Shown piece after piece: positions 1-64,000 of a stretch of 64,000 bases of DNA. Source of the DNA: a virus. The number at the start of each line of letters is the position of its first letter. The first letter of the stretch is position 1. The notes under the pieces were generated by a model. The model searched no databases. It worked only from the letters and a program-made list of their open reading frames with translations, and had not been told where the DNA came from. Position numbers and translations under genes: made by a program. The stretch covers positions 1-64,000 of IMG/VR virus record IMGVR_UViG_3300049893_000773; one strand, given 5' to 3'.

Positions 1-837
1 ACCTTCATGATCCCTGGGGCAGATGATTATGCTGTTTCTGGCAGTCCATTCTCTGTGACCCAGAGCTTCGATGCCCCCTACAAGGTTGCAACCACCCAGT
101 TCGTTAATGACCTCGGGTCAGTTACACCTGGATTTGTAACCCTGCGAGATTACCTCCCAATTGGGCTTTTCCAGGTAGCTGGGCAGAACTCGACGGGTTC
201 GATTGTGGACAGCCTGAACGGTATCAGTCCTGATGATCTCAGCCTCCGTCCAAGCACCACGGGCCGGTACACGATCCTTCAAAGGACCGGGGACAACAGC
301 TCGAACCAAGTCGTCTTCTTCAACATTCCCAATCTGTACTATGGAATGAAGATCGAACCTGGGAGCCTTGTTCTGCGGGATACCAGCTTCTCTGGGTCCG
401 CGGGCAAGATGGAGTTCACCATCCGAGATGATGGAGAGGGTAACCTCTACCGTTCCAACACTTCTGGTTCCTCTCCTGATTGGGCGAGCCTGGGAAATGT
501 GTTCTACAACGAGGGTGTGGTCCTCTTGAAACACCCATCCTTGTACTTCTTCGGGAAAGATCAGTTCGAACTGACCTTCCAGGGACACCAGAACACCCAC
601 ATCTTGACCTTCAACCTTGCCAAGCGTGCTCAGATGGTAGTTTCTTCAAGTAGCCCCAACTACTTGCCGGTTTCTGCCTCGGATAATGCCAATGACACGG
701 ACCAGCGCTTCGTCTATATCACAGGTATCAACCTGCATGATGACAACCTGAACGTGATCACCCGTACAGCTTTGGCTCAACCAATTGTTGCAAGGACGGG
801 GGACAAATTCCTGTTCAAGGTCAGGATGGACTTCTAA
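1..837 (+). CDS. C-terminal part of a virion structural protein (5' truncated)
   Basis: The frame is open from the first base, before the first ATG at 7, so the gene very probably begins outside the window. At least 276 residues are visible. The product is rich in Ser, Asn, Gly, Phe and aromatic beta-strand patterns, with no catalytic motif. It ends in alternating hydrophobic residues, as in phage baseplate or tail proteins. It lies on the same strand as the late genes and converges with the minus-strand gene whose stop is at 834, overlapping it by four bases. The structural role is inferred from composition and from the surrounding virion genes; the exact protein is not recognised. Confidence 0.7.
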   Translation, partial: TFMIPGADDYAVSGSPFSVTQSFDAPYKVATTQFVNDLGSVTPGFVTLRDYLPIGLFQVAGQNSTGSIVDSLNGISPDDLSLRPSTTGRYTILQRTGDNSSNQVVFFNIPNLYYGMKIEPGSLVLRDTSFSGSAGKMEFTIRDDGEGNLYRSNTSGSSPDWASLGNVFYNEGVVLLKHPSLYFFGKDQFELTFQGHQNTHILTFNLAKRAQMVVSSSSPNYLPVSASDNANDTDQRFVYITGINLHDDNLNVITRTALAQPIVARTGDKFLFKVRMDF

Positions 838-1214
838 AAGTCCATGTAGTCGTCGTAGCCATTCATCACGCTGTCTTCGGCCACTGCCACTTCGGCCTTG
901 CGGATCAATTCCTCTTCGCTGAGAGTTGGCTCCCCCATCTCCATGCGGATATGGTTCTCTTGGGCAAGAAGCTCCACAACGGAGATTGGTGTCCCATCAA
1001 GGGCAAATTCATCAATCTCGATCTCCTCGGGTTCTTCTGGAGACATGTATGTCCCCTTTCTCCCAGGAATGATCCGAGCAGAGACTTGCACCGGGCCAAC
1101 TTCAAGTCCTTGCATGGTCACGGTCACATAGCCTTTGCCAGCAATCATTTCGTGGAGACTACGCTTCACTGCTTCGTGGATCAAGGTTGCTAGCTGCTTT
1201 TTCGTTGTTTTCAT
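834..1214 (-). CDS. Small acidic protein with N-terminal capsid-targeting-like helix
   Basis: The 126-residue product begins MKTTKKQLATLIHEAVKRSL, matching the recurring MK...L..(I/V)xEAV helix of this genome, including an I-H-E site of the type cut by T4-type prohead proteases. The rest is acidic (a run of Glu/Pro near residue 65) and unrecognised. The ATG at 1214 was chosen over an upstream ATG at 1280 because it starts exactly at the shared motif and a TAGTTA late-promoter-like element lies 8 nt upstream. It converges with the structural gene ending at 837. A virion-internal role is inferred from the tag only. Confidence 0.65.
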   Translation of the reverse strand: MKTTKKQLATLIHEAVKRSLHEMIAGKGYVTVTMQGLEVGPVQVSARIIPGRKGTYMSPEEPEEIEIDEFALDGTPISVVELLAQENHIRMEMGEPTLSEEELIRKAEVAVAEDSVMNGYDDYMDF

Positions 1215-1222
1215 TTCTTTTC

Positions 1223-1228
1223 TAACTA
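1223..1228 (-). promoter_or_regulatory. Putative late promoter TAGTTA
   Basis: TAGTTA on the minus strand, 8 nt before the ATG at 1214. It is one of about twenty TAnTTA elements found upstream of late genes in this window. Confidence 0.4.
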
Positions 1229-1238
1229 TCCCCCTTCC

Positions 1239-1264
1239 TTCCTCTCTATGGTTATCTTCCACTG
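1239..1264 (-). repeat. Copy A of a 26-bp inverted repeat pair
   Basis: Read on the minus strand, this stretch begins CAGTGGAAGATAACCA. It matches 22303-22328 (plus strand) over 26 bases with one mismatch, followed in both copies by a G run and a TAnTTA element. It is upstream of the gene at 834-1214. Function unknown. Confidence 0.6.
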
Positions 1265-1315
1265 TGAAAAGAGTTCTCATTTTCCTTTGCTGCCTCCCTC
1301 AGCCATACTCCCATC

Positions 1316-1819
1316 ATGGTCACTCCCATCAAGAAGAAGAGAAAAAGGAAAAAGCGGTACAAGACAGGTGTCCACAAGAGCCCAAAGTGTGCCACCCCCA
1401 TTGAATACCGCTCAGGGTGGGAGAAAGAGGTCTGCATCTTCCTGGACAACGATCCCAATGTCGTTGAATACGGGTATGAGTGCGTAACCATTCCATACGT
1501 CTCCAACGCTCGGACAGGCAAGATCCGCACCTACTACCCGGACTTCTTGGTCACCTACAAGGATGGGACAAAAAAGCTCATCGAGGTGAAAAGACGAGAC
1601 AAATTGGCCGATCCCAAGGTACTAAAGAAGGCGAAAGCGGCAGAAGAATGGGCAAAAAGGCAAAACATCGCGTACGAGTTCTGGACGAACACGATCATCA
1701 TGGCTCTGAAGAAGCTGAACCATGCGAACGACCCGCCGAAGCCAAGGAAGCCTCGGAAGCGTCGATCCGTGAAGAAAGCGTCGATCCCCCGCACGAGGAA
1801 GGCGAGGAAACGATCGTAG
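1316..1819 (+). CDS. PD-(D/E)XK nuclease-like protein, T4 gp4 / TnsA-N type
   Basis: A 167-residue protein with very basic ends (KKKRKRKKRYK at the N terminus, Arg/Lys-rich C terminus) around a compact nuclease-like core. The core shows an YRSGWE helix, an E..TIPY strand, YYPDFLV (acidic residue of the PD motif) and LIEVK (ExK). This order is shared by TnsA N-terminal nucleases and the T4 gp4 head-completion family. In a phage with a T4-type head the gp4 role is the more likely one, but sequence alone does not separate it from a DNA-processing endonuclease. Its 3' end overlaps the following RuvC reading frame by about 170 bases in the -1 frame. Confidence 0.7.
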   Translation: MVTPIKKKRKRKKRYKTGVHKSPKCATPIEYRSGWEKEVCIFLDNDPNVVEYGYECVTIPYVSNARTGKIRTYYPDFLVTYKDGTKKLIEVKRRDKLADPKVLKKAKAAEEWAKRQNIAYEFWTNTIIMALKKLNHANDPPKPRKPRKRRSVKKASIPRTRKARKRS

Positions 1820-2367
1820 ACCTTGGGTTGGACATCTCCACGTCCATTACGGGTGTGGCTCTCCTGGACACCTCTGGCTCGATGGTATTCATGAGCCACG
1901 TTCCCTTGACTTCCAAGAAGTACACCAACCTCTTCCAGAAGGCTGACGCCGTTCTGGAGTGGATGAAGGAACAGCTCCCGAAGAAGATCAAGGTACGACG
2001 CATCTTTGTCGAGGCCAACGCCAAGGGTTTCTCTGCTGGGTTCTCCTCGGCTGACACCCTGTTCACCTTGGCGAAGATGAACGTCTTGGTCAGCTATTTG
2101 AGCCACAAGCACTTTGGAGTGCCGGTTCACGACGTGAATGTAACCTCCGCTCGCTCCAAGATTGGGTACAAAGACAACCGCTCCATCAAGCGCCCAGTGA
2201 AAGAGAAAGTCCGGGAGTTCGTCCTCCTATGCTACCCGGATCTCCCATTTGAAACCAGGGAGGTCAAGGTGGGAAAGAAGAAGGGGACAAGAGTGCCTGT
2301 GGCAGGTGCGGCTGATGAAATTGATGCCTGGGTCATTTGCCGAGGCGGTCAACTTACTGTAGCGTAG
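1648..2367 (+). CDS. RuvC-like Holliday junction resolvase
   Basis: Shows the RNase H-fold RuvC pattern: VDLGLDISTSITGVAL (first catalytic Asp), FVEANAKGFSAG (Glu strand), then VTSARSKIGYKD, and a C-terminal AADEIDAWVIC with the final acidic pair. It would resolve branched DNA during recombination-dependent replication and packaging. The domain starts right after the upstream stop, yet the nearest ATG in frame is 1648, inside the nuclease gene. From there a 60-residue acidic leader precedes the domain. TTG at 1828 would remove the first strand. The true start is unsettled, and a -1 frameshift fusion with the upstream nuclease is possible. Confidence 0.75.
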   Translation: MGKKAKHRVRVLDEHDHHGSEEAEPCERPAEAKEASEASIREESVDPPHEEGEETIVDLGLDISTSITGVALLDTSGSMVFMSHVPLTSKKYTNLFQKADAVLEWMKEQLPKKIKVRRIFVEANAKGFSAGFSSADTLFTLAKMNVLVSYLSHKHFGVPVHDVNVTSARSKIGYKDNRSIKRPVKEKVREFVLLCYPDLPFETREVKVGKKKGTRVPVAGAADEIDAWVICRGGQLTVA

Positions 2368-2373
2368 CAACGC

Positions 2374-3396
2374 ATGGCCTCACAGAGAGAAATCATCGAA
2401 TTCATCGAAAATGCATTTGGTACGGGTACGCTTTCAAATGGCGGCTTGAACATCTCTGTTGTATGCCCTATCTGTGCGGAACGTCAAGATAATCTCCAAA
2501 AGAGGAAGCTGGTTATCCGCACGGATGACTTCTTGACCCATTGCTGGGTGTGTGGGTATCGGTCCACCAATCTCGTAAATCTACTTTCGGCCTACCATCC
2601 AGCCCTCCTCCCGGAGTACAAGAAGAAGTTTCGGATCAAAGCCCGAGAGCGCAAGCTTTGCAACTTCACCGAAACAATCAAATTGCTGGCGGAAGGTAAG
2701 GAGCCGGTCAAGAAGGAACTGAATCCGGCTCTCACTCTCCCGGCTGGATTCAAGATGCTCGCCCTGGATCTGAAGCCAAAAGACGGAATTACTCGTCGGG
2801 CACTTCAATACCTCTTCAAGCGTGGGTTGACCGAGGCAGACCTGTGGCGTTGGAAGATCGGAATTGCCACAACTCCACCCGGAGAAGGGGAACAGGACTT
2901 CCGGTACAGGGTCATCGTCCCTTCCTTTGATTCCATGGGGAAGCTCAACTTCTTTGTGGGTCGAGCCTTCCTCCCAGGATGGAAGGGACCACCCTACTCC
3001 AATCCACCCTTGAAGCGGGAGGAACTTGTCTTCAATGAATTGAACATCGACTGGACCAAGGAGCTCACCCTGGTTGAAGGTGTCTTTGACATGATCAAGG
3101 CCAATGACAACACCACCTGCATCCTGGGATCATCCTTTGATTCCTCCTATAAGCTCTTCCAGGAGATCGTACGCCATCAGACCCCCGTACTCCTTGCTCT
3201 CGATCCAGATGCCAAGGGAAAGGCGCTGAAAGCCGCCAAAGCCCTCCTGGAGTACGGAGTCACCGTCAGGTTCCTGGAGCTACCCCCAGGGATCAAAGAC
3301 GTGGGCGAATTGAAGAAGGGGGAGTTTAACACCTATTCGGAACGTGCGAAGCTCATGACGATGGAAGACTTCTTCCAGATGAAGTTGAGGGAATGA
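2374..3396 (+). CDS. DNA primase (DnaG/T4 gp61-like, zinc finger plus TOPRIM)
   Basis: 340 residues. The N terminus has a zinc-finger pattern CPIC (about 31-34) and HCWVC (about 57-61), as in CHC2-type primases. The second half has TOPRIM features: LTLVEGVFDMIKA with the catalytic Glu, LLALDPDAKGKALKAAK with the D-x-D pair, and a closing KDVGEL. It should synthesise RNA primers for lagging-strand replication. The size fits T4 gp61 (about 340 residues) and there is no helicase domain. The ATG follows RuvC closely without a clear Shine-Dalgarno, so translational coupling is likely. Confidence 0.85.
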   Translation: MASQREIIEFIENAFGTGTLSNGGLNISVVCPICAERQDNLQKRKLVIRTDDFLTHCWVCGYRSTNLVNLLSAYHPALLPEYKKKFRIKARERKLCNFTETIKLLAEGKEPVKKELNPALTLPAGFKMLALDLKPKDGITRRALQYLFKRGLTEADLWRWKIGIATTPPGEGEQDFRYRVIVPSFDSMGKLNFFVGRAFLPGWKGPPYSNPPLKREELVFNELNIDWTKELTLVEGVFDMIKANDNTTCILGSSFDSSYKLFQEIVRHQTPVLLALDPDAKGKALKAAKALLEYGVTVRFLELPPGIKDVGELKKGEFNTYSERAKLMTMEDFFQMKLRE

Positions 3397-3399
3397 GCA

Positions 3400-3636
3400 A
3401 TGTCAAAGTGGCATAAACGTGTGATTATCCAGGGAAAACTTGGTGAGTTGTCGAAGGTGGAGGAAGAGCTGGAAGAGGCTTTTGACGCTGAGGAGCGAGG
3501 ACAAACGCTTATGCTCCTATTCGAGCTTTCCGACATCATTGGTGCTTGCGGTCTTGTTGCGGCCAAGTACGGCTTGTCGCTGGATGACCTTGTGAAGTTC
3601 TCCAAGCTCAGAAGCGAGGTGGCGAAAAATGGTTGA
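3400..3636 (+). CDS. MazG-like all-alpha NTP pyrophosphatase
   Basis: A 78-residue all-helical protein. ELSKVEEELEEAF gives the E-x-x-E metal-binding pair and LFELSDIIGA gives the second E...D pair of the MazG/HisE nucleotide pyrophosphohydrolase fold, followed by YGLSLDDL, which is common in this family. It is shorter than a full MazG domain (about 100 residues) but keeps the core helices. It would hydrolyse a nucleoside triphosphate to the monophosphate; the substrate cannot be read from sequence. Its stop overlaps the start of the next gene by 8 nt, so the two are co-translated. Confidence 0.65.
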   Translation: MSKWHKRVIIQGKLGELSKVEEELEEAFDAEERGQTLMLLFELSDIIGACGLVAAKYGLSLDDLVKFSKLRSEVAKNG

Positions 3637-4312
3637 CCTGGACCAGTACGTGCGAAACGGCGTCTTCTTCCCGGATCACAAGCTCTCCATGCTTGAAGCG
3701 GACCTCTTCAGGGACATGGAAACGGTCTTGTGTTTCCGGGGTTTTCAATACCTTTCCGTCCCCTCGGTGGTCACCAAGGAGACCTACGAGCGGCAAGGGA
3801 CGATCCCCTGGGAGAAGGTATTCAAGATTGGAGAGGATCATGCTCTGGCCGGTTCCGCAGAACAGGGAATCCTTGAGATGTTCACCGGGAAAACGGTGGA
3901 TCGACTCAGTAAGTTTTACGCCAAGAATCAGTGTTTCAGGAATGAGAACAAGCCCTACGAGGGGTTGAAGCGTCTTCGCGAGTTCTTGAAGATGGAGCAG
4001 TTCCTCTTTGTCCCGGAGGATAGAGCCGAGGAGTTCATGGAGGAATCCATGGGGATCGTTACTGGCTTCCTACAACGTCATCACATCAAATACCGCATTG
4101 TCGATATGACCGAAAAGGACGAGGGCTACCACCTGGAGAAGAAGGACGTTGAGGTTTACACCAAGTCCTATGGCTGGCTGGAGACACACTCCTGTTCCTA
4201 CTTTGGTCATGAGCAGACAAAGCGCTTTGGCATTGACGGTGGAATGACCACGATCAGTAACACCGCAATCGCCTCTCCTCGAATCCTGGTCCCTTTCCTT
4301 GAGCGCGGATAA
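3629..4312 (+). CDS. Stand-alone seryl-tRNA-synthetase-like catalytic core
   Basis: The 227 residues line up with the class II SerRS core. LAGSAEQG (about 73-80) stands for the TxE serine-binding loop. CFRNEN...GLKRLREFLKMEQF (102-125) is motif 2. VPEDRAEEFMEE and YRIVDM match the SerRS beta sheet. ETHSCSYFGHEQTKRFGI matches the family's EISSCSN..D.QARR region. NTAIASPRILVPFLE (211-225) is motif 3 with its Arg. The N-terminal tRNA-binding coiled coil is absent and motif 1 is weak. It may aminoacylate a non-tRNA acceptor, as known amino acid:carrier-protein ligases do, or be a regulator. The overlap with the MazG-like gene points to joint expression. Confidence 0.75.
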   Translation: MVDLDQYVRNGVFFPDHKLSMLEADLFRDMETVLCFRGFQYLSVPSVVTKETYERQGTIPWEKVFKIGEDHALAGSAEQGILEMFTGKTVDRLSKFYAKNQCFRNENKPYEGLKRLREFLKMEQFLFVPEDRAEEFMEESMGIVTGFLQRHHIKYRIVDMTEKDEGYHLEKKDVEVYTKSYGWLETHSCSYFGHEQTKRFGIDGGMTTISNTAIASPRILVPFLERG

Positions 4313-4330
4313 ACTCAGCTAGGATCGTGG

Positions 4331-4336
4331 TATACT
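4331..4336 (+). promoter_or_regulatory. Putative sigma70-type extended -10 promoter
   Basis: TGG-TATACT lies 24 nt upstream of the Mre11-Rad50 ATG in an intergenic gap. It differs from the TAnTTA late element and has no clear -35, so an extended -10, early or middle promoter is the best reading. Confidence 0.4.
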
Positions 4337-4360
4337 CTCTTCTTCGGACAGAAGTAAACC

Positions 4361-7300
4361 ATGAAAATTGCTCACATTTCCGACATTCACTGGATGGGAC
4401 TCTCGCGACACGAGGAGTACACTCGGGCTTTCACAATCCTGTTCTCCAAGCTTCGTGAGATCCGACCCGATGCAATCTTCCTGGGGGGAGATTACTTCCA
4501 CACCAAGACTTCTGGCATCTCCCCCGAGGTGATCGACCGTCTTGCCTGGATGTTCAAGTCCTTTGGGGATATTGCTCCGACGCATGCTATCCTTGGCAAC
4601 CACGATGGTAACCTCGCCAACGAAAGCAGGGAAGATGCCATTTCGCCTATTGTGAAGGCGATGGACTACGACAGGGTAAAACTCTACAAGGGTTCCACCG
4701 AAGTGGACATTGGAGACTTCAACTCAGCCGAGGTTTGCCTTTGCGTGTTCTCTTGCTTCGATAAATCCGGCTGGAACGAGGTTTGCCCGGTTGAAGGGGC
4801 TATCAACATCGCTGCATTCCATGGCTCCGTTGGTGGATCGACCATGGACAATGGCTGGATCATGCCGGATGCCAAGGCAGAGGTCCAACTCTCGATGTTC
4901 GATGGTTACGACTTCGTACTCCTGGGAGACATTCACAAGCGTCAGTTCCTTGCCGAGAGACGGGACAAGAATGGGGTGATGAAGCCTTACGCAGCCTATC
5001 CCGGCTCCTTGATTCAGCAGAATCATGGGGAGGATGAGGTCAAGGGTTTCCTTTTGTGGGATATTCGGGCAAAAGATGACTGGGACGTTGAGTTCATCGA
5101 AATTCCCAACTCCCAACCATTCTTGACGATCCCATGGATGGGGTCCGCTCAAGAGACCGCCGATGCCGTTTCGGCTGTTCGAGGCAAGATCCTCCCAGGC
5201 TCTCGGTTCAGGGTGGATTCGGTTGCTCCCTTGCTTTCCGCCGAACAGCGTCAGGTGGAACAACTCTTGCTCCAGGCATTCAAGGCCGAGTCGGTGTGCT
5301 TCCAATCGAAGCTCAAGAACCGTTATGACTCAGTGACCACCGGAGAAACAACGGTTAAGAAGTCGTCCCTGCGGAACAGTCCCGACGTGATGCGTGCGCT
5401 CTACGCTCAATTCCTTAATGGGAATGTCAAGAAGTTCCCGCTTTCTCCAGAGCAAGTTGAGCTTGGGAACGCTTTGATTGACAAGTTCATGGTCAAGGCA
5501 AAGGACACCGAGAAGGAGACCGTCCGTGATGTTTCATGGAGCCTGAAGAGCATCGAGTTCGACAACCTGTATCGGTATGGCCCAGGCAACAAGTTGAATC
5601 TTGAGGTCCTTGATGGCGTGGTTGGCGTATTCGGCAAGAACAAGACAGGCAAGAGCAGCCTTGTGGGTGCCCTCCTCTACACCCTTTTCAATGGCTCGGA
5701 TCGAGATGGGATTACACGCAACGGCCACATTATGAATCAGTCCAAGAACCACTGCCAAGCGAAGGCTGTGATCAGTGTTGACGGGACGGATTACGTGATT
5801 GAACGCAGTTCTGCCCGTACAGAGCTTCCAAAGAAGGGAAAGAAGTCCGGGGAGCAATTCGACCCAGAGAAGACGGAAACCAAGCTGTCTTTCTACCGCC
5901 TTACACCGTCTGGAAGGGTGGAACTGAATGGCATCAACCGAGAGGACACCGACAAGGCTATCAGGAGGCTGCTGGGGAGCCCAGATGACTTCCTGGCCAC
6001 CTCCGTGGCAACCCAAAGACGCATGGAATCCTTCATTGATGAAGGACCGACGGCAAGAAAGACGATCCTCAATCGCTTTCTGGACCTGGAGGTCTTTGAG
6101 ACGCTTCATTCCTATGCAAAAGAGGAAACAGCGTCCTTGACAGCAAAGATGGCGGCTCTCCCTCTGATGGACCAAGAGGAGGGTGAGGCGTTGAATGACA
6201 AAATTGCCGAGCTTGAGAAGGACATCTCAAACATCGACAACGACCTCGTTGAATTTCGAGCTTTGGACGCTCAACAGCAAGGTTGGTTGGCGAAGAATGA
6301 CACCCTTCACATCAACCGGAACCTGAACGCCCTTCGGGAGGAACTCGCCCAGAAGAAGCAACTCTTGAGCAAGTACAAGGTCCAGCGGGTCACGTTTGCC
6401 CAGAATGTGGCAGCTATGAAGGAGAATATCGCTGCTTTCTCGGCCAAGATCGAGCGCACCAATCCAGCGGAATTCACGGATGGCGTCAAGAGGTTGGCCG
6501 AGTTGACAGCCAAGTTCAACACGACTGACGGCTTGGTTCGTGAGGTGTCCGATCGCCTTCAGAACCAGGAAAAGAACGTGCGGAAGCTGTCCTTGGTTCC
6601 GTGCGGGGACAGCTTTCCTGAGTGCCGGTACATCAAGGATGCCCATGAAGACAAGAAGATCCTGGGCAACACACAGCAAAAGCTGGCCGAACTCTCTTCT
6701 GTCCTCAAGGAATTGACGGAAGCCGTGAAGGCAGAGAAGGAGCAGCGTTTTGCTGAGAAGCTTTTGCAGTACAACGAGGCAAAGTCGAAGCTTCAACTCC
6801 TTGAGGCCAATCTCAAGACCGAGGAAGCCAAACTTCAATCTCTGGACAACCTGGAGGTTGTAGCAGCGGAAGCCGTGGCCCGTTTGATCCCCCAGGTGGA
6901 AGAGCTTGAGGCGGAACTCAACACCTACAACCTGGAAGCCATCAAGGAAATGGAACGCAAGTGCCGAGAGTTGAAGGATAAGCTAGCCTTCATGGAGCGG
7001 CAGAAGGGAGCCAACGTTGCCCTGCTTGCCAAGCTCCAGGTTCGTCAAGAAATGATGGAAAAGGCCGCTGTTGATCGAGAGGCTCTTGCGAAGGAATTGA
7101 AGGTTCTGGAGTCTGTCCAGGCTGCTTTTCACCGAAATGGCATCCCGGCAATTGTCCTGAAGACTCAACTCCCTGCGATCAATCAGGAAATTGACCAACT
7201 CCTTGGAGGGTTGGTGGACTTCCGCATCATCTTCGAGACGGAACCCGGCTCCAACTCCCTTGACATCCTGATTGAGGATGGTCATTCCAAGAGGCCATTG

Positions 7301-7579
7301 GAGCTTGGTTCTGGCATGGAAAAGATGATCGCTTCCATTGCGATCAGGGTTGCCCTGGTCAACCTCTCCAACCTGCCCAAGGCCGACATCTTCATTATCG
7401 ACGAGGGCTTCAATGCCCTGGATGAGGAGCACGTTGGCAAGTGCCTGGAGCTTCTCCAGGGACTCAAGCAGCACTTCAAGACCATCCTGGTGATCTCTCA
7501 CATGCAGCGGGTTAAAGAGGCATCTGATTCGATCATCGAGGTGGTTTCGACAGGTATGGATTCAAGGATTGAGGCGTAA
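4361..7579 (+). CDS. Fused Mre11-Rad50 (T4 gp47-gp46) recombination nuclease
   Basis: One 1072-residue chain. Residues 1 to about 370 are an Mre11/SbcD phosphoesterase: HISDIH (motif I), FLGGDYFH (II), ILGNHD (III), AFHGS (IV), LLGDIH (V). From about 385 it is Rad50/SbcC: Walker A FGKNKTGKSS (about 423), long coiled coils, a hook-like CGDSFPEC near 745 where a CxxC zinc hook is usual, signature LELGSGMEKM, Walker B IFIIDEGFNALD (about 1007) and a distal ISHMQR. In T4 these are two proteins that process DNA ends and promote recombination-dependent replication and host DNA breakdown. The junction is continuous, with no internal stop. Confidence 0.9.
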   Translation: MKIAHISDIHWMGLSRHEEYTRAFTILFSKLREIRPDAIFLGGDYFHTKTSGISPEVIDRLAWMFKSFGDIAPTHAILGNHDGNLANESREDAISPIVKAMDYDRVKLYKGSTEVDIGDFNSAEVCLCVFSCFDKSGWNEVCPVEGAINIAAFHGSVGGSTMDNGWIMPDAKAEVQLSMFDGYDFVLLGDIHKRQFLAERRDKNGVMKPYAAYPGSLIQQNHGEDEVKGFLLWDIRAKDDWDVEFIEIPNSQPFLTIPWMGSAQETADAVSAVRGKILPGSRFRVDSVAPLLSAEQRQVEQLLLQAFKAESVCFQSKLKNRYDSVTTGETTVKKSSLRNSPDVMRALYAQFLNGNVKKFPLSPEQVELGNALIDKFMVKAKDTEKETVRDVSWSLKSIEFDNLYRYGPGNKLNLEVLDGVVGVFGKNKTGKSSLVGALLYTLFNGSDRDGITRNGHIMNQSKNHCQAKAVISVDGTDYVIERSSARTELPKKGKKSGEQFDPEKTETKLSFYRLTPSGRVELNGINREDTDKAIRRLLGSPDDFLATSVATQRRMESFIDEGPTARKTILNRFLDLEVFETLHSYAKEETASLTAKMAALPLMDQEEGEALNDKIAELEKDISNIDNDLVEFRALDAQQQGWLAKNDTLHINRNLNALREELAQKKQLLSKYKVQRVTFAQNVAAMKENIAAFSAKIERTNPAEFTDGVKRLAELTAKFNTTDGLVREVSDRLQNQEKNVRKLSLVPCGDSFPECRYIKDAHEDKKILGNTQQKLAELSSVLKELTEAVKAEKEQRFAEKLLQYNEAKSKLQLLEANLKTEEAKLQSLDNLEVVAAEAVARLIPQVEELEAELNTYNLEAIKEMERKCRELKDKLAFMERQKGANVALLAKLQVRQEMMEKAAVDREALAKELKVLESVQAAFHRNGIPAIVLKTQLPAINQEIDQLLGGLVDFRIIFETEPGSNSLDILIEDGHSKRPLELGSGMEKMIASIAIRVALVNLSNLPKADIFIIDEGFNALDEEHVGKCLELLQGLKQHFKTILVISHMQRVKEASDSIIEVVSTGMDSRIEA

Positions 7580-7581
7580 CC

Positions 7582-8034
7582 ATGTACTTCAAATGTCGAT
7601 ATTGCCACAAAGACATTGTAGGATCGGACAACAGAGCCCACATCTACTACCGAGGTGATGACTCTGACGATCCCGAGCCGTACTACTTTGTTCATGTTGC
7701 CTGCTCAAAAGCGCATATTGCTTCGATCTCTGGGAGCAGCAGCAGCCATGAACATGACTCCGGGGAGATTGCCTGCACCTTCTGCAAGAAGGGGGTTACC
7801 GGCGAGGCTTTGATCAGGTACAAGTACGAGGACCACTACGTGGATGAGACCCTCGTCTTCCATCGCACCTGTGAGAAGCCTTATCGCCTTTTCCAGGCCG
7901 GAAAAGTCCATCAGTGTCCCAAGTGCGAGGGACTTGGATTCATCATGGTCAACAATAGCACCTGTAAGCTTTGTGAAGGGGATGGCATGCTGGAGAAGCC
8001 CGCAATCCCCATTGATTGGAAGAAGGCCCCGTGA
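7582..8034 (+). CDS. Multi-zinc-binding small protein
   Basis: 150 residues with at least four Cys/His clusters: CRYCHKD at the start, HVACSKAH, CTFCKKG plus HRTCEK in the middle, then CPKCEGLGF and CKLCEGDGM. The last pair resembles the CxxCxGxG repeats of the DnaJ zinc domain. It probably binds two to three zinc ions. It begins three bases after the Mre11-Rad50 stop, so it is in the same operon. No enzymatic motif is seen, and the function is not assigned. Confidence 0.65.
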   Translation: MYFKCRYCHKDIVGSDNRAHIYYRGDDSDDPEPYYFVHVACSKAHIASISGSSSSHEHDSGEIACTFCKKGVTGEALIRYKYEDHYVDETLVFHRTCEKPYRLFQAGKVHQCPKCEGLGFIMVNNSTCKLCEGDGMLEKPAIPIDWKKAP

Positions 8035-8489
8035 ACATCTTCTTGCTCGATCAGGACCCAGTACAAGCAGCGAGATACCACTTTGATCGTCATGTGGTTA
8101 AGATGACGGTTGAAACAGCCCAGTTGCTCTCGAATTGCGTTGAGTATCAAGACGGCAAGACCTACCGTCACAGCCACGAGAAGCACCCCTGCACTCTATG
8201 GGTAAAGGAGAGTCCGGTTCACTTCTGGTGGCTCTTCTACTTTGGTTTGGCTCTTGGAGAGGAGTACACCTTCCGGTACGGCAAGAAGCATTCTTCCGTT
8301 GCTGTTATCGAGGAATGCGGCAAGCACATGGTTCACTCAGCCGGTGTGCCCTCTTACTTCGTCCAGGTGATGCCTGACGAGTGCAAGGTCCCTGGGAATA
8401 CTGTCCAAGCATACCGGAACCTCTACATGGGACCAAAGCGTAGTCTTGCCAAATGGAAGAAGCGAGACACTCCCTGGTGGTGGGTCTAA
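8031..8489 (+). CDS. Conserved phage protein of unknown function (HVVKMxxETAQ type)
   Basis: About 152 residues starting with GTG at 8031, whose GTGA overlaps the previous stop; AAGAAGG sits six bases upstream. The product begins NIFLLDQDPVQAARYHFD, then HVVKMTVETAQLL, HPCTLWV, LALGEEYTFRYGKKH and MPDECK, ending WKKRDTPWWWV. I recall this pattern from many myoviruses as a conserved hypothetical protein. The invariant His, Lys, Glu, Asp and Trp residues suggest an enzyme, perhaps acting on nucleotides or DNA. No function is claimed. Confidence 0.7.
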   Translation: MNIFLLDQDPVQAARYHFDRHVVKMTVETAQLLSNCVEYQDGKTYRHSHEKHPCTLWVKESPVHFWWLFYFGLALGEEYTFRYGKKHSSVAVIEECGKHMVHSAGVPSYFVQVMPDECKVPGNTVQAYRNLYMGPKRSLAKWKKRDTPWWWV

Positions 8490-8498
8490 CATTCCAGC

Positions 8499-8789
8499 AT
8501 GTCAACTTGGACTCCCTTTGATTCCTACCGAGAGATGAAAGTCCTCCTGGATGGCAAGATCCTTGTCATCCGTCCATCCGATGTGGCTACGGTCGTGCCC
8601 CTTTTCTGTCCTCTTTGTGGTGTTTCTATGAAGACCTCGGACGATTCGATCGCCTATCGGAAAGCTCAGTGCTGCGATAAGTGCTTTTTGGCCTGCAAGG
8701 GAGACAAAGCCTTCTTGACAGAAGAACAGTGGGCGGAATACTTGGAAGACCGTCGAAACACGCCGCGTTCCCTATTTAAGCTGAAGTAA
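8499..8789 (+). CDS. Small zinc-ribbon protein
   Basis: 96 residues with CPLC (about 38-41) and CCDKC (about 59-63), a single predicted zinc ribbon, and an acidic C-terminal helix. It follows the previous gene by nine bases. The 3' end contains a CTATTTA element that probably drives the next gene. Function unknown. Confidence 0.6.
   Translation: MSTWTPFDSYREMKVLLDGKILVIRPSDVATVVPLFCPLCGVSMKTSDDSIAYRKAQCCDKCFLACKGDKAFLTEEQWAEYLEDRRNTPRSLFKLK
8773..8778 (+). promoter_or_regulatory. Putative late promoter TATTTA
   Basis: CCTATTTAA inside the end of the zinc-ribbon gene, 20 nt before the ATG at 8799. That ATG has an AGGG ribosome site. Confidence 0.4.
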
Positions 8790-8798
8790 TAGGGAAAC

Positions 8799-9197
8799 AT
8801 GGTAGAAGACTTCGATAAATACATGGCCCTGAGCAAGGTCCTGAACAACTCCTGGGGCACTGGTTCCCAGCTCAAGAGCCAATCTCAGTCGATCAAGTTT
8901 CAACTACGAGACGACCAGATGATGAAGGCTAACTTGGTCATGATCGTCAACATGCCAAATAACCCTAAAACGGCTGTTGAGTTCAAACAACGCTACAAGA
9001 ACGAGGCCCTTGGCAAGCTCAAGAGCGCTGTCGAGGACCTGAAAGAGCGTTTTGCCAAGCAAAATGACGGGAAATCCGTGTCCTTCAGACTGCTCGACTC
9101 CTCTGTTCAGGAGGGGATCGAGTACCTGACAAATGCCCAATACACGCCAACTTTGCGGGCTTATTTCAGACTGCATTGCCTGTTTGCCGTTGATTGA
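8799..9197 (+). CDS. Hypothetical protein preceding the large terminase
   Basis: 132 residues, mixed alpha/beta: a Gln/Ser-rich stretch near residue 30, a beta strand NLVMIVNMP, then two charged helices. No catalytic motif is evident. It occupies the place of a small terminase subunit before the terminase gene. It lacks an obvious helix-turn-helix and does not resemble T4 gp16, so that role is not claimed. Confidence 0.6.
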   Translation: MVEDFDKYMALSKVLNNSWGTGSQLKSQSQSIKFQLRDDQMMKANLVMIVNMPNNPKTAVEFKQRYKNEALGKLKSAVEDLKERFAKQNDGKSVSFRLLDSSVQEGIEYLTNAQYTPTLRAYFRLHCLFAVD

Positions 9198-9221
9198 CCA
9201 GAAAAAGGCAAATTGACTTGC

Positions 9222-9227
9222 TAGTTA
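9222..9227 (+). promoter_or_regulatory. Putative late promoter TAGTTA, near-leaderless
   Basis: CTAGTTAAAG lies 7 nt upstream of the terminase ATG, which has no Shine-Dalgarno between the element and the start codon. Confidence 0.45.
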
Positions 9228-9234
9228 AAGTCAA

Positions 9235-10965
9235 ATGCCTGTAAACCACATTCCAGCGCCAAAAGGCAAACTCAAGTTCGAGGAAATCGTCAAATGCGGA
9301 TCTGACCCGCTGTACTTCCTCAAGAAATACGGATACATCACCCACCCCAAGAGGGGGCTGATCAAGTTCACAACGTATCCATTCCAGGACGAATGCGTGA
9401 GGGACTTCGAGACCCACCGCTTCAACATCGTCCTGAAGTCTCGCCAGCTTGGTCTTTCGACCATTTGTGCAGGCTACTGCCTGTGGATGGCTCTTTTCCA
9501 GAAGGAAAAGAATATCGTTGTCATCGCAACCAAGCTTGACGTTGCCAAGAACTTCTTCAGCAAGATCGTGAAGATGTACGAGAACTTGCCGGATTGGCTT
9601 GTGATGCCAAAGGAAGAAAGCCGCTCTGTCAAGTCCATCAAGTTCACTAACGGTTCCAGGATCTCCGCAATCCCAACGGGAGACGACGCAGGTCGTGGTG
9701 AAGGTATCTCCCTCCTGGTTGTTGATGAGGCCGCTCACATTCAAGGCTTTGATGACCTCTGGATGGGTCTTTACTCGACGGTTTCGACCGGAGGTAACAT
9801 CATCCTCCTTTCCACCCCAAAGGGTGTTGGAAACGTCTTCCACAAGACCTGGGTGGGCTGTGACTTGGAGAAGAAGGAGAACGACTTCCACGGCATTCGT
9901 CTTCCTTGGACGGTGCATCCAGAACACGATGAAAGTTGGTTCCAGGAGCAGTGTCGTAACCTCAATGCAAGGGGTATCCAACAGGAGCTTCTTTGCTCCT
10001 TCCTTGGATCGGGTCACACCTACATTCCAGAGGAAACTCAGGAATTCATCCACTCAATGATCGAGGAGCCAATCGCCAAGATCGGCTATGATCGGAACAT
10101 TTGGGTCTGGAAATACCCTGAATCCGAGCACAAGTACATCATCTCGGCAGACGTTGCCCGTGGAGACTCCGACGACTACTCGACTGCTCACGTCATTGAC
10201 ACCACAGCAGACGAGGTGGTTGCCGAGTATCAAGGAAAGATCCCACCCGACCGTTTTGCAGAGCTGCTCATTGATCTTGGCCAGAAATACTACAATGCCA
10301 TGATCTGCCCTGAAAACAACTCCTTTGGCCTTGCAACGGCTTATAGGCTCAGGGACCTGAAGTACCCAAACATCTACTACGAAAAGTTTGCGAAGTCCAG
10401 CGTGTATCAAACCTACACCGAGGAAGATGTTCGCAACCTGACCCCTGGTATCACTACCACAGTCAAGAACCGTCAAGCAATGCTCGCCAAGCTTGAAGAG
10501 GTGCTTCGTAATCGCAAGCTCAAGGTCCACTCCTCTCGCCTTGCCGAGGAATTGAAGACCTTCGTCTGGAACCCAACAACCAACAAGGCTTCGGCCATGA
10601 AGGGTTACAATGACGACTTGATCATGTCCTTGGCAATTGGTTGCTATCTCTACGAGGCCAGCGAAAAGCAGGTGGACAACAACGCCCTGAATGCTGCCAT
10701 GCTCGCAGCCTGGGGTAAGAGCGTCACGAAACTCAATGGGGCGAACTATTCTGATCCGGCAAGTGAAGCCGAAGTCCCTCTGGCCTTCCAGCGTGTAAAT
10801 CACGGCTCGGCCTACAGTCACCAGAACGGTTACTTCCAAAAACCATTCTCCCAAGCAAATATGAAGCCAGGAGTGAATGCTCAGCAAGCAAGACCCACAG
10901 TGGGGGTCTACAATACTTACTCCTGGCTGTTCGATGGTGACCCGAAACCGAAAAAAGAAGATTGA
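9235..10965 (+). CDS. terL: Terminase large subunit (T4 gp17-like)
   Basis: 576 residues. ATPase half: a Walker A variant SRQLGLST (69-76), Walker B LLVVDEAA with Asp164-Glu165, and coupling motif LLSTP. Nuclease half (RNase H fold): ISADVARGDSDDYST with Asp306, CPENN with Glu360, and YNDDLIMS with Asp460/461. It docks on the portal, translocates DNA into the prohead and cuts concatemers. The length and motif order match T4 gp17. The portal gene is 13 kb away rather than adjacent, with RNA genes and the GroEL block in between. Confidence 0.95.
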   Translation: MPVNHIPAPKGKLKFEEIVKCGSDPLYFLKKYGYITHPKRGLIKFTTYPFQDECVRDFETHRFNIVLKSRQLGLSTICAGYCLWMALFQKEKNIVVIATKLDVAKNFFSKIVKMYENLPDWLVMPKEESRSVKSIKFTNGSRISAIPTGDDAGRGEGISLLVVDEAAHIQGFDDLWMGLYSTVSTGGNIILLSTPKGVGNVFHKTWVGCDLEKKENDFHGIRLPWTVHPEHDESWFQEQCRNLNARGIQQELLCSFLGSGHTYIPEETQEFIHSMIEEPIAKIGYDRNIWVWKYPESEHKYIISADVARGDSDDYSTAHVIDTTADEVVAEYQGKIPPDRFAELLIDLGQKYYNAMICPENNSFGLATAYRLRDLKYPNIYYEKFAKSSVYQTYTEEDVRNLTPGITTTVKNRQAMLAKLEEVLRNRKLKVHSSRLAEELKTFVWNPTTNKASAMKGYNDDLIMSLAIGCYLYEASEKQVDNNALNAAMLAAWGKSVTKLNGANYSDPASEAEVPLAFQRVNHGSAYSHQNGYFQKPFSQANMKPGVNAQQARPTVGVYNTYSWLFDGDPKPKKED

Positions 10966-11410
10966 CTCCAAGCGGGTTAAACCATATCGTTCGAAGGTCA
11001 TGCACAAGTTCTTGCGCCTTGCCTATGACCTCGCCAAGGTTTACCAGTTTGATGACTCCCTGGAGTACCATCACTGCGCTGTGATCGTGCGGGGCGGCAA
11101 GATTCTTGCTGTTGGCTATAACCACCGTGGCTGGAATCAACTCTCGGAGCAATACCGTGTCTGTGACCACACTTGCACGGTTCATGCCGAAATTGCTGCC
11201 ATCCTTTCGAAGCGCAAGAAGGTGCGTTTCGAGGGAGCCAAGATTTACGTGGTTCGGCTCAAGAGGGATGGAACCGTGGCCATGTCCAAGCCGTGTGAGA
11301 TGTGCCAGCACGTCCTCTACAACTACGGGATCAAGCGAGCGTACTACTCAACCGATGAGTTCCCATACGTTGCTAAGATGAGGGTTGACAATCCGGCTTT
11401 CACTGAATAA
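10934..11410 (+). CDS. Deoxycytidylate/cytidine deaminase-like protein
   Basis: The zinc-dependent deaminase signature is complete: CTVHAEIAA (His and catalytic Glu) and KPCEMCQHVL (the two Cys ligands), preceded by CAVIVRGGKILAVGYNHRG. Such enzymes make dUMP from dCMP for dTTP synthesis, which fits the phage thymidine kinase at 50.8 kb. The ATG at 10934 gives 158 residues and overlaps terminase by 32 bases. An ATG at 11000, just before the conserved domain, is the alternative start. Substrate (free nucleotide or other) is inferred. Confidence 0.75.
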   Translation: MVTRNRKKKIDSKRVKPYRSKVMHKFLRLAYDLAKVYQFDDSLEYHHCAVIVRGGKILAVGYNHRGWNQLSEQYRVCDHTCTVHAEIAAILSKRKKVRFEGAKIYVVRLKRDGTVAMSKPCEMCQHVLYNYGIKRAYYSTDEFPYVAKMRVDNPAFTE

Positions 11411-11419
11411 CTTCATGGA

Positions 11420-12283
11420 ATGAGCCACGAAGACCATTTCCCTACCGACCGAGCCGCTCCACGCTACCGTCAACGTTCCCCTTCCATTCTCTACCGAGAA
11501 GGCACCGGACTGATGGAAGACAAGGAGCTTGCTGCTGCCCAGCGGCACTTTGTGACCTACAGGAGCCGCATGACGGTCACAGGCAACGAACTGGTCATTG
11601 GGAGGTATTCGGTGCTCCCTTACTACAGGGAGTTGGAAGCTGACATCTCCTCTGTGGGCGGGAAGCTCATCAACTCCTACAAGCAGCACAGGTACGTGGC
11701 TGATATCCAGAATTACGCTGCGGACCTGGATGAGATGACCCCAAAGACCTGGAGTTGGAGGGAATTCCCCTATCTCCCCGACATGCCGATGGTGCTCAAG
11801 GGAGAAACCAACAGCAAGAAGGACAAGTGGGACACCCACATGTTCGCCCAGACCAAGGAGGATGCCATTGCCGTTTACCAGCGGTTGATGGATGATTCCC
11901 TCCTGTCCCGTCAGGAAATCTACGTTCGGGAGTATATCCCGCTCAAGAAGCTCGGAGTTGGACTCCATGGTCAACCCATCACGGTGGAGTTCAGGTTCTT
12001 CATTCTCCACGGAGAGGTGGTTTCCAGCGGCTTCTACTGGTCAAGCCACCTGGGAGACATCCAAGAGGTCCCCACGCCCTCTATGGTCCCCCAGGGGTTC
12101 CTACGGGATGCTATTGACAAGGTGAAGGACAATGTGAACTTCTTCGTGATGGACGTTGCCCTCACTGAAAGCGGTCGATGGATCGTCATTGAGTTGAATG
12201 ACGGCCAAATGGCTGGGTTGTCCGAGAATGACCCGGATGTCCTGTACGGCAACATGAAGAAGATGCTCTGGAGGAAAGAATGA
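11420..12283 (+). CDS. ATP-grasp domain protein
   Basis: 287 residues. MVLKGETNSKKDKW resembles the ATP-grasp nucleotide-binding lysine strand and loop, IYVREYIPL the hinge, FRFFILHGEVV the central strands, and FFVMDVALTESGRWIVIELNDGQMAGL the C-terminal metal-binding strand. This pattern is common in a phage ATP-grasp family (DUF4343-like). Such enzymes form amide or thioester bonds via acyl-phosphate, but the substrate is unknown. An internal ATG at 11513 is another possible start. It overlaps the next gene by four bases. Confidence 0.65.
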   Translation: MSHEDHFPTDRAAPRYRQRSPSILYREGTGLMEDKELAAAQRHFVTYRSRMTVTGNELVIGRYSVLPYYRELEADISSVGGKLINSYKQHRYVADIQNYAADLDEMTPKTWSWREFPYLPDMPMVLKGETNSKKDKWDTHMFAQTKEDAIAVYQRLMDDSLLSRQEIYVREYIPLKKLGVGLHGQPITVEFRFFILHGEVVSSGFYWSSHLGDIQEVPTPSMVPQGFLRDAIDKVKDNVNFFVMDVALTESGRWIVIELNDGQMAGLSENDPDVLYGNMKKMLWRKE

Positions 12284-12948
12284 TGGACAATTTGCACATT
12301 GCCCTGCCGAAATGGCCCTGCATGTATGTTCATGGAGCCTCGATCACTGTCGATCAAGCGAAGGAGGTGATCCGTCGAAGTGACTTGTGGTTTCGTGGAT
12401 TGTACGGCTCGGATAACGCTAGGTTCAAAAAGCTGGCGGTTGATTTCGGTTTTAAGCCGCTCGATGGATACTCTTCGGAGGAATTCTGGGCTGCGATGAA
12501 CCGCCGAGAACAGTGGCAGAAGGAATGGGGTTTGCTGGAGGCCGAATACCTGTTTACCGACTGGATCTGTTCCTCATACATTGGCGGCCCCAATGGATGG
12601 TGCAATCCTGATGGAACGATTTACTCGTTTCACAACGTCGGAAAGTGGCCTTCTCCTGAAGGTCTTATTCGGGATTGGAAGAGAGTCGCTGAAGCATTCC
12701 CATTCCTGACGTTGACTGCTGTCATCGGGGACAGGGAGTGTCACGAGAAGGACATTTCCCCGGTTATGCAGATTGAGGTCGCTAACGGCTCGGTCCATAG
12801 TGTGTATCCCCGTCGTGAGCTTTTCCCCATGTACAAGGAGACTGCGATCACTGACGTGCAAAACTGGCCTTCCTGTGGCATTTCAGAGGAGTGGCTCCAG
12901 GAATGGGCTGCTAAGTCAAGAGGGATCTTGACAAGGCTCGGAGGGTGA
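12280..12948 (+). CDS. Hypothetical protein co-expressed with ATP-grasp gene
   Basis: 222 residues, Trp-rich. It contains a conserved-looking EAEYLFTDWICSSYIGGPN segment, WCNPDGTIYSFHNVGKWPS and LTLTAVIGDRECHE, suggesting an alpha/beta fold with several aromatic positions. It starts within the ATGATG that overlaps the ATP-grasp stop, so the two are translationally coupled and may act together, for instance as enzyme and substrate-binding partner. I do not recognise the family. Confidence 0.65.
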   Translation: MMDNLHIALPKWPCMYVHGASITVDQAKEVIRRSDLWFRGLYGSDNARFKKLAVDFGFKPLDGYSSEEFWAAMNRREQWQKEWGLLEAEYLFTDWICSSYIGGPNGWCNPDGTIYSFHNVGKWPSPEGLIRDWKRVAEAFPFLTLTAVIGDRECHEKDISPVMQIEVANGSVHSVYPRRELFPMYKETAITDVQNWPSCGISEEWLQEWAAKSRGILTRLGG

Positions 12949-12955
12949 CCTAGAC

Positions 12956-12961
12956 TACTTA
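12956..12961 (+). promoter_or_regulatory. Putative promoter TACTTA of the tmRNA
   Basis: ACTACTTAGT ends 8 nt before the predicted 5' base of the tmRNA, about where transcription would start for a -10 type element. This supports reading TAnTTA as a promoter rather than a translation signal. Confidence 0.5.
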
Positions 12962-12969
12962 GTATCAAC

Positions 12970-13321
12970 GGGCGCGACCCGGTTTCGACGTGGATAGCAA
13001 AGGATTGACAGCGTGACGGCAGGCGTTGGTACTGCCATAAAGATTCCGACAAAAACACAAGGCGCTGAAGAAGCCCTCCCTCTCGCTGCTTGATAGCACG
13101 AGACACTGCCTGAGAGCTCTGTTCGGGCGTTCAGAGCAGTGATTCAATCGAACAAGGTTCCCCAAGATGCTTGTGGTAGGGAGAACCGAGATACTACAAG
13201 ATCCTCCCCTGAAAGCCCCCTTGTTGGCGTTTAGACGGAGTACAATAGCAAGGAAGGTCACGTAGGAAAGTTGATTCAGAGGTATTCGCGGACCTGAGTT
13301 CGACTCTCAGCGCGTCCACCA
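12970..13321 (+). ncRNA. ssrA: Transfer-messenger RNA (tmRNA)
   Basis: The 5' end GGGCGCGACCCGGTTTCGAC has the tmRNA 5' signature and pairs with 3' CGCGTCC (12970-12976 with 13311-13317, one G-U). Then come discriminator A and an encoded CCA. The T arm is CTGAG-TTCGACT-CTCAG. A GGCAG/CTGCC stem near 13017-13036 fits pseudoknot 1. The tag frame ends at TGATAG (13091-13096) and reads GAEEALPLAA or AEEALPLAA from about 13061/13064, ninety-odd bases from the 5' end as in E. coli. It would free stalled ribosomes and tag products for proteolysis. Resume codon position is inferred. Confidence 0.9.
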
Positions 13322-13322
13322 C

Positions 13323-13426
13323 GGGTGTGTAGTTTAGAGTATCCCACGATTCTGGCGCCGGAATCTTGGGAGCGGGAGAACGGGGGCCGAAAGCCCCAAA
13401 CGTTGGTTCGAGTCCAATCACATCCA
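13323..13426 (+). tRNA. Atypical tRNA-like gene with a hairpin inserted in the D loop (possible GAA anticodon)
   Basis: The acceptor arm GGGTGTG pairs with CACATCC (13419-13425) and the T arm is GTTGG-TTCGAGT-CCAAT. A D stem GTTT/GAAC and an anticodon arm GGGG-CCGAAAG-CCCC form only if about 31 bases (near 13340-13370) are treated as an insert. That insert is itself an almost perfect 14-bp hairpin. The anticodon would be GAA (Phe), but position 33 is C rather than U and the variable loop is short. It starts one base after the tmRNA. It may be an unusual tRNA, a decayed one, or a tRNA mimic. Confidence 0.45.
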
Positions 13427-13484
13427 CCCATCATTCTCAGCCATGCTTGAGTTACTCTTCAAGTGATTCTGTGCTATCTTGCTT

Positions 13485-13709
13485 ATGAAAGGCAAGGTAG
13501 TTGTGAGCGGCAAAAGCGACAAATGCAAGAGTTGCGACTCAGAGATGGTCACGTTTGAAACCCACCAAATGACGATGGATTACACCTCGTGCTATTGGTA
13601 CGAGGATGGCAAGAAAGTTGAAGGCAGTCACTCCGACTTTGGTCTTGGTGGAAGTGATAGCTTCTACATCACCTTCTGTCCCAATTGTGGCAAGGTTGAT
13701 GGTTTCTAG
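13485..13709 (+). CDS. Small zinc-ribbon protein
   Basis: 74 residues with CKSC (about 15-18) and CPNCGK near the C terminus, a typical treble-clef or ribbon spacing, with aromatic and acidic residues between. A TATCTT element ends four bases before the ATG and no Shine-Dalgarno is present, so a leaderless transcript is possible. A TTG two codons upstream is an alternative start. Function unknown. Confidence 0.6.
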   Translation: MKGKVVVSGKSDKCKSCDSEMVTFETHQMTMDYTSCYWYEDGKKVEGSHSDFGLGGSDSFYITFCPNCGKVDGF

Positions 13710-13753
13710 ATTCAAACCCAAGCCGCTGGTTTGGCTTGATTGCGGTTAAAGTG

Positions 13754-13877
13754 GGTTGGAGGCTACTCGATCCTCCGACCATCATGAGCCAGGGTGATCG
13801 AGGCCCTGGTGGGACCCTAAGACTGCAATCATCTGTTTGGGCGGCAACTAATTTCTCTCCTATCTATGAGATAGAGG
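13754..13877 (+). promoter_or_regulatory. Structured leader RNA region
   Basis: Three hairpins lie in the 170-base gap before the next gene: a 9-bp stem 13754-13762/13772-13780, a 6-bp GC-rich stem 13789-13794/13804-13809, and CTATCT/AGATAG (13860-13865/13869-13874). The last one covers the base of the AGAGG ribosome site ahead of the ATG at 13883. This suggests translational control; no known riboswitch class is recognised. Confidence 0.35.
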
Positions 13878-13882
13878 CAAAT

Positions 13883-14146
13883 ATGCGTTCCGGTTCTCAG
13901 ACTCGCTACAAGAGGTACAAGATGGGTCACCTTCCAGGTGATCTTCCTCATCAATGCAAGGCGCGTCTCCTGGAGTACAGGGAGGGCAAATCTCTTCCTG
14001 AAGAGGACGAGTGGAGGGTGAAGGGTTTCAAGAAGGACCAACATCTTCGAGCCGAGGGGGCTTTTCGACGTTCAGAGAGGGCTGAGATTGAGGAGTTCCT
14101 GGAGGAAGAGGAAGAGCAAGAGGAACTGGAAGAGAACGCTAGTTAG
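13883..14146 (+). CDS. Small charged hypothetical protein
   Basis: 87 residues: a basic N-terminal half (several Lys/Arg, one His-Cys pair) and a strongly acidic Glu-rich tail that ends EELEENAS. The ATG at 13883 follows an AGAGG site. The open frame extends upstream to 13736, but that part overlaps stable hairpins and looks non-coding. It ends eight bases before tRNA-Ala. Function unknown. Confidence 0.5.
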   Translation: MRSGSQTRYKRYKMGHLPGDLPHQCKARLLEYREGKSLPEEDEWRVKGFKKDQHLRAEGAFRRSERAEIEEFLEEEEEQEELEENAS

Positions 14147-14153
14147 AAAACAC

Positions 14154-14226
14154 GGGGCCATAGCTCAGTTGGGAGAGCGCGACAATGGCATTGTCGAGGT
14201 CGTCGGTTCGAACCCGACTGGCTCCA
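14154..14226 (+). tRNA. tRNA-Ala (GGC)
   Basis: A clean cloverleaf. The acceptor is GGGGCCA/TGGCTCC with one G-U. The D arm contains TAGCTCAGTTGGGAGAGC. The anticodon stem CGACA/TGTCG encloses loop ATGGCAT, giving anticodon GGC. The T arm is GTCGG-TTCGAAC-CCGAC. The 3' CCA is not encoded. It would read GCC/GCU alanine codons. Confidence 0.93.
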
Positions 14227-14233
14227 CTTCAAA

Positions 14234-14425
14234 ATGCTGAATTCCGACTTCATCATCAATGGCGGAAGGTGCCGCAAGTACGAGGGGTATACGGCCCCTA
14301 ATCAGTCCAAGGTGGTCACTGCCTTGAAGCTGTTGGTTCTTGCCCTGGTCGTTCCACCATTCGCTCTGACGATGTGTCTCGTGGACAAGCTGAGCAACCG
14401 TAGGAAGAAGCAACTCAAGGGCTAA
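14234..14425 (+). CDS. Small single-pass membrane protein
   Basis: 63 residues with one hydrophobic segment of about 22 residues (LKLLVLALVVPPFALTMCLV, about 32-51), followed by a positively charged tail RRKKQLKG. This predicts one transmembrane helix with a cytoplasmic C terminus. It begins eight bases after tRNA-Ala. Small phage membrane proteins of this kind can be holin-like, superinfection-exclusion or lysis-timing factors, but nothing here decides. Confidence 0.5.
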   Translation: MLNSDFIINGGRCRKYEGYTAPNQSKVVTALKLLVLALVVPPFALTMCLVDKLSNRRKKQLKG

Positions 14426-14464
14426 TTTGGCAACAAACCAGCTTCTTGCTTGCAGACTAGGCTC

Positions 14465-14728
14465 ATGCAAATTCAATACAACTGGAACGGGATGAAGCGT
14501 GGCCGTCCTGTCAAGCTGATTCGTAATGTGTACAACCGCATGGACGGATCGCCTTATGGCGGGATCTACTACGAGGAGCCGGGGCATTTGATTGCTGAAC
14601 GTGGGTGGATTGGTAGGTTCATTGCAAAGACACCAAAGGGTATCTTGGTGGAGTTCCACACACCAACCGGAGGAGTCCTGGGGTTGGTGCTTGATGAATT
14701 CGCTGTTGAGCTCTATGTACCTGCATGA
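14465..14728 (+). CDS. Hypothetical protein
   Basis: 87 residues starting at ATG 14465, beginning MQIQYNWNGMKRGRPVKLIR, with beta-rich Gly/Tyr patterning (SPYGGIYYEEPGH, GWIGRFIAKTP). It may be a small SH3-like beta barrel. Its last codons overlap the ATG of the following HNH gene (ATGA), so the two are coupled. Function unknown. Confidence 0.55.
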   Translation: MQIQYNWNGMKRGRPVKLIRNVYNRMDGSPYGGIYYEEPGHLIAERGWIGRFIAKTPKGILVEFHTPTGGVLGLVLDEFAVELYVPA

Positions 14729-15369
14729 CCGTAAGGTGGTCCTCCTATACTGACCAGGAGTTGATTGAGGCTGTAAAGCAATCAAACAGTCTTCGGGGAG
14801 TCGTGGAGGCCCTTGGCTTGAACTCCCGAGGAGGAGAATCGACGAAGAGGGTAGCTCGTCGGATAGCAGACCTTGAGTTGGACACAAGTCACTTCAAGTT
14901 CTCTCATTCCTCCAGGGAATCGACACCGGCACCACCAGTTGGAACTGTCGCCAACAGGCAGCAACGGTTGTTGAAGTTCATCCTGGTGGAGAAGTCCCCG
15001 CTCGACAATCTTCGTGGTCATCGCAGGTCCCTGGTTGCTATGGGCATCCTGACGGATTACTGTGTTGGGTGCGGTAAGAAATCCATCTCCAGCTTTGGAG
15101 AGGAGAAGAACATCCCGCTTCAAATTGACCATATCAATGGCGATAATCGCGATAATCGACCTGAGAACCTGAGACACCTTTGCCCCACCTGTCACTCCTT
15201 GCAACCAACGGAAGCTGGGAGGAAGTCAAAGGGAAGAAAAAGGAAGCAGCAAAGTGACAGAAGATCAACAACTCCTGGAACTACTCAGCAAGAAACTGCA
15301 TGCCGAGTCCGCAGCGAGGGGAGCCTGGGAAGCCAGGGGACCGAAGGATCAGTGGCTTGTTCTGCTTGA
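14725..15369 (+). CDS. HNH endonuclease
   Basis: The HNH core is LQIDHINGDNRDNRPENL...CPTCHSL (about 132-160), preceded by a zinc-binding CVGCGKK. The N terminus has SYTDQELIEAVKQSNSLRGVVEALGL, resembling a DNA-binding helix-turn-helix. This architecture is common in free-standing phage homing endonucleases. The last 40 or so residues are Gly/Ser/Arg-rich and overlap a different, better-looking reading frame (15254-15433), so the natural C terminus may be shorter or frameshifted. Confidence 0.75.
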   Translation: MTVRWSSYTDQELIEAVKQSNSLRGVVEALGLNSRGGESTKRVARRIADLELDTSHFKFSHSSRESTPAPPVGTVANRQQRLLKFILVEKSPLDNLRGHRRSLVAMGILTDYCVGCGKKSISSFGEEKNIPLQIDHINGDNRDNRPENLRHLCPTCHSLQPTEAGRKSKGRKRKQQSDRRSTTPGTTQQETACRVRSEGSLGSQGTEGSVACSA

Positions 15370-15433
15370 TAACCTGAAGAGGGCAGAACTTGAACTGAAA
15401 GAAGTCCTTGACACGATTGCGCTCCATTATTAG
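15254..15433 (+). CDS. Small helical protein overlapping the HNH gene
   Basis: GTG at 15254, with AGGAAG upstream, opens a 59-codon frame reading VTEDQQLLELLSKKLHAES and then a second helix ending in VLDTIALHY. The two amphipathic helices look more protein-like than the overlapping HNH tail. It ends 24 bases before the next ATG. The start is uncertain and function unknown. Confidence 0.5.
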   Translation: MTEDQQLLELLSKKLHAESAARGAWEARGPKDQWLVLLDNLKRAELELKEVLDTIALHY

Positions 15434-15457
15434 CCTATCTACCACCACAAGGCAAAA

Positions 15458-16330
15458 ATGCGAAAAGACATGTTCAAGGTGATCGTCGAAAGGCCCAGGG
15501 CCTCGGGTCGTACTCCCACCAAGACACCCACCCGTGCGGCTGTGGCCCGTGCTGAGATGCAGCGGATCATGCACGAGGGGTACGAGGAAGACGAGGATGG
15601 TGACGCCTACACCGCAGACAACACCCTCAAGACCTTTGAGCCCATCAAGAGCCGGTACGACGATCACAGGTCGTTGAATGAGAACTTGGCTCCCCTCCTC
15701 CGTTTCTTGGAGAAGAGCATTGGACGCCCCTGGGATGAGGTCTACTCGGAGGTCAGGGAGCACTTGAGGCTGGACAGTGCCGTCCAGTTGCACGTTGTGC
15801 AGCACCTCAACTGGACGGTCACTGAGAAGACCTACATGGGCGAGGATGGGCACGTTTACGCCACCGACCGTTCTTGGCATCGCTACAACAACAACAACGC
15901 CTTGGATCTTCCCAACCCCTTTTCTCGGCACAACTACTACGTCCACCCCGAGACGAAGCTCCTCTGCCGTCAGCCACACTTGAGCAAAAAGGCCCGACGT
16001 GCCAAGGAGGTCAAGGTTCTTTCCCTCGACAAGTACCGTCAGTTCCGTTTGATCGACGGGAAGTGGATGGTGGTGGAGTTGGCTGATGTCGAGGCTGGGA
16101 ACCCCTTCCAGGCTCGGAAGGGATTCGTCTTGAAGTACGACTACAAGACCCAGAAGACCTACTCCTACCCCAACTACGACTTCCCGGACGTGCTCTTTCC
16201 CAATGGACTCAAGGGGGAGAAGCGTTATGATGAGTATGGAGACTACAACCTCTACGCCACCGTTATCCGCGACGTTGGTGCCCGTGAACAGAAGGTTTTG
16301 GAAGCCTTGCTGAAGAAGGAAGCCGAATGA
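15458..16330 (+). CDS. Hypothetical protein of 290 residues
   Basis: The N terminus MRKDMFKVIVERPR and the segment LEKSIGRPWDEVYSEVREHLRLDSAVQLHV form a distinctive pattern. A basic/aromatic middle part follows (ending in FYVHP-like and KARRAKEV segments) and then an acidic, Tyr-rich tail. I have the impression that the first two segments occur in bacterial hypothetical proteins, but this cannot be confirmed here. The ATG has an AAGG site, and the stop overlaps the next start by four bases (ATGA). No catalytic motif is recognised. Confidence 0.65.
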   Translation: MRKDMFKVIVERPRASGRTPTKTPTRAAVARAEMQRIMHEGYEEDEDGDAYTADNTLKTFEPIKSRYDDHRSLNENLAPLLRFLEKSIGRPWDEVYSEVREHLRLDSAVQLHVVQHLNWTVTEKTYMGEDGHVYATDRSWHRYNNNNALDLPNPFSRHNYYVHPETKLLCRQPHLSKKARRAKEVKVLSLDKYRQFRLIDGKWMVVELADVEAGNPFQARKGFVLKYDYKTQKTYSYPNYDFPDVLFPNGLKGEKRYDEYGDYNLYATVIRDVGAREQKVLEALLKKEAE

Positions 16331-16710
16331 AACTCGTTGACTCTTTCGAAAAGTACCCCCGTGCAACCGTGCAGAACTTCATCCACCGAATTGAGTCCAT
16401 CGCCAACACCATCATGGAAGGTGATGCCGTCCTCATCAAGGAGCTTGAAGAGCCGACTCCGGGAGAGGAGTTGGACAACCTGATTCACGTGGATTTCCGC
16501 CCAATGACCGAATACAAGCGAATGCGGGCGGACAACATGGAACTCACCATTCCTGGCATCCTGGAGGTTTACGACAACTGGGTTGATACCTTCTGGGAGT
16601 TGGCCAAGAAGAATGTTGGCCAGTACAACAACCCACAGGTCGTCAAGCACATCCTGGAGCACCGAAAGATCGTGGAGACATTCGGCAACTTCTTCCACAA
16701 GGAAGAATAG
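16327..16710 (+). CDS. Hypothetical helical protein
   Basis: 127 residues, mostly alpha-helical, rich in Glu and aromatic residues, with no Cys cluster or nucleotide-binding loop. It is coupled to the 290-residue gene by an ATGA overlap, and the pair probably act together. It converges with the minus-strand gene ending at 16717. Function unknown. Confidence 0.6.
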   Translation: MKLVDSFEKYPRATVQNFIHRIESIANTIMEGDAVLIKELEEPTPGEELDNLIHVDFRPMTEYKRMRADNMELTIPGILEVYDNWVDTFWELAKKNVGQYNNPQVVKHILEHRKIVETFGNFFHKEE

Positions 16711-16716
16711 CCGCTA

Positions 16717-17175
16717 TCAGCCAAGGCCACCATACGAGAAGTATGGGTCGAAGGTAGAGCCAGTCAAGTTCAGGGCAATTGGCGAAGAGCCGGTCAGGAT
16801 TGGGAAAGACCGTGTTGGAATCATGGTCAATCCTGCATACACGGATACCGTCGAGCTTCCTGTTAGGCCGATGATGTACAGGGTCTTCACCCTGGTACGA
16901 AAGCTGAATGTTTCGCCAACGTAGGAGCTTCCAGCGGCCTGATTCGTTCCCACCAAGAATCTGTTTGTGCCACGAGCACCACTGAGGGTGAAAGCAACGC
17001 CGACAGAAGAATCTGCTGGCGTCGCGTTGTGGATTTGAATCTCGCTCGTTACATATGGGAAGTCGATTCTCCATACCGAACCAGATGTAACGGTAGAAGA
17101 CGAAACCCATGGCAAGGGGGAAGCCATGTACTCCGCGACGTTGTTCAATCCAGAAGGTGCCGATTGGAATGTCAT
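16717..17175 (-). CDS. Probable small virion beta-protein (decoration or fibre type)
   Basis: 152 residues, dominated by Ser/Thr/Gly and beta strands, with no Lys-rich helices. Features are LPWVSSSTVTSGSVWRIDF, FPYVTSEIQIHNAT, a beta turn GTNRFLVG, and FSFRTRVKTLYIIG. Such all-beta phage proteins are usually capsid decoration or tail accessory proteins. It is divergent from the Dps-like gene and shares with it the palindromic TAAATAGG..CCTATTTA promoter at 17194-17216, which implies late expression. Confidence 0.6.
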   Translation of the reverse strand: MTFQSAPSGLNNVAEYMASPLPWVSSSTVTSGSVWRIDFPYVTSEIQIHNATPADSSVGVAFTLSGARGTNRFLVGTNQAAGSSYVGETFSFRTRVKTLYIIGLTGSSTVSVYAGLTMIPTRSFPILTGSSPIALNLTGSTFDPYFSYGGLG

Positions 17176-17193
17176 TTTGAGTCTTTCTCAGGG

Positions 17194-17216
17194 TAAATAG
17201 GTTTCAAACCTATTTA
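17194..17216. promoter_or_regulatory. Palindromic divergent late promoter
   Basis: TAAATAGGTTT and AAACCTATTTA form a perfect 11-bp inverted repeat around one C, placing a CCTATTTA element toward each divergent gene: 18 nt from the ATG at 17175 and 5 nt from the ATG at 17222. Confidence 0.5.
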
Positions 17217-17221
17217 GGCGT

Positions 17222-17800
17222 ATGAAAACCAAGTCCCTGAAAGAGTCTCTCTCCCCTGAAATGTCCTTGCAGGCCGAGCAACTGGCCGGTAAGGTCTTTG
17301 CCAGTGAAGTTCCTATCTTCGATGGTCAATCTGCTGACTACGCGGACTTGGCTGTCTTCCTGGGAGTGCTTCGCTCGCTCTACATGATTCACCAGACCCA
17401 CCACTGGCAATCGCAGGGGAAGGACTTCTACGGGGACCACCTCATGTTCCAACGCATCTATGAGGGAATTGCCCCAGAGATTGATTCAGTGGCAGAAAAG
17501 CTGGTTGGAGCCGGGGGAATTGCCTTGACCAACTACTTTGCTCAAATGCACCACATGGCAACCTTCCAGAAGATGGTCAGCGACAAGTCCAAGTCCCCCA
17601 CGGAGGTATCGCTGTTTGCCGAGATGGTATTCCTTGAAATGGGCAAGCTCATGCTCACAAGACTAGCAGAGGCCCGTAAGTCAAGGAAGGAATCCGGCAG
17701 GATGGCAAACCTTCTCAGTCCTGGCATCTCCAACATGATAGAGGGCATTCTCGACTTGCACGAGAGTCACGTCTACCTTCTCAGCCAGCGTCTAGGCTGA
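17222..17800 (+). CDS. Dps/ferritin-like protein
   Basis: 192 residues forming a four-helix-bundle pattern. LYMIHQTHHWQSQGKDFYGDH (ligand His, aromatic, second His) and IYEGIAPEIDSVAEKLVGAGG match the Dps helix pair that binds iron at the dimer interface, including the Asp and Glu of the (D/E)-x3-(D/E) site. Dps proteins oxidise and store iron and protect or compact DNA. It could protect replicating phage DNA or be packaged. The N terminus MKTKSLKESLSPE is only loosely like the capsid-targeting helices. No Shine-Dalgarno; a TATTTA element lies 5 nt upstream. Confidence 0.7.
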   Translation: MKTKSLKESLSPEMSLQAEQLAGKVFASEVPIFDGQSADYADLAVFLGVLRSLYMIHQTHHWQSQGKDFYGDHLMFQRIYEGIAPEIDSVAEKLVGAGGIALTNYFAQMHHMATFQKMVSDKSKSPTEVSLFAEMVFLEMGKLMLTRLAEARKSRKESGRMANLLSPGISNMIEGILDLHESHVYLLSQRLG

Positions 17801-18160
17801 TCACTGCGGCATGTCCATGCCGTGACCACCACCGATGACTCGAAGATTCTTGGTGGGAATCCAAGCCACTTGGTTGTAGTAGTCGAATCGCACGGGGATA
17901 ATATGGACCAAATCGGCTCCTCCCATGGTTGGAACTTTCTCTTCCCCGACCAAGTGAAGTCGATTAACCTGCAAGGTTGCCCCGGCAATGGTTCCAAGGG
18001 TTCCACCCTTGACGCCACCCATGCGCTTCAGTTGAACGCCGCCGCTGCTCTCCTTGAGGTAATAGCCTTCAGCATCCGTCAATGGTTCATAGACCATGAC
18101 AGTTACGCTATCATCCCAGGTCGTTCCATCGCCAACCCGCACTCTATCTCCAATTGCCAT
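17801..18160 (-). CDS. Hypothetical beta-rich protein, end of the GroEL operon
   Basis: 119 residues. It begins MAIGDRVRVGDGTTW, then a series of short strands with VQLKRMGGVKGGTLGTIAGA and VAWIPTKNLRVIGGG, typical of a small KOW- or SH3-like barrel. The ATG at 18160 overlaps the stop of the upstream gene by one base and follows AAGGTGAAG. It is the last gene of a minus-strand run that includes GroEL. It does not resemble GroES, although a co-chaperonin in this operon would be expected. Function unknown. Confidence 0.6.
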   Translation of the reverse strand: MAIGDRVRVGDGTTWDDSVTVMVYEPLTDAEGYYLKESSGGVQLKRMGGVKGGTLGTIAGATLQVNRLHLVGEEKVPTMGGADLVHIIPVRFDYYNQVAWIPTKNLRVIGGGHGMDMPQ

Positions 18161-18336
18161 CACTTCACCTTTTTCAAGTATTTCGTGCCATCTTCGTTCA
18201 CAATGACTTTGATTTTCGACTCTTTTCCAGTCAAGGGAAGGATGTATTGAACGTCGAAAACCTTCTCAACGTCGATCCCAGACATGGCATAGATGTCCTG
18301 AGCGCTTTCCCGTGTGAGAATAACGCTCTCCTTCAT
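18160..18336 (-). CDS. Small protein of 58 residues in the GroEL operon
   Basis: Begins MKESVILTRESAQDIYAMSG, followed by VEKVFDVQYILPLTGK and a basic beta hairpin ending LKKVK. Start and stop each overlap a neighbour by a few bases or less (TGATG type), which supports a real, coupled gene. No motif is recognised. Confidence 0.65.
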   Translation of the reverse strand: MKESVILTRESAQDIYAMSGIDVEKVFDVQYILPLTGKESKIKVIVNEDGTKYLKKVK

Positions 18337-18593
18337 CACTTCGCCTCATCGGAGGATGCAGGCTCTTCGCCCGAAGCTGCCTTTTTGGCAAGCATCCTAT
18401 CTTGCTGGATTGCCATGAAGGCTTGATAGACAAGCCTCTTGAGCTCCTCCCGCTGGATCTCGTCCCAAAGCTCCTCAACCTGCTCGACGGTCATCAGCAA
18501 TCCAGTCTTGTCAGCAATAAGCTCGGAAATTTCCTGAAAAAGGGCCGTCATTGCTGCCCGTGCTGCCTGTGCTTGTTCCTCGTTTTGTTCCAT
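18336..18593 (-). CDS. Helical acidic protein next to GroEL
   Basis: About 85 residues from the ATG at 18593 (MEQNEEQAQAARAAM), with an AAAGGAAAG site upstream; a GTG at 18614 overlapping the GroEL stop is the alternative. Two amphipathic helices and a Glu/Ala-rich tail are predicted. It is coupled to GroEL and to the 58-residue gene. It may bind the chaperonin or its substrates, but nothing in the sequence shows this. Confidence 0.6.
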   Translation of the reverse strand: MEQNEEQAQAARAAMTALFQEISELIADKTGLLMTVEQVEELWDEIQREELKRLVYQAFMAIQQDRMLAKKAASGEEPASSDEAK

Positions 18594-18610
18594 TTTCTTG
18601 CTTTCCTTTG

Positions 18611-20347
18611 TCACTCTTCATCCCCACTCATTGGGGCATCCTTCTCGTTGATGATCACACTATCGCACGTGAGCATCAGTCCGACAACCGACGAGGCGTG
18701 TTCAAGGGCACAACGAGTCACTTTCACAGGATCAATGATCCCAGAGGCAACCAAGTTCTGGAACTTACCCGTGGCGGCATTGTAGCCATAGTGAAACTTA
18801 TCCAACCCTGGGAGGAGGTCGAGCTGGAAATTAGTAAGTTCCCCGCCAAACTGGTCGTGATGGGAAATCGCCGCCTCAAGCTGGTTCATGACGACTTCCG
18901 CCGACTTGCCAGTATTTGACACGATCGTGTACAGGGGAGCCTTGCAAGCGTTCAGGATGACTTCCATTCCGGCTCGCAGGTCCGAATAGACACCATCCGT
19001 TAGCAAGTTCTTTTCTGCCAACTTGGCGGCATAGAAGAGAGCGCAACCACCACCAGGGACAATACCTTCCTTGACAGCGGCAATTGTGGCATTGTGGGCG
19101 TCTTCCACACGGTCCTTGCGCTCAAGGATCTCCGTTTCCGTAGAACCGCCAACCTTGACCACAGCAACGCCACCAGCAAGCTTTGCAAGGCGCTTGCGGT
19201 AACGATCAATGCGTAGGTCGTCCAAGGTGCCGTCCTGGGCTAGAGCGGCTCTGAGCATCTTCACACGCTCTTCCACGGCGCTCTTCAGTTCAGGATCAGG
19301 AGCACCAACGATCGTGGTCGAAGTCCTGGAGACTACAACCTTGGCTGCAACCCCAAGGTGATCAAGGTCCAGGTTCTTGAGTTGAACAGGGCTGGAAGCG
19401 TCCAGAACTGTTCCGCCGACCACGCAGGCAATGTCACCAAGGATATCCGTCCTGTTGTCTCCATAGGAGGGGGCCTTGACAGCGCAGCACAGCAGGTTTC
19501 CCTTGAGTCGGTTGACGATCAACGTCTGGAGGGCCGGTCCCTCCACGTCATCAGCAATGATCAAGAGGGAACGATCAGCGTTGGCGATCTTCTCCAGAAT
19601 CGGGAAAAGCTCGTCCAGAGACGAAATCTTTCGATTCGTGGCAAGAATCAGCGGGTTCTCAAGCTCAACCGTGTTCTTTTCTGGGTTGGTCACAAAGTAC
19701 GGGGACAGATAGCCGCCGTCGAATTGCAGACCCTCCACAACTTCCAAGATCGTAGAAGTGGACTTTCCGGGCTCAACAGTAATGATCCCGTCCTCCCCAA
19801 CCTTCTCAATGGCCTCTGCCAGGAGTTCGCCAATGTTAGTATCGCCATTGGCCGAGATGGTCCCAACGTTGATGATATCGTTCTTGGACTGCACAGGGGT
19901 GGCAATCCCCTTGAGAACCTTGAGAACCTCTTCAGTTGCTTGATCCATGCCCTTTTTGACATAGATCGAGTTACGACCAGAGGAAACCATCTTGATTCCC
20001 TCTTTGAGCATGGCATGAGCCAAAACCGTAGCTGTCGTGGTTCCATCACCAGCAATATCATTTGTCTTGCTGGCAACTTCCTTGATAAGCTCGGCTCCCA
20101 TGGAAGGAAGGCGATCCTTCAGGTTAATAGCCCTTGCAACCGTCACACCGTCCTTGGTGATCAGTGGAGCCCCAATTGTCGAGTCGATCGTCACGTTGTG
20201 ACCAGATGGACCCATGGTTGAGGCAACTGCCTTTGCAAGGATGCTGGCACCCTCATAGAGTTGCTTCCTGGCTTCATCACCAAAAACTACCTTCTGGTGA
20301 ACCCCTTGTGTTGCTGCCAAAAGTGCTTGTTGCGTTACCTTGTTCAC
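18611..20347 (-). CDS. groEL: Phage-encoded GroEL chaperonin
   Basis: 578 residues. Group I chaperonin landmarks run in order: ASTMGPSGHNV (nucleotide loop, TLGPKGRNV in E. coli), ITKDGVTVAR, ASKTNDIAGDGTTTATVLA with Asp101 (equivalent to Asp87), apical-domain EGLQFDGGYLSPYF, KDRVEDAHNAT with the ATP-hydrolysis Asp, and VPGGG. The C-terminal GGM repeats are missing. The start codon is GTG with AGGAG ten bases upstream. It folds proteins inside a double-ring cavity, presumably phage structural or replication proteins. No GroES-like gene is seen here, so it may use host GroES or work without it, as proposed for phage EL chaperonin. Confidence 0.95.
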   Translation of the reverse strand: MNKVTQQALLAATQGVHQKVVFGDEARKQLYEGASILAKAVASTMGPSGHNVTIDSTIGAPLITKDGVTVARAINLKDRLPSMGAELIKEVASKTNDIAGDGTTTATVLAHAMLKEGIKMVSSGRNSIYVKKGMDQATEEVLKVLKGIATPVQSKNDIINVGTISANGDTNIGELLAEAIEKVGEDGIITVEPGKSTSTILEVVEGLQFDGGYLSPYFVTNPEKNTVELENPLILATNRKISSLDELFPILEKIANADRSLLIIADDVEGPALQTLIVNRLKGNLLCCAVKAPSYGDNRTDILGDIACVVGGTVLDASSPVQLKNLDLDHLGVAAKVVVSRTSTTIVGAPDPELKSAVEERVKMLRAALAQDGTLDDLRIDRYRKRLAKLAGGVAVVKVGGSTETEILERKDRVEDAHNATIAAVKEGIVPGGGCALFYAAKLAEKNLLTDGVYSDLRAGMEVILNACKAPLYTIVSNTGKSAEVVMNQLEAAISHHDQFGGELTNFQLDLLPGLDKFHYGYNAATGKFQNLVASGIIDPVKVTRCALEHASSVVGLMLTCDSVIINEKDAPMSGDEE

Positions 20348-20372
20348 TGATTAGTCTCCTGAGTTCTTCTAG

Positions 20373-20987
20373 TCACCAATCCACGTACACTTCTTCCCCG
20401 GTCTCCAACTTGACCTTACGTCGGCCCTCTGTGGGGCCAACGGAAGTAAGCTCTTCCATTGGGGTAACCATACGCTTGATATGGTCCCGGAGGTTTGGTT
20501 GAGTCAAAGTGGTAGCCTGGGCTCCACCTTGGATTTGAAGGGGGTGTGCACCCACTGGAGCGGCCTCGGTCACAACACTCTTCCCGTTGAGAATCTCATC
20601 AGGGTCGAGCTTGCCACCTTCACCCTCAAGGCTGTCTGCGGCCTCAACAACTTCACTGTCGGCAGACACCCCGTACCACTCCATGACTTGCTTCTTTGTC
20701 TCTACCACAAGGTCAGAGAGGAACGCCTCAAGCCGATCCCGAAGAACCTTCTGAAGCTCCTCCAGAGACTCATACACCTCTCCGTCAATACGATGCAAGT
20801 CAATCGTTGCTCGCTCATGCGCCGAAGGTCCAAAAGTGACCTTGTAGTTCATCAACTCATGAAAAGTTCCATCGGCCTTGCGAGTCTTTTTGTGGTTCTC
20901 TTCCACAACGATGGCTGGCACGACCTTCTGCTTCTTGTTGGAGAGGATGTAAAGGATCTTACCAATCGGATATCTCTTGCCAGCCAT
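20373..20987 (-). CDS. Hypothetical protein of the GroEL block
   Basis: 204 residues. The first 80 residues form a beta-rich domain (YPIGKILYILSNKKQKVVPAIV...), then helix LEELQKVLRDRLEAFLSDLV, and a flexible Pro/Gly/Gln-rich region ending in a short beta hairpin VKLETGEEVYVDW. It is immediately upstream of GroEL, with GAGG before the ATG. The domain order, beta then helix then linker, would suit an adaptor. Family not recognised. Confidence 0.6.
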   Translation of the reverse strand: MAGKRYPIGKILYILSNKKQKVVPAIVVEENHKKTRKADGTFHELMNYKVTFGPSAHERATIDLHRIDGEVYESLEELQKVLRDRLEAFLSDLVVETKKQVMEWYGVSADSEVVEAADSLEGEGGKLDPDEILNGKSVVTEAAPVGAHPLQIQGGAQATTLTQPNLRDHIKRMVTPMEELTSVGPTEGRRKVKLETGEEVYVDW

Positions 20988-21002
20988 TGCTCATCGCCTC
21001 TT

Positions 21003-21200
21003 TCAGCGCCCTGGACCCGCCAGTTGCTTCATGTAATCCTCGGTCAAAACCAGGATCACCTCTTGCGAACCAGACTGGCGCTCATAGGGCATGAGGTCCA
21101 TTTCCTCAATCATTTTACGGAGCTTGACATCACGCTCATGCCCTCCGTAGTTCTGGAACAAATACATCAGCTTGTTCACAACCGAAACGTGCATTCTCAT
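21003..21200 (-). CDS. Small hypothetical protein
   Basis: 65 residues, helical, beginning MRMHVSVVNKLMYLFQNYGG, with Lys/Glu-rich segments after it. Its ATG overlaps the upstream stop by four bases (ATGA), so it is translated together with the 125-residue protein. Function unknown. Confidence 0.55.
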   Translation of the reverse strand: MRMHVSVVNKLMYLFQNYGGHERDVKLRKMIEEMDLMPYERQSGSQEVILVLTEDYMKQLAGPGR

Positions 21201-21574
21201 TGCTTGGAACCTTTCTTGCTCTTCTTTTCAACCGCAGCCATCACTTTGTCCAAAATGGCTTGACCGGAAACTGTTGCTTCCTCTAGAGGCTTCATGCCCA
21301 GAGTGGTACGCACAATGTTGTTCAGGTGGGGAGGAAGCTTCTCCTTGAGAACCTCCATGTCCACGAACTTGTGCATCAAGGAGTCCACGATCTCAACCGG
21401 CTCCCCATTCGGCCCAGGTTCAGTCTCCCCTGTCTCCCGCCTCTCTTCAATGAAGATCACGGGCGGCATCTTCTTTCCGCTCTTCACCAGAATGAACGGA
21501 AACTGATTCGCCGGTTGTCCTGGAACCGGCTCATCATAGCAAATTTCAGGTAGTTCGTACTTCTCTTGTGCCAT
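21197..21574 (-). CDS. Hypothetical protein
   Basis: 125 residues from ATG 21574 (MAQEKYELPEICYDEPVPGQ), preceded by a GAGAGAG site; an upstream ATG at 21625 is less likely. The middle part has FPFILVKSGKKMPPVIFIEE and acidic loops. The C terminus is a Lys-rich helix. No family is recognised. It is part of the minus-strand block. Confidence 0.55.
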   Translation of the reverse strand: MAQEKYELPEICYDEPVPGQPANQFPFILVKSGKKMPPVIFIEERRETGETEPGPNGEPVEIVDSLMHKFVDMEVLKEKLPPHLNNIVRTTLGMKPLEEATVSGQAILDKVMAAVEKKSKKGSKQ

Positions 21575-21674
21575 TGTTACTCTCTCACTCTTTAAGAGCG
21601 CGGAAGAATGCGCTCCTTGAGTCATTCTTCTCTCTCGTGAGGAGCAATCTGTTTAGAGAATAACGGCTAACCCG

Positions 21675-21932
21675 TCAGGCGTTGGAATACTGCCGACGCA
21701 ACTCTTCCACAGTAGCATACTCCATGACCTTCGAAACCTTCACTTGGTCAAGGTCAAGGACGAAATGCTCAATCCTTGTTTCGGACCTCACAGGGACCAA
21801 AATGTTCTCAACTCCGTCGTCAGTGCCGAAAAGAATGGATTTACTAAAGGCGTCCATGTAAGATGGAATGTCCCTTGGTTCCAACCCTCTCACATCGGCG
21901 TAAACCACTCTGACAATTCGAGTGCCCTTCAT
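21675..21932 (-). CDS. Small alpha/beta hypothetical protein
   Basis: 85 residues: TRIVRVVYADVRGLEPRDIP, YMDAFSKS, ENILVPVR, IEHFVLDLD, ending in helix TVEELRRQYSNA. It looks like a compact alternating alpha/beta domain. Its ATG overlaps the stop of the coiled-coil gene upstream (ATGA). Function unknown. Confidence 0.6.
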   Translation of the reverse strand: MKGTRIVRVVYADVRGLEPRDIPSYMDAFSKSILFGTDDGVENILVPVRSETRIEHFVLDLDQVKVSKVMEYATVEELRRQYSNA

Positions 21933-22216
21933 CCCTCTTCCAGCCTCTCCAGGACCTCGACCATGGTGTCGAAGGTGTCCTTGCGATCGACCTTCTCCTT
22001 GACCGCCACGACCCGCATAGCGGCCTTCAGGGTCTTCATGTCGAGCTTGTCCTTGTACTCCTCCATCAGGTCCTTCTCGTCCTGCTTGAGAAGCTCCTGC
22101 TCGTTCTTCACACGCTTCATCTTCTCCACGAACTCCTGGATGATGGGCTCCAGGTCCGTGATGCTCGTGGGCATGGTGTCTACGCCAGTTCCTTCGTCTT
22201 CTGCTCGTCGTGTCAT
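21929..22216 (-). CDS. Coiled-coil protein, possibly GapR/DUF2312-like
   Basis: 95 residues. A long helix EFVEKMKRVKNEQELLKQDEKDLMEEYK is followed by a Lys-rich segment KLDMKTLKAAMRVVAVKEKVDR and a final helix. The arrangement of coiled coil, (D/E)xKxL, basic helix resembles the GapR/UPF0335 DNA-binding family, but the match is not strong. It may instead be a coiled-coil structural or regulatory protein. Translationally coupled to the 85-residue gene. Confidence 0.55.
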   Translation of the reverse strand: MTRRAEDEGTGVDTMPTSITDLEPIIQEFVEKMKRVKNEQELLKQDEKDLMEEYKDKLDMKTLKAAMRVVAVKEKVDRKDTFDTMVEVLERLEEG

Positions 22217-22302
22217 TGCTAAACCTCACGGCCAATCTAGCAAAGGGGAGAAGAGCTGTATACCGGGAAGAAAGAAATTGGGTTTTGACCACCAAAAACG
22301 GG

Positions 22303-22328
22303 CAGTGGAAGATAACCAAAGAGAGGAA
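22303..22328 (+). repeat. Copy B of a 26-bp inverted repeat pair
   Basis: Matches 1239-1264 (minus strand) with one mismatch in 26 bases, followed by a G run and TACTTA (22338-22343). It sits just beyond the stop of the minus-strand gene 22337-23311 and points into it. The surrounding 120 bases hold no gene. Confidence 0.6.
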
Positions 22329-22336
22329 AGGGGGGG

Positions 22337-23311
22337 TTACTTAATAGACTGAATAGTCTTGATCCCAGCCTCCAACTCAGCCTTGGCTTCAGGGTACTGA
22401 GCGGCTAGCTCCTGCATCTTCTTAATCCAGAACTCCTTGTAGGTCTCCTTGAGCTTTGGGACCATAGCCTGGGCCACCACCGGATTGTCCTGGGGAGGGA
22501 CTTGTCCGCTCTGGTTGAGTTGCTTCAAGGATTGTCCAATTTGAGCAAATCCCGCGTCGTTCTTGGCAAACTTCCTCATTTGGTCATAGGTCTGGGCAGA
22601 GAGGAAGCGCTTGACGTGGTTGACGATCACATTCACCCCATCGGTACGCATTTGCTTTGCCAAGGGACTCTCCTGAAAGGCGGCTTGAACTTTCTTGTCC
22701 CGCAGCACCTTCTGGATTGCAGCAGCATCTCCCTTGTCACCCTTGGCTTCAGTGACCCAGCCATCATCAGCGTAGCCACCACCTTGGGTTGCCCAGGCTC
22801 CAGCTTGGTGTCCACCTGGATCATGGAACCCAACGGAGGCGACACCGGAGAGAGCCTTCTGAACGTCCTTGAAGATGCCAGAGTCTCCCAGGAAGATCCC
22901 AAGGACCTTCAGGGCCATTGCAGGAACCTTGGCGGCTAGCTGGCCTGCCAGGACAGTGCTTGGGGCAAGGAGGAAAGCAAGACCGAAGGCATCATTGGAG
23001 GTGATAGCGTCCAGGTTGGCTTGGAGGGTCTTGCTGTACTTGTCTTTGATCTTCTCAACGATCTGAGCTTCGTCTTCCCGGAAGGACTCGTAGTCATACT
23101 CCAGGAAGGGGACGAAGAGGGTGGGCAGACCGTAGATGAACCCCTTCAGGACCGTTTGAACTTGAGCAGACAATTTTTCGATACCGTATGCGGCTGTGAT
23201 CCCCACATCGACAAAAGGTTGGATGAACGTGTTGTAAAGCTCGTTCTCAGCTTCAAGGAGAGCTTCGACCAGCTCTCGGATTTCTTTGTTTTTCGAACCT
23301 TGCTGCTTCAT
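22337..23311 (-). CDS. Probable internal virion protein, 324 residues
   Basis: The ATG at 23311 is used because it follows a CCTACTTAAC late element and begins MKQQGSKNKEIRELVEALLE, a helix like the other targeting-type N termini. Hydrophobic segments follow (ITAAYGIEKLSAQVQ, FGLAFLLAPSTVLAGQLAAK, VPAMALKVLGIFLG), then a Gly-rich stretch and long helices rich in Gln/Lys. The mixture of amphipathic and membrane-like segments suits an ejected or head-internal protein. No enzymatic motif is recognised. This role is inferred. Confidence 0.6.
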   Translation of the reverse strand: MKQQGSKNKEIRELVEALLEAENELYNTFIQPFVDVGITAAYGIEKLSAQVQTVLKGFIYGLPTLFVPFLEYDYESFREDEAQIVEKIKDKYSKTLQANLDAITSNDAFGLAFLLAPSTVLAGQLAAKVPAMALKVLGIFLGDSGIFKDVQKALSGVASVGFHDPGGHQAGAWATQGGGYADDGWVTEAKGDKGDAAAIQKVLRDKKVQAAFQESPLAKQMRTDGVNVIVNHVKRFLSAQTYDQMRKFAKNDAGFAQIGQSLKQLNQSGQVPPQDNPVVAQAMVPKLKETYKEFWIKKMQELAAQYPEAKAELEAGIKTIQSIK

Positions 23312-23636
23312 TGGGGCTCTTTCGTCTCTGTTCGTTAAGTAGGACGAGTGCCCATCCCTTTTTCTTTTGCTTCCACCCAGGATCATGCAGCTTACCTGGA
23401 TCGAGTTCCAGCTTCACCCCCGTCTCTTGTTCCCAGTATGCCATCACCGCTCGATCGAAGTCATTTAGGACTTGTTTTTTGGTGCAGGGGTGTCTCGCTG
23501 AGAAAAGTGCCCGAGACGGGGTGGGGAAGTTATTGATGAGTTGACGCTTGATTACGAGATAATCGGACGTGGTATCTCCGATATACGCAATCACCTCGTC
23601 GATGCGCGGTTTCAAAAAGGGCGGGATAGTTTCCAT
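23253..23636 (-). CDS. Hypothetical protein of 127 residues
   Basis: Begins METIPPFLKPRIDEVIAYIG, then a central helical part and a basic, Arg/Lys-rich C terminus. Its last 59 bases overlap the beginning of the next minus-strand gene in another frame. No motif is recognised. It is the first gene of the minus-strand block and is divergent from the portal gene. Confidence 0.55.
   Translation of the reverse strand: METIPPFLKPRIDEVIAYIGDTTSDYLVIKRQLINNFPTPSRALFSARHPCTKKQVLNDFDRAVMAYWEQETGVKLELDPGKLHDPGWKQKKKGWALVLLNEQRRKSPNEAARFEKQRNPRAGRSSP
23336..23341 (-). promoter_or_regulatory. Putative late promoter TACTTA
   Basis: Minus-strand CCTACTTAAC, identical over ten bases to the element at 35577-35586. 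It is 24 nt before the ATG at 23311. Confidence 0.4.
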
Positions 23637-23788
23637 TGCTGCTCAACAATCGCACTTTCTGCGATGCTATTTAGGACCAGCCTGGGACACCTACAGATAC
23701 CACAGACAAAGCCTCAACTATAGAATAGTCCAGAATACGGCTTGCATCCAGACAACTTTCGGTGTCACCAGGAATATAGGCAAACAAC

Positions 23789-25900
23789 ATGGCACCTCCT
23801 CGTGACGAATCATTCTTTGACCGCCTGACAAGGCTTTTCCGCTCAGGTCCGTCTGTTCGTCGCAAAATTCGGGGATATGACGACTCCGGGTATTACGACA
23901 AACAGGCCGTTCTAGCTGCCAGGGCAGGCAACGGGAACGGAATGATCCCGTTTCGCAAGGGAACCTCCCACAACTCCCCGTTTGCCATGTTGGGCGGCTC
24001 GGACATCATGAGCCGTATGACTCGGTACATGGAGTTTGCCGAGATGGAGTATACGCCCATCATCTCCAAGGCTTTGGACGTTCAAGCCGACGAAGCTTGT
24101 TCCGGGGATGAAAATGGCAAAAACTTCCACATCTACTCCGACAACCCAACCGTCAAGGAAGCCCTCTCGGAGCTGTTCTACGAAATCTTGAACGTGGACT
24201 TCAATCTCCGGGTGTGGATCAGGAACCTCTTGAAGTACGGGGACCTGTTCCTCTACAACGAGGTTGCCCCAGGCGTCGGGGTTGTCAACGTCATGGCTCT
24301 GAACGTCAATGAGGTTGAGCGGGATGAGGGCTTTGACGCCAACGATCCTTACGCTGTTCGTTTCCGTTGGCACAAAAACGGCCAAAAAGTCTTGGAGAAC
24401 TGGCAGGTTACCCACTTCCGCATCCTGGGAAATGATCAGTTTGCTCCTTACGGAACCTCGGTACTTGAGTCTGCCCGTCGTATTTGGCGTCAATACGTGA
24501 TGATGCTCGATGCCATGCTGGTTTACCGCTTGGTTCGCTCGCCTGAGAGAAGGGTGTTCTACGTTGACGTTGGAACTGTCGCTCCAAATGACATTCCGAA
24601 CTACATGAACACCGTCATGTCCACAATTCGAGGACAGATGGCAGTAGACAAGGAGACGGGTCGTCTGGATGAGAGGTTCAACCCAACGGACGTTCTGGAA
24701 GACTACGTGGTTCCCGTCCGTGGAGCCAACTCTGGCACCAAGATTGATACCCTTGCCGGTGGAACTCACCAGACCGCAACAGAGGACATCGAGATCATCC
24801 AGTCCCAACTCTTTGCCGCTTTGGGTGTGCCAAAGGCATATTTGGGATATGACGACATGCTTTCCTCCAAAGCCACCCTGGCCCAAGAGGACATCCGTTT
24901 CTCCAGGACGATCCAAATCTACCAGAAAATCATCATTTCCGAGCTGAACAAGCTTGCTATCCTTCACCTCTACGCCCGTGGATTTGAGGGAGAGGACTTG
25001 ATGGACTTCCAGCTTCGACTTTCCAATCCATCGTCCGTGGCACTTCAGCAGAAATTGGACCTGTGGAAGACCAAGATCGACATTATTGGAGCCGTTGATC
25101 AGATCGAGACCCGTTTCCTTCCAATGGAATGGCTCTACAAGGAGATCATGGGTTTCACCGAGGATGAGATCAAGGGTCTGCGGGAGAAGCTCAAAGAGGA
25201 CAAGCGCTTCGCTGTGGAACTGGATTCCATTGTTGACATGGACACCACGGGGGAGAACACCGTCGATCCATTCGACGCAACCTCCTACCTGCCCCCAGGA
25301 GGCTCTCCAACAATGGATACAACCCTTCCTTCCCCTCCGGTGGGTTCTTCCCTTCAAGGGGCTCCTCCATCGCCTACAGCGCCTCCAGATGCCCAACCTA
25401 CCACTTCCTCTTCCCCTGTCGCTCTGAGGCTGGGTAAGGGTGAGGTGCCGATCAAGGTCAACCCACAAGTCAGGATGGACAAGCGCAATCAGCGTCGGCG
25501 CAAGAGTGAGCTTGAAAAGCAGGCAAATCAGCCGGACTTCGCTGCAATGCTGCATCCGTCGAAGAATGCCTCCCTTCGTGACCTTTACGACCAGAACTTC
25601 TTGCGTGATCCCCTGGCCGAGCAGATTCGAAACGACCTTGGGGCAAACAAAGTTCGTATTCCCAAGGAAATCAAGACGATGCTTGAGAAGTTCGACAAGG
25701 CCACGGGCCGGTCGAAGATGCTGGTGGAACAAAGCCCACCTCCTCCTGAAGCAGATGGTCCAATGATCGACATGATCGAGGAAGAAATCGATTTCTCAGA
25801 CCTTCTTGAGTCCTTGGAGGTAAATGAGAGCAAATTGCCAACGTTTGCCATCTTGGCCAAACTTGGACTGGAAATCAAAGACGCAGAAACGGACACCTAA
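23789..25900 (+). CDS. Portal protein (T4 gp20-like)
   Basis: 703 residues. The core resembles T4 gp20: DIMSRMTRYMEFAEMEYTPIISKALDVQADEA, then LLKYGDLFLYNEV, RLVRSPERRVFYVDVGTVAPNDIPNYM, the FNPTDVLEDYVVPVRG segment and the GVPKAYLGYDDMLSSKATLAQEDIRFSRTI stem. A Pro/Ser-rich linker (about 495-545) and a 150-residue charged C terminus are added, making it longer than T4 gp20 (524 residues). It forms the dodecameric ring for DNA entry and initiates head assembly. A GCTATTTAGG element is 116 nt upstream. Confidence 0.92.
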   Translation: MAPPRDESFFDRLTRLFRSGPSVRRKIRGYDDSGYYDKQAVLAARAGNGNGMIPFRKGTSHNSPFAMLGGSDIMSRMTRYMEFAEMEYTPIISKALDVQADEACSGDENGKNFHIYSDNPTVKEALSELFYEILNVDFNLRVWIRNLLKYGDLFLYNEVAPGVGVVNVMALNVNEVERDEGFDANDPYAVRFRWHKNGQKVLENWQVTHFRILGNDQFAPYGTSVLESARRIWRQYVMMLDAMLVYRLVRSPERRVFYVDVGTVAPNDIPNYMNTVMSTIRGQMAVDKETGRLDERFNPTDVLEDYVVPVRGANSGTKIDTLAGGTHQTATEDIEIIQSQLFAALGVPKAYLGYDDMLSSKATLAQEDIRFSRTIQIYQKIIISELNKLAILHLYARGFEGEDLMDFQLRLSNPSSVALQQKLDLWKTKIDIIGAVDQIETRFLPMEWLYKEIMGFTEDEIKGLREKLKEDKRFAVELDSIVDMDTTGENTVDPFDATSYLPPGGSPTMDTTLPSPPVGSSLQGAPPSPTAPPDAQPTTSSSPVALRLGKGEVPIKVNPQVRMDKRNQRRRKSELEKQANQPDFAAMLHPSKNASLRDLYDQNFLRDPLAEQIRNDLGANKVRIPKEIKTMLEKFDKATGRSKMLVEQSPPPPEADGPMIDMIEEEIDFSDLLESLEVNESKLPTFAILAKLGLEIKDAETDT

Positions 25901-25934
25901 ACGTGAGTTCTGGTTTTTGCCTAATTCGGTCAGC

Positions 25935-25940
25935 TAGTTA
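25935..25940 (+). promoter_or_regulatory. Putative late promoter TAGTTA
   Basis: GCTAGTTACA in the gap after the portal gene, 47 nt before the ATG at 25988. Confidence 0.35.
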
Positions 25941-25987
25941 CAAGCAACACCAAGGCGCGAGGGCAAACCTCGAAGGAATCTCCTGAA

Positions 25988-26866
25988 ATGTTGAAGTCCC
26001 CTACTTTGAAGCACAACAAGAAGCGAAATGTCGGCCTCCTGAACGAGTTCTTTGCTCGTTACATTGCCAAGGCCATCCTCGAAAAGCGTGATGGGGACAT
26101 TGAGAAGGCGAAAGCCCTCTACGCTCGTCACTTTCAAAAGGGGACGGAGATAAGCCGGGAACTTCGGTTGTTCACCAATCTCTTTGAGACTCGTGTGGAA
26201 TCGAGGGAGGCAGCATTCTCCTTGCTCAACCAAGTGAAGGAAGCATGCAAGCTTCAATCCCAGGCACGTATTGACCTGGAGAAGACAGCCCTTCTCCATG
26301 AGATCAATCAGACCTTCGGGGAGTGCAACTTTTTCGATCAGGAGATTGCTGAGTACAGAGAGTATGCCACGGTTCAGGTGTTGCTCAACCACTGGCGTGG
26401 TCGTGTGGTGACTGAGAACCTGAGTGAAGCTGTCCAGTTGGAAGACAAGCTGGTTCTACGTCTCACCAGCAAGTCTCCTGTCGTTGAAAGCAAGTCCTTG
26501 GAAATGCAGGAATCCGAGGTTGATGGTTTGGTTGTCAACCTGATGATCCAGAAGTTCAACCAAAAGTTCGGGTCGATGTTGAACGAGGAGCAGAAGAAGC
26601 TCCTCCGACTGTACGTCTTCTCCAAGGACAATGCCAATGCCAAGGAAGAACTCGTTCGTCTCTTGGAGGGACTCAAGGAGAAGTCTTCCAAGATGATCGA
26701 CACTGCTATGGCCAAGGACAAGGATGCTCAGAGGGTGAAGCCAAAGCTCCTGGAAGTCAAGCAGATGCTTCAAGAGACCTACCAAGACACATCTGCACCA
26801 GATGACTCCTTGGTAACCTTCTACATGTCCATCTCCAAGCTGAATGAGGAACTCTCCAATGAGTAA
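25988..26866 (+). CDS. Head-module helical protein between portal and protease
   Basis: 292 residues, almost entirely alpha-helical with long charged helices (VKEACKLQSQARIDLEKTALL, MIQKFNQKFGSMLNEEQKKLL, VRLLEGLKEKSSKMI). No Cys clusters or active-site motif. The position between portal and prohead protease is that of small prohead core genes in T4 (67, 68). A role in the assembly core or as a chaperone is inferred from place and composition only. The stop overlaps the protease start by eight bases. Confidence 0.65.
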   Translation: MLKSPTLKHNKKRNVGLLNEFFARYIAKAILEKRDGDIEKAKALYARHFQKGTEISRELRLFTNLFETRVESREAAFSLLNQVKEACKLQSQARIDLEKTALLHEINQTFGECNFFDQEIAEYREYATVQVLLNHWRGRVVTENLSEAVQLEDKLVLRLTSKSPVVESKSLEMQESEVDGLVVNLMIQKFNQKFGSMLNEEQKKLLRLYVFSKDNANAKEELVRLLEGLKEKSSKMIDTAMAKDKDAQRVKPKLLEVKQMLQETYQDTSAPDDSLVTFYMSISKLNEELSNE

Positions 26867-27479
26867 GCTGCTTTTGCAAGAATTTGCCCAGTTCGACTAC
26901 AAGAAACCAACCGACGAGGAAGGCAAGCCACGTCTTTCCAAGTACGGGAACATCCTTGTAAAGGGAGTCATTCAGCGTGCTGACGCCCTTAACCAGAATG
27001 GTAGGGTCTATCCAAGGCACATCCTTGAGAGGGAAGTTCGCAACTACATGACCCTGGTCAAGGAACGCAGGGCTACCGGAGAGCTCGACCACGCAGATTC
27101 TCCAACCGTCAACCTCCAGAACGCTTCCCACATTATCACGGATATTTGGTGGGAAGGCAATGACCTCTGGGGTGAGATCGAGGTTCTTGAGGACCTTGAT
27201 CAAGGAAGGAACCTCAAAGGACTCCTGAAGAACGATGTGAAGGTTGGAATCTCCTCCCGTGCTCTTGGAAGCGTGCAGAGGCTTGGGGAAACCAATGTGG
27301 TTCAAGAGGACCTTTACCTTGTGTGCTGGGACATTGTTTCCGAGCCGTCCACCCACGGTGCATTCATGATGCAAGAAGCCAAGAGCTATTCCGACGAGGA
27401 AGTGCGTCGAATCATGAGCAAATCTGACCGTATTGACCGTGCCGCTAATGAAGTCCTGGCCCTGAAAGGAAGGCGCTGA
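26859..27479 (+). CDS. Prohead core protease (T4 gp21-like)
   Basis: 206 residues from ATG 26859 (MSKLLLQEFAQFDYKKPT), with GAGGAA upstream. The herpes/T4-type serine protease core is seen: VKGVIQRADALNQNGRVYP, GELDHADSPTVNLQNASHII with the catalytic His, GNDLWGEIEVLED, and KVGISSRALGSV with the catalytic Ser. It should mature the capsid and internal proteins by cutting after (I/L/V)-x-E. Such sites occur in the capsid protein N terminus and in the targeting-like helices of this genome. It is followed directly by a tagged protein gene. Confidence 0.9.
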   Translation: MSKLLLQEFAQFDYKKPTDEEGKPRLSKYGNILVKGVIQRADALNQNGRVYPRHILEREVRNYMTLVKERRATGELDHADSPTVNLQNASHIITDIWWEGNDLWGEIEVLEDLDQGRNLKGLLKNDVKVGISSRALGSVQRLGETNVVQEDLYLVCWDIVSEPSTHGAFMMQEAKSYSDEEVRRIMSKSDRIDRAANEVLALKGRR

Positions 27480-27898
27480 TGAAATTGACTCGTTCTGCGT
27501 TGAAATCAATCATTAAAGAATGTCTCCTTGAGTTGGCCGAAGAGGGTAAGTTGCAAATTGAGGGTATTAGCTCCCCAAATTTGAACGAAATCAAGAATCC
27601 GCAAGCAGGCAACTCCGACAATCTTGGAAATCCTCGCTTGCAGCAAGCAATTGACATGACGACAAGGCTGCTCGCCAAGGGTGATCCCGGCAAAGCTGCC
27701 ATGTACGAGTCCATCATTGCAGATACCGCTCGTACAACGCTTCAAAAGCAACTTGCGGCTACATCTTCTGGGGCTGGCACCTTGGTTGAGAGTGCCGTCT
27801 CCCCTGAAGAGCGTCAATATGACCAAGCACAACTTGGACAATTCGAGGCAAAGGACCGCTGGTCTATCCTGGCTTTTGCCAAGAAGCCGAAAAGCTAG
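27479..27898 (+). CDS. Tagged head-module protein, 139 residues
   Basis: Starts MKLTRSALKSIIKECLLELA, one of the clearest targeting-like helices, with a cleavage-type I-K-E. The remainder is Gln/Ala/Ser-rich, helical and soluble-looking. It overlaps the protease stop by one base, so it is made together with the enzyme that may process it. Probably an internal or core protein of the prohead; this is inference from tag and location. Confidence 0.7.
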   Translation: MKLTRSALKSIIKECLLELAEEGKLQIEGISSPNLNEIKNPQAGNSDNLGNPRLQQAIDMTTRLLAKGDPGKAAMYESIIADTARTTLQKQLAATSSGAGTLVESAVSPEERQYDQAQLGQFEAKDRWSILAFAKKPKS

Positions 27899-27906
27899 TA
27901 ACGAGA

Positions 27907-27912
27907 TAATTA
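27907..27912 (+). promoter_or_regulatory. Putative late promoter TAATTA
   Basis: GATAATTAGC 20 nt before the ATG at 27933, which has an AAGGGT ribosome site. Confidence 0.4.
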
Positions 27913-27932
27913 GCTCCAAAGGGTAAGTCAAA

Positions 27933-28427
27933 ATGCCATCCCACCGTCAACTCATTACCGTCCCACAACCAAAAGCTGGTGGAGCCTCCACTGGACTCGG
28001 GACTTTTGCGCCAGGAAGTGCCGATTACGCTTCCCTCCGTTCGTCTTTCCCAGGCTCTCCAGCTTACGACGGCACCTATGCCGATGATGCGGTGGTGGCT
28101 AAGTACGAGGAAGTCAACACGTCTCCATTGAACGACGGTGGTCACACCTTTGGTTTGGTCAAGACCGACTTCTCGGATGCACCTGACCTTTCCACGGTCG
28201 CAACTGGTGGTGGTGGACTTCCTGGAACTCCATACGGTCCAAACCCATCGTCTCCTGGGCCAGGATTGAACCCAACGAACATCCCAGATCGTGATAGGGC
28301 ATCCATCCGTACGGGTGGTGGCGGTTACGGTATCGGTGATGGTCTCGCTTCCCCATCGGCAACGAGGGTAAACATCGCCCGCCAAAGAATCGGGAATCTG
28401 ATTTTTGGCAAATCCACGCCTCGTTGA
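27933..28427 (+). CDS. Gly/Pro-rich low-complexity head-module protein
   Basis: 164 residues, probably largely disordered: Gly, Pro, Ser and Asp dominate (GGGGLPGTPYGPNPSSPGPG, TGGGGYGIGDG). It has a short basic end VNIARQRIGNLIFGKS. No enzymatic motif. It lies between tagged protein and scaffold, so a structural role in the prohead or on the capsid surface is likely, but not shown by sequence. Confidence 0.6.
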   Translation: MPSHRQLITVPQPKAGGASTGLGTFAPGSADYASLRSSFPGSPAYDGTYADDAVVAKYEEVNTSPLNDGGHTFGLVKTDFSDAPDLSTVATGGGGLPGTPYGPNPSSPGPGLNPTNIPDRDRASIRTGGGGYGIGDGLASPSATRVNIARQRIGNLIFGKSTPR

Positions 28428-28451
28428 TTCTACCTACTCTGAGAGGTCCTA

Positions 28452-30530
28452 ATGTCGTCAATTTTCGAAGAAGCGTTGCTTGAGGCAAAGAAACTGCGTC
28501 AAGTAGCTGAAGAGGATGCAAAAAACACCCTCATTCAAGAAATGACCCCTGTGATCCGCAAGATGATCACGAACCAGCTTGCAGGCAAGTCCAGCGTTCT
28601 CTTCGAAGAGGAATTGCCTGCTGACCCAACAGCGTCCCCAGAAGCCCCTGTAGAGCCAGCAATGGACCCTGCGGGCTCTGCCATGCCTGCGGCTGCACCT
28701 GTTCCTGTTGAGCCGCCTGCGAGCGGTGCTGCTGACGCACCTATTAAGGTGTCGGGCGCAGAAGTCATGAACATGCCAATGCCTGGACCAGATGGCAAGC
28801 TGGTAATTGACTTGGACGATCTTTTCGTTCCGGCAGAGCCAGGAGCGGAGACGCCTGATGAGGGTTCTGCTTCTGCCGAAGCTCCTCCAGCAATGCCCGG
28901 TGGGATGCCATCGCCAACTCCAGTGGATGTGAACCCAAGTGGTTCGGCACCAGAAGAAGCACCAGCCCCAGAGGCTCCGGCTGCCCCTGTGGAGCCGGTT
29001 GCCACGGCAGGAGCCGAAGAGGTTCCGCCTCCCCCAGAGGAGCCAGCAATGGAGGAAACCTACGAGCTTTTTGCCGAGGAGCTAAAGACCACGGCTGATC
29101 GCATTCACCAAGCCTATTCCTCCAAGGTTGGAGTTCCATCCCTTGTGAAGGAAGCTCTTCAGGAAAAACTCTATCAGCTTCTTGAATCCCTGGAATCGTT
29201 GAGCCGCAGAAACATGGTTTCTGAGCGTCTCACCCAAATCCAAGAGAGCCGTTTGGAGATTTTGCACCGCAAACTGAAAGAAGCAGTTGTCGCTAATACT
29301 TATCACAGAACAGAAGAAGGAACCGGAACTGACATGGCAAGCAAGTCGCTCAAGGAAATGGCTGCAAAGATGCTCGCAGAGAGCGCTTCGGTTGAGGGTG
29401 GTCCCGTCAAGTCTCCCGCTGATGTCCACAAGACAGAGGTGACGATGAAGGTTGACAACTCGCAGGAACAGGCTGCTGACAAGGCAGGAGCCCACGCTAT
29501 GAAGGTTACGGAGCCTACTGTGACCCTCAAGACGGAATCGGCTGAAGCACAGGCTCAGGCTGCTCTTGCTGAGGAGCTTGCCGCTCTTGTTGCCGAGGGT
29601 TCTGGCGAGTCGCTTGCAGCCAAGGATGGGGAGCAGGATCTTGCTGGTGCTGCTTCGTCGATTCCTGACAAGAAGGTTGGTCAAGTGGACCCAACGAAGA
29701 GCACGGCTGCAAGCAAGACCAATCCAGCTTCGCACGTTCAGGGTGTTGCAGAGTCGGTTGCTGTTTCGAGCAAGGCTCTTGCAGAGCAGACCAAGAAGAT
29801 CAAGGCAGAAGCCTTGAAGAAGCAGATTGCCGCCCTTCAGGAGCAACTGAAGGAATGCGGGATGCCAATGGAGGGCGATGCCCTTCCTGCGCCAGGAGCC
29901 CCAGCAATGGGTGTGATGGGCGAGGAAGATACGGTCATCAACTTCAACTTCGACCTCGCTGATCTTCTGCCAGGACTTTCGGATCTTGGCGATGAAGACG
30001 AGATTGACATTGTGGGCGACGAGCCATCTGACGAGCCAAGCACCTTGGGCCCTGTGGGCGGTGCTGAACCAGAGGGTGACGACGCTGACGACCTTGAGCT
30101 TGCCGATGAGGACGAGCCAGAGGTTTCGCAACTTGCAGAGGGCAGGAAGTCCGGCAAGGGTGCGGGCAAGATTGTAGCGGAGAACAAGGATCTCCGTTCG
30201 CAACTTGCAACCGAGAAGCTGTTCAACGCAAAGATGGTTCATTTCCAGCCTTTCGTTAACAATCCAAATCTGACCAAGCAACAGAAGCACAAAATTGCGG
30301 AGCACCTGGACAGAGGAACATCGCTTGAAGAAGTGAAGGCAATCTACAACCGCGTGAAGGTTGTGGTGGAGAACATGCAGAAGGTCTCTTCGAAGGCAGG
30401 AAGCTCTTCGAAGCCGGGTGTGACCCCTGCATCGACTCTCAGCGAGTCTGCCAACCCATACGAGGGATCGACCCTGGTGGAAGCAGAAAAGAATCGTTTG
30501 ATGCAACTTGCTGGAATCAAGCGCAAGTGA
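28452..30530 (+). CDS. Prohead core/scaffold protein (T4 gp22 analogue)
   Basis: 692 residues. N-terminal helix FEEALLEAKKLRQVAEEDAK, then about 150 residues rich in Pro, Ala and Glu, a coiled-coil middle with repeated Ala/Glu/Lys segments, an acidic Asp/Glu run (about 510-560), and a conserved end LFNAKMVHFQPF...LTKQQKHKIAEHLDRG..LEEVKAIYN, closing with LMQLAGIK. The acidic helical composition and the place just before the capsid gene match the T4 scaffold gp22, which is cleaved to peptides by gp21. It is more than twice the size of gp22 (about 270 residues). Confidence 0.75.
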   Translation: MSSIFEEALLEAKKLRQVAEEDAKNTLIQEMTPVIRKMITNQLAGKSSVLFEEELPADPTASPEAPVEPAMDPAGSAMPAAAPVPVEPPASGAADAPIKVSGAEVMNMPMPGPDGKLVIDLDDLFVPAEPGAETPDEGSASAEAPPAMPGGMPSPTPVDVNPSGSAPEEAPAPEAPAAPVEPVATAGAEEVPPPPEEPAMEETYELFAEELKTTADRIHQAYSSKVGVPSLVKEALQEKLYQLLESLESLSRRNMVSERLTQIQESRLEILHRKLKEAVVANTYHRTEEGTGTDMASKSLKEMAAKMLAESASVEGGPVKSPADVHKTEVTMKVDNSQEQAADKAGAHAMKVTEPTVTLKTESAEAQAQAALAEELAALVAEGSGESLAAKDGEQDLAGAASSIPDKKVGQVDPTKSTAASKTNPASHVQGVAESVAVSSKALAEQTKKIKAEALKKQIAALQEQLKECGMPMEGDALPAPGAPAMGVMGEEDTVINFNFDLADLLPGLSDLGDEDEIDIVGDEPSDEPSTLGPVGGAEPEGDDADDLELADEDEPEVSQLAEGRKSGKGAGKIVAENKDLRSQLATEKLFNAKMVHFQPFVNNPNLTKQQKHKIAEHLDRGTSLEEVKAIYNRVKVVVENMQKVSSKAGSSSKPGVTPASTLSESANPYEGSTLVEAEKNRLMQLAGIKRK

Positions 30531-30533
30531 CTC

Positions 30534-30539
30534 TACTTA
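30534..30539 (+). promoter_or_regulatory. Putative late promoter TACTTA of the capsid gene
   Basis: TCTACTTAGC 26 nt before the capsid ATG, with GGAG as ribosome site in between. Confidence 0.45.
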
Positions 30540-30565
30540 GCAAAAAAGGAATATCGGAGTAAACG

Positions 30566-32479
30566 ATGAAAACTTTCTCTCTTTCGCAATTGGCAGAAGG
30601 CGTAAACCGCCGCTCGCTTGGTGCTGATGCGCCAAGGCTTCTGTCCAAGTGGTCTGCAACCGGACTTCTTGAGGGACTTGGTGGTATGCAGAAGGAGACG
30701 CTCTCGCGCCTTCTGGAGAACCAAGTGGCCCAGCTCATTCAGGAGTCCAACGCCATCTCGACGGGTGGTGCATCTCTGACCTCCTCGGGTCAGATTGCAG
30801 GCTTCTCGAACGTTGCCTTCCCTATCGTTCGTAGGGTCTTCGCTGGCCTCGTTGCCAACGAAGTGGTTTCGGTTCAGCCAATGAGCCTTCCTTCGGGACT
30901 GCTCTTCTACTTGGATTACACCTACGGCTCGAACGTTGGTGGTGATGCAGGTCTGAGCCTCTCGACCTCGGCAACGGCTGACACCTACAAGAGGGCAACC
31001 TCGGTGTACGGTCTTCCAACTGGAGCCTCGATCCGTTCGGGTGCAACTCCTGCTGGTGGCCAGTACGACCTCGTGGGTCACGGCTTCTCCAAGGTTCACA
31101 AGGGTGCTCTGAACATCACTGGCTCTACGGACTCGGTGGGTTACTGGCTCTCGGGCTCGACCTGGACAACGGGCACCTCGGCTGTCGTGGCAGCTTCGGC
31201 TGACTGGACCGGCTACAACGCCCGCTACGCTGGGTTCCGCCAGGACATCCAGAATGGTCTTGACAACGGCGACTTCGACTACTGCTTCATGTTCATCTCG
31301 GCCTCCGAGTTGGCAGGCAAGATTTCGGGTCTCGATCTGAACGCTCTTGACCAAATCTCGATCACTGGTTTCGGTTCGGCAGCAAACTCTGTGACCGCTT
31401 GGGGCGACAGCTTCCAGGGTGGTCTTGGAGTCCTGAACCTCCGCGCTCTGAACAAGCGTGGTGACTGGAACGCAGCCGCAGGTACCTTCACCCCAAACCC
31501 ACTCGGCGGAAGCCACGTGTTGTTTGTGCTGAAGATCGCCAACGCAGGCACGGCTCCACAGCCAACCGGCGTGGCTTCGACCTACATCTCTGGCTCGGCA
31601 GCAATTGCAGACGCTCTTTCGGTTGGTTCGGAGGGCACGACCCTTACGGTCCCATCGTTCGAAACGGACTTCGCAGTTGACTCCTCGCCAAGGATTCCAG
31701 AGGTTGACATCAAGATCGAGGGTGTCTCGGTCACTGCAACGACCCGCAAGCTCCGTGCTCGTTGGTCGCCAGAGATGGCACAGGACCTTACGGCCTTCTA
31801 CTCCATCGACGTGGAAGTGGAACTCACAAATATCCTGTCCGAGATGATCACGCTCGACATCGACCGCGAAATCTTGAACGATCTCCTCACACAGGCCACA
31901 GCAGCAAACCTGTTCTGGTCGCGTGCTCCAGGACGCATCGTCAACAAGACCACTGGTCAGGAAGCTCTCCACAACAACGTCTTGGCCCCAGGCCCACAGT
32001 TCTTCGGAAATGTGCGTGAGTGGTACGAGACGCTCATGGAGACGATCACGGATGCAGCCAACACGATTCACAGGAAGACCCTCCGTGGTTCGGGTAACTT
32101 CATCGTCACGTCGCCAGACGTGGCAACGATCTTCGAGCACCTTGTGGCCTACAAGCCAGCATACAAGGTTGACTCCGATGGTCAGGTGAAGGAGTCGATG
32201 ACGATTGGCGCAGAGGCAATCGGCACGCTCAACAACCGCTACGTGGTCTACAAGGACCCTTACTTCCCACAGAACAAGATTCTGATTGGTTTGAAGGGCA
32301 ACACCTTCCTGGAGTCGGGATACATCTACGCTCCATACGTTCCACTCATCTTGACTCCTGTGATCTACGCACAGGAGGACTTCACTCCTCGCAAGGGTGT
32401 GATGACCCGCTACGGTAAGAAGATGGTCCGTGCTGACTTCTACGCCACTGTGACCGTGCTCGACATGGCCCTCATCTGA
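30566..32479 (+). CDS. Major capsid protein (T4 gp23-like)
   Basis: 637 residues. A 60-residue N-terminal delta region beginning MKTFSLSQLAEGVNRR ends at LIQE-S, a probable prohead-protease site. Then comes FPIVRRVFAGLVANEVVSVQPM, the HK97-like N-arm/E-loop start. The long helix RARWSPEMAQDLTAFYSIDVEVEL leads into VNILSE/LDIDREIL-type segments, and the P/A domain holds FFGNVREWYETLMETITDAAN and TSPDVATIFEHL. It ends in TVTVLDMALI. It is longer than T4 gp23 (521 residues) because of inserted beta-rich segments near 180-340. Ser TCG and Pro CCA codons are prominent, as in the sheath genes, which suits high expression. Confidence 0.95.
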   Translation: MKTFSLSQLAEGVNRRSLGADAPRLLSKWSATGLLEGLGGMQKETLSRLLENQVAQLIQESNAISTGGASLTSSGQIAGFSNVAFPIVRRVFAGLVANEVVSVQPMSLPSGLLFYLDYTYGSNVGGDAGLSLSTSATADTYKRATSVYGLPTGASIRSGATPAGGQYDLVGHGFSKVHKGALNITGSTDSVGYWLSGSTWTTGTSAVVAASADWTGYNARYAGFRQDIQNGLDNGDFDYCFMFISASELAGKISGLDLNALDQISITGFGSAANSVTAWGDSFQGGLGVLNLRALNKRGDWNAAAGTFTPNPLGGSHVLFVLKIANAGTAPQPTGVASTYISGSAAIADALSVGSEGTTLTVPSFETDFAVDSSPRIPEVDIKIEGVSVTATTRKLRARWSPEMAQDLTAFYSIDVEVELTNILSEMITLDIDREILNDLLTQATAANLFWSRAPGRIVNKTTGQEALHNNVLAPGPQFFGNVREWYETLMETITDAANTIHRKTLRGSGNFIVTSPDVATIFEHLVAYKPAYKVDSDGQVKESMTIGAEAIGTLNNRYVVYKDPYFPQNKILIGLKGNTFLESGYIYAPYVPLILTPVIYAQEDFTPRKGVMTRYGKKMVRADFYATVTVLDMALI

Positions 32480-32518
32480 TCCTTCGGGATCTTAGCTCCC
32501 GGTAGAGGGAGCGTCAAG

Positions 32519-32555
32519 GCCCTCGGTGCTTTTCGCATCGGGGGCTTTGTTCATT
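32519..32555 (+). terminator. Rho-independent terminator after the capsid gene
   Basis: An 11-bp stem (32519-32529 with 32535-32545), a TTTTC loop and then TTTGTTCATTT. Two further small hairpins (32478-32491 and 32495-32512) precede it. It would limit transcription from the capsid gene into the paralogue genes downstream. Confidence 0.8.
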
Positions 32556-32591
32556 TGGGGATTATGGATTTAACCTCTTCCAGAGGTAAAC

Positions 32592-33392
32592 ATGGAAAAG
32601 AGAGTTAAAGGCCCAGACGGAAGAGAATATTGCACCACTGCTTGTTGTGGAGGCCCACCAGCCAAGCAGCCCGACCCAGAGGGGACAACGCTCACCGTCC
32701 CCTCTGAATCGCTCGAAGATAAGCTTCCGCCTTTGTTGGATATTCAGCTCTTGAAAGCAAAGATGTTGACCCCTGGCATCTTTGGGAGAAAAGATGCGTC
32801 CACAGTAGCGCCTATGCAGCGTTCGTTTTTCTGGTCAAGGAGACCGGGGAACTACGTGGATAGACTTACGGGACAGTCTGCCATGAAGAAGGTGGTCCAA
32901 CGGGTAACCGTTTCCGAGATGGAAGTCCCAGGGTCTAATCCAAAGACCTTCGTCTTGGTCCAGCGAGAGGAGGAACGAGAGGTTCCAATCGACTCCTTTG
33001 AGGGAACAGTCAAGGATTGGTATGAGAAGCTGGGGGAGGAAGTCCTTCAGTGTGCCAACGAAATTTTCCGCAAGTGCTTGGTGCCTGCCAATCTTGTTGA
33101 GATGTCCCCGGATCTCGTGAATCTATTCGAGGCCATTGGATTCGATCCCGGCAAATGGAGGCAGGTCGGTGCAAATGAGTTGCTTGCAACCAATAAGCTT
33201 TTTGGCAGGTATGCCGTTGTACGGTGTAACAACCTACCGGCAAACGAGTTGCACGTCAAGCTGATCTCGGAGATTTTCTACACTTTCGGCAATTTGACCG
33301 GCCCTGTCCCGGAAATCGACATGGAATTGCTCACCAAACCCGCGACGTTGGCTGATTACAAGGTCACTGTGTTGGACATGCCTCTCCTGTAG
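32592..33392 (+). CDS. Truncated capsid-protein paralogue 1
   Basis: 266 residues. From residue 79 it follows the C-terminal third of the major capsid protein: FFWSRRPGNYVDRLTGQS for LFWSRAPGRIVNKTTGQE, VKDWYEKLGEEVLQCANEIFRK for VREWYETLMETITDAANTIHRK, MSPDLVNLFEAI for TSPDVATIFEHL, and the ending VTVLDMPLL for VTVLDMALI. It even keeps EGTTLTVPS from further upstream in the capsid protein. The N arm, E loop and long spine helix are missing. It could be a minor capsid or vertex component, an assembly regulator, or a decoration derived from the capsid fold. Confidence 0.85.
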   Translation: MEKRVKGPDGREYCTTACCGGPPAKQPDPEGTTLTVPSESLEDKLPPLLDIQLLKAKMLTPGIFGRKDASTVAPMQRSFFWSRRPGNYVDRLTGQSAMKKVVQRVTVSEMEVPGSNPKTFVLVQREEEREVPIDSFEGTVKDWYEKLGEEVLQCANEIFRKCLVPANLVEMSPDLVNLFEAIGFDPGKWRQVGANELLATNKLFGRYAVVRCNNLPANELHVKLISEIFYTFGNLTGPVPEIDMELLTKPATLADYKVTVLDMPLL

Positions 33393-33424
33393 AGTCATTC
33401 TTTCCTCAACAGAGGAAAGAATCA

Positions 33425-34078
33425 ATGACAATGACAGAGACGGTGAATACCCCATACAGGACAGCTTCCGCGCTGCCCAACAACCAACAAACGGAGACCA
33501 ATAAGCGGTTTTGGTCCCGTACCCCCGGCAGGTTCGTCAACAAGTGGACCGGGCAGGATAGCATGGCAAACGCTGGACTGAGCAACGGTCCAATGTACGT
33601 TGGAAATGTCCGTGAGTGGTACGAGACGTTTGTGGAAACGATTCACGATGCTGCTGCGGTTATCAAGAAGCGTTCTGGCCAGGACCCCAACATCCTTGAG
33701 GTCTCCCCCGACATCTTGACCATTCTTGAGTGCACCGTGTCGTATAGATCAGTCTATTACGCAAATGAGGACCAGCCAAGGGTCACCATGAAGGGTGCAA
33801 TTGGAGGGCTTGTTGGGCAAGTGGCTGGCAGGTACCATGTGCACGTCAACCCCGACTTCCCTGCGGATACAGCGAAGCTCGTGCTCGTGACCGACCAGAG
33901 AGTTTTGACGGAGACCGTGAAGGCACAGCCGCTTCAGGCCATGATTGATGGGAAGCCGGTGCCAAGCTACGTGGAAGATGAGTGGACCACAACTCAGGTT
34001 CGCAAGACTGAACCGCTTCCTTCCATCACCCGCCTTGATGGTATGACGATCAAGGTTCTCGACATGAATATTCTGTGA
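33425..34078 (+). CDS. Truncated capsid-protein paralogue 2
   Basis: 217 residues. From residue 28 it again copies the capsid C-terminal domain: RFWSRTPGRFVNKWTGQ, VGNVREWYETFVETIHDAA (closer to the capsid protein than paralogue 1), EVSPDILTILECTVSY, GRYHVHVNPDFP, and an end MTIKVLDMNIL. An extra loop of about 35 residues precedes the last strand. With the capsid gene and paralogue 1 it makes a tandem of three related genes. Role as for paralogue 1. Confidence 0.85.
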   Translation: MTMTETVNTPYRTASALPNNQQTETNKRFWSRTPGRFVNKWTGQDSMANAGLSNGPMYVGNVREWYETFVETIHDAAAVIKKRSGQDPNILEVSPDILTILECTVSYRSVYYANEDQPRVTMKGAIGGLVGQVAGRYHVHVNPDFPADTAKLVLVTDQRVLTETVKAQPLQAMIDGKPVPSYVEDEWTTTQVRKTEPLPSITRLDGMTIKVLDMNIL

Positions 34079-34104
34079 AACGGAGTTAAGTCGTAAATCG
34101 CTCG

Positions 34105-34110
34105 TATTTA
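34105..34110 (+). promoter_or_regulatory. Putative late promoter TATTTA, leaderless spacing
   Basis: CGTATTTACGGCT ends at the ATG of the GNAT gene (5 nt between element and ATG), with no Shine-Dalgarno. Confidence 0.45.
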
Positions 34111-34115
34111 CGGCT

Positions 34116-35183
34116 ATGGACCTTCGTTTCCGAGAAGAATGCTACGGCCACAGTGGTGGTCAAACCGATTGCTCTCTATACGCCCTTCTAGGCGACGAAG
34201 TGATCGGGAAGGTAGATATCGCCTACCACCGAAATGGTGGCCGTAGAGAGGCGTATATCAAGATGATCGAAGTGCAGCCTAATTTCCAGGGGAAAGGGGT
34301 TGGCAAGGCTTTGATCTATAAGTTGGCCAGTCAAATCCCTTACGAGGCGATTGATTGGGGGATGACCACGCCTGAAGGTGGGGCATTGAAGCAGGCAATG
34401 GACCGGGAGTTTGGAACATCCTACGTTCCACCTGAGCCCGAGCCAGACATGGATGACCCCAAGTACGCTGACGACCTCAGTGGCGAAAGGTATTTTGCCG
34501 ACCTAAAGGTTTGGCGGCAAAAGCAAGGGTACGTGGATGAGGCTAATTACCACGGAAAGGGAATGGAAAGAATGAAAGTCAAGGACCTCAAGAAGCTGGT
34601 TGCCGAGAGTGTAGCCGCTGCTGTGAAAGAAGCCGGATATGACCAGTACGGGGAGGGTGTGTCGCAACCTACGGAGCCAAGCTGGTTCGACACGCTGATG
34701 GCCCCTGATGAGCCTGCACCTGAACTCAAGGGCACGCCAGAAGCCAGGAAGCTGGTTGATGCGGCCAAATTGATGTTGAAGAAGGCTGGTCCAAAGATTG
34801 ACAAGGAAGTCATGAGCCAAGTCTCTGCTGAGTTGGAGCACAACTTCAACCTCCCAGACGGGGTAAGCTGGGAAGTGGTCCATGCTGCCTTTGAGGAGCT
34901 CAAGAGTGACATGCTTTCCGAGGCTCCACCAGAGGGATGGCACGGGACTGTGCGGGCCATGAAGACCCATGGACACACTGGCAAGGGTGGGGAGATCGAC
35001 AACCCATACGCCTTGGCACACTACATGGCAAACAAGGGGGATGAGCCTCACTACAAGGAGCAGCCAACCTCCAAGAAGGGTACTCCTGTGAAGAAGAAGG
35101 AGTACATGAAGACGGAAGCCTTCGTTGATTTGGTCCGTCAGATGATCCGCGAGGAGATCCTGAATCTCCGCAAGGGGAAGTGA
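34116..35183 (+). CDS. GNAT acetyltransferase domain joined to a tagged internal-type protein
   Basis: 355 residues. Residues 1-105 are a GNAT fold with IKMIEVQPNFQGKGVGKALI, the acetyl-CoA Q-x-x-G-x-G loop. From residue 153 (ATG 34572, GGAAAG just upstream) a typical tag MKVKDLKKLVAESVAAAV starts a second module of about 200 residues, and the C terminus has another such helix (VDLVRQMIREEILNL). The gene could give a full-length protein and, from the internal start, a separate tagged protein. Acetylation target unknown. It ends just before another tagged gene. Confidence 0.75.
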   Translation: MDLRFREECYGHSGGQTDCSLYALLGDEVIGKVDIAYHRNGGRREAYIKMIEVQPNFQGKGVGKALIYKLASQIPYEAIDWGMTTPEGGALKQAMDREFGTSYVPPEPEPDMDDPKYADDLSGERYFADLKVWRQKQGYVDEANYHGKGMERMKVKDLKKLVAESVAAAVKEAGYDQYGEGVSQPTEPSWFDTLMAPDEPAPELKGTPEARKLVDAAKLMLKKAGPKIDKEVMSQVSAELEHNFNLPDGVSWEVVHAAFEELKSDMLSEAPPEGWHGTVRAMKTHGHTGKGGEIDNPYALAHYMANKGDEPHYKEQPTSKKGTPVKKKEYMKTEAFVDLVRQMIREEILNLRKGK

Positions 35184-35185
35184 CC

Positions 35186-35560
35186 ATGGCAAAGCAGATC
35201 ATGAGCATTGAAGCGTTCGAGCAGTTGGTGCGGGAGTACATTCAGGAAGCTGTACGAGAGGAGATGCTCAAGGATCTTGCCAGGGTGCAGGAAGGTACTG
35301 CTGGAACACTCTCCACGACCTCTTCTACCTCGACCACTGGGACTTCTGGGACAACTGCGACGACTGGTACCAAGTCGAGCATTGGTTCCAATCCTGGCAA
35401 TGCCGACCCGGCAAACAACGTAATGGTCCCAGGGACAAACATGAACATCAATCAAGGTCTTCAGGCTGCTGCGAAGGAAACCAACTTCAAGAAGAAGGCC
35501 GAACTTGTAAACAAGATGTCCACCCAAATTCAGGGAATGAAGGGCCTCGTTATCAAATAA
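35186..35560 (+). CDS. Tagged protein with Thr/Ser-rich linker
   Basis: 124 residues from ATG 35186, preceded by AAGGGGAAG. The N terminus AFEQLVREYIQEAVREEM is a tag-type helix with V-R-E and I-Q-E sites. A 30-residue linker of Thr, Ser and Gly and a Lys-rich helical end follow. Its tag is nearly the same as the C-terminal helix of the gene before it (LVRQMIREEI), pointing to local duplication. Probably a virion-internal protein. Confidence 0.65.
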   Translation: MAKQIMSIEAFEQLVREYIQEAVREEMLKDLARVQEGTAGTLSTTSSTSTTGTSGTTATTGTKSSIGSNPGNADPANNVMVPGTNMNINQGLQAAAKETNFKKKAELVNKMSTQIQGMKGLVIK

Positions 35561-35578
35561 TGTGACGTTTGCCAGCCC

Positions 35579-35584
35579 TACTTA
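35579..35584 (+). promoter_or_regulatory. Putative late promoter TACTTA
   Basis: CCTACTTAAC 13 nt before the ATG of the neck gene at 35598. Confidence 0.4.
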
Positions 35585-35597
35585 ACGGGTAGATCCC

Positions 35598-36857
35598 ATG
35601 GCAACGTTCGCAACCACTCCAAGACCAACTCCGTTTGGGTTCTACGATTCAGATGCGGCATTCCAGCGGGATGCCGATTCCATGGTGACGTACGTCAAGC
35701 GTAAGGTGGGAGAAGACATTCTCTCCACTGAATTGACGAAGAAGGAAATCTGGAACTGCTTCGAAGAAGCCACTTCCAGGTTCAACGCTTGGGTGATTGA
35801 GTATCAGACCAAGAGTAACCTTGCAAGTCTTCTCGGAACTCCTACTGGGTCCTGGGACTCCAATACCAACCAGAACACGATCAACCTGACGAACGTCTAC
35901 GTTGCTCCGAACCTTGAGTTCCTTGATAGGTTGGCCGAGCCCTATGCCAATATCATTGGATTCGGTGCCACACAGAACTCCTTTTCTGGGTCCATTGACA
36001 TGGTGGTTGGTAAGCAGGACTATGACCTCTACACCGACCTCAAGGATGAAGCTGGCAATACCCTTTACAGCATGCTCTCTGGCTCTGGCGGGAAGATGCG
36101 TGTTTTCGAGGTGTTCCACTTTGCTCCGATTCAGTACCTCTTCAACTCCTCCTTCGGCACGAACTTTGGAAACGTGGCAGGTGTTGGAATTCCACTTGGA
36201 GCATTCAACACGGACACGAGGTTCCACATTCTCCCCCTGTACGAGGACGTGCTTCGTTCTGGACAGTTGAAGCTGGCCAGCAAGGTAAGAAGGTCCCACT
36301 ACACCTACAAGATTTCTGGGCGCAATATCCGCTTTTTCCCGGTCCCAAGCTCTGTGATTCCTGGGATCAACAACAAGGTTTGGATTCGCGTCGGATTCCA
36401 AGCTCAGGTGAACGGTGCCTTCATCGACCTTGGCACCAGCGGGTCTATTAGCGGCTCCCAGGGGCTTGCTGGAGCTTCCGGGTTCTCTGGCATGGCTGCT
36501 GGTGCATCCAACCCTGCCAACATCCCATTCGGGCTTGTGAACTACGCCACGCTCAACCACTGGGCGAAGAACTGGATTGCCAGGATGACCTTTGCTCTCT
36601 CTCTGGAGATCATGGGTCGTATTCGTCGTAAGGTGAACCGCATCCCAATCCCAAATGCCGAGGTGGAACTGGACGGTGGGGCTATCGTCACGGAAGCCAG
36701 GGAAGATCAGGCAAAGCTGATTGAGGAACTCAAGGCTCAGCTTGAATCCCTGTCATACGACAAGCTTCAGGAGATGGAAGCAACCAAGGCAGAGAACCTG
36801 ATGAAGCAGCTCTCTTTCCTTCCAATGCCTCCAACGCATGCGATCAAGATGTTCTAG
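35598..36857 (+). CDS. Probable neck/head-tail connector protein (T4 gp13-like position)
   Basis: 419 residues. The N-terminal helix part DADSMVTYVKRKVGEDILSTELTKKEIWNCFEEATSRFNAWV suits a connector. A central beta domain (GSIDMVVGKQDYDLYTDL, FFPVPSSVIPGINNKVWIRVGF) follows, then a Gly/Ser-rich loop and a C-terminal helix VELDGGAIVTEAREDQAKLIEEL. It precedes the gp14-like gene, as gene 13 precedes 14 in T4. The assignment rests on order and general pattern; direct similarity to T4 gp13 is weak by eye. Confidence 0.6.
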   Translation: MATFATTPRPTPFGFYDSDAAFQRDADSMVTYVKRKVGEDILSTELTKKEIWNCFEEATSRFNAWVIEYQTKSNLASLLGTPTGSWDSNTNQNTINLTNVYVAPNLEFLDRLAEPYANIIGFGATQNSFSGSIDMVVGKQDYDLYTDLKDEAGNTLYSMLSGSGGKMRVFEVFHFAPIQYLFNSSFGTNFGNVAGVGIPLGAFNTDTRFHILPLYEDVLRSGQLKLASKVRRSHYTYKISGRNIRFFPVPSSVIPGINNKVWIRVGFQAQVNGAFIDLGTSGSISGSQGLAGASGFSGMAAGASNPANIPFGLVNYATLNHWAKNWIARMTFALSLEIMGRIRRKVNRIPIPNAEVELDGGAIVTEAREDQAKLIEELKAQLESLSYDKLQEMEATKAENLMKQLSFLPMPPTHAIKMF

Positions 36858-36930
36858 GGGCTGCAAAACATCCCCTCTGAACTGTTTGGAATCAAGGTGA
36901 AGCGAATGATCAGAAATTTCGGAGGCTTGA

Positions 36931-37593
36931 ATGGCACGGCTGTTTATCACACAACGAGAGATCGACTATTTTAACGATATTGCCAAGGAAGTCATCAAGG
37001 ACATCATTGGGCAGGCGATCATCTATTGGCCGGTGTCTACCCTGAAGACCAAGGTTCACCCCGTCTACAATGAGGCTGTGAAGAAAAACTTCGAGAACCC
37101 GATCAAGGTTGATGCCTTGGTTGGTCAGCCTCAATGGGAGACGAAGATGACGCAATTTGGACCTGAGCAGCAAAACACCTTGGAGGTCTTCCTCCAGGCA
37201 AGGGATTTGGCTCAGAAGGGTCTAGAGATTGCGGAGGGTGACTTTTTCACCTATGGTGACAACGCCTACGAAATCGTATCCAGCGTCAACATGAATAACT
37301 ACTTTGGTCAGGTGGAGCACGATGTGGCTTTCAAGGTGATTGGAAAGCTGGCACGTCCTGGGGAGTTCAACCCGCAGAAGTTCTTCAAGCCTGACGCTGA
37401 GACGATCATTCCTACTCCAACCCCTTTCGAGCAACAGAGGGGTATTTCTGAAAACACGGAAGGGCCAACAGGAGATATTCGTGACGTTAAGGAACGTCTT
37501 GGCGACGACCTTCCAGCACCCGCACTTGGAGAAGGGCCAAGGCGAGTGGATGTTGATTCGACCCTGAGAGCAAATAAGCTGTACGATGAATGA
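36931..37593 (+). CDS. Neck protein (T4 gp14-like)
   Basis: 220 residues. The start FITQREIDYFNDIAKEVIKDIIGQAIIYW and later VHPVYNEAVKKNFENPIKVDALV, GDFFTYGDNAYEIVS and NNYFGQVEHDVAF follow the gp14 pattern known from T4-like phages. It closes the filled head and joins it to the tail. GGAGG precedes the ATG. It overlaps the kinase-like gene by eight bases. Confidence 0.8.
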   Translation: MARLFITQREIDYFNDIAKEVIKDIIGQAIIYWPVSTLKTKVHPVYNEAVKKNFENPIKVDALVGQPQWETKMTQFGPEQQNTLEVFLQARDLAQKGLEIAEGDFFTYGDNAYEIVSSVNMNNYFGQVEHDVAFKVIGKLARPGEFNPQKFFKPDAETIIPTPTPFEQQRGISENTEGPTGDIRDVKERLGDDLPAPALGEGPRRVDVDSTLRANKLYDE

Positions 37594-38284
37594 ACTAAAA
37601 GCCGCCTTTCAGTTTTGGCTCCTTGAGAGTAATGACCTTGAGGAAGCCAAGTTCAATCCCGACGTTTTGGACAAAATGGACGGGCCTGAGTCCATGCTTT
37701 CAGCCGCTCGGGACAGACTTCCAGCACTTGGAGAGGGTTCATCTCGTGCTGCCTTTTTGCTGGACAGCAAGAGGGTGCTCAAGGTTGCCATCAACAACAA
37801 GGGGTTGGCCCAGAACAAGGCCGAGTATGAGCTTTCACAGCATCCTGGGGTGGCTCCTTTGGTGACAAGGATCTTCCGGGTTGGCAAGGACTACTCGTGG
37901 CTCGTTTCCGAACTTGTTCGTCCGCTCAGGACCAACAAGGAGTTTGAGCAGCTTACTCAAGTGCCTTGGAGCTTCTTCATCTCCTTCCTGAGTTTTTACG
38001 AGGGCAATGGAGACATTGGAAAATCCTTCAATCTCGCCGTGAAGTCTCAAATTGATCAGGACAGGCGCAAGAAGAGCCCCTTCCCAGGCATCTCTGTGAG
38101 AGGGATCGAGCACCTTCCATTCATTGGGCGGTTCATGACCGCTCTTGGGAACCGCCCCGATTTGATTCCAGCAGACCTGATGAAGCTGGATCACTGGGGG
38201 AAGACACCGGATCAGCGTGTGGTCCTGTTGGATTCTGGCTATACCGAAGAAGTGTGGTCCTCGCACTATTCGGATGAGTCATAA
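37586..38284 (+). CDS. Kinase-fold-like protein A with tag-type N terminus
   Basis: 232 residues. After a short helix LKAAFQFWLLES it shows LGEGSSRAAFLLDSKRVLKVAINNKGLAQNKAEYE (Gly-rich loop, VLKVA lysine, helix-C Glu), YSWLVSELVRP (hinge), and LMKLDHWGKTPDQRVVLLDSGYTEEV, with DSG where kinases have DFG. A paralogue lies at 50044. The catalytic HxD is not obvious, so it may be an atypical kinase or pseudokinase. The stop overlaps the TAATTA element of the next gene. Confidence 0.6.
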   Translation: MNELKAAFQFWLLESNDLEEAKFNPDVLDKMDGPESMLSAARDRLPALGEGSSRAAFLLDSKRVLKVAINNKGLAQNKAEYELSQHPGVAPLVTRIFRVGKDYSWLVSELVRPLRTNKEFEQLTQVPWSFFISFLSFYEGNGDIGKSFNLAVKSQIDQDRRKKSPFPGISVRGIEHLPFIGRFMTALGNRPDLIPADLMKLDHWGKTPDQRVVLLDSGYTEEVWSSHYSDES

Positions 38285-38287
38285 TTA
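38282..38287 (+). promoter_or_regulatory. Putative late promoter TAATTA, leaderless spacing
   Basis: CATAATTACCAAT, with 5 nt between the element and the ATG at 38293. No Shine-Dalgarno is present. Confidence 0.5.
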
Positions 38288-38292
38288 CCAAT

Positions 38293-39504
38293 ATGGCCGG
38301 GAAAAACTCCACACGCTGGAATATCGAGCGAGATCCAAGGAATCCAGTAGATCACCTTCCCACTGGATATGAGGGATCAAGCCCAACAGACTACACCATC
38401 CCGTCCTGTGACATTGAGGATGTGGATGTGGCTGTCCATACCCTTTTTGACCAAGAAATTGGATTCAAGGCTCAGGGTATCAGCGACGGAGAGGAAACTG
38501 TTGATCAGCTTTCGAAGCCAATTGTGATCCTGGCCGCAGGTGAAAGGTTTGCTCTTGTCAAGAAGTTGCGTCCACCAAGAGACAAGCAAAAGCAACTCCT
38601 TCTCCCAGCAATTGCCATTCGCCGCAAGTCAATCACCCAAACAGCCGACGACTTGGTTTCCAGGGGAATGAACCAGTTCACCGGAGACTTGGTGATCAAG
38701 CGCAGGCTTGCTTCTGAGGACAGGGACTACCAGAACCTTATCAACAAACTTGCACTGCAAGACTTGAACCCAAACGGAGTAACTTCCACCAGGGATCAGG
38801 GAGCAAACAGGGCTACTGTTGATGATGAGATTCGAGATGGAGCCTTCTTGGACCCAAAGCTGGGGGACAACGTGTGGGAGGTCATCACCATCCCACAACC
38901 ACAGTTCTACACGGCCACCTACGAGGTGACATTCTGGTCTACCCATTCGGTTCACATGAACTACATGGTGACAACCCTTTTGGCCGCTCAACTCCCCCAG
39001 GGTAAGAACTTTCGACTGAACACCCCAAAGGGATATTGGTTTCTGGCCGAGATATCCGACGAATTGAGTTCAGCCGACAATTTTGAGGAGTACAGCGAGG
39101 ACAAACGTGTGATCCGGTACACCTTCCAGTTGACGGTGAAAGCATTCCTTTTGGCCCCCAACGGCCCTGGAATGCCTGTTCCCGTTCGAAGGCACATCTC
39201 TGCCGTGGAAATCTCCTTTGAGACAGTCCTGGCCACAGGAAGCGTCCAGGCTCCTAACGGACCAAATCTCCCAAGTGAGCAGTACGCCTTGGCTGACATT
39301 GGAGAAAGAGTGGAAACGGCACAGACCCCCACCTCCGATCAAAGATTGGTGGTCGAGAAAACGGTGGTCAACCCATTTACCGGAAAAACCTCTGTTAAGA
39401 GGGCTGTGATCATGGGGCAAAACCAAAAGCAGGGTGAAACAGTGTACAGCGCAACTGGCTTTGAGAGCTTGGACGAGTTCATTGAAGCATTGCGCGGCAA
39501 ATGA
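38293..39504 (+). CDS. Probable tail completion/sheath-terminator protein (T4 gp15-like position)
   Basis: 403 residues. The middle PQPQFYTATYEVTFWSTHSVHMNYMVTTLLA and YSEDKRVIRYTFQLTVKAFLL form an alpha/beta core of the tail-terminator type. The N terminus describes paired beta strands (DVDVAVHTLFDQEIGF). The C-terminal 90 residues are an added, charged extension. It lies between the neck gene and the sheath, the place of T4 gene 15. The call depends on place and fold impression. Confidence 0.55.
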   Translation: MAGKNSTRWNIERDPRNPVDHLPTGYEGSSPTDYTIPSCDIEDVDVAVHTLFDQEIGFKAQGISDGEETVDQLSKPIVILAAGERFALVKKLRPPRDKQKQLLLPAIAIRRKSITQTADDLVSRGMNQFTGDLVIKRRLASEDRDYQNLINKLALQDLNPNGVTSTRDQGANRATVDDEIRDGAFLDPKLGDNVWEVITIPQPQFYTATYEVTFWSTHSVHMNYMVTTLLAAQLPQGKNFRLNTPKGYWFLAEISDELSSADNFEEYSEDKRVIRYTFQLTVKAFLLAPNGPGMPVPVRRHISAVEISFETVLATGSVQAPNGPNLPSEQYALADIGERVETAQTPTSDQRLVVEKTVVNPFTGKTSVKRAVIMGQNQKQGETVYSATGFESLDEFIEALRGK

Positions 39505-39593
39505 AGCCAGACTCCAAGTCGGAATCGTGGATATTGGACCCTAATTATCGAAGACAATCTGAACTGATTGCTGCGTTCCGTGGCAGAAGTTAG
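39501..39593 (+). CDS. Possible 30-residue peptide gene
   Basis: The ATG overlaps the preceding stop (ATGA), giving MKPDSKSESWILDPNYRRQS and a short helix ending in FRGRS before TAG. Coupled translation would be possible; the gene contains the TAATTA element that probably serves the sheath gene. Low support. Confidence 0.35.
   Translation: MKPDSKSESWILDPNYRRQSELIAAFRGRS
39542..39547 (+). promoter_or_regulatory. Putative late promoter TAATTA of sheath gene 1
   Basis: CCTAATTATC 58 nt before the ATG at 39606. Confidence 0.35.
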
Positions 39594-39605
39594 ACGAGGG
39601 ACATA

Positions 39606-42600
39606 ATGAGCGACCAAATTTTCAAGAGCCCAGGGTTCTACGACCGTGAAATCGACCTCTCTGCCAGGACGGTTGAGCCTTCTGGTATTCCGGCTGCAAT
39701 CGTTGGTACTTCGCAAAAGGGACCAGCTTTCGTGCCTGTCACGATTGGTTCTTTCGCTGACTTCCAGAGCAAGTTTGGCGACGTAGACCCAAAGTTTCCG
39801 GCTCCATATGCAGTGCAGAAGTGGCTTGACAACCGCAACTCGGCAACTTTCATTCGAGTTCTGGGTGGTGGAGCCAACTCCACCCAGACGGATCTTGACA
39901 ACACCAGGACCAAGGGTATCGTCAAGAACGCTGGTTTCTCGATCAGTGGTTCGTCGGTGGGTGCTGGAGACCTTCGCTACAAGGGTTCGACGCAATTCAT
40001 CGTTGCCAAGCACGTTGTGACGGGAACGGAAGTCTACGGCCTTCCAATGTTCTCGGACAACTCGTCCTTCTTCACGACTGGTTCATCTACGGACGTGTAC
40101 TTGGTTCGTGGAATGATCTTCACTGCCTACGATACCCGTGTGATGGTGATGTCTGCCTCGGATACCTTCTCTGGGGCTCTGGACGACTTTGCAACGCTCG
40201 ACTCGGCCTCGACCAGCGTGACCTACAAGAAGTTCAAGCTTGTCCTCTCCTCGTCCTCTGGATCGTCTTTCGGAAACACTGACGGGTACGCTGGCGTCAG
40301 GATCATGACGGCTTCGCTGAACCCATCGAGCCCTGACTACATCGCCAAGATCCTGAACACGGACCCTGAGAAGTTCGAGACGGAGCGTCACGTCCTCTAC
40401 TGCGACTTTGCAGTGGATGATGAGATCGCTACTGTTTCGTCGGCCTCGAACTGCGTCGGTGTGGTTTCTGGCTCCTCGAACACCTCGGCAAACTCCGGTG
40501 ACACCTCCTTGACGCTCAGGGATGCCTTCGGACGTTTCGACACGAGGTTCACGACTCCAAAGACGCCTTGGTTCATCTCGCAGCCATTCAGCGCCACGGA
40601 GCACAACCTCTTCTACTTCGAATCCCTGGACGATGGTGCCTACGCCAACAACAAGTTCAAGATTTCGATCGCTGGTCTGAGAGCATCTTCCGATCCGAAG
40701 TACCTCTTCGGAACGTTCACGGTTGTTGTGCGCGACTTCAACGATTCGGACGTGGAGCCAAGGGTGTTGGAGCAGTTCAACAACGTTTCGCTCGACCCAA
40801 CCGCAGACAACTACATTGCCAAGGTGATTGGTGATGTCAAGGTGGCCTACTCCTTCGACACCCTTGATCCAGACGACCGTCGTTTGAACAAGGAAGGTCA
40901 GAGCCCAAACCGTTCCAAGTTGATCCGCGTGGTTGTTTCCGATCAGGTGACAAGAGGCACGATTCCAGCCAATGCTCTGCCATTCGGCTTCCGTGGATTC
41001 GAGTTCCTGAACACCTCCCACACCGGAAACGACGGCTTGCCAGTTGGTGGTATCTCTGGCTCCTTCATTCGCCTTGCTGCTTCTGGCACAACGGATCACC
41101 GTCTTCTCTCTGCAATGATTCCTCCACTCCCATACCGCTTCAAGGTTACGAGGGGTGAGGTTTCGTCCTCTGCTGGCTTTGAGGGACAACCTGGAGCCAA
41201 CGAGGTTGTGGACTCCCGCTACTACTGGGGTGTCAAGACGGAGCGTAACGTCAACGTCCTGAACCCAAACATCTCGAACGAGCCAAACGCCTTGGTTGCG
41301 GCTCTGACGAAGTTCCACGGTATCAGCAAGTTGGATGTCCTTGTGACGGGTTCGAAGACGGACACGTACAACGACAACAAGTTCACCCTGGCCCGCGTAT
41401 GCCTTTCCAACATCACTCTTGCCGACGTTACGGCTTCGGCAGAGACTCACATGAAGGAAGCAGCTTACATCCGTAACGGAACGGTTGATCCATCGGATTA
41501 CTCCGTAACGGATACCAACGGTGCTCGTGTGACCTTCGCAACCCTCCTGATGAAGGGTTCCACGGCTGCGGTGTTCAACCAGTTCTCGGATTATGCCAAA
41601 TTCACGACAGTGATGGCAGGCGGATTCGACGGCGTGAACATCCTTGACAAGAATGCCGCTCGTTTGAACGACAAGGCCACCTCGACAGAGAGTGGCGGTG
41701 GAGCAAACAGCAGCTACACGTCCCCAGGATTCTCCACGAACCTCAACGGTTCTGGAAAGAACAACGCCTCGATCTTCTCGTACCAAACGGCAGTGAAGAT
41801 CATCACGGACCCATTGGTTTCGCAGCACAACCTCCTGGCAATCCCAGGAATTCGTGATCCATTCGTCACTGACGATGCAGCCACGAAGACAGCGGAACAC
41901 ACCTTGTCCATGTACCTCATGGACATTCCTTACTACGACTACAACGGAACTCGCATCTTCGATGGAGATACGAGCCGTTACACAGATTCCGACGAAACGA
42001 AGGATGTTTTCGATGCTCGTGCAATCGACAACGACGCAGCAACAACGTACTTCCCTAACTCGGTAATCGACGACCCAACAAATGGCCGCAAGGTCACCAT
42101 CCCAGCTTCCGCAGTTGGTTTGGCTGCAATCGGTTACAACGACAGGGTGGCATACCCATGGTTTGCTCCTGCCGGGTTCAACCGTGCGGCTCTTGGCTTC
42201 GTCAACCTGACATCGACGAGGCTCAACCAGCCAGAGCGCGACAACCTGATTGCTGCTCGCATCAACCCAATCGTGAAGTTCCCACGTGAGGGTTATGTGA
42301 TTATGGGTCAAATGACGCTGAAGCAGGGTAAGAGCTCTTTGACCTCGATGAATGTCAAGAGAATGGTGCTCGACGCCAAGCGTTCGATTGTTGAAATCGG
42401 AAACAGGTTGATGTTCGACAACATCACCCAATCGCTCCGCGACGAGGTTGTGAAGCAATATACCGCCGTTCTTTCCAGCATTCAGTCTAAGGGCGGACTC
42501 GATGCGTTTGTTGTGATCTGTGACAACAGCAACAACACCCAAGTCGATATCGACTCCAACCAGATGAATGTTCAAATTCGTTTGCTTCCAACGCTTTCGG

Positions 42601-42656
42601 TGGAATTCATCGCAATTGACTTCATCATCACACAGAGCGGCGTTCAGTTCGTCTGA
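39606..42656 (+). CDS. Tail sheath protein 1 (T4 gp18-like)
   Basis: 1016 residues. The N-terminal arm FKSPGFYDREIDLS and GIPAAIVGTSQKGPAFVPVTIGSFADFQSKFG are the sheath signature. C-terminal landmarks are AAIGYNDRVAYPWFAPAGFNRAAL, ARINPIVKFPREGYVIMGQMTL, and the tube-binding domain RMVLDAKRSIVEIGNRLMFDN. It is about 350 residues longer than T4 gp18 (659) because of extra surface domains in the middle. It forms the contractile sheath. A second sheath gene follows it. Confidence 0.93.
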   Translation: MSDQIFKSPGFYDREIDLSARTVEPSGIPAAIVGTSQKGPAFVPVTIGSFADFQSKFGDVDPKFPAPYAVQKWLDNRNSATFIRVLGGGANSTQTDLDNTRTKGIVKNAGFSISGSSVGAGDLRYKGSTQFIVAKHVVTGTEVYGLPMFSDNSSFFTTGSSTDVYLVRGMIFTAYDTRVMVMSASDTFSGALDDFATLDSASTSVTYKKFKLVLSSSSGSSFGNTDGYAGVRIMTASLNPSSPDYIAKILNTDPEKFETERHVLYCDFAVDDEIATVSSASNCVGVVSGSSNTSANSGDTSLTLRDAFGRFDTRFTTPKTPWFISQPFSATEHNLFYFESLDDGAYANNKFKISIAGLRASSDPKYLFGTFTVVVRDFNDSDVEPRVLEQFNNVSLDPTADNYIAKVIGDVKVAYSFDTLDPDDRRLNKEGQSPNRSKLIRVVVSDQVTRGTIPANALPFGFRGFEFLNTSHTGNDGLPVGGISGSFIRLAASGTTDHRLLSAMIPPLPYRFKVTRGEVSSSAGFEGQPGANEVVDSRYYWGVKTERNVNVLNPNISNEPNALVAALTKFHGISKLDVLVTGSKTDTYNDNKFTLARVCLSNITLADVTASAETHMKEAAYIRNGTVDPSDYSVTDTNGARVTFATLLMKGSTAAVFNQFSDYAKFTTVMAGGFDGVNILDKNAARLNDKATSTESGGGANSSYTSPGFSTNLNGSGKNNASIFSYQTAVKIITDPLVSQHNLLAIPGIRDPFVTDDAATKTAEHTLSMYLMDIPYYDYNGTRIFDGDTSRYTDSDETKDVFDARAIDNDAATTYFPNSVIDDPTNGRKVTIPASAVGLAAIGYNDRVAYPWFAPAGFNRAALGFVNLTSTRLNQPERDNLIAARINPIVKFPREGYVIMGQMTLKQGKSSLTSMNVKRMVLDAKRSIVEIGNRLMFDNITQSLRDEVVKQYTAVLSSIQSKGGLDAFVVICDNSNNTQVDIDSNQMNVQIRLLPTLSVEFIAIDFIITQSGVQFV

Positions 42657-42690
42657 TAAAACAGGGGAACCTGAACAGCCCGTACTGGCA

Positions 42691-42696
42691 TACTTA
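42691..42696 (+). promoter_or_regulatory. Putative late promoter TACTTA of sheath gene 2
   Basis: CATACTTACC 28 nt before the ATG at 42725, which has AAGGGAAA as ribosome site. Each sheath gene therefore seems to have its own promoter. Confidence 0.45.
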
Positions 42697-42724
42697 CCGA
42701 ATAGCTGTCTAAGGGAAAAGCATC

Positions 42725-45724
42725 ATGGCACAAGGATTTAAGAGCGCTGGCGTAACAACCCGAGAAATCGACCTGACGGGACCAACGGCCAATGAGCCAG
42801 TTGGAATTCCTGCTGGAGTGATTGCTCCTGCTTCGAAGGGACCTGCCTTTGTGCCAGTGACCCTCCCTGGGATGAAAGACTTCGTTGTTCGCTTCGGCGC
42901 ACCAACAACGACTTTCCGAAACGGTCCTCTGGCCGCAAATGAGTGGCTCAGGAACTCGCAGGCAATCACCTACATGAGGGTTCTCGGTGCTGGTGATGGT
43001 CAAAAGAGGACTTCTTCTGGTGATAACGCCGGAAAGGTGACCAGCGCAGGATTCGTGGTTGGTGATCAACAGCCACAAGCAACGCTTTCTGGAAACCTGG
43101 GAAGCAATGCCTATGCCAACACAACGGGCCCTCTTGGAAGGACATACTTCCTGGGAGCCTTCATGTCGCAGTCTTCTGGCTCGGCAGTCTTCACGGACGC
43201 CGGTCTCTCTGCCCAGGGCATTCCATTGATCCGAGGCGTGCTCATGGCTGCTTCGGGTGTGGTGTTGACCCTTTCCAGCTCCTACAACACGACTTCGACG
43301 GCTCCATCGACGACTGCTGCTGCAACGGCAGCAAATATCAGGGGAGCAATCTCTGGTGCTGTGAACCTTGGTTCCAGCAAGCAGGAATTCGTGATGTTCC
43401 TGAATGGTCACAAGGCAACGGACTCTGCTTACAGCAATGTGATCACGGCTTCGTTTGATCCTTCGGCTCCAAACTACTTCGGCAAAATCTTCAACAAGGA
43501 CCCACTCCTCCTTGAGCGTGCCGGGTACGTCCTTTACAGCCAGTACGACATCCACCCAGCGATTGCCGTGGTAACGGGCTCTGGCATCGTTGTAGCAGCC
43601 TCGGGAGCCGCCGCAAGCAACGGTTACCGTGAGCGTTGCGCCTTCCTCCTGACGGGTTCTCAGACGAGAAACAGCGGTACGACAACGGCACCAAACTTCG
43701 AAGGATTCGAGGACCGTTTCGCAACTGCTCGCTCGCCTTGGGTGATCTCGCAGAGATTCGGTGGTACTCCAGTCAACCTCTTCCAGGTTTGGGCTTCGGG
43801 TGACGGTGAGGAGCCAAACTCCAAGCTGAAGATTTCCATCGAAAACATCCAGCCATCGAACTCCGACACAACTCAGTTCGGAACGTTCGACCTGCTTGTC
43901 CGCGACATGAATGACTCGGACAACAACAAGGTTGTTCTTGAGGCATGGAGGGCTTTGAGCCTGGATCGTGATAATCCAAGGTTCATTGGCAAGATCATTG
44001 GAGACAACAGGGTCTTCTACAACTTCGACGCCACCCTTGGCAAGCAAAAACTGATTACGACGGGCGATTACCCAGTTCGTTCGAAGTACATCCGTGTGCA
44101 GATTGCTGACGACGTGATCAACGGTGAGACCCCAGAGACGGCCCTGCCAATGGGCTTCCGTGGATACCCTCACCTTGTGACCTCGGGAACGGCTCCAATG
44201 CCAGCCTTCTCGGACTCGACGGGTTACAGCGTCACCAACCCATTCTACAGGATGGTGCAGCCGCCTGTGCCATTCCGCTTGGTTTTGACCAGGGGAACAA
44301 GCTCGACCCAAACCTCGGACAAGAACCTCTACTGGGGTGTTCAGTTCGAGCGTCAGGAGTCGGCAACCGATCCAAACTCCAGCTACGTGGCCAACGACTC
44401 GATCAAGTCCTACGCCAAGTATTTCCCAACCTACCAGACCGTCTGGCAGAACGTTCTGGTTTCGGCAAACCAGGGTACGGCTGATACGGCAGAGAATGGC
44501 ATCCTGGATGCAGATAGGTTCAACAACAACCTGTTCACCCTGGAGAACCTGACTGTCCCATACGTGTCTGCAAGTGGAATCGCTGACGGAACAAAGCCGG
44601 AAAACTGGACCTACACCCGTGCAGGCGGAATCACCACAAACACCACTGCCTTGACCAAGGCTCTCACGGTGTCGGATCTCTTGGACCCAGGCGCTCGTTC
44701 CCTGGCCAAGTTCTCCTTCACCCTTCAGGGTGGGTTCGATGGTGTTCGCATCTTCGATGCCGACATGGCTCAGCTTACGAACAAGGCCATTGCCGAGGAA
44801 ATGACCTACACGGGTCGTGGTTTGTCTTCGGGTCCAACGGTTTCCGCCTACAACAAGGCTCTGACGATCATGCAGGACACCACGGAAGTTGACATTCAAC
44901 TCCTGGCAATGCCTGGAATTCGCCACCGTTACCTGACTGACACGGCAATCCGTGCAACTGAAGAGCGTTTCGACGCTTTGTATGTCATGGATATCGAGGA
45001 GAAGGATACGGATAGCCTCTTGGTTTCCGGTTCCACTCAGCGTATCAGCGTGAACAACACGATCTCGTACTTCTCGGGACGTGGACTCAACAGTTCGTTT
45101 GCCGCTGCTTACTTCCCAGACCTCTCGATCAGGGATGGATACAACCGCGACACGGTTCGTGTTCCACCTTCGGTTGGTGTTCTTGGAGCTTTCAGCAAGA
45201 ACGACGCTGTTGGTTACCCATGGACTGCACCAGCAGGATTCACCCGTGGAGCCCTGGAGAGCTCGGCAGAGCCAATCGTTCGCCTCTCCAAGGCAAACAT
45301 GGATGCCCTGGCCGCTGTCAACATCAACCCAATCGTGTCCTTCCCAGGAAGCACTGGTCCGGTTGTGTGGGGCCAGAGGACGGTCCTTGCTCGTCAAAGC
45401 TCCCTGGATAGGGTGAATGTCCGTAGATTGCTCATCGCGATCCGTCGTGAGGTGCGTAAGGTGGCTAACAAGATGCTCTTCGAGCAATCGCGTGAGGCAA
45501 CTCTTGCACGCTTCAACCAGCAAGTCAACCCAATCCTCAAGAAGGTGCAGGATCAAAAGGGAGTTGATGGCTTCAAGGTGGCAATCGACACCACAACCAC
45601 AACCCAGGCTGACCTTGAGAACAAGACGCTCAGGGGCAAAATCTGGATCATTCCTACGAAGACCCTTGAAGCACTCTCGGTTGACTTCGTAATTACCAAC
45701 CGTGGAACCTTCTCCCAGGGATGA
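42725..45724 (+). CDS. Tail sheath protein 2 (T4 gp18-like paralogue)
   Basis: 999 residues, clearly related to sheath 1: FKSAGVTTREIDLTG, VGIPAGVIAPASKGPAFVPV, and the C-terminal AFSKNDAVGYPWTAPAGFTRGAL, VNINPIVSFPGSTGPVVWGQ, NVRRLLIAIRREVRKVANKM. Conserved ends and divergent middle domains suggest the two proteins share the same inner sheath core but expose different surfaces. They could build mixed, alternating or region-specific sheath rings. Confidence 0.93.
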   Translation: MAQGFKSAGVTTREIDLTGPTANEPVGIPAGVIAPASKGPAFVPVTLPGMKDFVVRFGAPTTTFRNGPLAANEWLRNSQAITYMRVLGAGDGQKRTSSGDNAGKVTSAGFVVGDQQPQATLSGNLGSNAYANTTGPLGRTYFLGAFMSQSSGSAVFTDAGLSAQGIPLIRGVLMAASGVVLTLSSSYNTTSTAPSTTAAATAANIRGAISGAVNLGSSKQEFVMFLNGHKATDSAYSNVITASFDPSAPNYFGKIFNKDPLLLERAGYVLYSQYDIHPAIAVVTGSGIVVAASGAAASNGYRERCAFLLTGSQTRNSGTTTAPNFEGFEDRFATARSPWVISQRFGGTPVNLFQVWASGDGEEPNSKLKISIENIQPSNSDTTQFGTFDLLVRDMNDSDNNKVVLEAWRALSLDRDNPRFIGKIIGDNRVFYNFDATLGKQKLITTGDYPVRSKYIRVQIADDVINGETPETALPMGFRGYPHLVTSGTAPMPAFSDSTGYSVTNPFYRMVQPPVPFRLVLTRGTSSTQTSDKNLYWGVQFERQESATDPNSSYVANDSIKSYAKYFPTYQTVWQNVLVSANQGTADTAENGILDADRFNNNLFTLENLTVPYVSASGIADGTKPENWTYTRAGGITTNTTALTKALTVSDLLDPGARSLAKFSFTLQGGFDGVRIFDADMAQLTNKAIAEEMTYTGRGLSSGPTVSAYNKALTIMQDTTEVDIQLLAMPGIRHRYLTDTAIRATEERFDALYVMDIEEKDTDSLLVSGSTQRISVNNTISYFSGRGLNSSFAAAYFPDLSIRDGYNRDTVRVPPSVGVLGAFSKNDAVGYPWTAPAGFTRGALESSAEPIVRLSKANMDALAAVNINPIVSFPGSTGPVVWGQRTVLARQSSLDRVNVRRLLIAIRREVRKVANKMLFEQSREATLARFNQQVNPILKKVQDQKGVDGFKVAIDTTTTTQADLENKTLRGKIWIIPTKTLEALSVDFVITNRGTFSQG

Positions 45725-45730
45725 TGAGAA

Positions 45731-46519
45731 ATGAGCAAAGTAAAGGAAAGTAGGTTGCCTGTTCAGTTTATCAAGCCCGGTGACATTCGGGCCATGGTAA
45801 ATTGGCTTGAGCTTCCCCAGAACCATGATGCGGCAGTCAATGCAATCGCAGTGGTTCCTGATTCGCGACGCGATTCTGCCTTCGTGGATTTCTTGGCTTC
45901 TTCCCCAGCATTTCAGGGGTGGGAATACAATCAAATTGCCCACGCAGTAGATCAAGCCAATGAAATGGATCTAATGGAGACGAAAATGAAACAGAGCGAA
46001 CTGAAGAAGATGGTATCGGAAGCCGTAAAGGGCGGAATCCGCAAGGCAATGCAAGAGAACAAGAGCAAGCCAAAGGCACGGATCACCAAGACCGCTCTGG
46101 CTGAGGCTGTCCGCAAGGCAGTTCGTGCTTCTCTTCAGGAGATGGGCATGCCAGGGGCCGCAATGCCTCCAGCGGGCAAGCCAGCCGGTGCAGCAATGAC
46201 TGCTCCAACCCAGGAGGGTGTTTCGGACGGTGATCCAAAGAGAGGAAGTTCCACCTTTGGTCAGCTTCCTTCTCCAGAGGAGCTTCAAATGGCCATTGAC
46301 GAGCTTGGTGGCTGGTCGATGACCCTTCGCGGCTCGGATGCTCGTTCTTTCGATGCAGCAATGGCTCAAGCGGGCATGGACTCGGGCGAAGCAGAGATGA
46401 TGATGGATACCGGAGAGGGTATGCACAAGGTCATTTCCGCTCTCATGGATTCTGGCGATGAGAATGCTGAGAGCCTTGCCTCTGGCATCATGGACGTTCT
46501 TGGCTGGGAGTGGATCTGA
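45731..46519 (+). CDS. Unknown N-terminal domain joined to a tagged protein
   Basis: 262 residues. Residues 1-85 (FIKPGDIRAMVNWLELPQNH...) are an unrecognised small domain. At residue 86 an ATG (45986) preceded by GGAGACGAAA opens MKQSELKKMVSEAVKGGIRK, the standard tag with V-S-E. A second tag-like helix follows (ALAEAVRKAVRASLQEM). The rest is Ala/Met/Asp-rich. The gene may give both a full-length and an internally started product. It sits between sheath and tube genes. Confidence 0.65.
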   Translation: MSKVKESRLPVQFIKPGDIRAMVNWLELPQNHDAAVNAIAVVPDSRRDSAFVDFLASSPAFQGWEYNQIAHAVDQANEMDLMETKMKQSELKKMVSEAVKGGIRKAMQENKSKPKARITKTALAEAVRKAVRASLQEMGMPGAAMPPAGKPAGAAMTAPTQEGVSDGDPKRGSSTFGQLPSPEELQMAIDELGGWSMTLRGSDARSFDAAMAQAGMDSGEAEMMMDTGEGMHKVISALMDSGDENAESLASGIMDVLGWEWI

Positions 46520-46809
46520 TGAAGGTCAAAGACCTGAAAGCAATGATCCAAGAAGCCGTGCAGAAGGCTTTGAAGGAAGAGATGGATCGTCCGGTAGACG
46601 CCTCCGACCTGGATGACGCTACTCAGCTTTTGATGTTGATTTCCGGTCGAATCATGTCTGCTCACGGCAAAGATGTGCCTGCCAAGGCAATTCAGGCTGC
46701 AATTCACCACATCGAACAGGCCGATGGAATTCTCGCAGCAGCCGGTTTGAAAGCAGACGAAGCTGATGTGCGCGGAATTGCTGAGTCAAAGGGCCAGCAA
46801 AAAAGATAA
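46519..46809 (+). CDS. Tagged small helical protein
   Basis: 96 residues beginning MKVKDLKAMIQEAVQKAL, nearly identical to the internal tag of the GNAT gene (MKVKDLKKLVAESV). The start overlaps the previous stop (TGATG). Helical throughout, with Ala-rich segments AIQAAIHHIEQADGILAAAG. A packaged head protein is inferred, although the gene lies in the tail region. Confidence 0.65.
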   Translation: MKVKDLKAMIQEAVQKALKEEMDRPVDASDLDDATQLLMLISGRIMSAHGKDVPAKAIQAAIHHIEQADGILAAAGLKADEADVRGIAESKGQQKR

Positions 46810-46814
46810 GTCAA

Positions 46815-46820
46815 TACTTA
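46815..46820 (+). promoter_or_regulatory. Putative late promoter TACTTA of the tail tube gene
   Basis: AATACTTATC 21 nt before the tube ATG, with a GGGGAGAG ribosome site between. Confidence 0.45.
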
Positions 46821-46841
46821 TCGGGGAGAGAGTAAGAAAAC

Positions 46842-47330
46842 ATGGCTACAACACTTGGCGTAGAAGACCTCCTGGCGACGAAGTTTGAACCACTCGCCAA
46901 GCGTAGATTCATCCTGGCAATCGAAGGTATTGACGCCTTCCTTGTCAAGTCGGCATCTCGTCCAACCTTCACAACGGAAGAAGTCGCAATTCCATACGTC
47001 AACGTAACTCGTTACGTTGGTGGAAAGACGACCTTCAACACGATGACGGTCACGATGCACGACGCTGTTGGTCCTTCGGGAGCCCAGCAGGTCATGGAAT
47101 GGATTCGTGCAAAGTTCGAGTCCGTCACCGGACGTGAGGGTTACTCGGACTTCTACAAGCGTGACATCCAGTTGAAGCTCCTTGATCCAGTCGGAACGGT
47201 TGTTCAGCTCTGGGACATCAAGGGTGCATTCATCACGGAAGCAAACTTCAACGACCTGTCCTACGAAGGATCGGATCTCACTGAGATTTCGCTCACCCTC
47301 CGCTACGACAACGCAGTTCTGCAATACTGA
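46842..47330 (+). CDS. Tail tube protein (T4 gp19-like)
   Basis: 162 residues, the same length as T4 gp19 (163). The pattern FEPLAKRRFILAIEGIDAFLVKSASRP, VTRYVGGKTTFNTMTVTMHDAV, AQQVMEWIRAKFE and YKRDIQLKLLDPVGTVVQLWDIKGAFI is typical for the tube/Hcp fold. It stacks as hexameric rings along the tape measure. A short hairpin after the stop separates it from a convergent minus-strand gene. Confidence 0.9.
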   Translation: MATTLGVEDLLATKFEPLAKRRFILAIEGIDAFLVKSASRPTFTTEEVAIPYVNVTRYVGGKTTFNTMTVTMHDAVGPSGAQQVMEWIRAKFESVTGREGYSDFYKRDIQLKLLDPVGTVVQLWDIKGAFITEANFNDLSYEGSDLTEISLTLRYDNAVLQY

Positions 47331-47332
47331 GA

Positions 47333-47351
47333 AGTGGCCTTCGGGCCTACT
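47333..47351. terminator. Short hairpin between convergent genes
   Basis: AGTGGCC-TTCG-GGCC(T)ACT forms about seven base pairs with one bulge and a TTCG loop, between the tube gene and the convergent HNH-like gene. No long T run follows, so termination may be moderate. Confidence 0.5.
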
Positions 47352-47368
47352 CTTGCAGGATTCGAGTC

Positions 47369-48277
47369 TTATCTTCCTTTCCTTCTTTTTGCTTCAGCAT
47401 CTTGGTTGCACTCTTGGCAGTAGGGGACTGCCAGGACCCAGCCTTCCTGGTTGTGGTACTCCACCACTTCCTGCAAGATGCTGTTGTAGAGACGACTGCC
47501 TGAATCAAAGATTTCCCTCGGTTGGTCGTAATCCCTCATCACCTCTTCAGCCGTGGTTGCCAGCTTGTTGAGTGCAATCAGGATGATTTCGTGGAAAAGA
47601 GGGTTTTGGTGGTGAACCTGCTTGCCTTCTGCTGCTCGACAGTGGAAGCAAGGAGGGATGCCGTGGAACATCTGAACGTACTTCGAATACACCTGCCCAC
47701 GCCATTGGATGTTGATTTCCGGGCTTTCACGAATAAGCTCGGAAAGGCGCGAGAAGGCATTCTTCTTTGGAGCAACCGTGTGCATGACTACCCTGTCAAG
47801 GACAGGGGTTGGAGTAGGCGCAGGAGGCTCCACGGGAGCTTCTGGAGCCTTCTCTGGTGTCCCCAGGAGTACCTGCTGTTCCTGCACGGGACGCTCCTTC
47901 TTGGGCTTCAAGAGAGCCGCAGGGCTGGGCTTCTTCCGCCGCACCAAACTGGCTTGGAGGGAGACGAGGGAGGTGGGTTGCAGGAGCATGGCGAGGATCA
48001 AGGAACGAACTCCGTGCTTGAATTCTGGCCCGCTTGTCCCACAGAAAGGGCGGTGATACTTCTGCTCGTAGACCTTGAAGAAGTCCCTCTTGTGTCCATC
48101 GTCGAGGAAGTGGTCCCACAAAGGACCCCAGCGAAGGAAGGTGAGAGTGCAAGGGCAACCTGGGACGGGGCAACGAACGCCAGAGCTATTCTTGCTGAAG
48201 AAAGCATCCAGGTCGTTCCTGACCTCCTCCTCTTTCCTGTTCCTCTGTTCGGTCATGAGTGCGAAAAATGTCTTCAT
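47369..48277 (-). CDS. HNH-like zinc protein inserted in the tail module
   Basis: 302 residues on the strand opposite to all tail genes. The N terminus has a C2H2-like group CPVPGCPC...HFLDDGH. After a Pro-rich linker, IPPCFHCRAAEGKQVHHQNPLFHEIILIAL has the C..C, HH, and N-P-x-F spacing of a degenerate HNH nuclease, with CQECN near the end as second zinc half. A free-standing homing-type nuclease or mobile insertion is the best guess. An internal ATG at 48256 is an alternative start; a TACGCT element lies six bases before the ATG at 48277. Confidence 0.6.
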   Translation of the reverse strand: MKTFFALMTEQRNRKEEEVRNDLDAFFSKNSSGVRCPVPGCPCTLTFLRWGPLWDHFLDDGHKRDFFKVYEQKYHRPFCGTSGPEFKHGVRSLILAMLLQPTSLVSLQASLVRRKKPSPAALLKPKKERPVQEQQVLLGTPEKAPEAPVEPPAPTPTPVLDRVVMHTVAPKKNAFSRLSELIRESPEINIQWRGQVYSKYVQMFHGIPPCFHCRAAEGKQVHHQNPLFHEIILIALNKLATTAEEVMRDYDQPREIFDSGSRLYNSILQEVVEYHNQEGWVLAVPYCQECNQDAEAKRRKGR

Positions 48278-48317
48278 GCAAACAGCGTAGCATCTACAGG
48301 GCTAAGAATCCACCTCA

Positions 48318-48323
48318 TAGTTA
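48318..48323 (+). promoter_or_regulatory. Putative late promoter TAGTTA, leaderless spacing
   Basis: CATAGTTACCAAAG, six bases between element and ATG at 48330, no Shine-Dalgarno. Confidence 0.5.
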
Positions 48324-48329
48324 CCAAAG

Positions 48330-48788
48330 ATGATGAAAGAGCTTGAGGAGTTTATTCTTGAATTTGCTCGCAGGGAAGTCAAAAAAGCCCTGGACGAGGA
48401 CAAGAAGTATTACCGCAAATCCAAGTGGCACCCGGATAACCTCCGTCTGGGGAACAAGAACCTGGATATGGATGCCCACAAGAGCAAGCAAGAACACGAG
48501 ATGGCCTTGCTCAAGTCTCAGGTGACGGCTGTACTCCAAGCGATCGAGGAGTATCCCCCACCAGAGGTGCTGGTCACTGACCCAAAGACCAAGAGGCAGG
48601 AGCAAGTCCCTGACACGAAGTCCAAGCAGTTGGCCGTGGAAACCGCAGCAAAGGTCCTTAAAGGCATCACCACCCCAAAGAAGAACATCCACGCCCTAGC
48701 TGTGTACATCGTCGCTCTTGGCATCTTCCCCAGGGTTCCTTTCACCTCCTTGGTGCGTGCCCTGGTTGAAATTTTCGAAAAGCGATAA
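48330..48788 (+). CDS. Hypothetical protein with tag-type N-terminal helix
   Basis: 152 residues. It starts MMKELEEFILEFARREVKKA, which fits the tag pattern (I-L-E followed by an aromatic instead of Ala). Next is a Lys-rich segment with a Trp-His-Pro, then two helices and a hydrophobic end ALAVYIVALGIFPRVPF. Not recognised. The location between tube and tape-measure-chaperone genes is usually occupied by tail genes, but the tag argues for a head-internal protein. Confidence 0.6.
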   Translation: MMKELEEFILEFARREVKKALDEDKKYYRKSKWHPDNLRLGNKNLDMDAHKSKQEHEMALLKSQVTAVLQAIEEYPPPEVLVTDPKTKRQEQVPDTKSKQLAVETAAKVLKGITTPKKNIHALAVYIVALGIFPRVPFTSLVRALVEIFEKR

Positions 48789-48891
48789 CCGTTAACCATC
48801 CCTGAAAATCCGACGGAAATTCTTCAAGCTACTATGTACGGGCATGAGCACGCAAATTCGTGCCCAAAACAAGAAAAGGACTTGAAGAACA

Positions 48892-49752
48892 ATGTCGGGA
48901 ATGTCTCCAGAAGATGAGAGGGCGGTAAAGAACGCCATTTTTGCTGCTCGCCAAGCTGCTGAGGGTGCGGCAAAGAGTGGTCCTGTTCCAATGCAGGAAA
49001 TTCAGATTCCTAGTGCACAGGTCCCACTCCCAAGCCGTGGCGTGGTGTACCCACCAGAGTCGCCTTTGCATGGGCAGGAATTCGTCGATATCAAGGCCAT
49101 GACGACGCAAGAGGAGGACATCCTCATGTCCCGTGCCTTGATCAAGAAGGGTACGGTTATCAACGAGTTGATCCGTGCTTGCTTGTTGACCCCAGGAGTG
49201 ACGGTCAACGACCTGCTTGCAGGGGATCGAAACGCCTTGATGGTGGCTATTCGTATCACCGGGTACGGGCCAGAGTACGTGCCGATCGTTCAGTGCCCAT
49301 CTTGCGAGCAGAAGAACGAGTATCCAATCAACCTGAGCGATCTTGAGATCAAATCGCTGGATATCGAGCCTGTTGCACCTGGAATGAATAGGTTCGCCTT
49401 CAAGCTTCCAGTGTCTCAGAAGGTGGTCCACTTCCGCTTCCTGACAGGCAAGGAGGAGGAAGAGATCGCTGCCCAGGTGGAGGCCAAGAAGAAGAAGGGA
49501 TTTGCCGTGGACAACGTTGTGTCCACCCGCCTGCTTTTCTCTGTCCTCTCGGTTGATGGGAACGAAGATCGCTCCCACATTGCCAAGACGATCACCTATC
49601 TCCCAGCAAGGGACTCGTTGATGCTCCGTCGGTATATGGAGACGCATGAGCCGGGAATTGACATGCGCTGCTCGTTTGAGTGCCCAAACTGTGGGCACAC
49701 GGAGGTGGTAGCGGTCCCAATGGGCGCTAGCTTTTTTTGGCCTAACTCCTGA
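48892..49752 (+). CDS. T4 gp26-like baseplate hub/tape-measure chaperone
   Basis: 286 residues. VPLPSRGVVYPPESPLHGQEFVDIKAMTTQEEDIL, INELIRACLL, VAIRITGYGPEYVPIVQCPSCEQKNEY and LTGKEEEEIAA follow the T4 gp26-like family (Pfam T4 baseplate protein). Zinc-type Cys pairs occur at CPSC (about 134-137) and CPNC near the end. It precedes the tape measure region, like the lambda G chaperone. It ends in a TTTTTTT run after which another frame continues a typical chaperone extension, so a programmed frameshift is likely. Confidence 0.8.
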   Translation: MSGMSPEDERAVKNAIFAARQAAEGAAKSGPVPMQEIQIPSAQVPLPSRGVVYPPESPLHGQEFVDIKAMTTQEEDILMSRALIKKGTVINELIRACLLTPGVTVNDLLAGDRNALMVAIRITGYGPEYVPIVQCPSCEQKNEYPINLSDLEIKSLDIEPVAPGMNRFAFKLPVSQKVVHFRFLTGKEEEEIAAQVEAKKKKGFAVDNVVSTRLLFSVLSVDGNEDRSHIAKTITYLPARDSLMLRRYMETHEPGIDMRCSFECPNCGHTEVVAVPMGASFFWPNS

Positions 49753-50011
49753 AGACAGGACCAAGGTAATCCTTGAGCCGTACTTCCTTTTGGGATATTA
49801 CTTCGGAATGACAAGCTGGAACGACTACTATCGTTTCCCGGTTGCCTACCGAAGGTGGTTGATCAAGAGGATCAACGAGGAGATCCAGAAAGCAGCAGAG
49901 GCTCAAAACGGTCAAACCAGCAAGGGAGCACACGACAACACGCCCGATGTGAGAGCCCTTACGGGCAAAACAAGGCAAAATGTTCCCGCGAAGCTCCGCA
50001 GGTTCACTTGA
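49736..50011 (+). CDS. Frameshift extension of the tape-measure chaperone (GT-like, gp51-type)
   Basis: This frame has no good start but reads on without a stop from the T7 run: FFGLTPEDRTKVILEPYFLL, then GYYFGMTSWNDYYRFPVAYR and RWLIKRINEEIQKA. Such a continuation of the upstream protein is expected if ribosomes slip by -2 (or +1) at CTTTTTTTGG (49731-49740). The closest codons for independent start are TTG 49790 and ATG 49808, both inside the conserved-looking part. This matches the arrangement of tail-assembly chaperones in lambda (-1) and Mu (-2). Confidence 0.65.
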   Translation, partial: FGLTPEDRTKVILEPYFLLGYYFGMTSWNDYYRFPVAYRRWLIKRINEEIQKAAEAQNGQTSKGAHDNTPDVRALTGKTRQNVPAKLRRFT

Positions 50012-50025
50012 GACATGGGATTCCC

Positions 50026-50031
50026 TATTTA
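50026..50031 (+). promoter_or_regulatory. Putative late promoter TATTTA
   Basis: CCTATTTACT 12 nt before the ATG at 50044, with GAGGAA as ribosome site. Confidence 0.4.
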
Positions 50032-50043
50032 CTGAGGAATCCA

Positions 50044-50751
50044 ATGGCATCATCTCCCCTTCACGAATACATCAAGGCGGCTATTGAGCTCTATCTTCTT
50101 GAAGACTTCGATGCCTCAACGAAGCCTGTAAGAAAGCCAGGAACCACTGCACCTCCCGCCCAACAGCAGACCTTCAACTTCAACGAGTTTCGTGCTCTGA
50201 AGGACCTGGATTCCGTTCTTGAGTATGTCAAGAAGACCTTGGGACGTTCTCTCCTTGGAGAGGGACAAGGACGGCTTGTCTACAGCCTTGGCAATGGCCG
50301 GGTGTTGAAGGTTGCCAAGGATCAAGGGGGAGTTGGCCAGAACCAGAGCGAGGCGAATGTGTGCGCCAGTTCGGCTGATGTTGTGACCTTGTTCCCCAAG
50401 GTTTTCGAGAGCAGCCCTTCGCACTTTTGGCTTGTCACGGAAGAAGCCAAGCCAATGACCGAGGAAGCCTTCAAGACCCTGACAGGACTTCCCTGGAGGA
50501 TGTTCTGGTCCGCTCTCAAGGGAGCCTTTGCTGGGAAAGCCTCGAATGTCACCCAAGCAGACCAACAGAACTACGCCCAGGCTTCGGCAAATCAGTTTTT
50601 CGCCAGAGTCGTCAAGGCAATTCGAGATTGCAGGTATGAGCCGGGTGATATTGCCAAGCTGGATTCCTGGGGAATTGTTGGAGGCAAGCCTGTAATCATC
50701 GACTCCGGGTTTACGGAAGCTGTGAACAAGGCTTACTATTCCAACGGCTAG
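50044..50751 (+). CDS. Kinase-fold-like protein B with tag-type N terminus
   Basis: 235 residues, paralogue of the gene at 37586. N-terminal helix LHEYIKAAIELYLLED, a Pro/Gln linker, then LGEGQGRLVYSLGNGRVLKVAKDQGGVGQNQSEAN, HFWLVTEEAKP (hinge) and DIAKLDSWGIVGGKPVIIDSGFTEAV. Loop, lysine, helix-C Glu and DSG are shared by both copies. The active-site HxD is not evident. Tag and late expression suggest a packaged effector, but this is inference. Confidence 0.6.
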   Translation: MASSPLHEYIKAAIELYLLEDFDASTKPVRKPGTTAPPAQQQTFNFNEFRALKDLDSVLEYVKKTLGRSLLGEGQGRLVYSLGNGRVLKVAKDQGGVGQNQSEANVCASSADVVTLFPKVFESSPSHFWLVTEEAKPMTEEAFKTLTGLPWRMFWSALKGAFAGKASNVTQADQQNYAQASANQFFARVVKAIRDCRYEPGDIAKLDSWGIVGGKPVIIDSGFTEAVNKAYYSNG

Positions 50752-50798
50752 GCAGCGGTAGTGGCAACATCTCTGCCAGGAAGTAGCATCTTACACCA

Positions 50799-51368
50799 AT
50801 GAGTAAACTGGAAGTCATTTGCGGCCCAATGTTTGCGGGCAAAACAGAAGAGCTGATTCGTCGGGTAAAGAGGTGCACTCTTTCCGGCCAATCCATCCAG
50901 GTGTTCAAGCCATCCATGGATTACCGATACGGAGTTGAACGTATTGTGTCTCACGGTAAGACTGACCTGGAGACGGCAACAGGTGTCAAGCCCATGCCAA
51001 TCAGCACGACCGAGCGGTTCATCGTAAGGGATGAAACGAAGGTGGTTGCCTTTGACGAGGTACAGTTCTTTGATCCCGAGTGGATTGTGCCTGTTGTGGA
51101 TGGGCTTCTTGCAGACGGAATAAGAGTCATCTGTGCCGGACTCGACATGAATACCTACGGCGAGCCTTTTGGAGCCGTTCCAGCCCTCCTGGCCAAGGCC
51201 GATGAAGTCACGAAGCTCAAGGCTATCTGTGTGAAGTGCAAGCAGGATGCTGGAAGGACCTACAGGGAGCTTCCATATGCGAAGACAGGGGAAGCCGTCG
51301 AGGTTGGTGGACACGGCCTCTATGAGCCTCGCTGTGGAGCTTGCTGGAGCCCAACTCCCAGGAGTTGA
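50799..51368 (+). CDS. tdk: Thymidine kinase (type II)
   Basis: 189 residues, typical size. P-loop GPMFAGKT (9-16) followed by EELIRRVKR, Walker B-like VVAFDEVQFF, and the zinc lasso domain with CVKC and CGAC pairs around TYRELPYAKTGEAVEVGG. It makes dTMP from thymidine. Together with the dCMP-deaminase-like and MazG-like proteins it adjusts nucleotide pools. CATCTTACACCA precedes the ATG at the same spacing as TAnTTA elements, without a Shine-Dalgarno. Confidence 0.93.
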   Translation: MSKLEVICGPMFAGKTEELIRRVKRCTLSGQSIQVFKPSMDYRYGVERIVSHGKTDLETATGVKPMPISTTERFIVRDETKVVAFDEVQFFDPEWIVPVVDGLLADGIRVICAGLDMNTYGEPFGAVPALLAKADEVTKLKAICVKCKQDAGRTYRELPYAKTGEAVEVGGHGLYEPRCGACWSPTPRS

Positions 51369-51433
51369 CTTTTTGGATAACAGCTTTACGCTTATCCTGT
51401 CAAGTCCATTTCCCCACCATTCTTAGGACTGCT

Positions 51434-52108
51434 ATGGAAGATAATCTGCAAGCCATCCTTGTCGCCAAGCTGAAGAACGAAAAGAGCAAGCTCTTTGAGG
51501 GCTCTCTGAACCGTATCATGTCTCACGTCAACAAGGCGAAGGAGGAGGGATTTGCAATTCTCACTTCCTGGCGTCAGTCCAACGACAAGAAGACCAATCT
51601 GGCGAACTTCCAGGCCCTACAAAGCTTCGTTCGAGCCAAGGGGCTGGGGTACATTCAGCTACGTGGACACTGGCGGGAATGCCAAGATACCTCCGTCCCC
51701 TACGATCAATGCCCTCCAGAGGAGCTTCTTGACATCGTTGAGCCCTCCTTGATGGTGTTCAAGATCGACCTGGAAACGGCAACCCGGCTGGGAAAGCACT
51801 TTGACCAGGATGCCGTTGTCTATGCTGGTCCAGAAACGGGTGGGCAGGTTCACCTTCAATTCAAGAACGGCGAAACCATGGACCTTGGCTCGTTCAACCC
51901 AATGACCATTGGACAGGCATACTCGGAGTACCGTTCCAAGCAAGACAAGGACCTCAAGAAGGGTCAATTGCCACGGGCAGAACGACACTTCACCTTCGAA
52001 GGGTACAGTTATCCCGCTCAATCCTTCATTGAGAAGCTTGCCGAGGCTGCTATTGAGAAGAACATTCGCCTTCTAAACGAAGGGCTTGAATCACTTCCAA
52101 AGAAGTAG
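51434..52108 (+). CDS. Conserved phage hypothetical protein (LTSWR...GYIQLRGHW type)
   Basis: 224 residues from ATG 51434. The pattern GFAILTSWRQ, GLGYIQLRGHWRE, FDQDAVVYAGPETGGQVHL, LGSFNPMTIGQAYSEYR and a late FTFEGYSYP is one I associate with a family of uncharacterised phage proteins. The conserved Arg, Trp, Asp and Tyr positions suggest ligand or nucleic-acid binding. It ends next to the convergent NUDIX gene. No function is assigned. Confidence 0.65.
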   Translation: MEDNLQAILVAKLKNEKSKLFEGSLNRIMSHVNKAKEEGFAILTSWRQSNDKKTNLANFQALQSFVRAKGLGYIQLRGHWRECQDTSVPYDQCPPEELLDIVEPSLMVFKIDLETATRLGKHFDQDAVVYAGPETGGQVHLQFKNGETMDLGSFNPMTIGQAYSEYRSKQDKDLKKGQLPRAERHFTFEGYSYPAQSFIEKLAEAAIEKNIRLLNEGLESLPKK

Positions 52109-52111
52109 CGC

Positions 52112-52660
52112 TCAAAGCTTCCCGATGTAGTCGAGCCCCATGTAGCCAAGCTCGAATCCACGGATTTCCCCGGTTTTCATCTTCATTCTGAAGTCCCTGA
52201 GCGGCATCTTGAGAATGGTAACGAATTCATTGGGGTCAAGCTTCTGACGATCCAGCTTCTTGGCATTGATCACCAGGACGCAGTGACGCCAGCCAGTGGA
52301 GTATGGGGAGTATGGGAGCTTTCCAAGATACGTGGCATCTCCAACGTACCCTGTCTCCTCCCTTAGCTCTCGGACGCCGCCCTCAAGTGGATTCTCCCCA
52401 ACGTCCAATCCCCCACCTGGGAGTTCCAACTCCATGCGTTCCTGACCCGGACGGAACTGTTGCACAAGGACAACATCGGCTTCGATCCCAGGCTCAGGCT
52501 TGGTGATGCACAGGACTTGGACCGAATCCTTGCCAACGTCCACAAAGAAGGTTTCCTCCAGCCCATTTGGAAGCTGGAAGGTCTTTACGGCGATCCTCTT
52601 GTGGAAGCCATCAGGGTGCACCAGCTTCAGAACTTTCTGTAGGAGCTTTTGGAACGGCAT
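52112..52660 (-). CDS. NUDIX hydrolase (ADP-ribose pyrophosphatase-like)
   Basis: 182 residues. The NUDIX box is complete: GGLDVGENPLEGGVRELREE followed by TGY (G-x5-E-x7-R-E-x2-E-E-x-G). The upstream strand VVLVQQFRPGQERMELELPGG resembles ADP-ribose pyrophosphatases. Possible substrates are ADP-ribose, NADH or mRNA 5' ends; sequence cannot tell. A minus-strand CCTATTTAAC lies 11 nt before the ATG. Confidence 0.9.
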   Translation of the reverse strand: MPFQKLLQKVLKLVHPDGFHKRIAVKTFQLPNGLEETFFVDVGKDSVQVLCITKPEPGIEADVVLVQQFRPGQERMELELPGGGLDVGENPLEGGVRELREETGYVGDATYLGKLPYSPYSTGWRHCVLVINAKKLDRQKLDPNEFVTILKMPLRDFRMKMKTGEIRGFELGYMGLDYIGKL

Positions 52661-52671
52661 TTGTTTGCTGT

Positions 52672-52677
52672 TAAATA
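52672..52677 (-). promoter_or_regulatory. Putative late promoter TATTTA of the NUDIX gene
   Basis: Minus-strand CCTATTTAAC, 11 nt upstream of the ATG at 52660. No clear Shine-Dalgarno. Confidence 0.45.
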
Positions 52678-52762
52678 GGTCAAACCACCATCTTGGTACG
52701 GCATAATTGCCTTACAGTCTTCGCAACCTATTCCTCAAATACACGTCCCGATAGTCATGATC

Positions 52763-53443
52763 CTACTGAACCTTGCCGGAACGAACAGCGTTGGCAACCT
52801 TCTGAACGAAGCCGCCGAGTGACTGGTTGAAGGCTGCAAGCATGTTCAGGTCTTGCTTGCGCTGCATTGCCTTGACGAGAGCCTTGAGGGATTCCAAAAG
52901 TTGGTCGGCCTCCTTCACAGCTTGATCAAGCTTGACGGAATTCCTGATTTCAATGTCGCCACGGTCATATTCCTTCAATGCCTTGGCAACGCTTTCCTGG
53001 ATGAGTTTGACGAGATCGGACTTCTTCATTTTTTGCTCCTGCATTCCTTTGTAAACTAGGTGCCATGTCGGGACTTTCAGTCCAAAGCCACTGGCAACAT
53101 TCACTCTTCCCCTGCCATCCCCAATTTGAGTCATTTCTGGCGTTGTGATGACCACAATTGGAGGGATCTTGCCTGCTTTGAGCCACTTAGCAGCCATCAC
53201 ACCCCATTTGGGCCCACGAAACTGACCAAGCTCCGCAACCTTCTCCTCGTCGGACATTCCCTGGAAGGTGTCGGGGCGCAAGTCAAGCCAAGCATCCACG
53301 TCGTCGTACTGGCGAAGGTCATCAACTGAGAGGTCTCCCAGGAATTCCAAGTTGAAGTCTTCCAGCGACAACGGCTCATTGCTGAAATCCGATGCGTGGT
53401 CAATGGCATCAAGAAGGTCTTTCTGGGAGGGCTTCTCGTCCAT
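52763..53443 (-). CDS. ParB/sulfiredoxin-like domain joined to a tagged protein
   Basis: 226 residues. Residues 60-135 show KWLKAGKIPPIVVITTPE then IGDGRGRVNVASGFGLKVPT, close to the G-D-G-(R/H)-x-R motif of ParB N-terminal and sulfiredoxin-like domains, which use it for CTP or ATP binding. At residue 139 an ATG (53029) with AGGAG seven bases upstream begins MKKSDLVKLIQESVAKAL, a full tag with I-Q-E-S. An internally started, 87-residue tagged protein is therefore likely besides the long form. Confidence 0.65.
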   Translation of the reverse strand: MDEKPSQKDLLDAIDHASDFSNEPLSLEDFNLEFLGDLSVDDLRQYDDVDAWLDLRPDTFQGMSDEEKVAELGQFRGPKWGVMAAKWLKAGKIPPIVVITTPEMTQIGDGRGRVNVASGFGLKVPTWHLVYKGMQEQKMKKSDLVKLIQESVAKALKEYDRGDIEIRNSVKLDQAVKEADQLLESLKALVKAMQRKQDLNMLAAFNQSLGGFVQKVANAVRSGKVQ

Positions 53444-53450
53444 GGCTTTC

Positions 53451-53717
53451 TCACAGTGGCCAAGGGAAACCAGTTTTGGCCTTGAAGTCAGCCGCAGCCA
53501 TGTTCTTCAGGCGCATCTTCTCGATCACAGATTCGATCGTGGCATCAGGCTTCTCCACTTCCTCCTGGAATGCCTTTGAAGCCATTACCACATCCGTGAG
53601 AGCCTTGATTTGTTCAGGGGTACCCTTGAGCTTGATGGAGGACTTTCCGCCCTGTAGGACGGCTACCAAGGAAGCGAAAAACAGTTTCCCTGTGGCTGAG
53701 AGTTTGTAATCTGACAT
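53451..53717 (-). CDS. Small conserved phage protein
   Basis: 88 residues from ATG 53717 (MSDYKLSATGKLFFASLVAV), with GGAAG nine bases upstream; an ATG at 53747 is possible. The segment IKLKGTPEQIKALTDVVMASKAFQ and the end AADFKAKTGFPWPL look like a helical bundle of phage type. It is the first gene of the short minus-strand pair with the ParB-like gene. Function unknown. Confidence 0.6.
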   Translation of the reverse strand: MSDYKLSATGKLFFASLVAVLQGGKSSIKLKGTPEQIKALTDVVMASKAFQEEVEKPDATIESVIEKMRLKNMAAADFKAKTGFPWPL

Positions 53718-53768
53718 CGACTTCTTCCCGCGGTTAGCCGAAAACATCCGGCGAATTGGATACGAGTC

Positions 53769-53774
53769 TAATTA
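53769..53774. promoter_or_regulatory. Putative divergent late promoter TAATTA
   Basis: TCTAATTATT is TAATTA on both strands and lies between the tape measure gene (ATG 53790) and the divergent minus-strand gene (53717 or 53747). Confidence 0.4.
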
Positions 53775-53789
53775 TTCCCGAAGTAGCAG

Positions 53790-56700
53790 ATGGCGAACAA
53801 CCTTGACATTCAACTTCAGCTCAATGAACTGATCGCTGAGCAGAACAAGCTCTTGGAGAGCAGTTCCAAGCTGCTCAAGGACCAAGTGTCCTTGACCCAA
53901 AACCTTGTTTCTGCCATGAAGTCGGCTAATTTCAAGGATGTCGCCAGTGGTGTCGAGGAAACAAGCAAGGCCGTTGAGGAGGCTGCTCAGAAATCGAAAG
54001 AATTCGGTTCCACGAACCAAGATGTCTTCGATAAGGTCAACTCCTCGTTGAAGGAGGCCCTGGCAAAGGAGACGGCTACAGGGAAGGGAATGGACTCCCT
54101 GACCAAGCAGGTCAAGCGTTTCTCCGTGGCTGCTTCGTCCATTGATGGATTCGTCCAGGGGTTGAGGTTCACCTCGAACCTGCTGAGGACGGCTACCAGC
54201 GCTGGAGTGGGTCTTGTTGAATCCCTGGGACAGATTGGCATTGCCATCTTGTCTATTCCTTTCAAGATGTTGAAGGGATTGGTGACCATGGCTGATGCCG
54301 GTGGTGCAGACACCGCCTTGGCTCAAGCCCTGGAAAACATCCGAAAGGAATTTGGCTCCCTCCGAGAAACCTCTGGTAAGGCCATTGTGGACATGGCCAA
54401 GAACATGAAGGGGCAGTTGGCTCAAACCGGGCTCTCTGTGACCAGGATCTTTGGCAACCTTGCAGAAAGGCTGGCGACCCTCCAGGAGTATGCCCATAAC
54501 CTTGGCCCCCTCTTCTCCAATCTTGCCGGTCAATTCGTTGCTAATGCGGAAGCCATTGGAGCCTATTACAAAGGACTCGGGCTAACGGAGGAAGCGCAGA
54601 AAGCTGTTGCAACCCGCTCCTATGCTCTCGGAACAGCCGTAACCGAGGAGCTCAGGCAGATCACCAACTACTCCACGCAACTCAGTAAGGCATTCAACGG
54701 CACCGCTGGATCGGCCAAGGAAATCTCCCGTGACATGGGCACCTTGATGGCTGACTTCAAGCACTTTGGTGGTATTGCCATCAAGGAAATTGGTCAGGCC
54801 GTTGTGTACTTCCGCCGCTTGGGTGTTGAGGTTTCGAAGGTGATGGGAGTCATCGAGCGTTACGACAACTTCACGGATGCCGCAGAGGGAGCCGCTCAGC
54901 TTTCCCAGGCATTTGGCTTGAACGTTGACGCCCTTGAGATGATGAAGGCTCAGAATCCTGCCGAAAGGGTCGAGCAGTTGAGGAAAGCATTCTTCCAGGC
55001 CGGTCGGTCGGTTGAGACGATGACCCGTCAGGAAAGGACCTTGCTGGCCCAGCAAACGGGCCTTGAGGATTCCGCTCTGGACCTTGTGTTCTCGATGAAG
55101 AACCAGGGGATGAGCTACGATCAGGTCACGAAGAAAGCAGACCTCGCCAAGAAGTCTCAGTTGACCCAGACACAGGCCATGAAGGCTCTGGCTGACTCCA
55201 TTGAGAGGTTGGTGAAGTCGGGGTCCTTCGGCAGTGGTGGATTCTTTGATAGGTTCATCCAAGGCTTCTCTGTGGGTATCCAGCGGTCGGCAGAGTTCCG
55301 AAAGATTATGCGAGAACTCAGGATAGACCTGAGAACTGCGTACTATGAGGGAATCAAAGTCGGTCGGGCATTCGTGGACATGTTTCCGGGAGTGAAGGAT
55401 GTCTTCACGGGCATTGCGGATCTTTTTGAGCCATCTCGCTTCCGAGCCATGTTTGCGAAGATCACGGATACCTTCAAGGTCTTCTTCAAGGACATGACCG
55501 ACAACCCGCAAACGGCTTTGCCTAAGATGCTGGAGCGGCTCAAGAAAGACTTCTTCGAGTGGTTTCAAGGCAATTCCGCAAACGGTCAAAAGATCATTGA
55601 TGGATTCAAGAAGTTCTTCGTTGCCCTCTCGAACATCGCCGGTAGCATGTTGAAGGTGGCTATGACCACCCTCACTAGTGGCATCAGGGGGCTCACTGAA
55701 ATCATCTCTGGACGAAGAGGACTTGGCGGGGCTGCTGGGGCCGCAAGGAATGCCCAGGGCTTCGTGTCCCAACTCATTGGTCCAATCGTGGATGCTATTG
55801 TCGAGGCAGGACCTTCTCTCTGGGAAGCCACAAAGAGGATGTTCTCGACGCTTTGGGCCAAGGCAGAACCCTGGGTGAAGGCAAACTTCATGAAGGTGGC
55901 TGGTGTCTTGGCCGCACCGGCATTCGTGGGTATGGTGGGACGTGCTATCTCCACCAGCATTGCCGGGGCTTTCGCCTCTGGTCTTGTTAACTGGCTCCAA
56001 GGTGGTGGTGTGTCCAAAGCCCTCGGGTCCGTGAAAGGGATGTTCGCCTCACAGGTTCAAACAGCCTCGGAAGCGATGTCGAAGCTCCCAATCCCAACAA
56101 CTCCAGCAGGTGGTGGAGCCGCTGGGGTTGTCAAGGGTGCTGAACAGGCTGCTACTGCTGCTACAACCTCAAAGGTAAACTGGGGTGCTGCTCTGGTGAA
56201 AATGGCAGCTATCACCCTGTTCATCACCGTTGGTATGGCGGGAATTATGTATGCCATCTTCCGCTTTGCCAAGGCCATGCAGGAGAATAGGTTGACCACT
56301 CAATCCGTTGCCGCCTCGGCTGGCGCAATGGTCGCCACGGCAACCTCCATGTTGGCAATTGCTGGGGCTGTGAAGCTCCTCAGCGCCATCAACCTCAACG
56401 CAGGGATGGTTGGTAAGATCGTCATTGGTGTTGGCATGATTGGCGTCGTAGGGGCGGCAATGGCCTATGCCACTGTGGGGTTGATCAAACTCTTTGGCAA
56501 CATTGAAACCTCGAAAATCACCAAGAGCGTCTTGGTAATGGGGGCCATGGGCACCTTCTTCTTGGCGGCTGGTGCTGTAACTGCAATTGCCGGTGTTGTT
56601 GGTCTTGCTGCGACGGCTGGTGGTGGTATTGGAGCCTTGGTGATTGCCGCAGGTATGGCAACCATCGCTGCGACAATTGGAATCATGACGACCCAGGGCA

Positions 56701-58451
56701 TGGCCATCATGCGGGCAATTGATGCTTTCCGTCCTGGTCCTGGATTTACCGACAAGGCTAAAATCTTCGTTGAAGTTATGAAGGGTGTCGGTCAATTTGC
56801 TGGAAACGTGGCGCAGATGGTTTCTGCGACGACTCCAAGCTTCGTGGACTTCATTCGTGGAACGGGTGGGGCTCAACAAAAGGAGAACTTGAAGCAAGTT
56901 GAGAACCTGATCAACGCCCTGGGTGGTCAGATTACCAAGATCATTGAGGCCATCCGAACGAACGTTCAAGGTCTAACTGGCAGCGAACAAGAGGTCAAGG
57001 CGGCTCAGATCATCGGGGACCTCCTTGGAGGTATCTCTGGGCTGGCCAATGCTTTGAAGCCGCCATCGGAAACGCTCTCGGACCCTGGATTCCTGCAAGG
57101 TTTGGCTGGAGACACTGTTTCTCGTCGAATCACCTTGATGACCGATTACGTGAACGAGGTTGGAAACAAGCTGAGTCAGTTCGTGAGGACCGTGGTTGCG
57201 ACAGTCACAACCAACCTCCCAACTGGGTTCTCTGACGCCCAGGCAAAGGCTGCGCAGGTCATTCCTTCCATCCTTTCGGGTGTTGGGGACTTGGCTCAAG
57301 CTCTTCGTCCAAGCTCGGCTCTTCTGGCTGAAATGAACCGGGGTGCACAGTTCCACGGTGTTGTCCAGCACATGAGTGCGTTTATCAGCAATACCATGCG
57401 GGCAATCACGGGCAGCGATCTATTCGTCAAGATTGGTGACCTCCTAAAGTCCGTAGCCACAAGCGTGGGGGATTTGAACCCATCGCAAGCAAAGGCTTTG
57501 CAGGCTATCGCTCCAGCAATCGGTCCAATCTTCTCGACGATCGCGTCGATCGGTGGAATCATCTCTGGTTTGGCTGGTGGTCGGGGAGCCGGTGGAGACA
57601 CTGGTCCAGCCGCACGAGCCACACCTGCTGATGCCGGTACCATCTTCCAGATGACCAACTTGGTCAACACCTTCTTCACCCGAGTGAAGGATGACCTTCC
57701 AATCTTGGTCAACAACATGCGTCAAGCTTTCGCTGGAGTTTCCGTCAGGGAGGCTTCTAACCTCGCTCGTGGAATGCAGGCAATGCAGAGCTTGTTCCAG
57801 GTGGTTTCCTCTGTTCCCCAGTTGATTCAATCCTTTAGGGGTGCTGGTGGAGCGGGTGCGGGTGCTGGTGGAATCACATCGCTGGAGGACATTGGTCACA
57901 CGATGAACCTGCTACTTGTTGCCTTGGCAGGAGGTGGTGGTAACCGGGGAGTTGTGTCGATCCTTCAGACCGTCGTTCCGCAAGTCAACGCCGTGACGAG
58001 CACGATTGGTGATCCAGCGGCATTCACAAACAAGATCAATGCCGTAAAGGCTTCTTTTGAGGCTCTTTCCCGTATTCCCGATATGATTCGCTCTCTTTCC
58101 GGGGTAACGAACATTGCCACGGTGACTGAGAACGTCACGGGTCAGATCGAGCGTGTGCAGTTCGCCAGGATTGCAAGCGTTGTGACGGACATGGTGTCCC
58201 ACGTGAACCAGCTTTCGACCACGATTCGTGGAATCAGGCCAATTGAGATCGAGCAGGGACTTCAACGTCTTGGAGATAGCATTGGTCTTGGTTCGGAGGG
58301 CGAATACACAATTCAGAACCGCAACTTCACGGTAAACGTGAATGTGACGATCAAACTGGACAACGACGGTTTGGACGCTCTGGAGCTCGGCATGCTTCGT
58401 CGCGTTGGTCCTCACCCAACCAGGATCACTCACGGCTCCCTTGAGAGGTAA
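53790..58451 (+). CDS. Tape measure protein
   Basis: 1553 residues. N-terminal coiled coil (LNELIAEQNKLLESSSKLLK...), long helical stretches, several hydrophobic segments in the middle (about 803-826, 871-897, 917-967) typical of tape measure proteins that insert in the membrane during DNA entry, Gly/Ala-rich regions, and a beta-type C terminus (YTIQNRNFTVNVNVTIKLDN). Length sets the tail; 1553 residues would mean a tail clearly longer than T4's (gp29 has 590 residues). It follows tube and chaperone genes, with accessory genes in between. Confidence 0.92.
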   Translation: MANNLDIQLQLNELIAEQNKLLESSSKLLKDQVSLTQNLVSAMKSANFKDVASGVEETSKAVEEAAQKSKEFGSTNQDVFDKVNSSLKEALAKETATGKGMDSLTKQVKRFSVAASSIDGFVQGLRFTSNLLRTATSAGVGLVESLGQIGIAILSIPFKMLKGLVTMADAGGADTALAQALENIRKEFGSLRETSGKAIVDMAKNMKGQLAQTGLSVTRIFGNLAERLATLQEYAHNLGPLFSNLAGQFVANAEAIGAYYKGLGLTEEAQKAVATRSYALGTAVTEELRQITNYSTQLSKAFNGTAGSAKEISRDMGTLMADFKHFGGIAIKEIGQAVVYFRRLGVEVSKVMGVIERYDNFTDAAEGAAQLSQAFGLNVDALEMMKAQNPAERVEQLRKAFFQAGRSVETMTRQERTLLAQQTGLEDSALDLVFSMKNQGMSYDQVTKKADLAKKSQLTQTQAMKALADSIERLVKSGSFGSGGFFDRFIQGFSVGIQRSAEFRKIMRELRIDLRTAYYEGIKVGRAFVDMFPGVKDVFTGIADLFEPSRFRAMFAKITDTFKVFFKDMTDNPQTALPKMLERLKKDFFEWFQGNSANGQKIIDGFKKFFVALSNIAGSMLKVAMTTLTSGIRGLTEIISGRRGLGGAAGAARNAQGFVSQLIGPIVDAIVEAGPSLWEATKRMFSTLWAKAEPWVKANFMKVAGVLAAPAFVGMVGRAISTSIAGAFASGLVNWLQGGGVSKALGSVKGMFASQVQTASEAMSKLPIPTTPAGGGAAGVVKGAEQAATAATTSKVNWGAALVKMAAITLFITVGMAGIMYAIFRFAKAMQENRLTTQSVAASAGAMVATATSMLAIAGAVKLLSAINLNAGMVGKIVIGVGMIGVVGAAMAYATVGLIKLFGNIETSKITKSVLVMGAMGTFFLAAGAVTAIAGVVGLAATAGGGIGALVIAAGMATIAATIGIMTTQGMAIMRAIDAFRPGPGFTDKAKIFVEVMKGVGQFAGNVAQMVSATTPSFVDFIRGTGGAQQKENLKQVENLINALGGQITKIIEAIRTNVQGLTGSEQEVKAAQIIGDLLGGISGLANALKPPSETLSDPGFLQGLAGDTVSRRITLMTDYVNEVGNKLSQFVRTVVATVTTNLPTGFSDAQAKAAQVIPSILSGVGDLAQALRPSSALLAEMNRGAQFHGVVQHMSAFISNTMRAITGSDLFVKIGDLLKSVATSVGDLNPSQAKALQAIAPAIGPIFSTIASIGGIISGLAGGRGAGGDTGPAARATPADAGTIFQMTNLVNTFFTRVKDDLPILVNNMRQAFAGVSVREASNLARGMQAMQSLFQVVSSVPQLIQSFRGAGGAGAGAGGITSLEDIGHTMNLLLVALAGGGGNRGVVSILQTVVPQVNAVTSTIGDPAAFTNKINAVKASFEALSRIPDMIRSLSGVTNIATVTENVTGQIERVQFARIASVVTDMVSHVNQLSTTIRGIRPIEIEQGLQRLGDSIGLGSEGEYTIQNRNFTVNVNVTIKLDNDGLDALELGMLRRVGPHPTRITHGSLER

Positions 58452-58453
58452 TC

Positions 58454-58627
58454 ATGGATGACGATTTCATGCAATCCAAGAAGTTCCAAGAACTTCTTGC
58501 GATGATCCCAGAAGAAGAGCGAGCGAAGGTGCTTGAAGGCTTGGTCAAGCTTCGAGAGGAATTTGCTGAAAAAGTCTTGAAACCAATTGAATCCGCTGTT
58601 AATACGCAAAAAGCCAAGGGTGAATAG
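58454..58627 (+). CDS. Small helical protein after the tape measure
   Basis: 57 residues starting MDDDFMQSKKFQELLAMIPE, then a single charged helix to KAKGE. It starts two bases after the tape measure stop, so it is coupled to it, and its TAG is part of the TAGTTA element of the next gene. The tidy packing argues for a real gene. Possibly a small tail assembly factor. Confidence 0.65.
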   Translation: MDDDFMQSKKFQELLAMIPEEERAKVLEGLVKLREEFAEKVLKPIESAVNTQKAKGE

Positions 58628-58630
58628 TTA
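58625..58630 (+). promoter_or_regulatory. Putative late promoter TAGTTA, leaderless spacing
   Basis: AATAGTTACTGGC, five bases between the element and the ATG at 58636; no Shine-Dalgarno. Confidence 0.5.
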
Positions 58631-58635
58631 CTGGC

Positions 58636-61600
58636 ATGTCCAGAACTTCACGCCGTCTTGGGGACCTGATCCAATCCTTGGAGAGCAACAGGATTGTTCC
58701 TTACCTGGAAAACTCCGGTCCAAACAACACCATTCAAATTGACAAGGACGACATCCGACCTGACGTGCTTACCAGGATGGTGGAATATGGCGTTGCTGTA
58801 ACTGTAGAGACGACCAACAATCCTCCCTTGAGTCCAACTCAAGGGAAGTTCGCCCTTCAGGACGAGCTTGGCAACCCTACGGGTATCACGGACCCTGGGG
58901 TCAACGGGCAAGAATACTTCACCAAGAAGTTCCACGAGGGTGGAGTAGATGGCAAGTCTGCCGAGGCATCGTTTAGGGCCATTTCGAAAAGTGGCTTCTT
59001 GGATGTGGATGACGCCGCTGGTGGTAAATTTGAGATCAAGAAGGGCAAGACTTCTTCGACCGATCCTTCTCCTGTTGACATCTTCAAGGAGATCAACGAT
59101 AAAGGAGAAGATTCGTCCTTTGTCAAGCGAGTAAGACAGGCACAGGTTCAGAATAACCGTTTTACCATCGGCAAAACGTTGATTCCCCGTTCCGGTTTGG
59201 ATGTAAACGACGGTTCCCCTGCCTCTGCCCCTGGCTCCAGGGGTTCCGGTGCCGTTTTTGAGGACGACAGCAACGTTGGAATTGGGTATGCCCAACAGGA
59301 ATTTGGAAAGTACGGTCCAAGGAAGTTCCCTTCCACCCAGGGGGACACAGCGGTGCTGGTAAAGCTCCGAGACCTGAAGAAGATCGGCCTCCTTACCATG
59401 CTTCAAGCTTCTGGTGAGTATTACATCCCTACAGATCCAAACAACGTTGCTCAGGAGCTTGCTGCCAGAGGAGCTTCCACGGCTCCTGGATTGGCTCGTA
59501 TTGGTCAAAAGATTGACATTAGCCGAGTCAGCCCTGTCAAGATCATGAAGGACGTGAACCCTGAGTTCACCAAACCTACACTGGACGACAATATCATCTT
59601 GGATACGGTCAAGTCCTATGGAAGTGTCAATAACTGGCTGGCACCCTTTGATGGACTCACCAGTACAGCCACCGTAGCTTCTGCTGCTCTCCTAGCTCTG
59701 ACTGTAGGTGGTCTGATCAAGGGAGCGGCTGCAACGATCATCGCTATCCGCCGTCCAAAGGTTGAACCAAACCTGGGTGGTAACCCATCCATGAGTGATC
59801 GTCGGAAGCGAATGGGTTCTTTTTTGGGCAAAGCCACTGAGGTTGACATCTTCAGGAACACGGACTTTGAGATCGAGATTGCCCGTACGGCCCACGACTA
59901 TTTCCTTTGCGTCTCCAAGGGAGTGGATATCTTCTTTGGACTTTCATCGGCTGGAGCGGCTACGAGTAAGATCGCCAAGAACCATGGGTACTACAACACC
60001 ATCCTGAGAACAATCGTCCGTTCAACAACTGATTTCTTCTTGGCTGCTGCTGGTGGAATGGTAAATACAGGCGAGGCTTCTCGTCCACGAAACGTGAACG
60101 ATGCGAGCGTCCTTGGTAATCCACTTGGGACGATTGAGCTCATCCGAAAGCTCAACAGCTCTCTTTTGCTCAAATTCTGCAATATCCTCGCCACCATCGG
60201 GGATATTGCCATGAACCACGATGATGCCGGGTTCATTATCAATGAAAACGGCGAGGTCAACGAGTTCATCTCCGACATTGATCGAATCATTGTGGACGGG
60301 GAGATCGGTCCAAGGGGTGAAGGTGCGCTCAACCCGGCTGTGTTGCAGTCGGTTCATCGTCTCCCAGGGCTTTACAGGAATGCCTTGGCTTGGGGTTCGC
60401 AAACCGCCAAGTCGATGTACATGATTCCAAACAACATTTTCCGGGCCGAGGCTACTTTCCTTGGGGCATCCGACCAGTCGAACAACCCAACGGAAAAGCT
60501 AAGCGCTGCTCTGTCGAAGAACAACCTCAGCATCGTCAAGGGCCCTAGTGGATTGAACGGCAACAGGATTCTGGCCGAGGACGTGAAAGCCTTGGAAGAC
60601 TACCTGGAAGCCGACTACATGCCATTCTACTTCCATGATACCCGCACCAATGAGATCCTTTCTTTCCATGCCTTCATGGAAAGCATGAGCGATTCCTTTG
60701 AGCCGGAATACACCGACGTGGAAGGGTATGGACGAATTGGAAAGGCTGTGATCTACAAGAACACCCAAAGGAAGATTTCCTTGGAGTTCCGCGTTGTGGC
60801 AACCTCGGAAGAGGATTTTGACTCAATGTGGTACAAGATCAACCGGCTGATCGCAATGGTGTATCCACAGTACACACAGGGTCGTCAAGTTGGAACCGCC
60901 AACAACAAGTTCATCCAGCCATTCTCTCAAATTCCAGGTGCATCGCCTTTGATCCGCTTGCGCTTGGGTGATGTTTGGAAGAGCAACTACAGCCGTTTCG
61001 GCGTTGCTCGACTCTTTGGTGTGGGTTCGAACCAGTTCAGCCTGCAAGGGCAGAACAGTACCGTAACCTACAATGCCGCCTTGCTTCGCAACCGAGAGCA
61101 GGTCACTGAACGCATGGCTCGTAGAGGAGAATACCAAGTAGGGGAGCACGCAATCCTCACTCCTCTGCCAACGCAGCAGACCCGTGGAGCCGGTCAACGG
61201 CTCCTTGGCTACCCTCGCTTCGGCAACCTCAGCGAATCGCCAGGACAACCCTTCCAGGCCCAGAGAACGGGTGTTGGTGGACGGTCTGGTGCCGGGGTGA
61301 ATGCGTTTGTGTCTGTGACGAATTCCAGCACGGCTGGCGGACGCACCTTGACCCCACAAGCTTCCCCTGCTGGCCCTCCTTTGGTGATTGCACAGGAGCT
61401 CAAGGTTAGGATTGTGTCGGTAACCAACTCTCAAGCCGATCCTTCCTTGAAACTATACAAGTTCTCCGTGCCAAGTGGAGGACCTGGACAGGATGGTATC
61501 TACGGCTGCACTCAGCATGACCTCCGTCCAGATCCAGAGGAGATTGCTCGTGTTGCCTACACCCAGTCAACACAAGACAGTTTGCCTGATACCAACACCA

Positions 61601-62037
61601 ACAGCCAGGGAGTGGTTTCCAACTTCTTCAGTTCTGGTGGTGATAACGGGAACTCCATCATCAAGGCTTTCGAGAGCACAAAGGGTGAAGGACTTGCTGG
61701 CTTCATCAAAAACATGCGCATGGATTGGAGTGATGCCCGTTGGGAAACTGGCAGGCACAACGCCCGTGCTCCAATGATGGTGAAGATTTCGATGGACTTT
61801 GAGCCAATCCACGACATCAACCCAGGTTTGGATTCGGATGGTTTCATGACTGCTCCGGTCTACAACGTTGGAAATACCATGAAGACTTGGGTCAATGGCA
61901 TGCCAGAGGACAAGAACATGGCTGACCGAAAGGAAGCCACCATCAAGCGCATGCAAGTGCTTGCAACACCACGCTCTTCCAACGGAGTCGCCGTGGGTAA
62001 TGGCATGAACACGGGAGGAGTGGGAAATAACAGATGA
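58636..62037 (+). CDS. Large virion structural protein, probably baseplate/tail
   Basis: 1133 residues. After a charged first third, there is a hydrophobic Ala-rich segment (about 343-370), helical middle parts, then YMPFYFHDTRTNEILSFHAF and DVEGYGRIGKAVIYKNTQRK, which I recall from tail or baseplate proteins of large myoviruses. The C terminus is beta-rich with Gly/Ser loops. It follows the tape measure and precedes a LysM-like baseplate gene, so a hub or baseplate role is likely. The precise T4 counterpart is not recognised. Confidence 0.7.
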   Translation: MSRTSRRLGDLIQSLESNRIVPYLENSGPNNTIQIDKDDIRPDVLTRMVEYGVAVTVETTNNPPLSPTQGKFALQDELGNPTGITDPGVNGQEYFTKKFHEGGVDGKSAEASFRAISKSGFLDVDDAAGGKFEIKKGKTSSTDPSPVDIFKEINDKGEDSSFVKRVRQAQVQNNRFTIGKTLIPRSGLDVNDGSPASAPGSRGSGAVFEDDSNVGIGYAQQEFGKYGPRKFPSTQGDTAVLVKLRDLKKIGLLTMLQASGEYYIPTDPNNVAQELAARGASTAPGLARIGQKIDISRVSPVKIMKDVNPEFTKPTLDDNIILDTVKSYGSVNNWLAPFDGLTSTATVASAALLALTVGGLIKGAAATIIAIRRPKVEPNLGGNPSMSDRRKRMGSFLGKATEVDIFRNTDFEIEIARTAHDYFLCVSKGVDIFFGLSSAGAATSKIAKNHGYYNTILRTIVRSTTDFFLAAAGGMVNTGEASRPRNVNDASVLGNPLGTIELIRKLNSSLLLKFCNILATIGDIAMNHDDAGFIINENGEVNEFISDIDRIIVDGEIGPRGEGALNPAVLQSVHRLPGLYRNALAWGSQTAKSMYMIPNNIFRAEATFLGASDQSNNPTEKLSAALSKNNLSIVKGPSGLNGNRILAEDVKALEDYLEADYMPFYFHDTRTNEILSFHAFMESMSDSFEPEYTDVEGYGRIGKAVIYKNTQRKISLEFRVVATSEEDFDSMWYKINRLIAMVYPQYTQGRQVGTANNKFIQPFSQIPGASPLIRLRLGDVWKSNYSRFGVARLFGVGSNQFSLQGQNSTVTYNAALLRNREQVTERMARRGEYQVGEHAILTPLPTQQTRGAGQRLLGYPRFGNLSESPGQPFQAQRTGVGGRSGAGVNAFVSVTNSSTAGGRTLTPQASPAGPPLVIAQELKVRIVSVTNSQADPSLKLYKFSVPSGGPGQDGIYGCTQHDLRPDPEEIARVAYTQSTQDSLPDTNTNSQGVVSNFFSSGGDNGNSIIKAFESTKGEGLAGFIKNMRMDWSDARWETGRHNARAPMMVKISMDFEPIHDINPGLDSDGFMTAPVYNVGNTMKTWVNGMPEDKNMADRKEATIKRMQVLATPRSSNGVAVGNGMNTGGVGNNR

Positions 62038-62321
62038 AACGATATGGGAGAACACCAACCATCGGGATTGGATACCGATATGGCACATCTTACGCCCTTC
62101 CTGTGATCCGAGAGAACGTTATCGCAGGCAACATCCGTTTTGAGCAAATCACGCTCCGTGAAAGCAACCGTTTGGACATCCTTGCGGGGCTCTACTACGG
62201 GGATGGACGCCTCTGGTGGGTGATTGCTGCTGCCTCGGATATTGGATGGGTTTTGCAGGTGCCAGTTGGCACAATCATCAAGATCCCGGACCTGTCTGAT
62301 GTAAGCCGTTATGTAGGATAA
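62034..62321 (+). CDS. LysM-like baseplate protein (gp53 / P2 gpX type)
   Basis: 95 residues. ITLRESNRLDILAGLYYGDG and RLWWVIAAASDIGWVLQVPV followed by GTIIKIPDL form one LysM-like module with the typical D-x-L/A...YYGDxxLWW...IPxGT pattern, as in T4 gp53 and small baseplate wedge or hub proteins. It overlaps the preceding stop by four bases (ATGA). In baseplates such domains bind other subunits rather than peptidoglycan. Confidence 0.75.
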   Translation: MKRYGRTPTIGIGYRYGTSYALPVIRENVIAGNIRFEQITLRESNRLDILAGLYYGDGRLWWVIAAASDIGWVLQVPVGTIIKIPDLSDVSRYVG

Positions 62322-62323
62322 CC

Positions 62324-64000
62324 ATGCCAGCCGGTGCAAATCAACCAGCCACAACTATTCCGCTTCAGGAATCCATTCGGAAACTCTCGAAATACTTCGG
62401 GCTCTACACCGTAAGGGATCTTGCCGCCTCCATTGCTCTGTCTCAGATTCAAGGACAGGACATTGGTTCGTCTTTTGACTTGCCTCAGCCACCCGAGTGG
62501 ATCACCAAGATGATCGAGGTCCTGATTGATACCTCGACGGGTGGATACACGAGCAATGACATTGTGGACACCTTGAACCGTCTTCTCGCTGAGGGTGGCG
62601 GGGAGGCTCAAAATATTCAAAGCGTCATCGAAGCACTCAACCGCTCGGTGAAGATTGTTTTTGGCCCTGGGGATGGTGCTGGCAACCAGAATCCAGCGCA
62701 GGGCGCGGGCATTGTGAAGGGATCGACAATTGGTCCAAGGGATTCCGTCCAGGAGATCCTTGGGTCCAACGTGATCAACTCTGACAGGTCGCACCCAAAC
62801 AGGGACATTTCTCCATCCCTCTCGGCAATCATGGTCAACAACGTGCGTGTGCTTCCAATTCACCGCAACGTGAACGCTGTTACCATCTTCATGAACGCCC
62901 TCCCAAGCATTGAAATTTCCAGGTGTGTCCCATTCCTGGAAGTTCTCTTCCAATTCTCTCGTCCACCAACGGACGCAGATGGAAGAATTCAAGCTCCAGG
63001 GCTGATCAAGTTCCTTGATGGTGCCGAAACAGCAAATGGCACCCGGCGGCTGCTCCTTGATTCCTCCATTGTCAAAGGAACCAACTCCGTTGGCAGACAA
63101 CAGGAATACACGGAGGTGGGAATGGAGGTCTTCACGGCTCCACAGACCATGGTGAATGCCAATGAGGATCGCGCTCAGAATGCGGGAGGATCAAGCAGGA
63201 GAAGTGCCCCTGTCCTCGACAAGTTCCGTCCGCTGATGACCTTCAAGGGTTTGTCCATTGAGATCGTCCCAACGACGGGATTCATGTGCTTCAAGACGGC
63301 CAAGATGGACTTCGTTCTCCATGACAAGACTCGTCTTGCCGAGGTGGCTGACTTCATTCGTCCCGACCTTTACGGAAACACCGAAATCCTAATCGAATAC
63401 GGCTGGAAGCACCCTGATCCTCCTTCGGCAAACAACATGTATGCCAACCTCCTCAATGGGATGAGATGCAAGGAGAAATACGGGATCATCAACGTCTCCA
63501 TGCAATTCGACGAGGCAGGACAAGCTGTCATTTCTCTCTCCCTTGCAATGAGAGGCGCCAATGACTTCAGGACCGAAACCATTTCGTCAGACGAAACTGG
63601 AGTTTCCGACATCATTCGTCAGGTGAGAAACCTGACCGAGCAGGTTGGAGAGCTTCGTAGGAGGGTGTTCCAATCCAATTCTATTGGCACTCGCGAGGTG
63701 AGAGGTGTCCAAGTCCTGGATGCCGCAACAGATAGCAACGGACAACTCCTCCTGACGCCAGAGTTGAGGACTGAACTTGCAAACTTTCGAGCCGCCTTGA
63801 GAAATACCCAGAATCCAAGTGCCAGATCCCTCCTGGGAGCCTTGGATAACCTCTATGGTACCGACGGAAGAAGAGGTCAGACGGCTCAACTTCGCTCCAC
63901 TGTGCAAACCAACATCGCAAGGAAGCTCGCCCGAATCTCCAGGGGTGGAGTGGAGCCATTTGCCGCTGCACCAACAGCAAATTATCCTGAAGGAAGGGCT
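62324..64000 (+). CDS. Large virion/baseplate protein, 3' truncated by the window end
   Basis: At least 559 residues from the ATG at 62324, two bases after the LysM gene. It begins MPAGANQPATTIPLQESIRK. Later come VCPFLEVLFQFSRPP-like strands, VGMEVFTAPQTMVNANEDR, LMTFKGLSIEIVPTTGFMCF and FIRPDLYGNTEILIEYGWKH, an all-beta virion pattern I associate with large-phage baseplate proteins. The visible end is helical and Arg-rich. The frame is open at the last base, so the gene continues. Confidence 0.75.
   Translation, partial: MPAGANQPATTIPLQESIRKLSKYFGLYTVRDLAASIALSQIQGQDIGSSFDLPQPPEWITKMIEVLIDTSTGGYTSNDIVDTLNRLLAEGGGEAQNIQSVIEALNRSVKIVFGPGDGAGNQNPAQGAGIVKGSTIGPRDSVQEILGSNVINSDRSHPNRDISPSLSAIMVNNVRVLPIHRNVNAVTIFMNALPSIEISRCVPFLEVLFQFSRPPTDADGRIQAPGLIKFLDGAETANGTRRLLLDSSIVKGTNSVGRQQEYTEVGMEVFTAPQTMVNANEDRAQNAGGSSRRSAPVLDKFRPLMTFKGLSIEIVPTTGFMCFKTAKMDFVLHDKTRLAEVADFIRPDLYGNTEILIEYGWKHPDPPSANNMYANLLNGMRCKEKYGIINVSMQFDEAGQAVISLSLAMRGANDFRTETISSDETGVSDIIRQVRNLTEQVGELRRRVFQSNSIGTREVRGVQVLDAATDSNGQLLLTPELRTELANFRAALRNTQNPSARSLLGALDNLYGTDGRRGQTAQLRSTVQTNIARKLARISRGGVEPFAAAPTANYPEGRA

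Follow-up and report, generated by a model that had tools for sequence, protein, structure and literature searches.

A little-studied group of T4-related phages appears, judging from sequence, to mark numerous proteins that are otherwise unrelated with a short head address that can be removed. In the window (the whole 64,000-nt stretch analysed, most of the 87.7-kb contig IMGVR_UViG_3300049893_000773), these class-1 tags belong to a conserved family that is linked to the structural-gene block and has the same cut-site pattern as the capsid protein. We consider it probable that the tags are modular capsid-targeting propeptides, a variant of the T4 capsid-targeting sequence (CTS).

Head genes and tagged genes of the window

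The source phage, which carries gp20-, gp21- and gp23-family genes, is probably a far-T4-type myovirus. The best matches of the major capsid protein are LR756508, immuto, Mel-JY01, LR756511 and RM378, ahead of every other record, and those of the protease g039 are Mel-JY01 and immuto (match order only in both cases); RM378 is described as a far-T4 reference phage in the available text of PMC4360716. The gp21-like protease that an earlier sequence-only reading had placed at 26859 was borne out by family search as g039 (Table 1). The protein in the scaffold position, g042, gave no family match, and megablast of the head region returned no match. The predicted processing site of the capsid protein g043, LIQE60/S61 (slash, cut), aligns with T4 FLTE65/A66 in a MAFFT column.

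Table 1. Tags, tag-like helices and head genes of the window, with the basis of each assignment
Feature	Gene	Position	Strand	Basis
Class-1 tag MKVKDLKAMIQEAVQKALKEEM	g055 (46519-46809), start	46519..46584	+	held-out profile 32.3
Class-1 tag MKQSELKKMVSEAVKGGIRKAM	g054 (ORF 45731/45755-46519), inside, in-frame ATG	45986..46051	+	held-out profile 25.9
Second, weaker tag-like helix ITKTALAEAVRKAVRASLQEMG	g054	46082..46147	+	sequence, no score of its own
Class-1 tag MKKSDLVKLIQESVAKALKEYD	g065 (52763-53443), inside, in-frame ATG	52964..53029	-	held-out profile 24.0
Class-1 tag MSIEAFEQLVREYIQEAVREEM	g047 (35186-35560), near start	35201..35266	+	held-out profile 20.3
Class-1 tag MKVKDLKKLVAESVAAAVKEAG	g046 (34116-35183), inside, after GNAT domain	34572..34637	+	held-out profile 19.8
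Tag-like C-terminal helix VDLVRQMIREEILNLRKGK	g046	35124..35180	+	likeness to G085 tag of a separate gene
Putative diverged class-1 tag MKLTRSALKSIIKECLLELAEEGK	g040 (27479-27898), start; between protease and scaffold	27479..27550	+	orthologs and gene slot
Borderline class-1 tag MKTTKKQLATLIHEAVKRSLHE	g002 (834-1280), in-frame ATG	1149..1214	-	held-out profile 14.2, P about 1e-3
gp21-family prohead protease	g039	26859..27479	+	phrog_207 head maturation protease, E 1.7e-47
Protein in scaffold position	g042	28452..30530	+	gene order (protease, g042, capsid) and shared C-terminal motif
C-terminal peptide RLMQLAGIKRK	g042	30495-30527	+	motif in common with scaffold C-termini
Major capsid protein	g043	30566..32479	+	phrog_138, E 5.5e-70

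A profile from other phages recovers five of the tags

The sequence-only reading had proposed a family of ten T4-CTS-like peptides, each with an I/V-x-E. All ten are present where it placed them, and nine hold the motif, the peptide at 23311 having L-x-E only. To scan the window we used a held-out profile, built from 12 tags of other phages and no window tags, with a cut-off of 15.8, the level reached by 1 in 5000 shuffled proteins. It recovered g046, g047, g054, g055 and g065; g002 is borderline, just below the cut-off, and g040 lies well below it (score 5.3, P 0.03). K13-E14-C15 and E18 of the g040 tag are invariant in five orthologs, and its standing as a putative tag bearer rests on these orthologs and on gene position. 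The helices listed at 48330 (MKELEEFILEFARREV, in g058, 48333..48398, +) and 23311 (IRELVEALLEAENEL, in g036, 23246..23311, -) found no support and fall outside the 16 window proteins that score best with the profile.

All five recovered tags lie in the 23.3-66 kb structural-gene block, whose limits were set by the analyst; 5 of its 35 genes are tagged and none of the 68 genes outside it (Fisher P=0.0037). The pattern L..[LIMVY][IV].E[ASCE][VIL], which was composed after the tags were known and in a form slightly broader as run than as written, was found 6 times across the 103 called proteins (mean 0.27, maximum 3 in 200 shuffles). In IMG/VR, 117 of 124 among the at least 124 listed matches to the tag DNA pattern open ORFs of at least 40 aa and 111 of 124 follow an in-frame stop at a distance of no more than 15 codons, compared with 20/40 and 23/40 at the 40 loci of a reversed-order control pattern. 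An early DNA pattern gave no match in its own record, and neither did tblastn against phage records, run once with a bare tag and once with 70 aa of one tagged protein.

That the tags are chance look-alikes, amphipathic I-x-E helices of a common sort picked out by a reader, is largely refuted, and we regard it as highly improbable: a profile made without any window tag recovers five window proteins, and the IMG/VR matches listed open ORFs far more often than the control. It does hold for the two helices in g058 and g036, which fail the profile, and the bare motif is indeed uninformative. In the window, [LIV]xE[ASGNTC] occurs at 19/102 N-termini and in residues 31-56 of 12/98 proteins (P=0.24), so that it is not significantly commoner at the N-termini. 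Contigs with gp21 show weak enrichment (residues 3-28, 100/517; residues 31-56, 53/484), but as control contigs are enriched too (90/642 and 64/601), the bare motif was dropped as evidence by itself.

Tag architecture and the cut-like site

The class-1 consensus is L-x-x-[LIM]-[IV]-x-E-[AS], and the tags close in [IV]-x-E followed by a small residue or E. When P3-P1' was hidden from the profile, 38 of 50 new matches still had the E and 45 had I/V/L at P3, although some of those contigs had been chosen by an E-containing pattern. A second L/I-x-E is present in 43 of 59 tags (mean 12.6, maximum 24 in 2000 shuffles), at a place where a preference for hydrophobic residues is built into the profile. 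The processing site of the capsid protein likewise reads h-[IV]-x-E-small, a pattern that recurs across nine aligned capsid junctions; V stands at three of them, so that the position is not L/I alone. The commonest tagged families hold further I/V-x-E sites in a variable linker, in 60 of 91 members (mean 2.6, maximum 9), the members being related and hence not independent.

The tags are N-terminal in g040, g047 and g055; in g002, g046, g054 and g065 each coincides with an in-frame ATG within the called ORF, the last three having their tags mid-way in longer ORFs. GGAG directly precedes the in-frame ATG of g054, and AGGAG lies upstream of that of g065. The G085 ortholog of g065 (52% identity over 90 aa) and the G084 ortholog of g046 (85% identity over residues 153-355) both begin at the tag, which in g046 is preceded by a GNAT domain (Pfam PF00583). 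Relative G085 has a separate gene of 59 aa with a tag close to its start, which passes the masked-column profile only; the helix at the C-terminus of g046 is similar to that tag. In g055, E12 and E20 are invariant in three orthologs, and residues 3-21 form a helix set apart from the rest in an AlphaFold model of low confidence (mean pLDDT 60.7); two AlphaFold models were too weak for fold searches.

Tagged proteins across relatives

In the contigs examined, 59 tagged proteins fall into 42 body clusters, and the seven tagged bodies of the window into seven; PHROGs and Pfam name few of the tagged bodies. Tagged genes occupy the slot between protease and scaffold in several phages and also form long runs that are far from conserved, as in G072, with ten tagged among eleven consecutive genes. 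The cultured Flavobacterium phage immuto has class-1 tags in genes 156, 176 and 190, weaker ones in 175 and 198, two class-2 genes and a gp21-type protease (gene 200). With the held-out profile, Mel-JY01 and RM378 gave no class-1 match while encoding a gp21-type protease, and T4 gave one, internal to a protein and in none of its internal proteins.

The protease family phrog_207 was found in 8 of 43 class-1 contigs (from 120 loci, all 34 that reach 20 kb; the other 9 are shorter and were chosen for other tag bodies) against 1 of 40 controls. At 20 kb or more the figures are 5/34 and 1/19, no clear difference, and as most contigs are fragments the test is weak both ways. G069, with five tagged genes in six, shows neither this protease family nor the capsid family on 56 kb. 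Tags without the protease family also occur in G008 (two matches), where only a chaperonin family was looked up, and in G038 (one match, all-seed profile only), which carries a phrog_213 portal and so is T4-like, its protease perhaps lying off the contig.

Comparison with known targeting sequences

In T4, a short N-terminal peptide is likewise common to unrelated proteins (IPI, IPII, IPIII and Alt, in the available text of PMC9026906 and PMC3012670), with residues 4/7 of the IPIII CTS acting in targeting and 8/10 in processing (PMC9026906); an E-to-D change in IPIII leaves packaging intact and prevents cleavage. Comparison with translated IPII and IPIII places L6/L9 of class 1 at 4/7 and I10/E12 at 8/10, the spacing of Y4-x-x-F7-I8-x-E10-A11, and both systems combine I-x-E before a small residue with a gp21-family protease. 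The proposed likeness to the T4 tag MKTYQEFIAEA stands for spacing and cut-site pattern but not for sequence similarity, as the profile finds no T4 internal protein. Class-1 tags, known here from sequence, are also two residues longer before the core, continue in a longer helix, and mark far more genes, some of them mid-ORF.

The N-terminal signal of P1 DarB is by itself enough for heads to take up a foreign protein, and the authors of PMC9024508 found no consensus among Dar N-termini, unlike the single consensus that class 1 places on many proteins. According to the available parts of PMC5694885, SPN3US gp53 and gp54 have diverged bodies but agree in 15 N-terminal residues and carry an A-x-E site there, and these and the phiKZ propeptides are protease-removed N-terminal stretches on head proteins, as we propose here; giant-phage propeptides have A-x-E/S-x-E and mostly exceed 100 residues, whereas the present tags have I/V-x-E and about 20 residues. 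In the portions available, the T4, P1 and giant-phage CTS literature found does not describe these tags. A literature string search found neither the tag sequences nor the T4 CTS string itself, which makes it a weak negative, and a search by title found no virion proteome of immuto.

Proposed mechanism and alternatives

An amphipathic helix (hydrophobic at L6, L9, I10 and V14) would dock the tagged protein on the prohead core, the shell closing around the core would enclose it, and a gp21-type protease would cut [IV]-x-E/[AS] behind its glutamate, possibly with a second cut at L/I-x-E about eight residues on. Cutting would release the mature protein inside the head, whereas core proteins would be reduced to fragments that leave; proteins with mid-ORF tags would start at their own ATG, or these tags would be cut points between domains. 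We infer docking, packaging, cutting and delivery, and head cargo is likewise a matter of inference because several of the window's tagged genes sit among tail genes. Counting against the capsid-targeting reading are the lack of class-1 matches in Mel-JY01 and RM378, the single T4 match outside its internal proteins, the scarcely enriched bare motif, the unclear co-occurrence of class-1 contigs with the protease, the case of G069, the baseplate neighbours of the commonest tagged families and the three mid-ORF tags of the window.

The tag may instead be an uncut docking helix for the tail, the baseplate or a shared adaptor, its glutamate kept for a salt bridge or a helix face. This would suit g054 and g055, which sit between the sheath and tube genes, the commonest tagged families, which adjoin gp25/gp6-like genes (three loci identified by eye, immuto by annotation), and the mid-ORF tags. 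Against it stand the pattern common to tags and capsid junctions, the extra linker sites and the tags within the protease-scaffold interval, and we hold it unlikely. Tagged genes in that same interval, together with several cut-like sites in one protein, would fit proteins of the prohead core that are degraded and do not persist, with no host cargo, as T4 gp67 and gp68 exemplify (PMC9026906). The diversity of bodies, the long and far from conserved runs of tagged genes and the acetyltransferase domain ahead of one tag speak against this, which makes it an improbable account of the tags as a whole; under the capsid-targeting reading, some tagged proteins may still belong to the core and be degraded instead of reaching the host.

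If capsid targeting is correct, the first 20 residues would suffice to pick out, from a large pool of hypothetical proteins of aquatic T4-type phages, those that are probably packaged in the head; the tags would also serve as additional signals for filling phage heads with chosen proteins and make testable what a capsid-targeting sequence binds.

A second class of tags

A further class, absent from the sequence-only reading, consists of the scaffold C-terminal peptide RMQxLAGI, copied to the start of the proteins in 61 body clusters and in most cases succeeded by a cut-like site. Cargo may in this way imitate the contact that the scaffold makes through its C-terminus. We give about even chances to a two-code scheme of head loading in far-T4-type phages, in which either of two unrelated, removable N-terminal tags, class 1 or class 2 (KRMQxLAGI), would cause dozens of unrelated proteins to be packaged, trimmed by a gp21-type protease and delivered to the host along with the DNA. 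Among 20 of 120 class-2 loci tested, 11 have the protease; by size, it is present in 6/6 contigs above 150 kb (one of which is immuto and one of which has the motif mid-protein), 8/9 above 90 kb and 3/11 smaller ones.

Head genes and phage type

The viral record spans 87,662 bases, of which the window covers 1-64000 and two fetched sequences (L001 and L002) the remainder; a home-made gene caller identified 103 genes in it. Tail sheath genes lie downstream of the head genes. We call the phage far-T4-type, a label drawn from sequence, because the best database matches of its capsid protein are LR756508, immuto, Mel-JY01, LR756511 and RM378. The two genes directly 3' of the capsid gene encode shortened capsid paralogs (blastp against the major capsid protein, 1.5e-11 and 5.6e-26), which end, as the capsid protein does, in a VLDM-type peptide; both genes are also present in a relative, contig G084. 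By eye, two small genes in L002, outside the structural block, have starts resembling the capsid N-terminal arm (KKWRTTGLLEGLSG and YWKNTGLLDN).

Coordinates of head genes and other features in the record
Feature	Position	Strand	Family match
Portal	24044-25900		phrog_213
gp21-family protease	26859-27479		phrog_207, E 1.7e-47
Long protein in scaffold position	28452-30530		none
Major capsid protein	30566-32479		phrog_138
Shortened capsid paralog	32592-33392	+	
Shortened capsid paralog	33431-34078	+	
g050, no known function	37586-38284	+	phrog_4301
g061, similar to g050, no known function	50044-50751	+	
Small gene, capsid-arm-like start	83311-83670		
Small gene, capsid-arm-like start	84397-84780		

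Class-1 tags in the window

The sequence-only reading had proposed that short helices of one type mark at least ten proteins. All ten of its peptides are present in the sequence, and the observation proved real and more extensive than stated; its membership held in part. A held-out profile of the class-1 tag (L-x-x-[LIM]-[IV]-x-E-[AS], an amphipathic helix), trained on 12 tags all of other phages and cut off at the 1-in-5000 shuffle level, placed genes g055, g054, g065, g047 and g046 above shuffle level, g002 just below and g040 well below, and ranked the helices at 48330 and 23311 outside the top 16. The g040 protein was retained as tagged on two grounds: five orthologs conserve its tag, and its gene occupies the protease-scaffold slot, where tagged proteins are found in other phages. 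The five passing tags all fall among the 35 genes of the structural block, with none in the 68 genes elsewhere (P=0.0037, with block limits of our own choice). AlphaFold models of g055 (mean pLDDT 60.7) and g040 (pLDDT 45.4) were weak; that of g055 shows the tag as a separate helix, residues 3-21. The N-terminus of g061 carries a weak tag-like helix (13.0 in the held-out profile).

Three tags, those of g046, g054 and g065, sit mid-ORF and retain Met-Lys. AGGAG precedes the tag ATG of g065 and GGAG that of g054, with only a purine-rich stretch upstream of the g046 tag, and orthologs of g046 (in G084) and g065 (in G085) begin at the tag; internal translation starts at these positions appear likely. 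N-terminal to its tag, g046 encodes a GNAT acetyltransferase domain.

Spread and diversity of tagged proteins

A degenerate DNA pattern for the tag, scanned against IMG/VR, returned at least 124 matches in at least 120 loci. Of the 124 listed, 117 stand at the start of an ORF of 40 aa or longer, and in 111 an in-frame stop lies no more than 15 codons upstream; a reversed-order control pattern gave 40 loci, 20 at the start of such an ORF and 23 with such a stop. Two dominant clusters take in 78 and 18 of the 97 bodies behind the listed tags; outside them, tagged proteins are diverse. Ten tagged genes stand in a run of eleven consecutive genes in contig G072 (65.4-72.4 kb, L218-L219), and five in a run of six in G069. 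By eye, one G072 tagged body holds a HELTH zinc-protease-like motif, another a ParB-like segment, and three have an NPKTGRxIKV segment in common; Pfam named none of the three G072 bodies tried. Across all fetched contigs, 59 tagged proteins, including three from control contigs and those of the near-copies G088 and G089, fell into 42 body clusters once the first 22 residues were cut off (blastp E 1e-3), and the seven tagged bodies of the window into seven.

A second tag class

Variants of [RK]-[MLW]-[QEK]-x-L-A-[GN]-I end the scaffold-position proteins of the window, G084, G085, G058, G063, G106, G107, immuto and Mel-JY01; the corresponding C-terminus in G067 departs from this pattern. The same peptide forms class 2 when it stands at the N-terminus of other proteins, as in G058, G106, G107 and immuto; class-2 genes occupy the protease-scaffold interval in G106, G107 and G058. 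A KRMQxLAGI scan gave at least 104 non-redundant matches (L294-L413). Among the 104 listed, an ORF start is at most 25 residues away in 67 and a C-terminus at most 16 residues away in 24 (one match belongs to both groups); the other 14 lie elsewhere, several close to a likely start. A stricter recount of the listed matches left 23 as C-terminal, and for 20 of these a capsid-type start (GLLEG, in one case GLLKG) lies no more than 700 bases downstream. N-terminal RMQxLAGI marks many small proteins and usually has a cut-like I-x-E behind it; a glutamate follows LAG within a few residues in 51 of the 67 listed. Their bodies are likewise varied (74 in 61 clusters among the matches listed).

Putative cut site and link to the protease

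A profile with columns P3-P1' masked (threshold 1 in 1000 shuffles) found 50 new non-redundant matches, of which 38 keep the glutamate and 45 have I/V/L at P3, both counts inflated because some contigs had been chosen by a glutamate-containing pattern. The residue after E12, the glutamate before the putative cut, is E rather than small in 18 of these 50 tags of other phages. In a MAFFT alignment, the T4 capsid processing site FLTE65|A shares its column with LIQE|S (window, G084, G085), IVSE|A (immuto), LISE|A (Mel-JY01), LVQE|A (G067), LVTE|A (G058) and LITE|G (G063). A second [ILVM]-x-E occurs at tag positions 15-24 in 43 of 59 proteins against a shuffled-tail mean of 12.6 (max 24), an excess partly built in because the profile prefers a hydrophobic residue there; among 91 members of the baseplate-side families, 60 carry another site in their variable linker, compared with a mean of 2.6 (max 9). 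The bare I-x-E motif was uninformative.

Run over six frames, the held-out profile gave 14 class-1 matches in 474 kb of the record and five protease-picked contigs (5 of them in the window) and 37 in 619 kb of seven tag-picked contigs. Five named gp21-type records, 601 kb in total, yielded 10: 4 in immuto, 5 in part of LR756508, 1 (internal) in part of T4, and none in Mel-JY01 or RM378. Eleven contigs without the protease family had 2 matches in 594 kb, and a set made up of lambda, T7, Mu and parts of N4 and SPO1 had 1 in 275 kb. Class 1 therefore marks a subgroup of gp21-type phages. At the level of single contigs, class 1 shows weak co-occurrence with the protease, and large class-2 contigs show good co-occurrence.

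Comparison with the T4 capsid-targeting sequence

In the T4 record, MKTYQEFIAEA begins IPII and IPIII, and IPI deviates. PMC9026906 assigns IPIII residues 4 and 7 to targeting and 8 and 10 to processing, and gives L/I-x-E as the gp21 recognition motif. Class-1 residues L6, L9, I10 and E12 have the same spacing; the layout is alike, but the sequence is not that of T4. This layout suggests that the tags serve as a comparable address, and the best-supported reading is a protease-removed head address that would occur in two forms in far-T4-type phages. Tagged genes also hold tail-side positions, which leaves room for docking outside the head: baseplate genes, recognised by eye as gp25/gp6-like, adjoin dominant-cluster genes in all three loci read, and the tagged immuto gene 156, whose body matches 14 of the 97 listed tagged proteins, stands ahead of annotated baseplate genes.

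Mel-JY01 may use a diverged form of the tag, since the gene 3' of its protease (L183:20676-21140) begins AMYQKIVQEVVREVIAENV, which is tag-like yet below the profile threshold.

Follow-up and report, generated by a model that had tools for sequence, protein, structure and literature searches.

A gene for an armless catalytic core resembling seryl-tRNA synthetase (SerRS) and a small MazG-like gene form a conserved pair in hundreds of large phages. The association is new here, and no description of the core–MazG pair was found in the open-access literature. The pair studied lies in a 64,000-nucleotide stretch of DNA (the window), part of an 87,662-bp IMG/VR virus record that is itself a fragment. 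Tentatively, and as a possibility somewhat short of probable, we read the pair as a two-enzyme phage pathway or complex, in which seryl-adenylate would be made and its serine passed on to an acceptor of nucleotide type that the MazG partner handles.

Linkage of the core and MazG-like genes across phages

A first search with the partner alone gave 14 loci, 13 of which have the core nearby. Wider searches brought 66 IMG/VR loci with the MazG-like protein as query and a further 77 with the core. Of the 66, 62–63 have the core nearby (one of the 63 depends on a short ORF in antisense), and of the 77, 75 have the MazG-like gene; the loci are not all independent (near-copies occur, and 100 cores are left at 85% identity). 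The paired genes are nearly all on the same strand and less than 1.5 kb apart. In INPHARED, the partner was matched in 273 records and the core in 272, in two lists counted separately, with near-identical host counts. The MazG-like gene comes first at most loci, and the core is first in 21/63 and 9/75; because the order varies, the linkage is not merely the shared descent of one arrangement. At three loci, the core and MazG are fused in one protein, namely gp131 of the Microcystis phage Ma-LMM01 and two proteins from contigs filed under Woesearchaeota genomes. This near-obligate linkage, together with the fusions, suggests one pathway, and the coupling to a MazG-like gene, as originally predicted, is far stronger than one overlap shows. 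Neighbor clustering gave no universal third partner beyond the core and the MazG-like gene, and such a partner was rejected.

We found two subfamilies of cores: A, with ~220–230 aa (the window, phage G, BpSp, and LR745208), and B, with ~180–200 aa, which is the commoner form. One scan of bacterial genomes returned no match; the other returned seven, all in metagenome-assembled genomes and possibly on viral contigs. In the huge phage LR745208.1 (locus L008, ~6000–6590), a frame change near the 5′ end divides the core gene, reflecting either real decay or an assembly error.

Sequence, fold, and conserved sites of the two proteins

The core gene (3629–4312, plus strand, ATG start) encodes a 227-aa class II protein of phrog_4806, subfamily A. 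It matches Pfam tRNA-synt_2b above the Pfam cut-off (E 1.6e-13), the serS model TIGR00414 (E 4.6e-16) over positions 186–399 of 418, corresponding to the catalytic half, and Thermus thermophilus SerRS 1ser (E 1.4e-11); given these three values, the homology to SerRS is not due to chance. The TIGR00414 score, 58.8 bits, is well below the 301.65-bit equivalog cut-off for a full SerRS. The protein begins at the catalytic core and the N-terminal coiled-coil tRNA-binding arm is absent, and a profile search of the window's IMG/VR record found no PF02403, the SerRS arm domain. An AlphaFold2 model built from a 50-sequence family alignment shows a confident SerRS fold, with a pLDDT of 95.5 and a pTM of 0.90. 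Rows from annotated phage records were left out of the alignments used for structure prediction, and all models are monomers. Foldseek against the PDB returned SerRS structures for the core model. The top match is 1wle, a complex with seryl-adenylate (E 4e-19, TMq 0.90), and among the others is 9qof, an E. coli SerRS mutant deleted for the arm and solved together with an analogue of seryl-adenylate. The original prediction of an armless 227-aa SerRS-like core is borne out by this ORF, its motifs, and its profile and sequence matches, and the comparison of a predicted structure with SerRS, which it had suggested as a check, gave the same answer. Many phage and GenBank records name members of phrog_4806 'histidyl tRNA synthetase' or 'seryl-tRNA synthetase'; their closest structures are SerRS.

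Class II motifs 1, 2, and 3 are present in the core, as judged by Pfam, fold, and residues, and the ORF holds motif 2 (CFRNEN...REFLKMEQ), motif 3 (TISNTAIASPRIL), the GSAEQ loop, and ETHSCS. Residues were mapped onto T. thermophilus SerRS numbering through a phmmer alignment; the mapped positions bind serine and ATP in SerRS. The equivalents of E227, R256, F275, K277, E279, E345, S348, T380, and R386 are identical in the core, and the only checked serine/ATP positions that differ are T225 and N378, both replaced by Ser. The GSAEQ loop (3851–3865), with S76, E78, and Q79, corresponds to the serine-binding loop T225-A-E227. Motif 2 (3932–3997) provides C102, R104 (R256), F119 (F275), K121 (K277), and E123 (E279), and 14 residues separate R104 from F119, against 11–14 in the family and 18 in T. 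thermophilus SerRS. ETHS (E185–S188, 4181–4192), equivalent to E345–S348, is clear in subfamily A and ambiguously aligned in subfamily B (ExGS). Motif 3 (4262–4282) runs from T212 (T380) to R218 (R386); all four of these features are on the plus strand. Among 120 non-identical cores, S76, E78, Q79, C102, F119, K121, E123, E175, and T212 are invariant (120/120), while R104 and R218 are each kept in 119/120. Sequence and fold together argue strongly that the core would bind serine and ATP to make seryl-adenylate and PPi, and that the parts binding tRNA-Ser have been lost. Its probable specificity for serine rests on the conserved residues, among which Ser replaces N378 in the window, and the ETHSC hairpin is missing from subfamily B.

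The partner gene (3400–3636, plus strand) encodes a predicted minimal MazG/HisE-like NTP pyrophosphohydrolase of 78 aa belonging to phrog_6408 (1e-20). As had been noted from the sequence, it overlaps the core gene by 8 nt (3629–3636, plus strand), and gp012 and gp011 of BpSp overlap likewise by 8 nt. Its matches to PF01503 (E 0.014, 16.2 bits against a cut-off of 21.3) and PF12643 (E 0.079) are both under the cut-offs. The AlphaFold2 model has a pLDDT of 93.0 and, against the PDB, is matched by HisE (1yvw and 2a7w) first and then by MazG, all weakly (best E 0.13); by fold and profile, HisE comes closest. The MazG metal motif EExxE...ExxD (3463–3534, plus strand) comprises E22, E23, and E26 followed by E42xxD45; in 118 non-identical partners, E42 and D45 are invariant (118/118), as are the first three glutamates in all ungapped sequences (117/117, one row being gapped). 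An N-terminal histidine, His5, is also conserved. The partner would be an active metal-dependent pyrophosphohydrolase that releases the monophosphate from an NTP or, in the manner of HisE, from a substituted NTP. With near-invariant catalytic residues in both proteins, core and partner look like active enzymes.

Genomic context and possible acceptors of a seryl group

In the window, the pair stands between a DNA primase-like gene (phrog_47, Toprim; 2374–3396, plus strand) and an SbcD–SbcC-like fused nuclease encoded by one 1072-aa ORF (4361–7579, plus strand). A TnsA-like endonuclease domain lies near the pair at 1316–1819 (E 6.1e-18), and a 578-aa ORF on the minus strand (18614–20347) has, by eye, the look of a GroEL-type chaperonin. 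In other phages, the pair often occurs in nucleotide-metabolism clusters, beside genes for ribonucleotide reductase (RNR), thymidylate synthase, DHFR, and dNMP kinase. RNR and dNMP kinase recur near the pair, with many such loci being near-copies. The pair is flanked by DHFR and thymidylate synthase in Morganella phage MP1 and is close to RNR and dNMP kinase in XM05 and RXM, and an anaerobic RNR follows it shortly in ESCO9 and Bas60. In Caulobacter and Brevundimonas phages, lysis genes adjoin the pair, not nucleotide genes. At loci L019–L022, a radical SAM gene lies between the MazG-like and core genes (L020:4233-5024, L021:4236-5033, and L019:4285-5063, the last with its frame split into two ORFs). 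At ~9 loci, the partner carries a fused HxH...H (HDH...H-type) domain, or such a domain is encoded between or beside the pair genes (fused at L044, L106, L116, L123, L153, and L175; a separate gene at L111), and some members of this domain weakly match phage cysteine dioxygenases (phrog_4786). A few loci, e.g., L049, L056, L108, L121, L135, and L140, also have NADAR-like and ADP-ribosylglycohydrolase-like genes, named by eye, close to the pair.

The first acceptor to be weighed is tRNA. ARAGORN found only a tRNA-Ala(GGC) in the window (14154–14227) and none in the remainder of the record, so that no tRNA-Ser was found by this search in either part, in line with the original prediction for the window; a search with the Rfam tRNA model yielded one further match in the record. 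Among other pair-bearing phages, a tRNA search of BpSp found no tRNA gene, Ma-LMM01 has tRNA-Tyr only, Phab24 has tRNA-Arg only, and RXM is given tRNA-Trp only in the accessible text of its description (PMC8953757). The same text names the RXM core a SerRS charging tRNA-Ser and reports no test of this (PMC8953757). A phage tRNA-Ser was accordingly disfavored as a substrate, the pair-bearing phages having no tRNA found or other isotypes only, and its charging by the core is unlikely, as is also indicated by the full SerRS that Kikimora encodes in addition to the pair. The core might instead serylate a host tRNA, or an RNA resembling tRNA, with the arm provided in trans. Its SerRS homology would suit such an activity, as would the YqeY-like gene after the core in Justusliebigvirus, although YqeY occurs in 2 loci only. 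Moreover, the armless Drosophila SerRS2alpha charges tRNA when its partner (SLIMP) supplies the arm (PMC10817482), a precedent that also counts against the two-enzyme pathway. Against a tRNA-directed enzyme stand the shorter motif 2 loop and the lack of tRNA-Ser in pair-bearing phages. In addition, PF02403 above the cut-off is missing from 12 of 13 pair-bearing records, the exception being Kikimora, which encodes a full-length SerRS with a coiled-coil arm (L006:7413-8714) and has the pair elsewhere in its genome. That the phage itself provides an arm in trans was rejected on this ground, though the host may supply one; overall, we consider a tRNA-directed enzyme very unlikely.

Alternatively, the core may ligate serine to a protein of the host or phage, or to another macromolecule, much as EpmA acts on EF-P, and the MazG partner may be supporting or regulatory. 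An intact activation site without the tRNA-binding arm agrees with this, EpmA is weakly matched by 2/50 family members, and the short motif 2 loop of the core presumably resembles that of EpmA. This reading is nevertheless unlikely: it leaves unexplained why the core should be linked near-obligately, and at times fused, to a pyrophosphohydrolase whose catalytic residues are invariant, and none of the 13 records (the window's record, which is a fragment, and 12 pair-bearing phages) has the phosphopantetheine carrier domain PF00550, which rejects a carrier-protein acceptor as far as phage-encoded carriers are concerned. The pair could also be a regulated pyrophosphohydrolase, with the core as an amino acid/ATP sensor subunit controlling the MazG-like enzyme in the way that the HisRS-like HisZ controls HisG. 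The nearness of the partner to HisE, the fusions and overlap expected of a complex, and the frequent nucleotide-metabolism context are all in keeping with a sensor, but the motif 2 Arg, the motif 3 Arg, and the serine-hydroxyl residues, needless for one, are kept in 119–120 of 120 cores. HisZ is matched by just 1/50 members (E 0.032), and no HisG was noticed on reading the annotated neighborhoods. We regard a sensor subunit as quite improbable, and the toxin-like modulator or non-catalytic sensor raised in the original prediction is disfavored by the near-invariant catalytic residues and by how widely the pair is conserved among large phages. Finally, MazG might make a dNMP that the core aminoacylates and a kinase returns to the dNTP pool, a scheme that works like MazZ/PurZ of the Z-genome phages. 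RNR, thymidylate synthase, and dNMP kinase genes adjoining the pair speak for such DNA-precursor modification, whereas the pair lies away from nucleotide genes in other phages. Coliphage Bas60 (PaulScherrer) carries the pair, and its group is reported as exceptionally restriction-sensitive in the BASEL paper (PMC8594841); for these two reasons, the pair is unlikely to give rise to a protective modification of DNA across the genome, and DNA-precursor modification as a whole seems to us highly improbable.

A nucleotide-type acceptor, as in the two-enzyme pathway, is the reading that we prefer, with the frequent nucleotide-metabolism setting and the accessory domains counting for it and the location beside lysis genes in Caulobacter and Brevundimonas phages counting against it. 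After formation of seryl-AMP, the seryl group would move to a nucleotide-type acceptor that the partner makes or trims, yielding an amino acid–nucleotide product, which a radical SAM enzyme or a cysteine dioxygenase-type, cupin-like domain may tailor in some lineages. The earlier proposal of an aminoacyl-AMP former with a special acceptor therefore stands in part: the core is apparently intact, aminoacyl-AMP is expected from sequence and model, and a non-tRNA acceptor is probable, but the suggested kinship with carrier-protein ligases does not hold. Somewhat doubtful is the wider claim that a tRNA-independent seryl-adenylate former and a dedicated HisE/MazG-type pyrophosphohydrolase constitute a widespread, undescribed phage pathway making an amino acid–nucleotide conjugate for infection. 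If true, phages would be activating amino acids for a new purpose other than translation, and a new class of nucleotide products may come to light. In hundreds of large phages, laboratory-tractable coliphages included, one protein of the pair bears a tRNA synthetase label and the other is annotated without a function, and Bas60, which infects E. coli K-12, puts the pair within direct experimental reach.

Comparison with known systems

Amino acid:carrier-protein ligases derive from archaeal zinc-type SerRS. The phage core shares with them a SerRS-derived, amino acid-adenylating character; however, it matches canonical SerRS (serS is matched by 22/50 family members, the archaeal-type serS_MJ by 1/50 with E 0.06), and no carrier protein was seen, both of which count against the proposed relation. 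EpmA, GluQ-RS (YadB), and other cores with non-standard acceptors offer a model for the phage core and differ in their synthetase origin; we know of no pyrophosphohydrolase partner for them. The carrier-protein ligases are SerRS paralogues according to PMC2922099, which cites Mocibob et al. (2010).

The HisZ–HisG/HisE system of histidine biosynthesis likewise has a HisE-type enzyme and a protein resembling class II synthetases within one pathway, but the phage core is SerRS-like and keeps its catalytic residues, and no HisG was noticed nearby. With the all-alpha HisE/MazG NTP pyrophosphohydrolases, the partner shares the EExxE...ExxD motif and, as its model suggests, possibly the three-helix core, HisE being the closest solved structure, if weakly so; it differs in having only 78 aa, in scoring under the Pfam cut-offs, in its conserved N-terminal His5, and in nearly always adjoining a SerRS-like core. 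Compared with canonical SerRS (SerS; TIGR00414), the core has the same class II fold, motifs 1–3, and checked serine/ATP residues, whereas it lacks the coiled-coil arm, has a shorter motif 2 loop, is identical to solved SerRS structures at about a quarter of positions, scores far under the equivalog cut-off, and has a near-obligate MazG-like partner.
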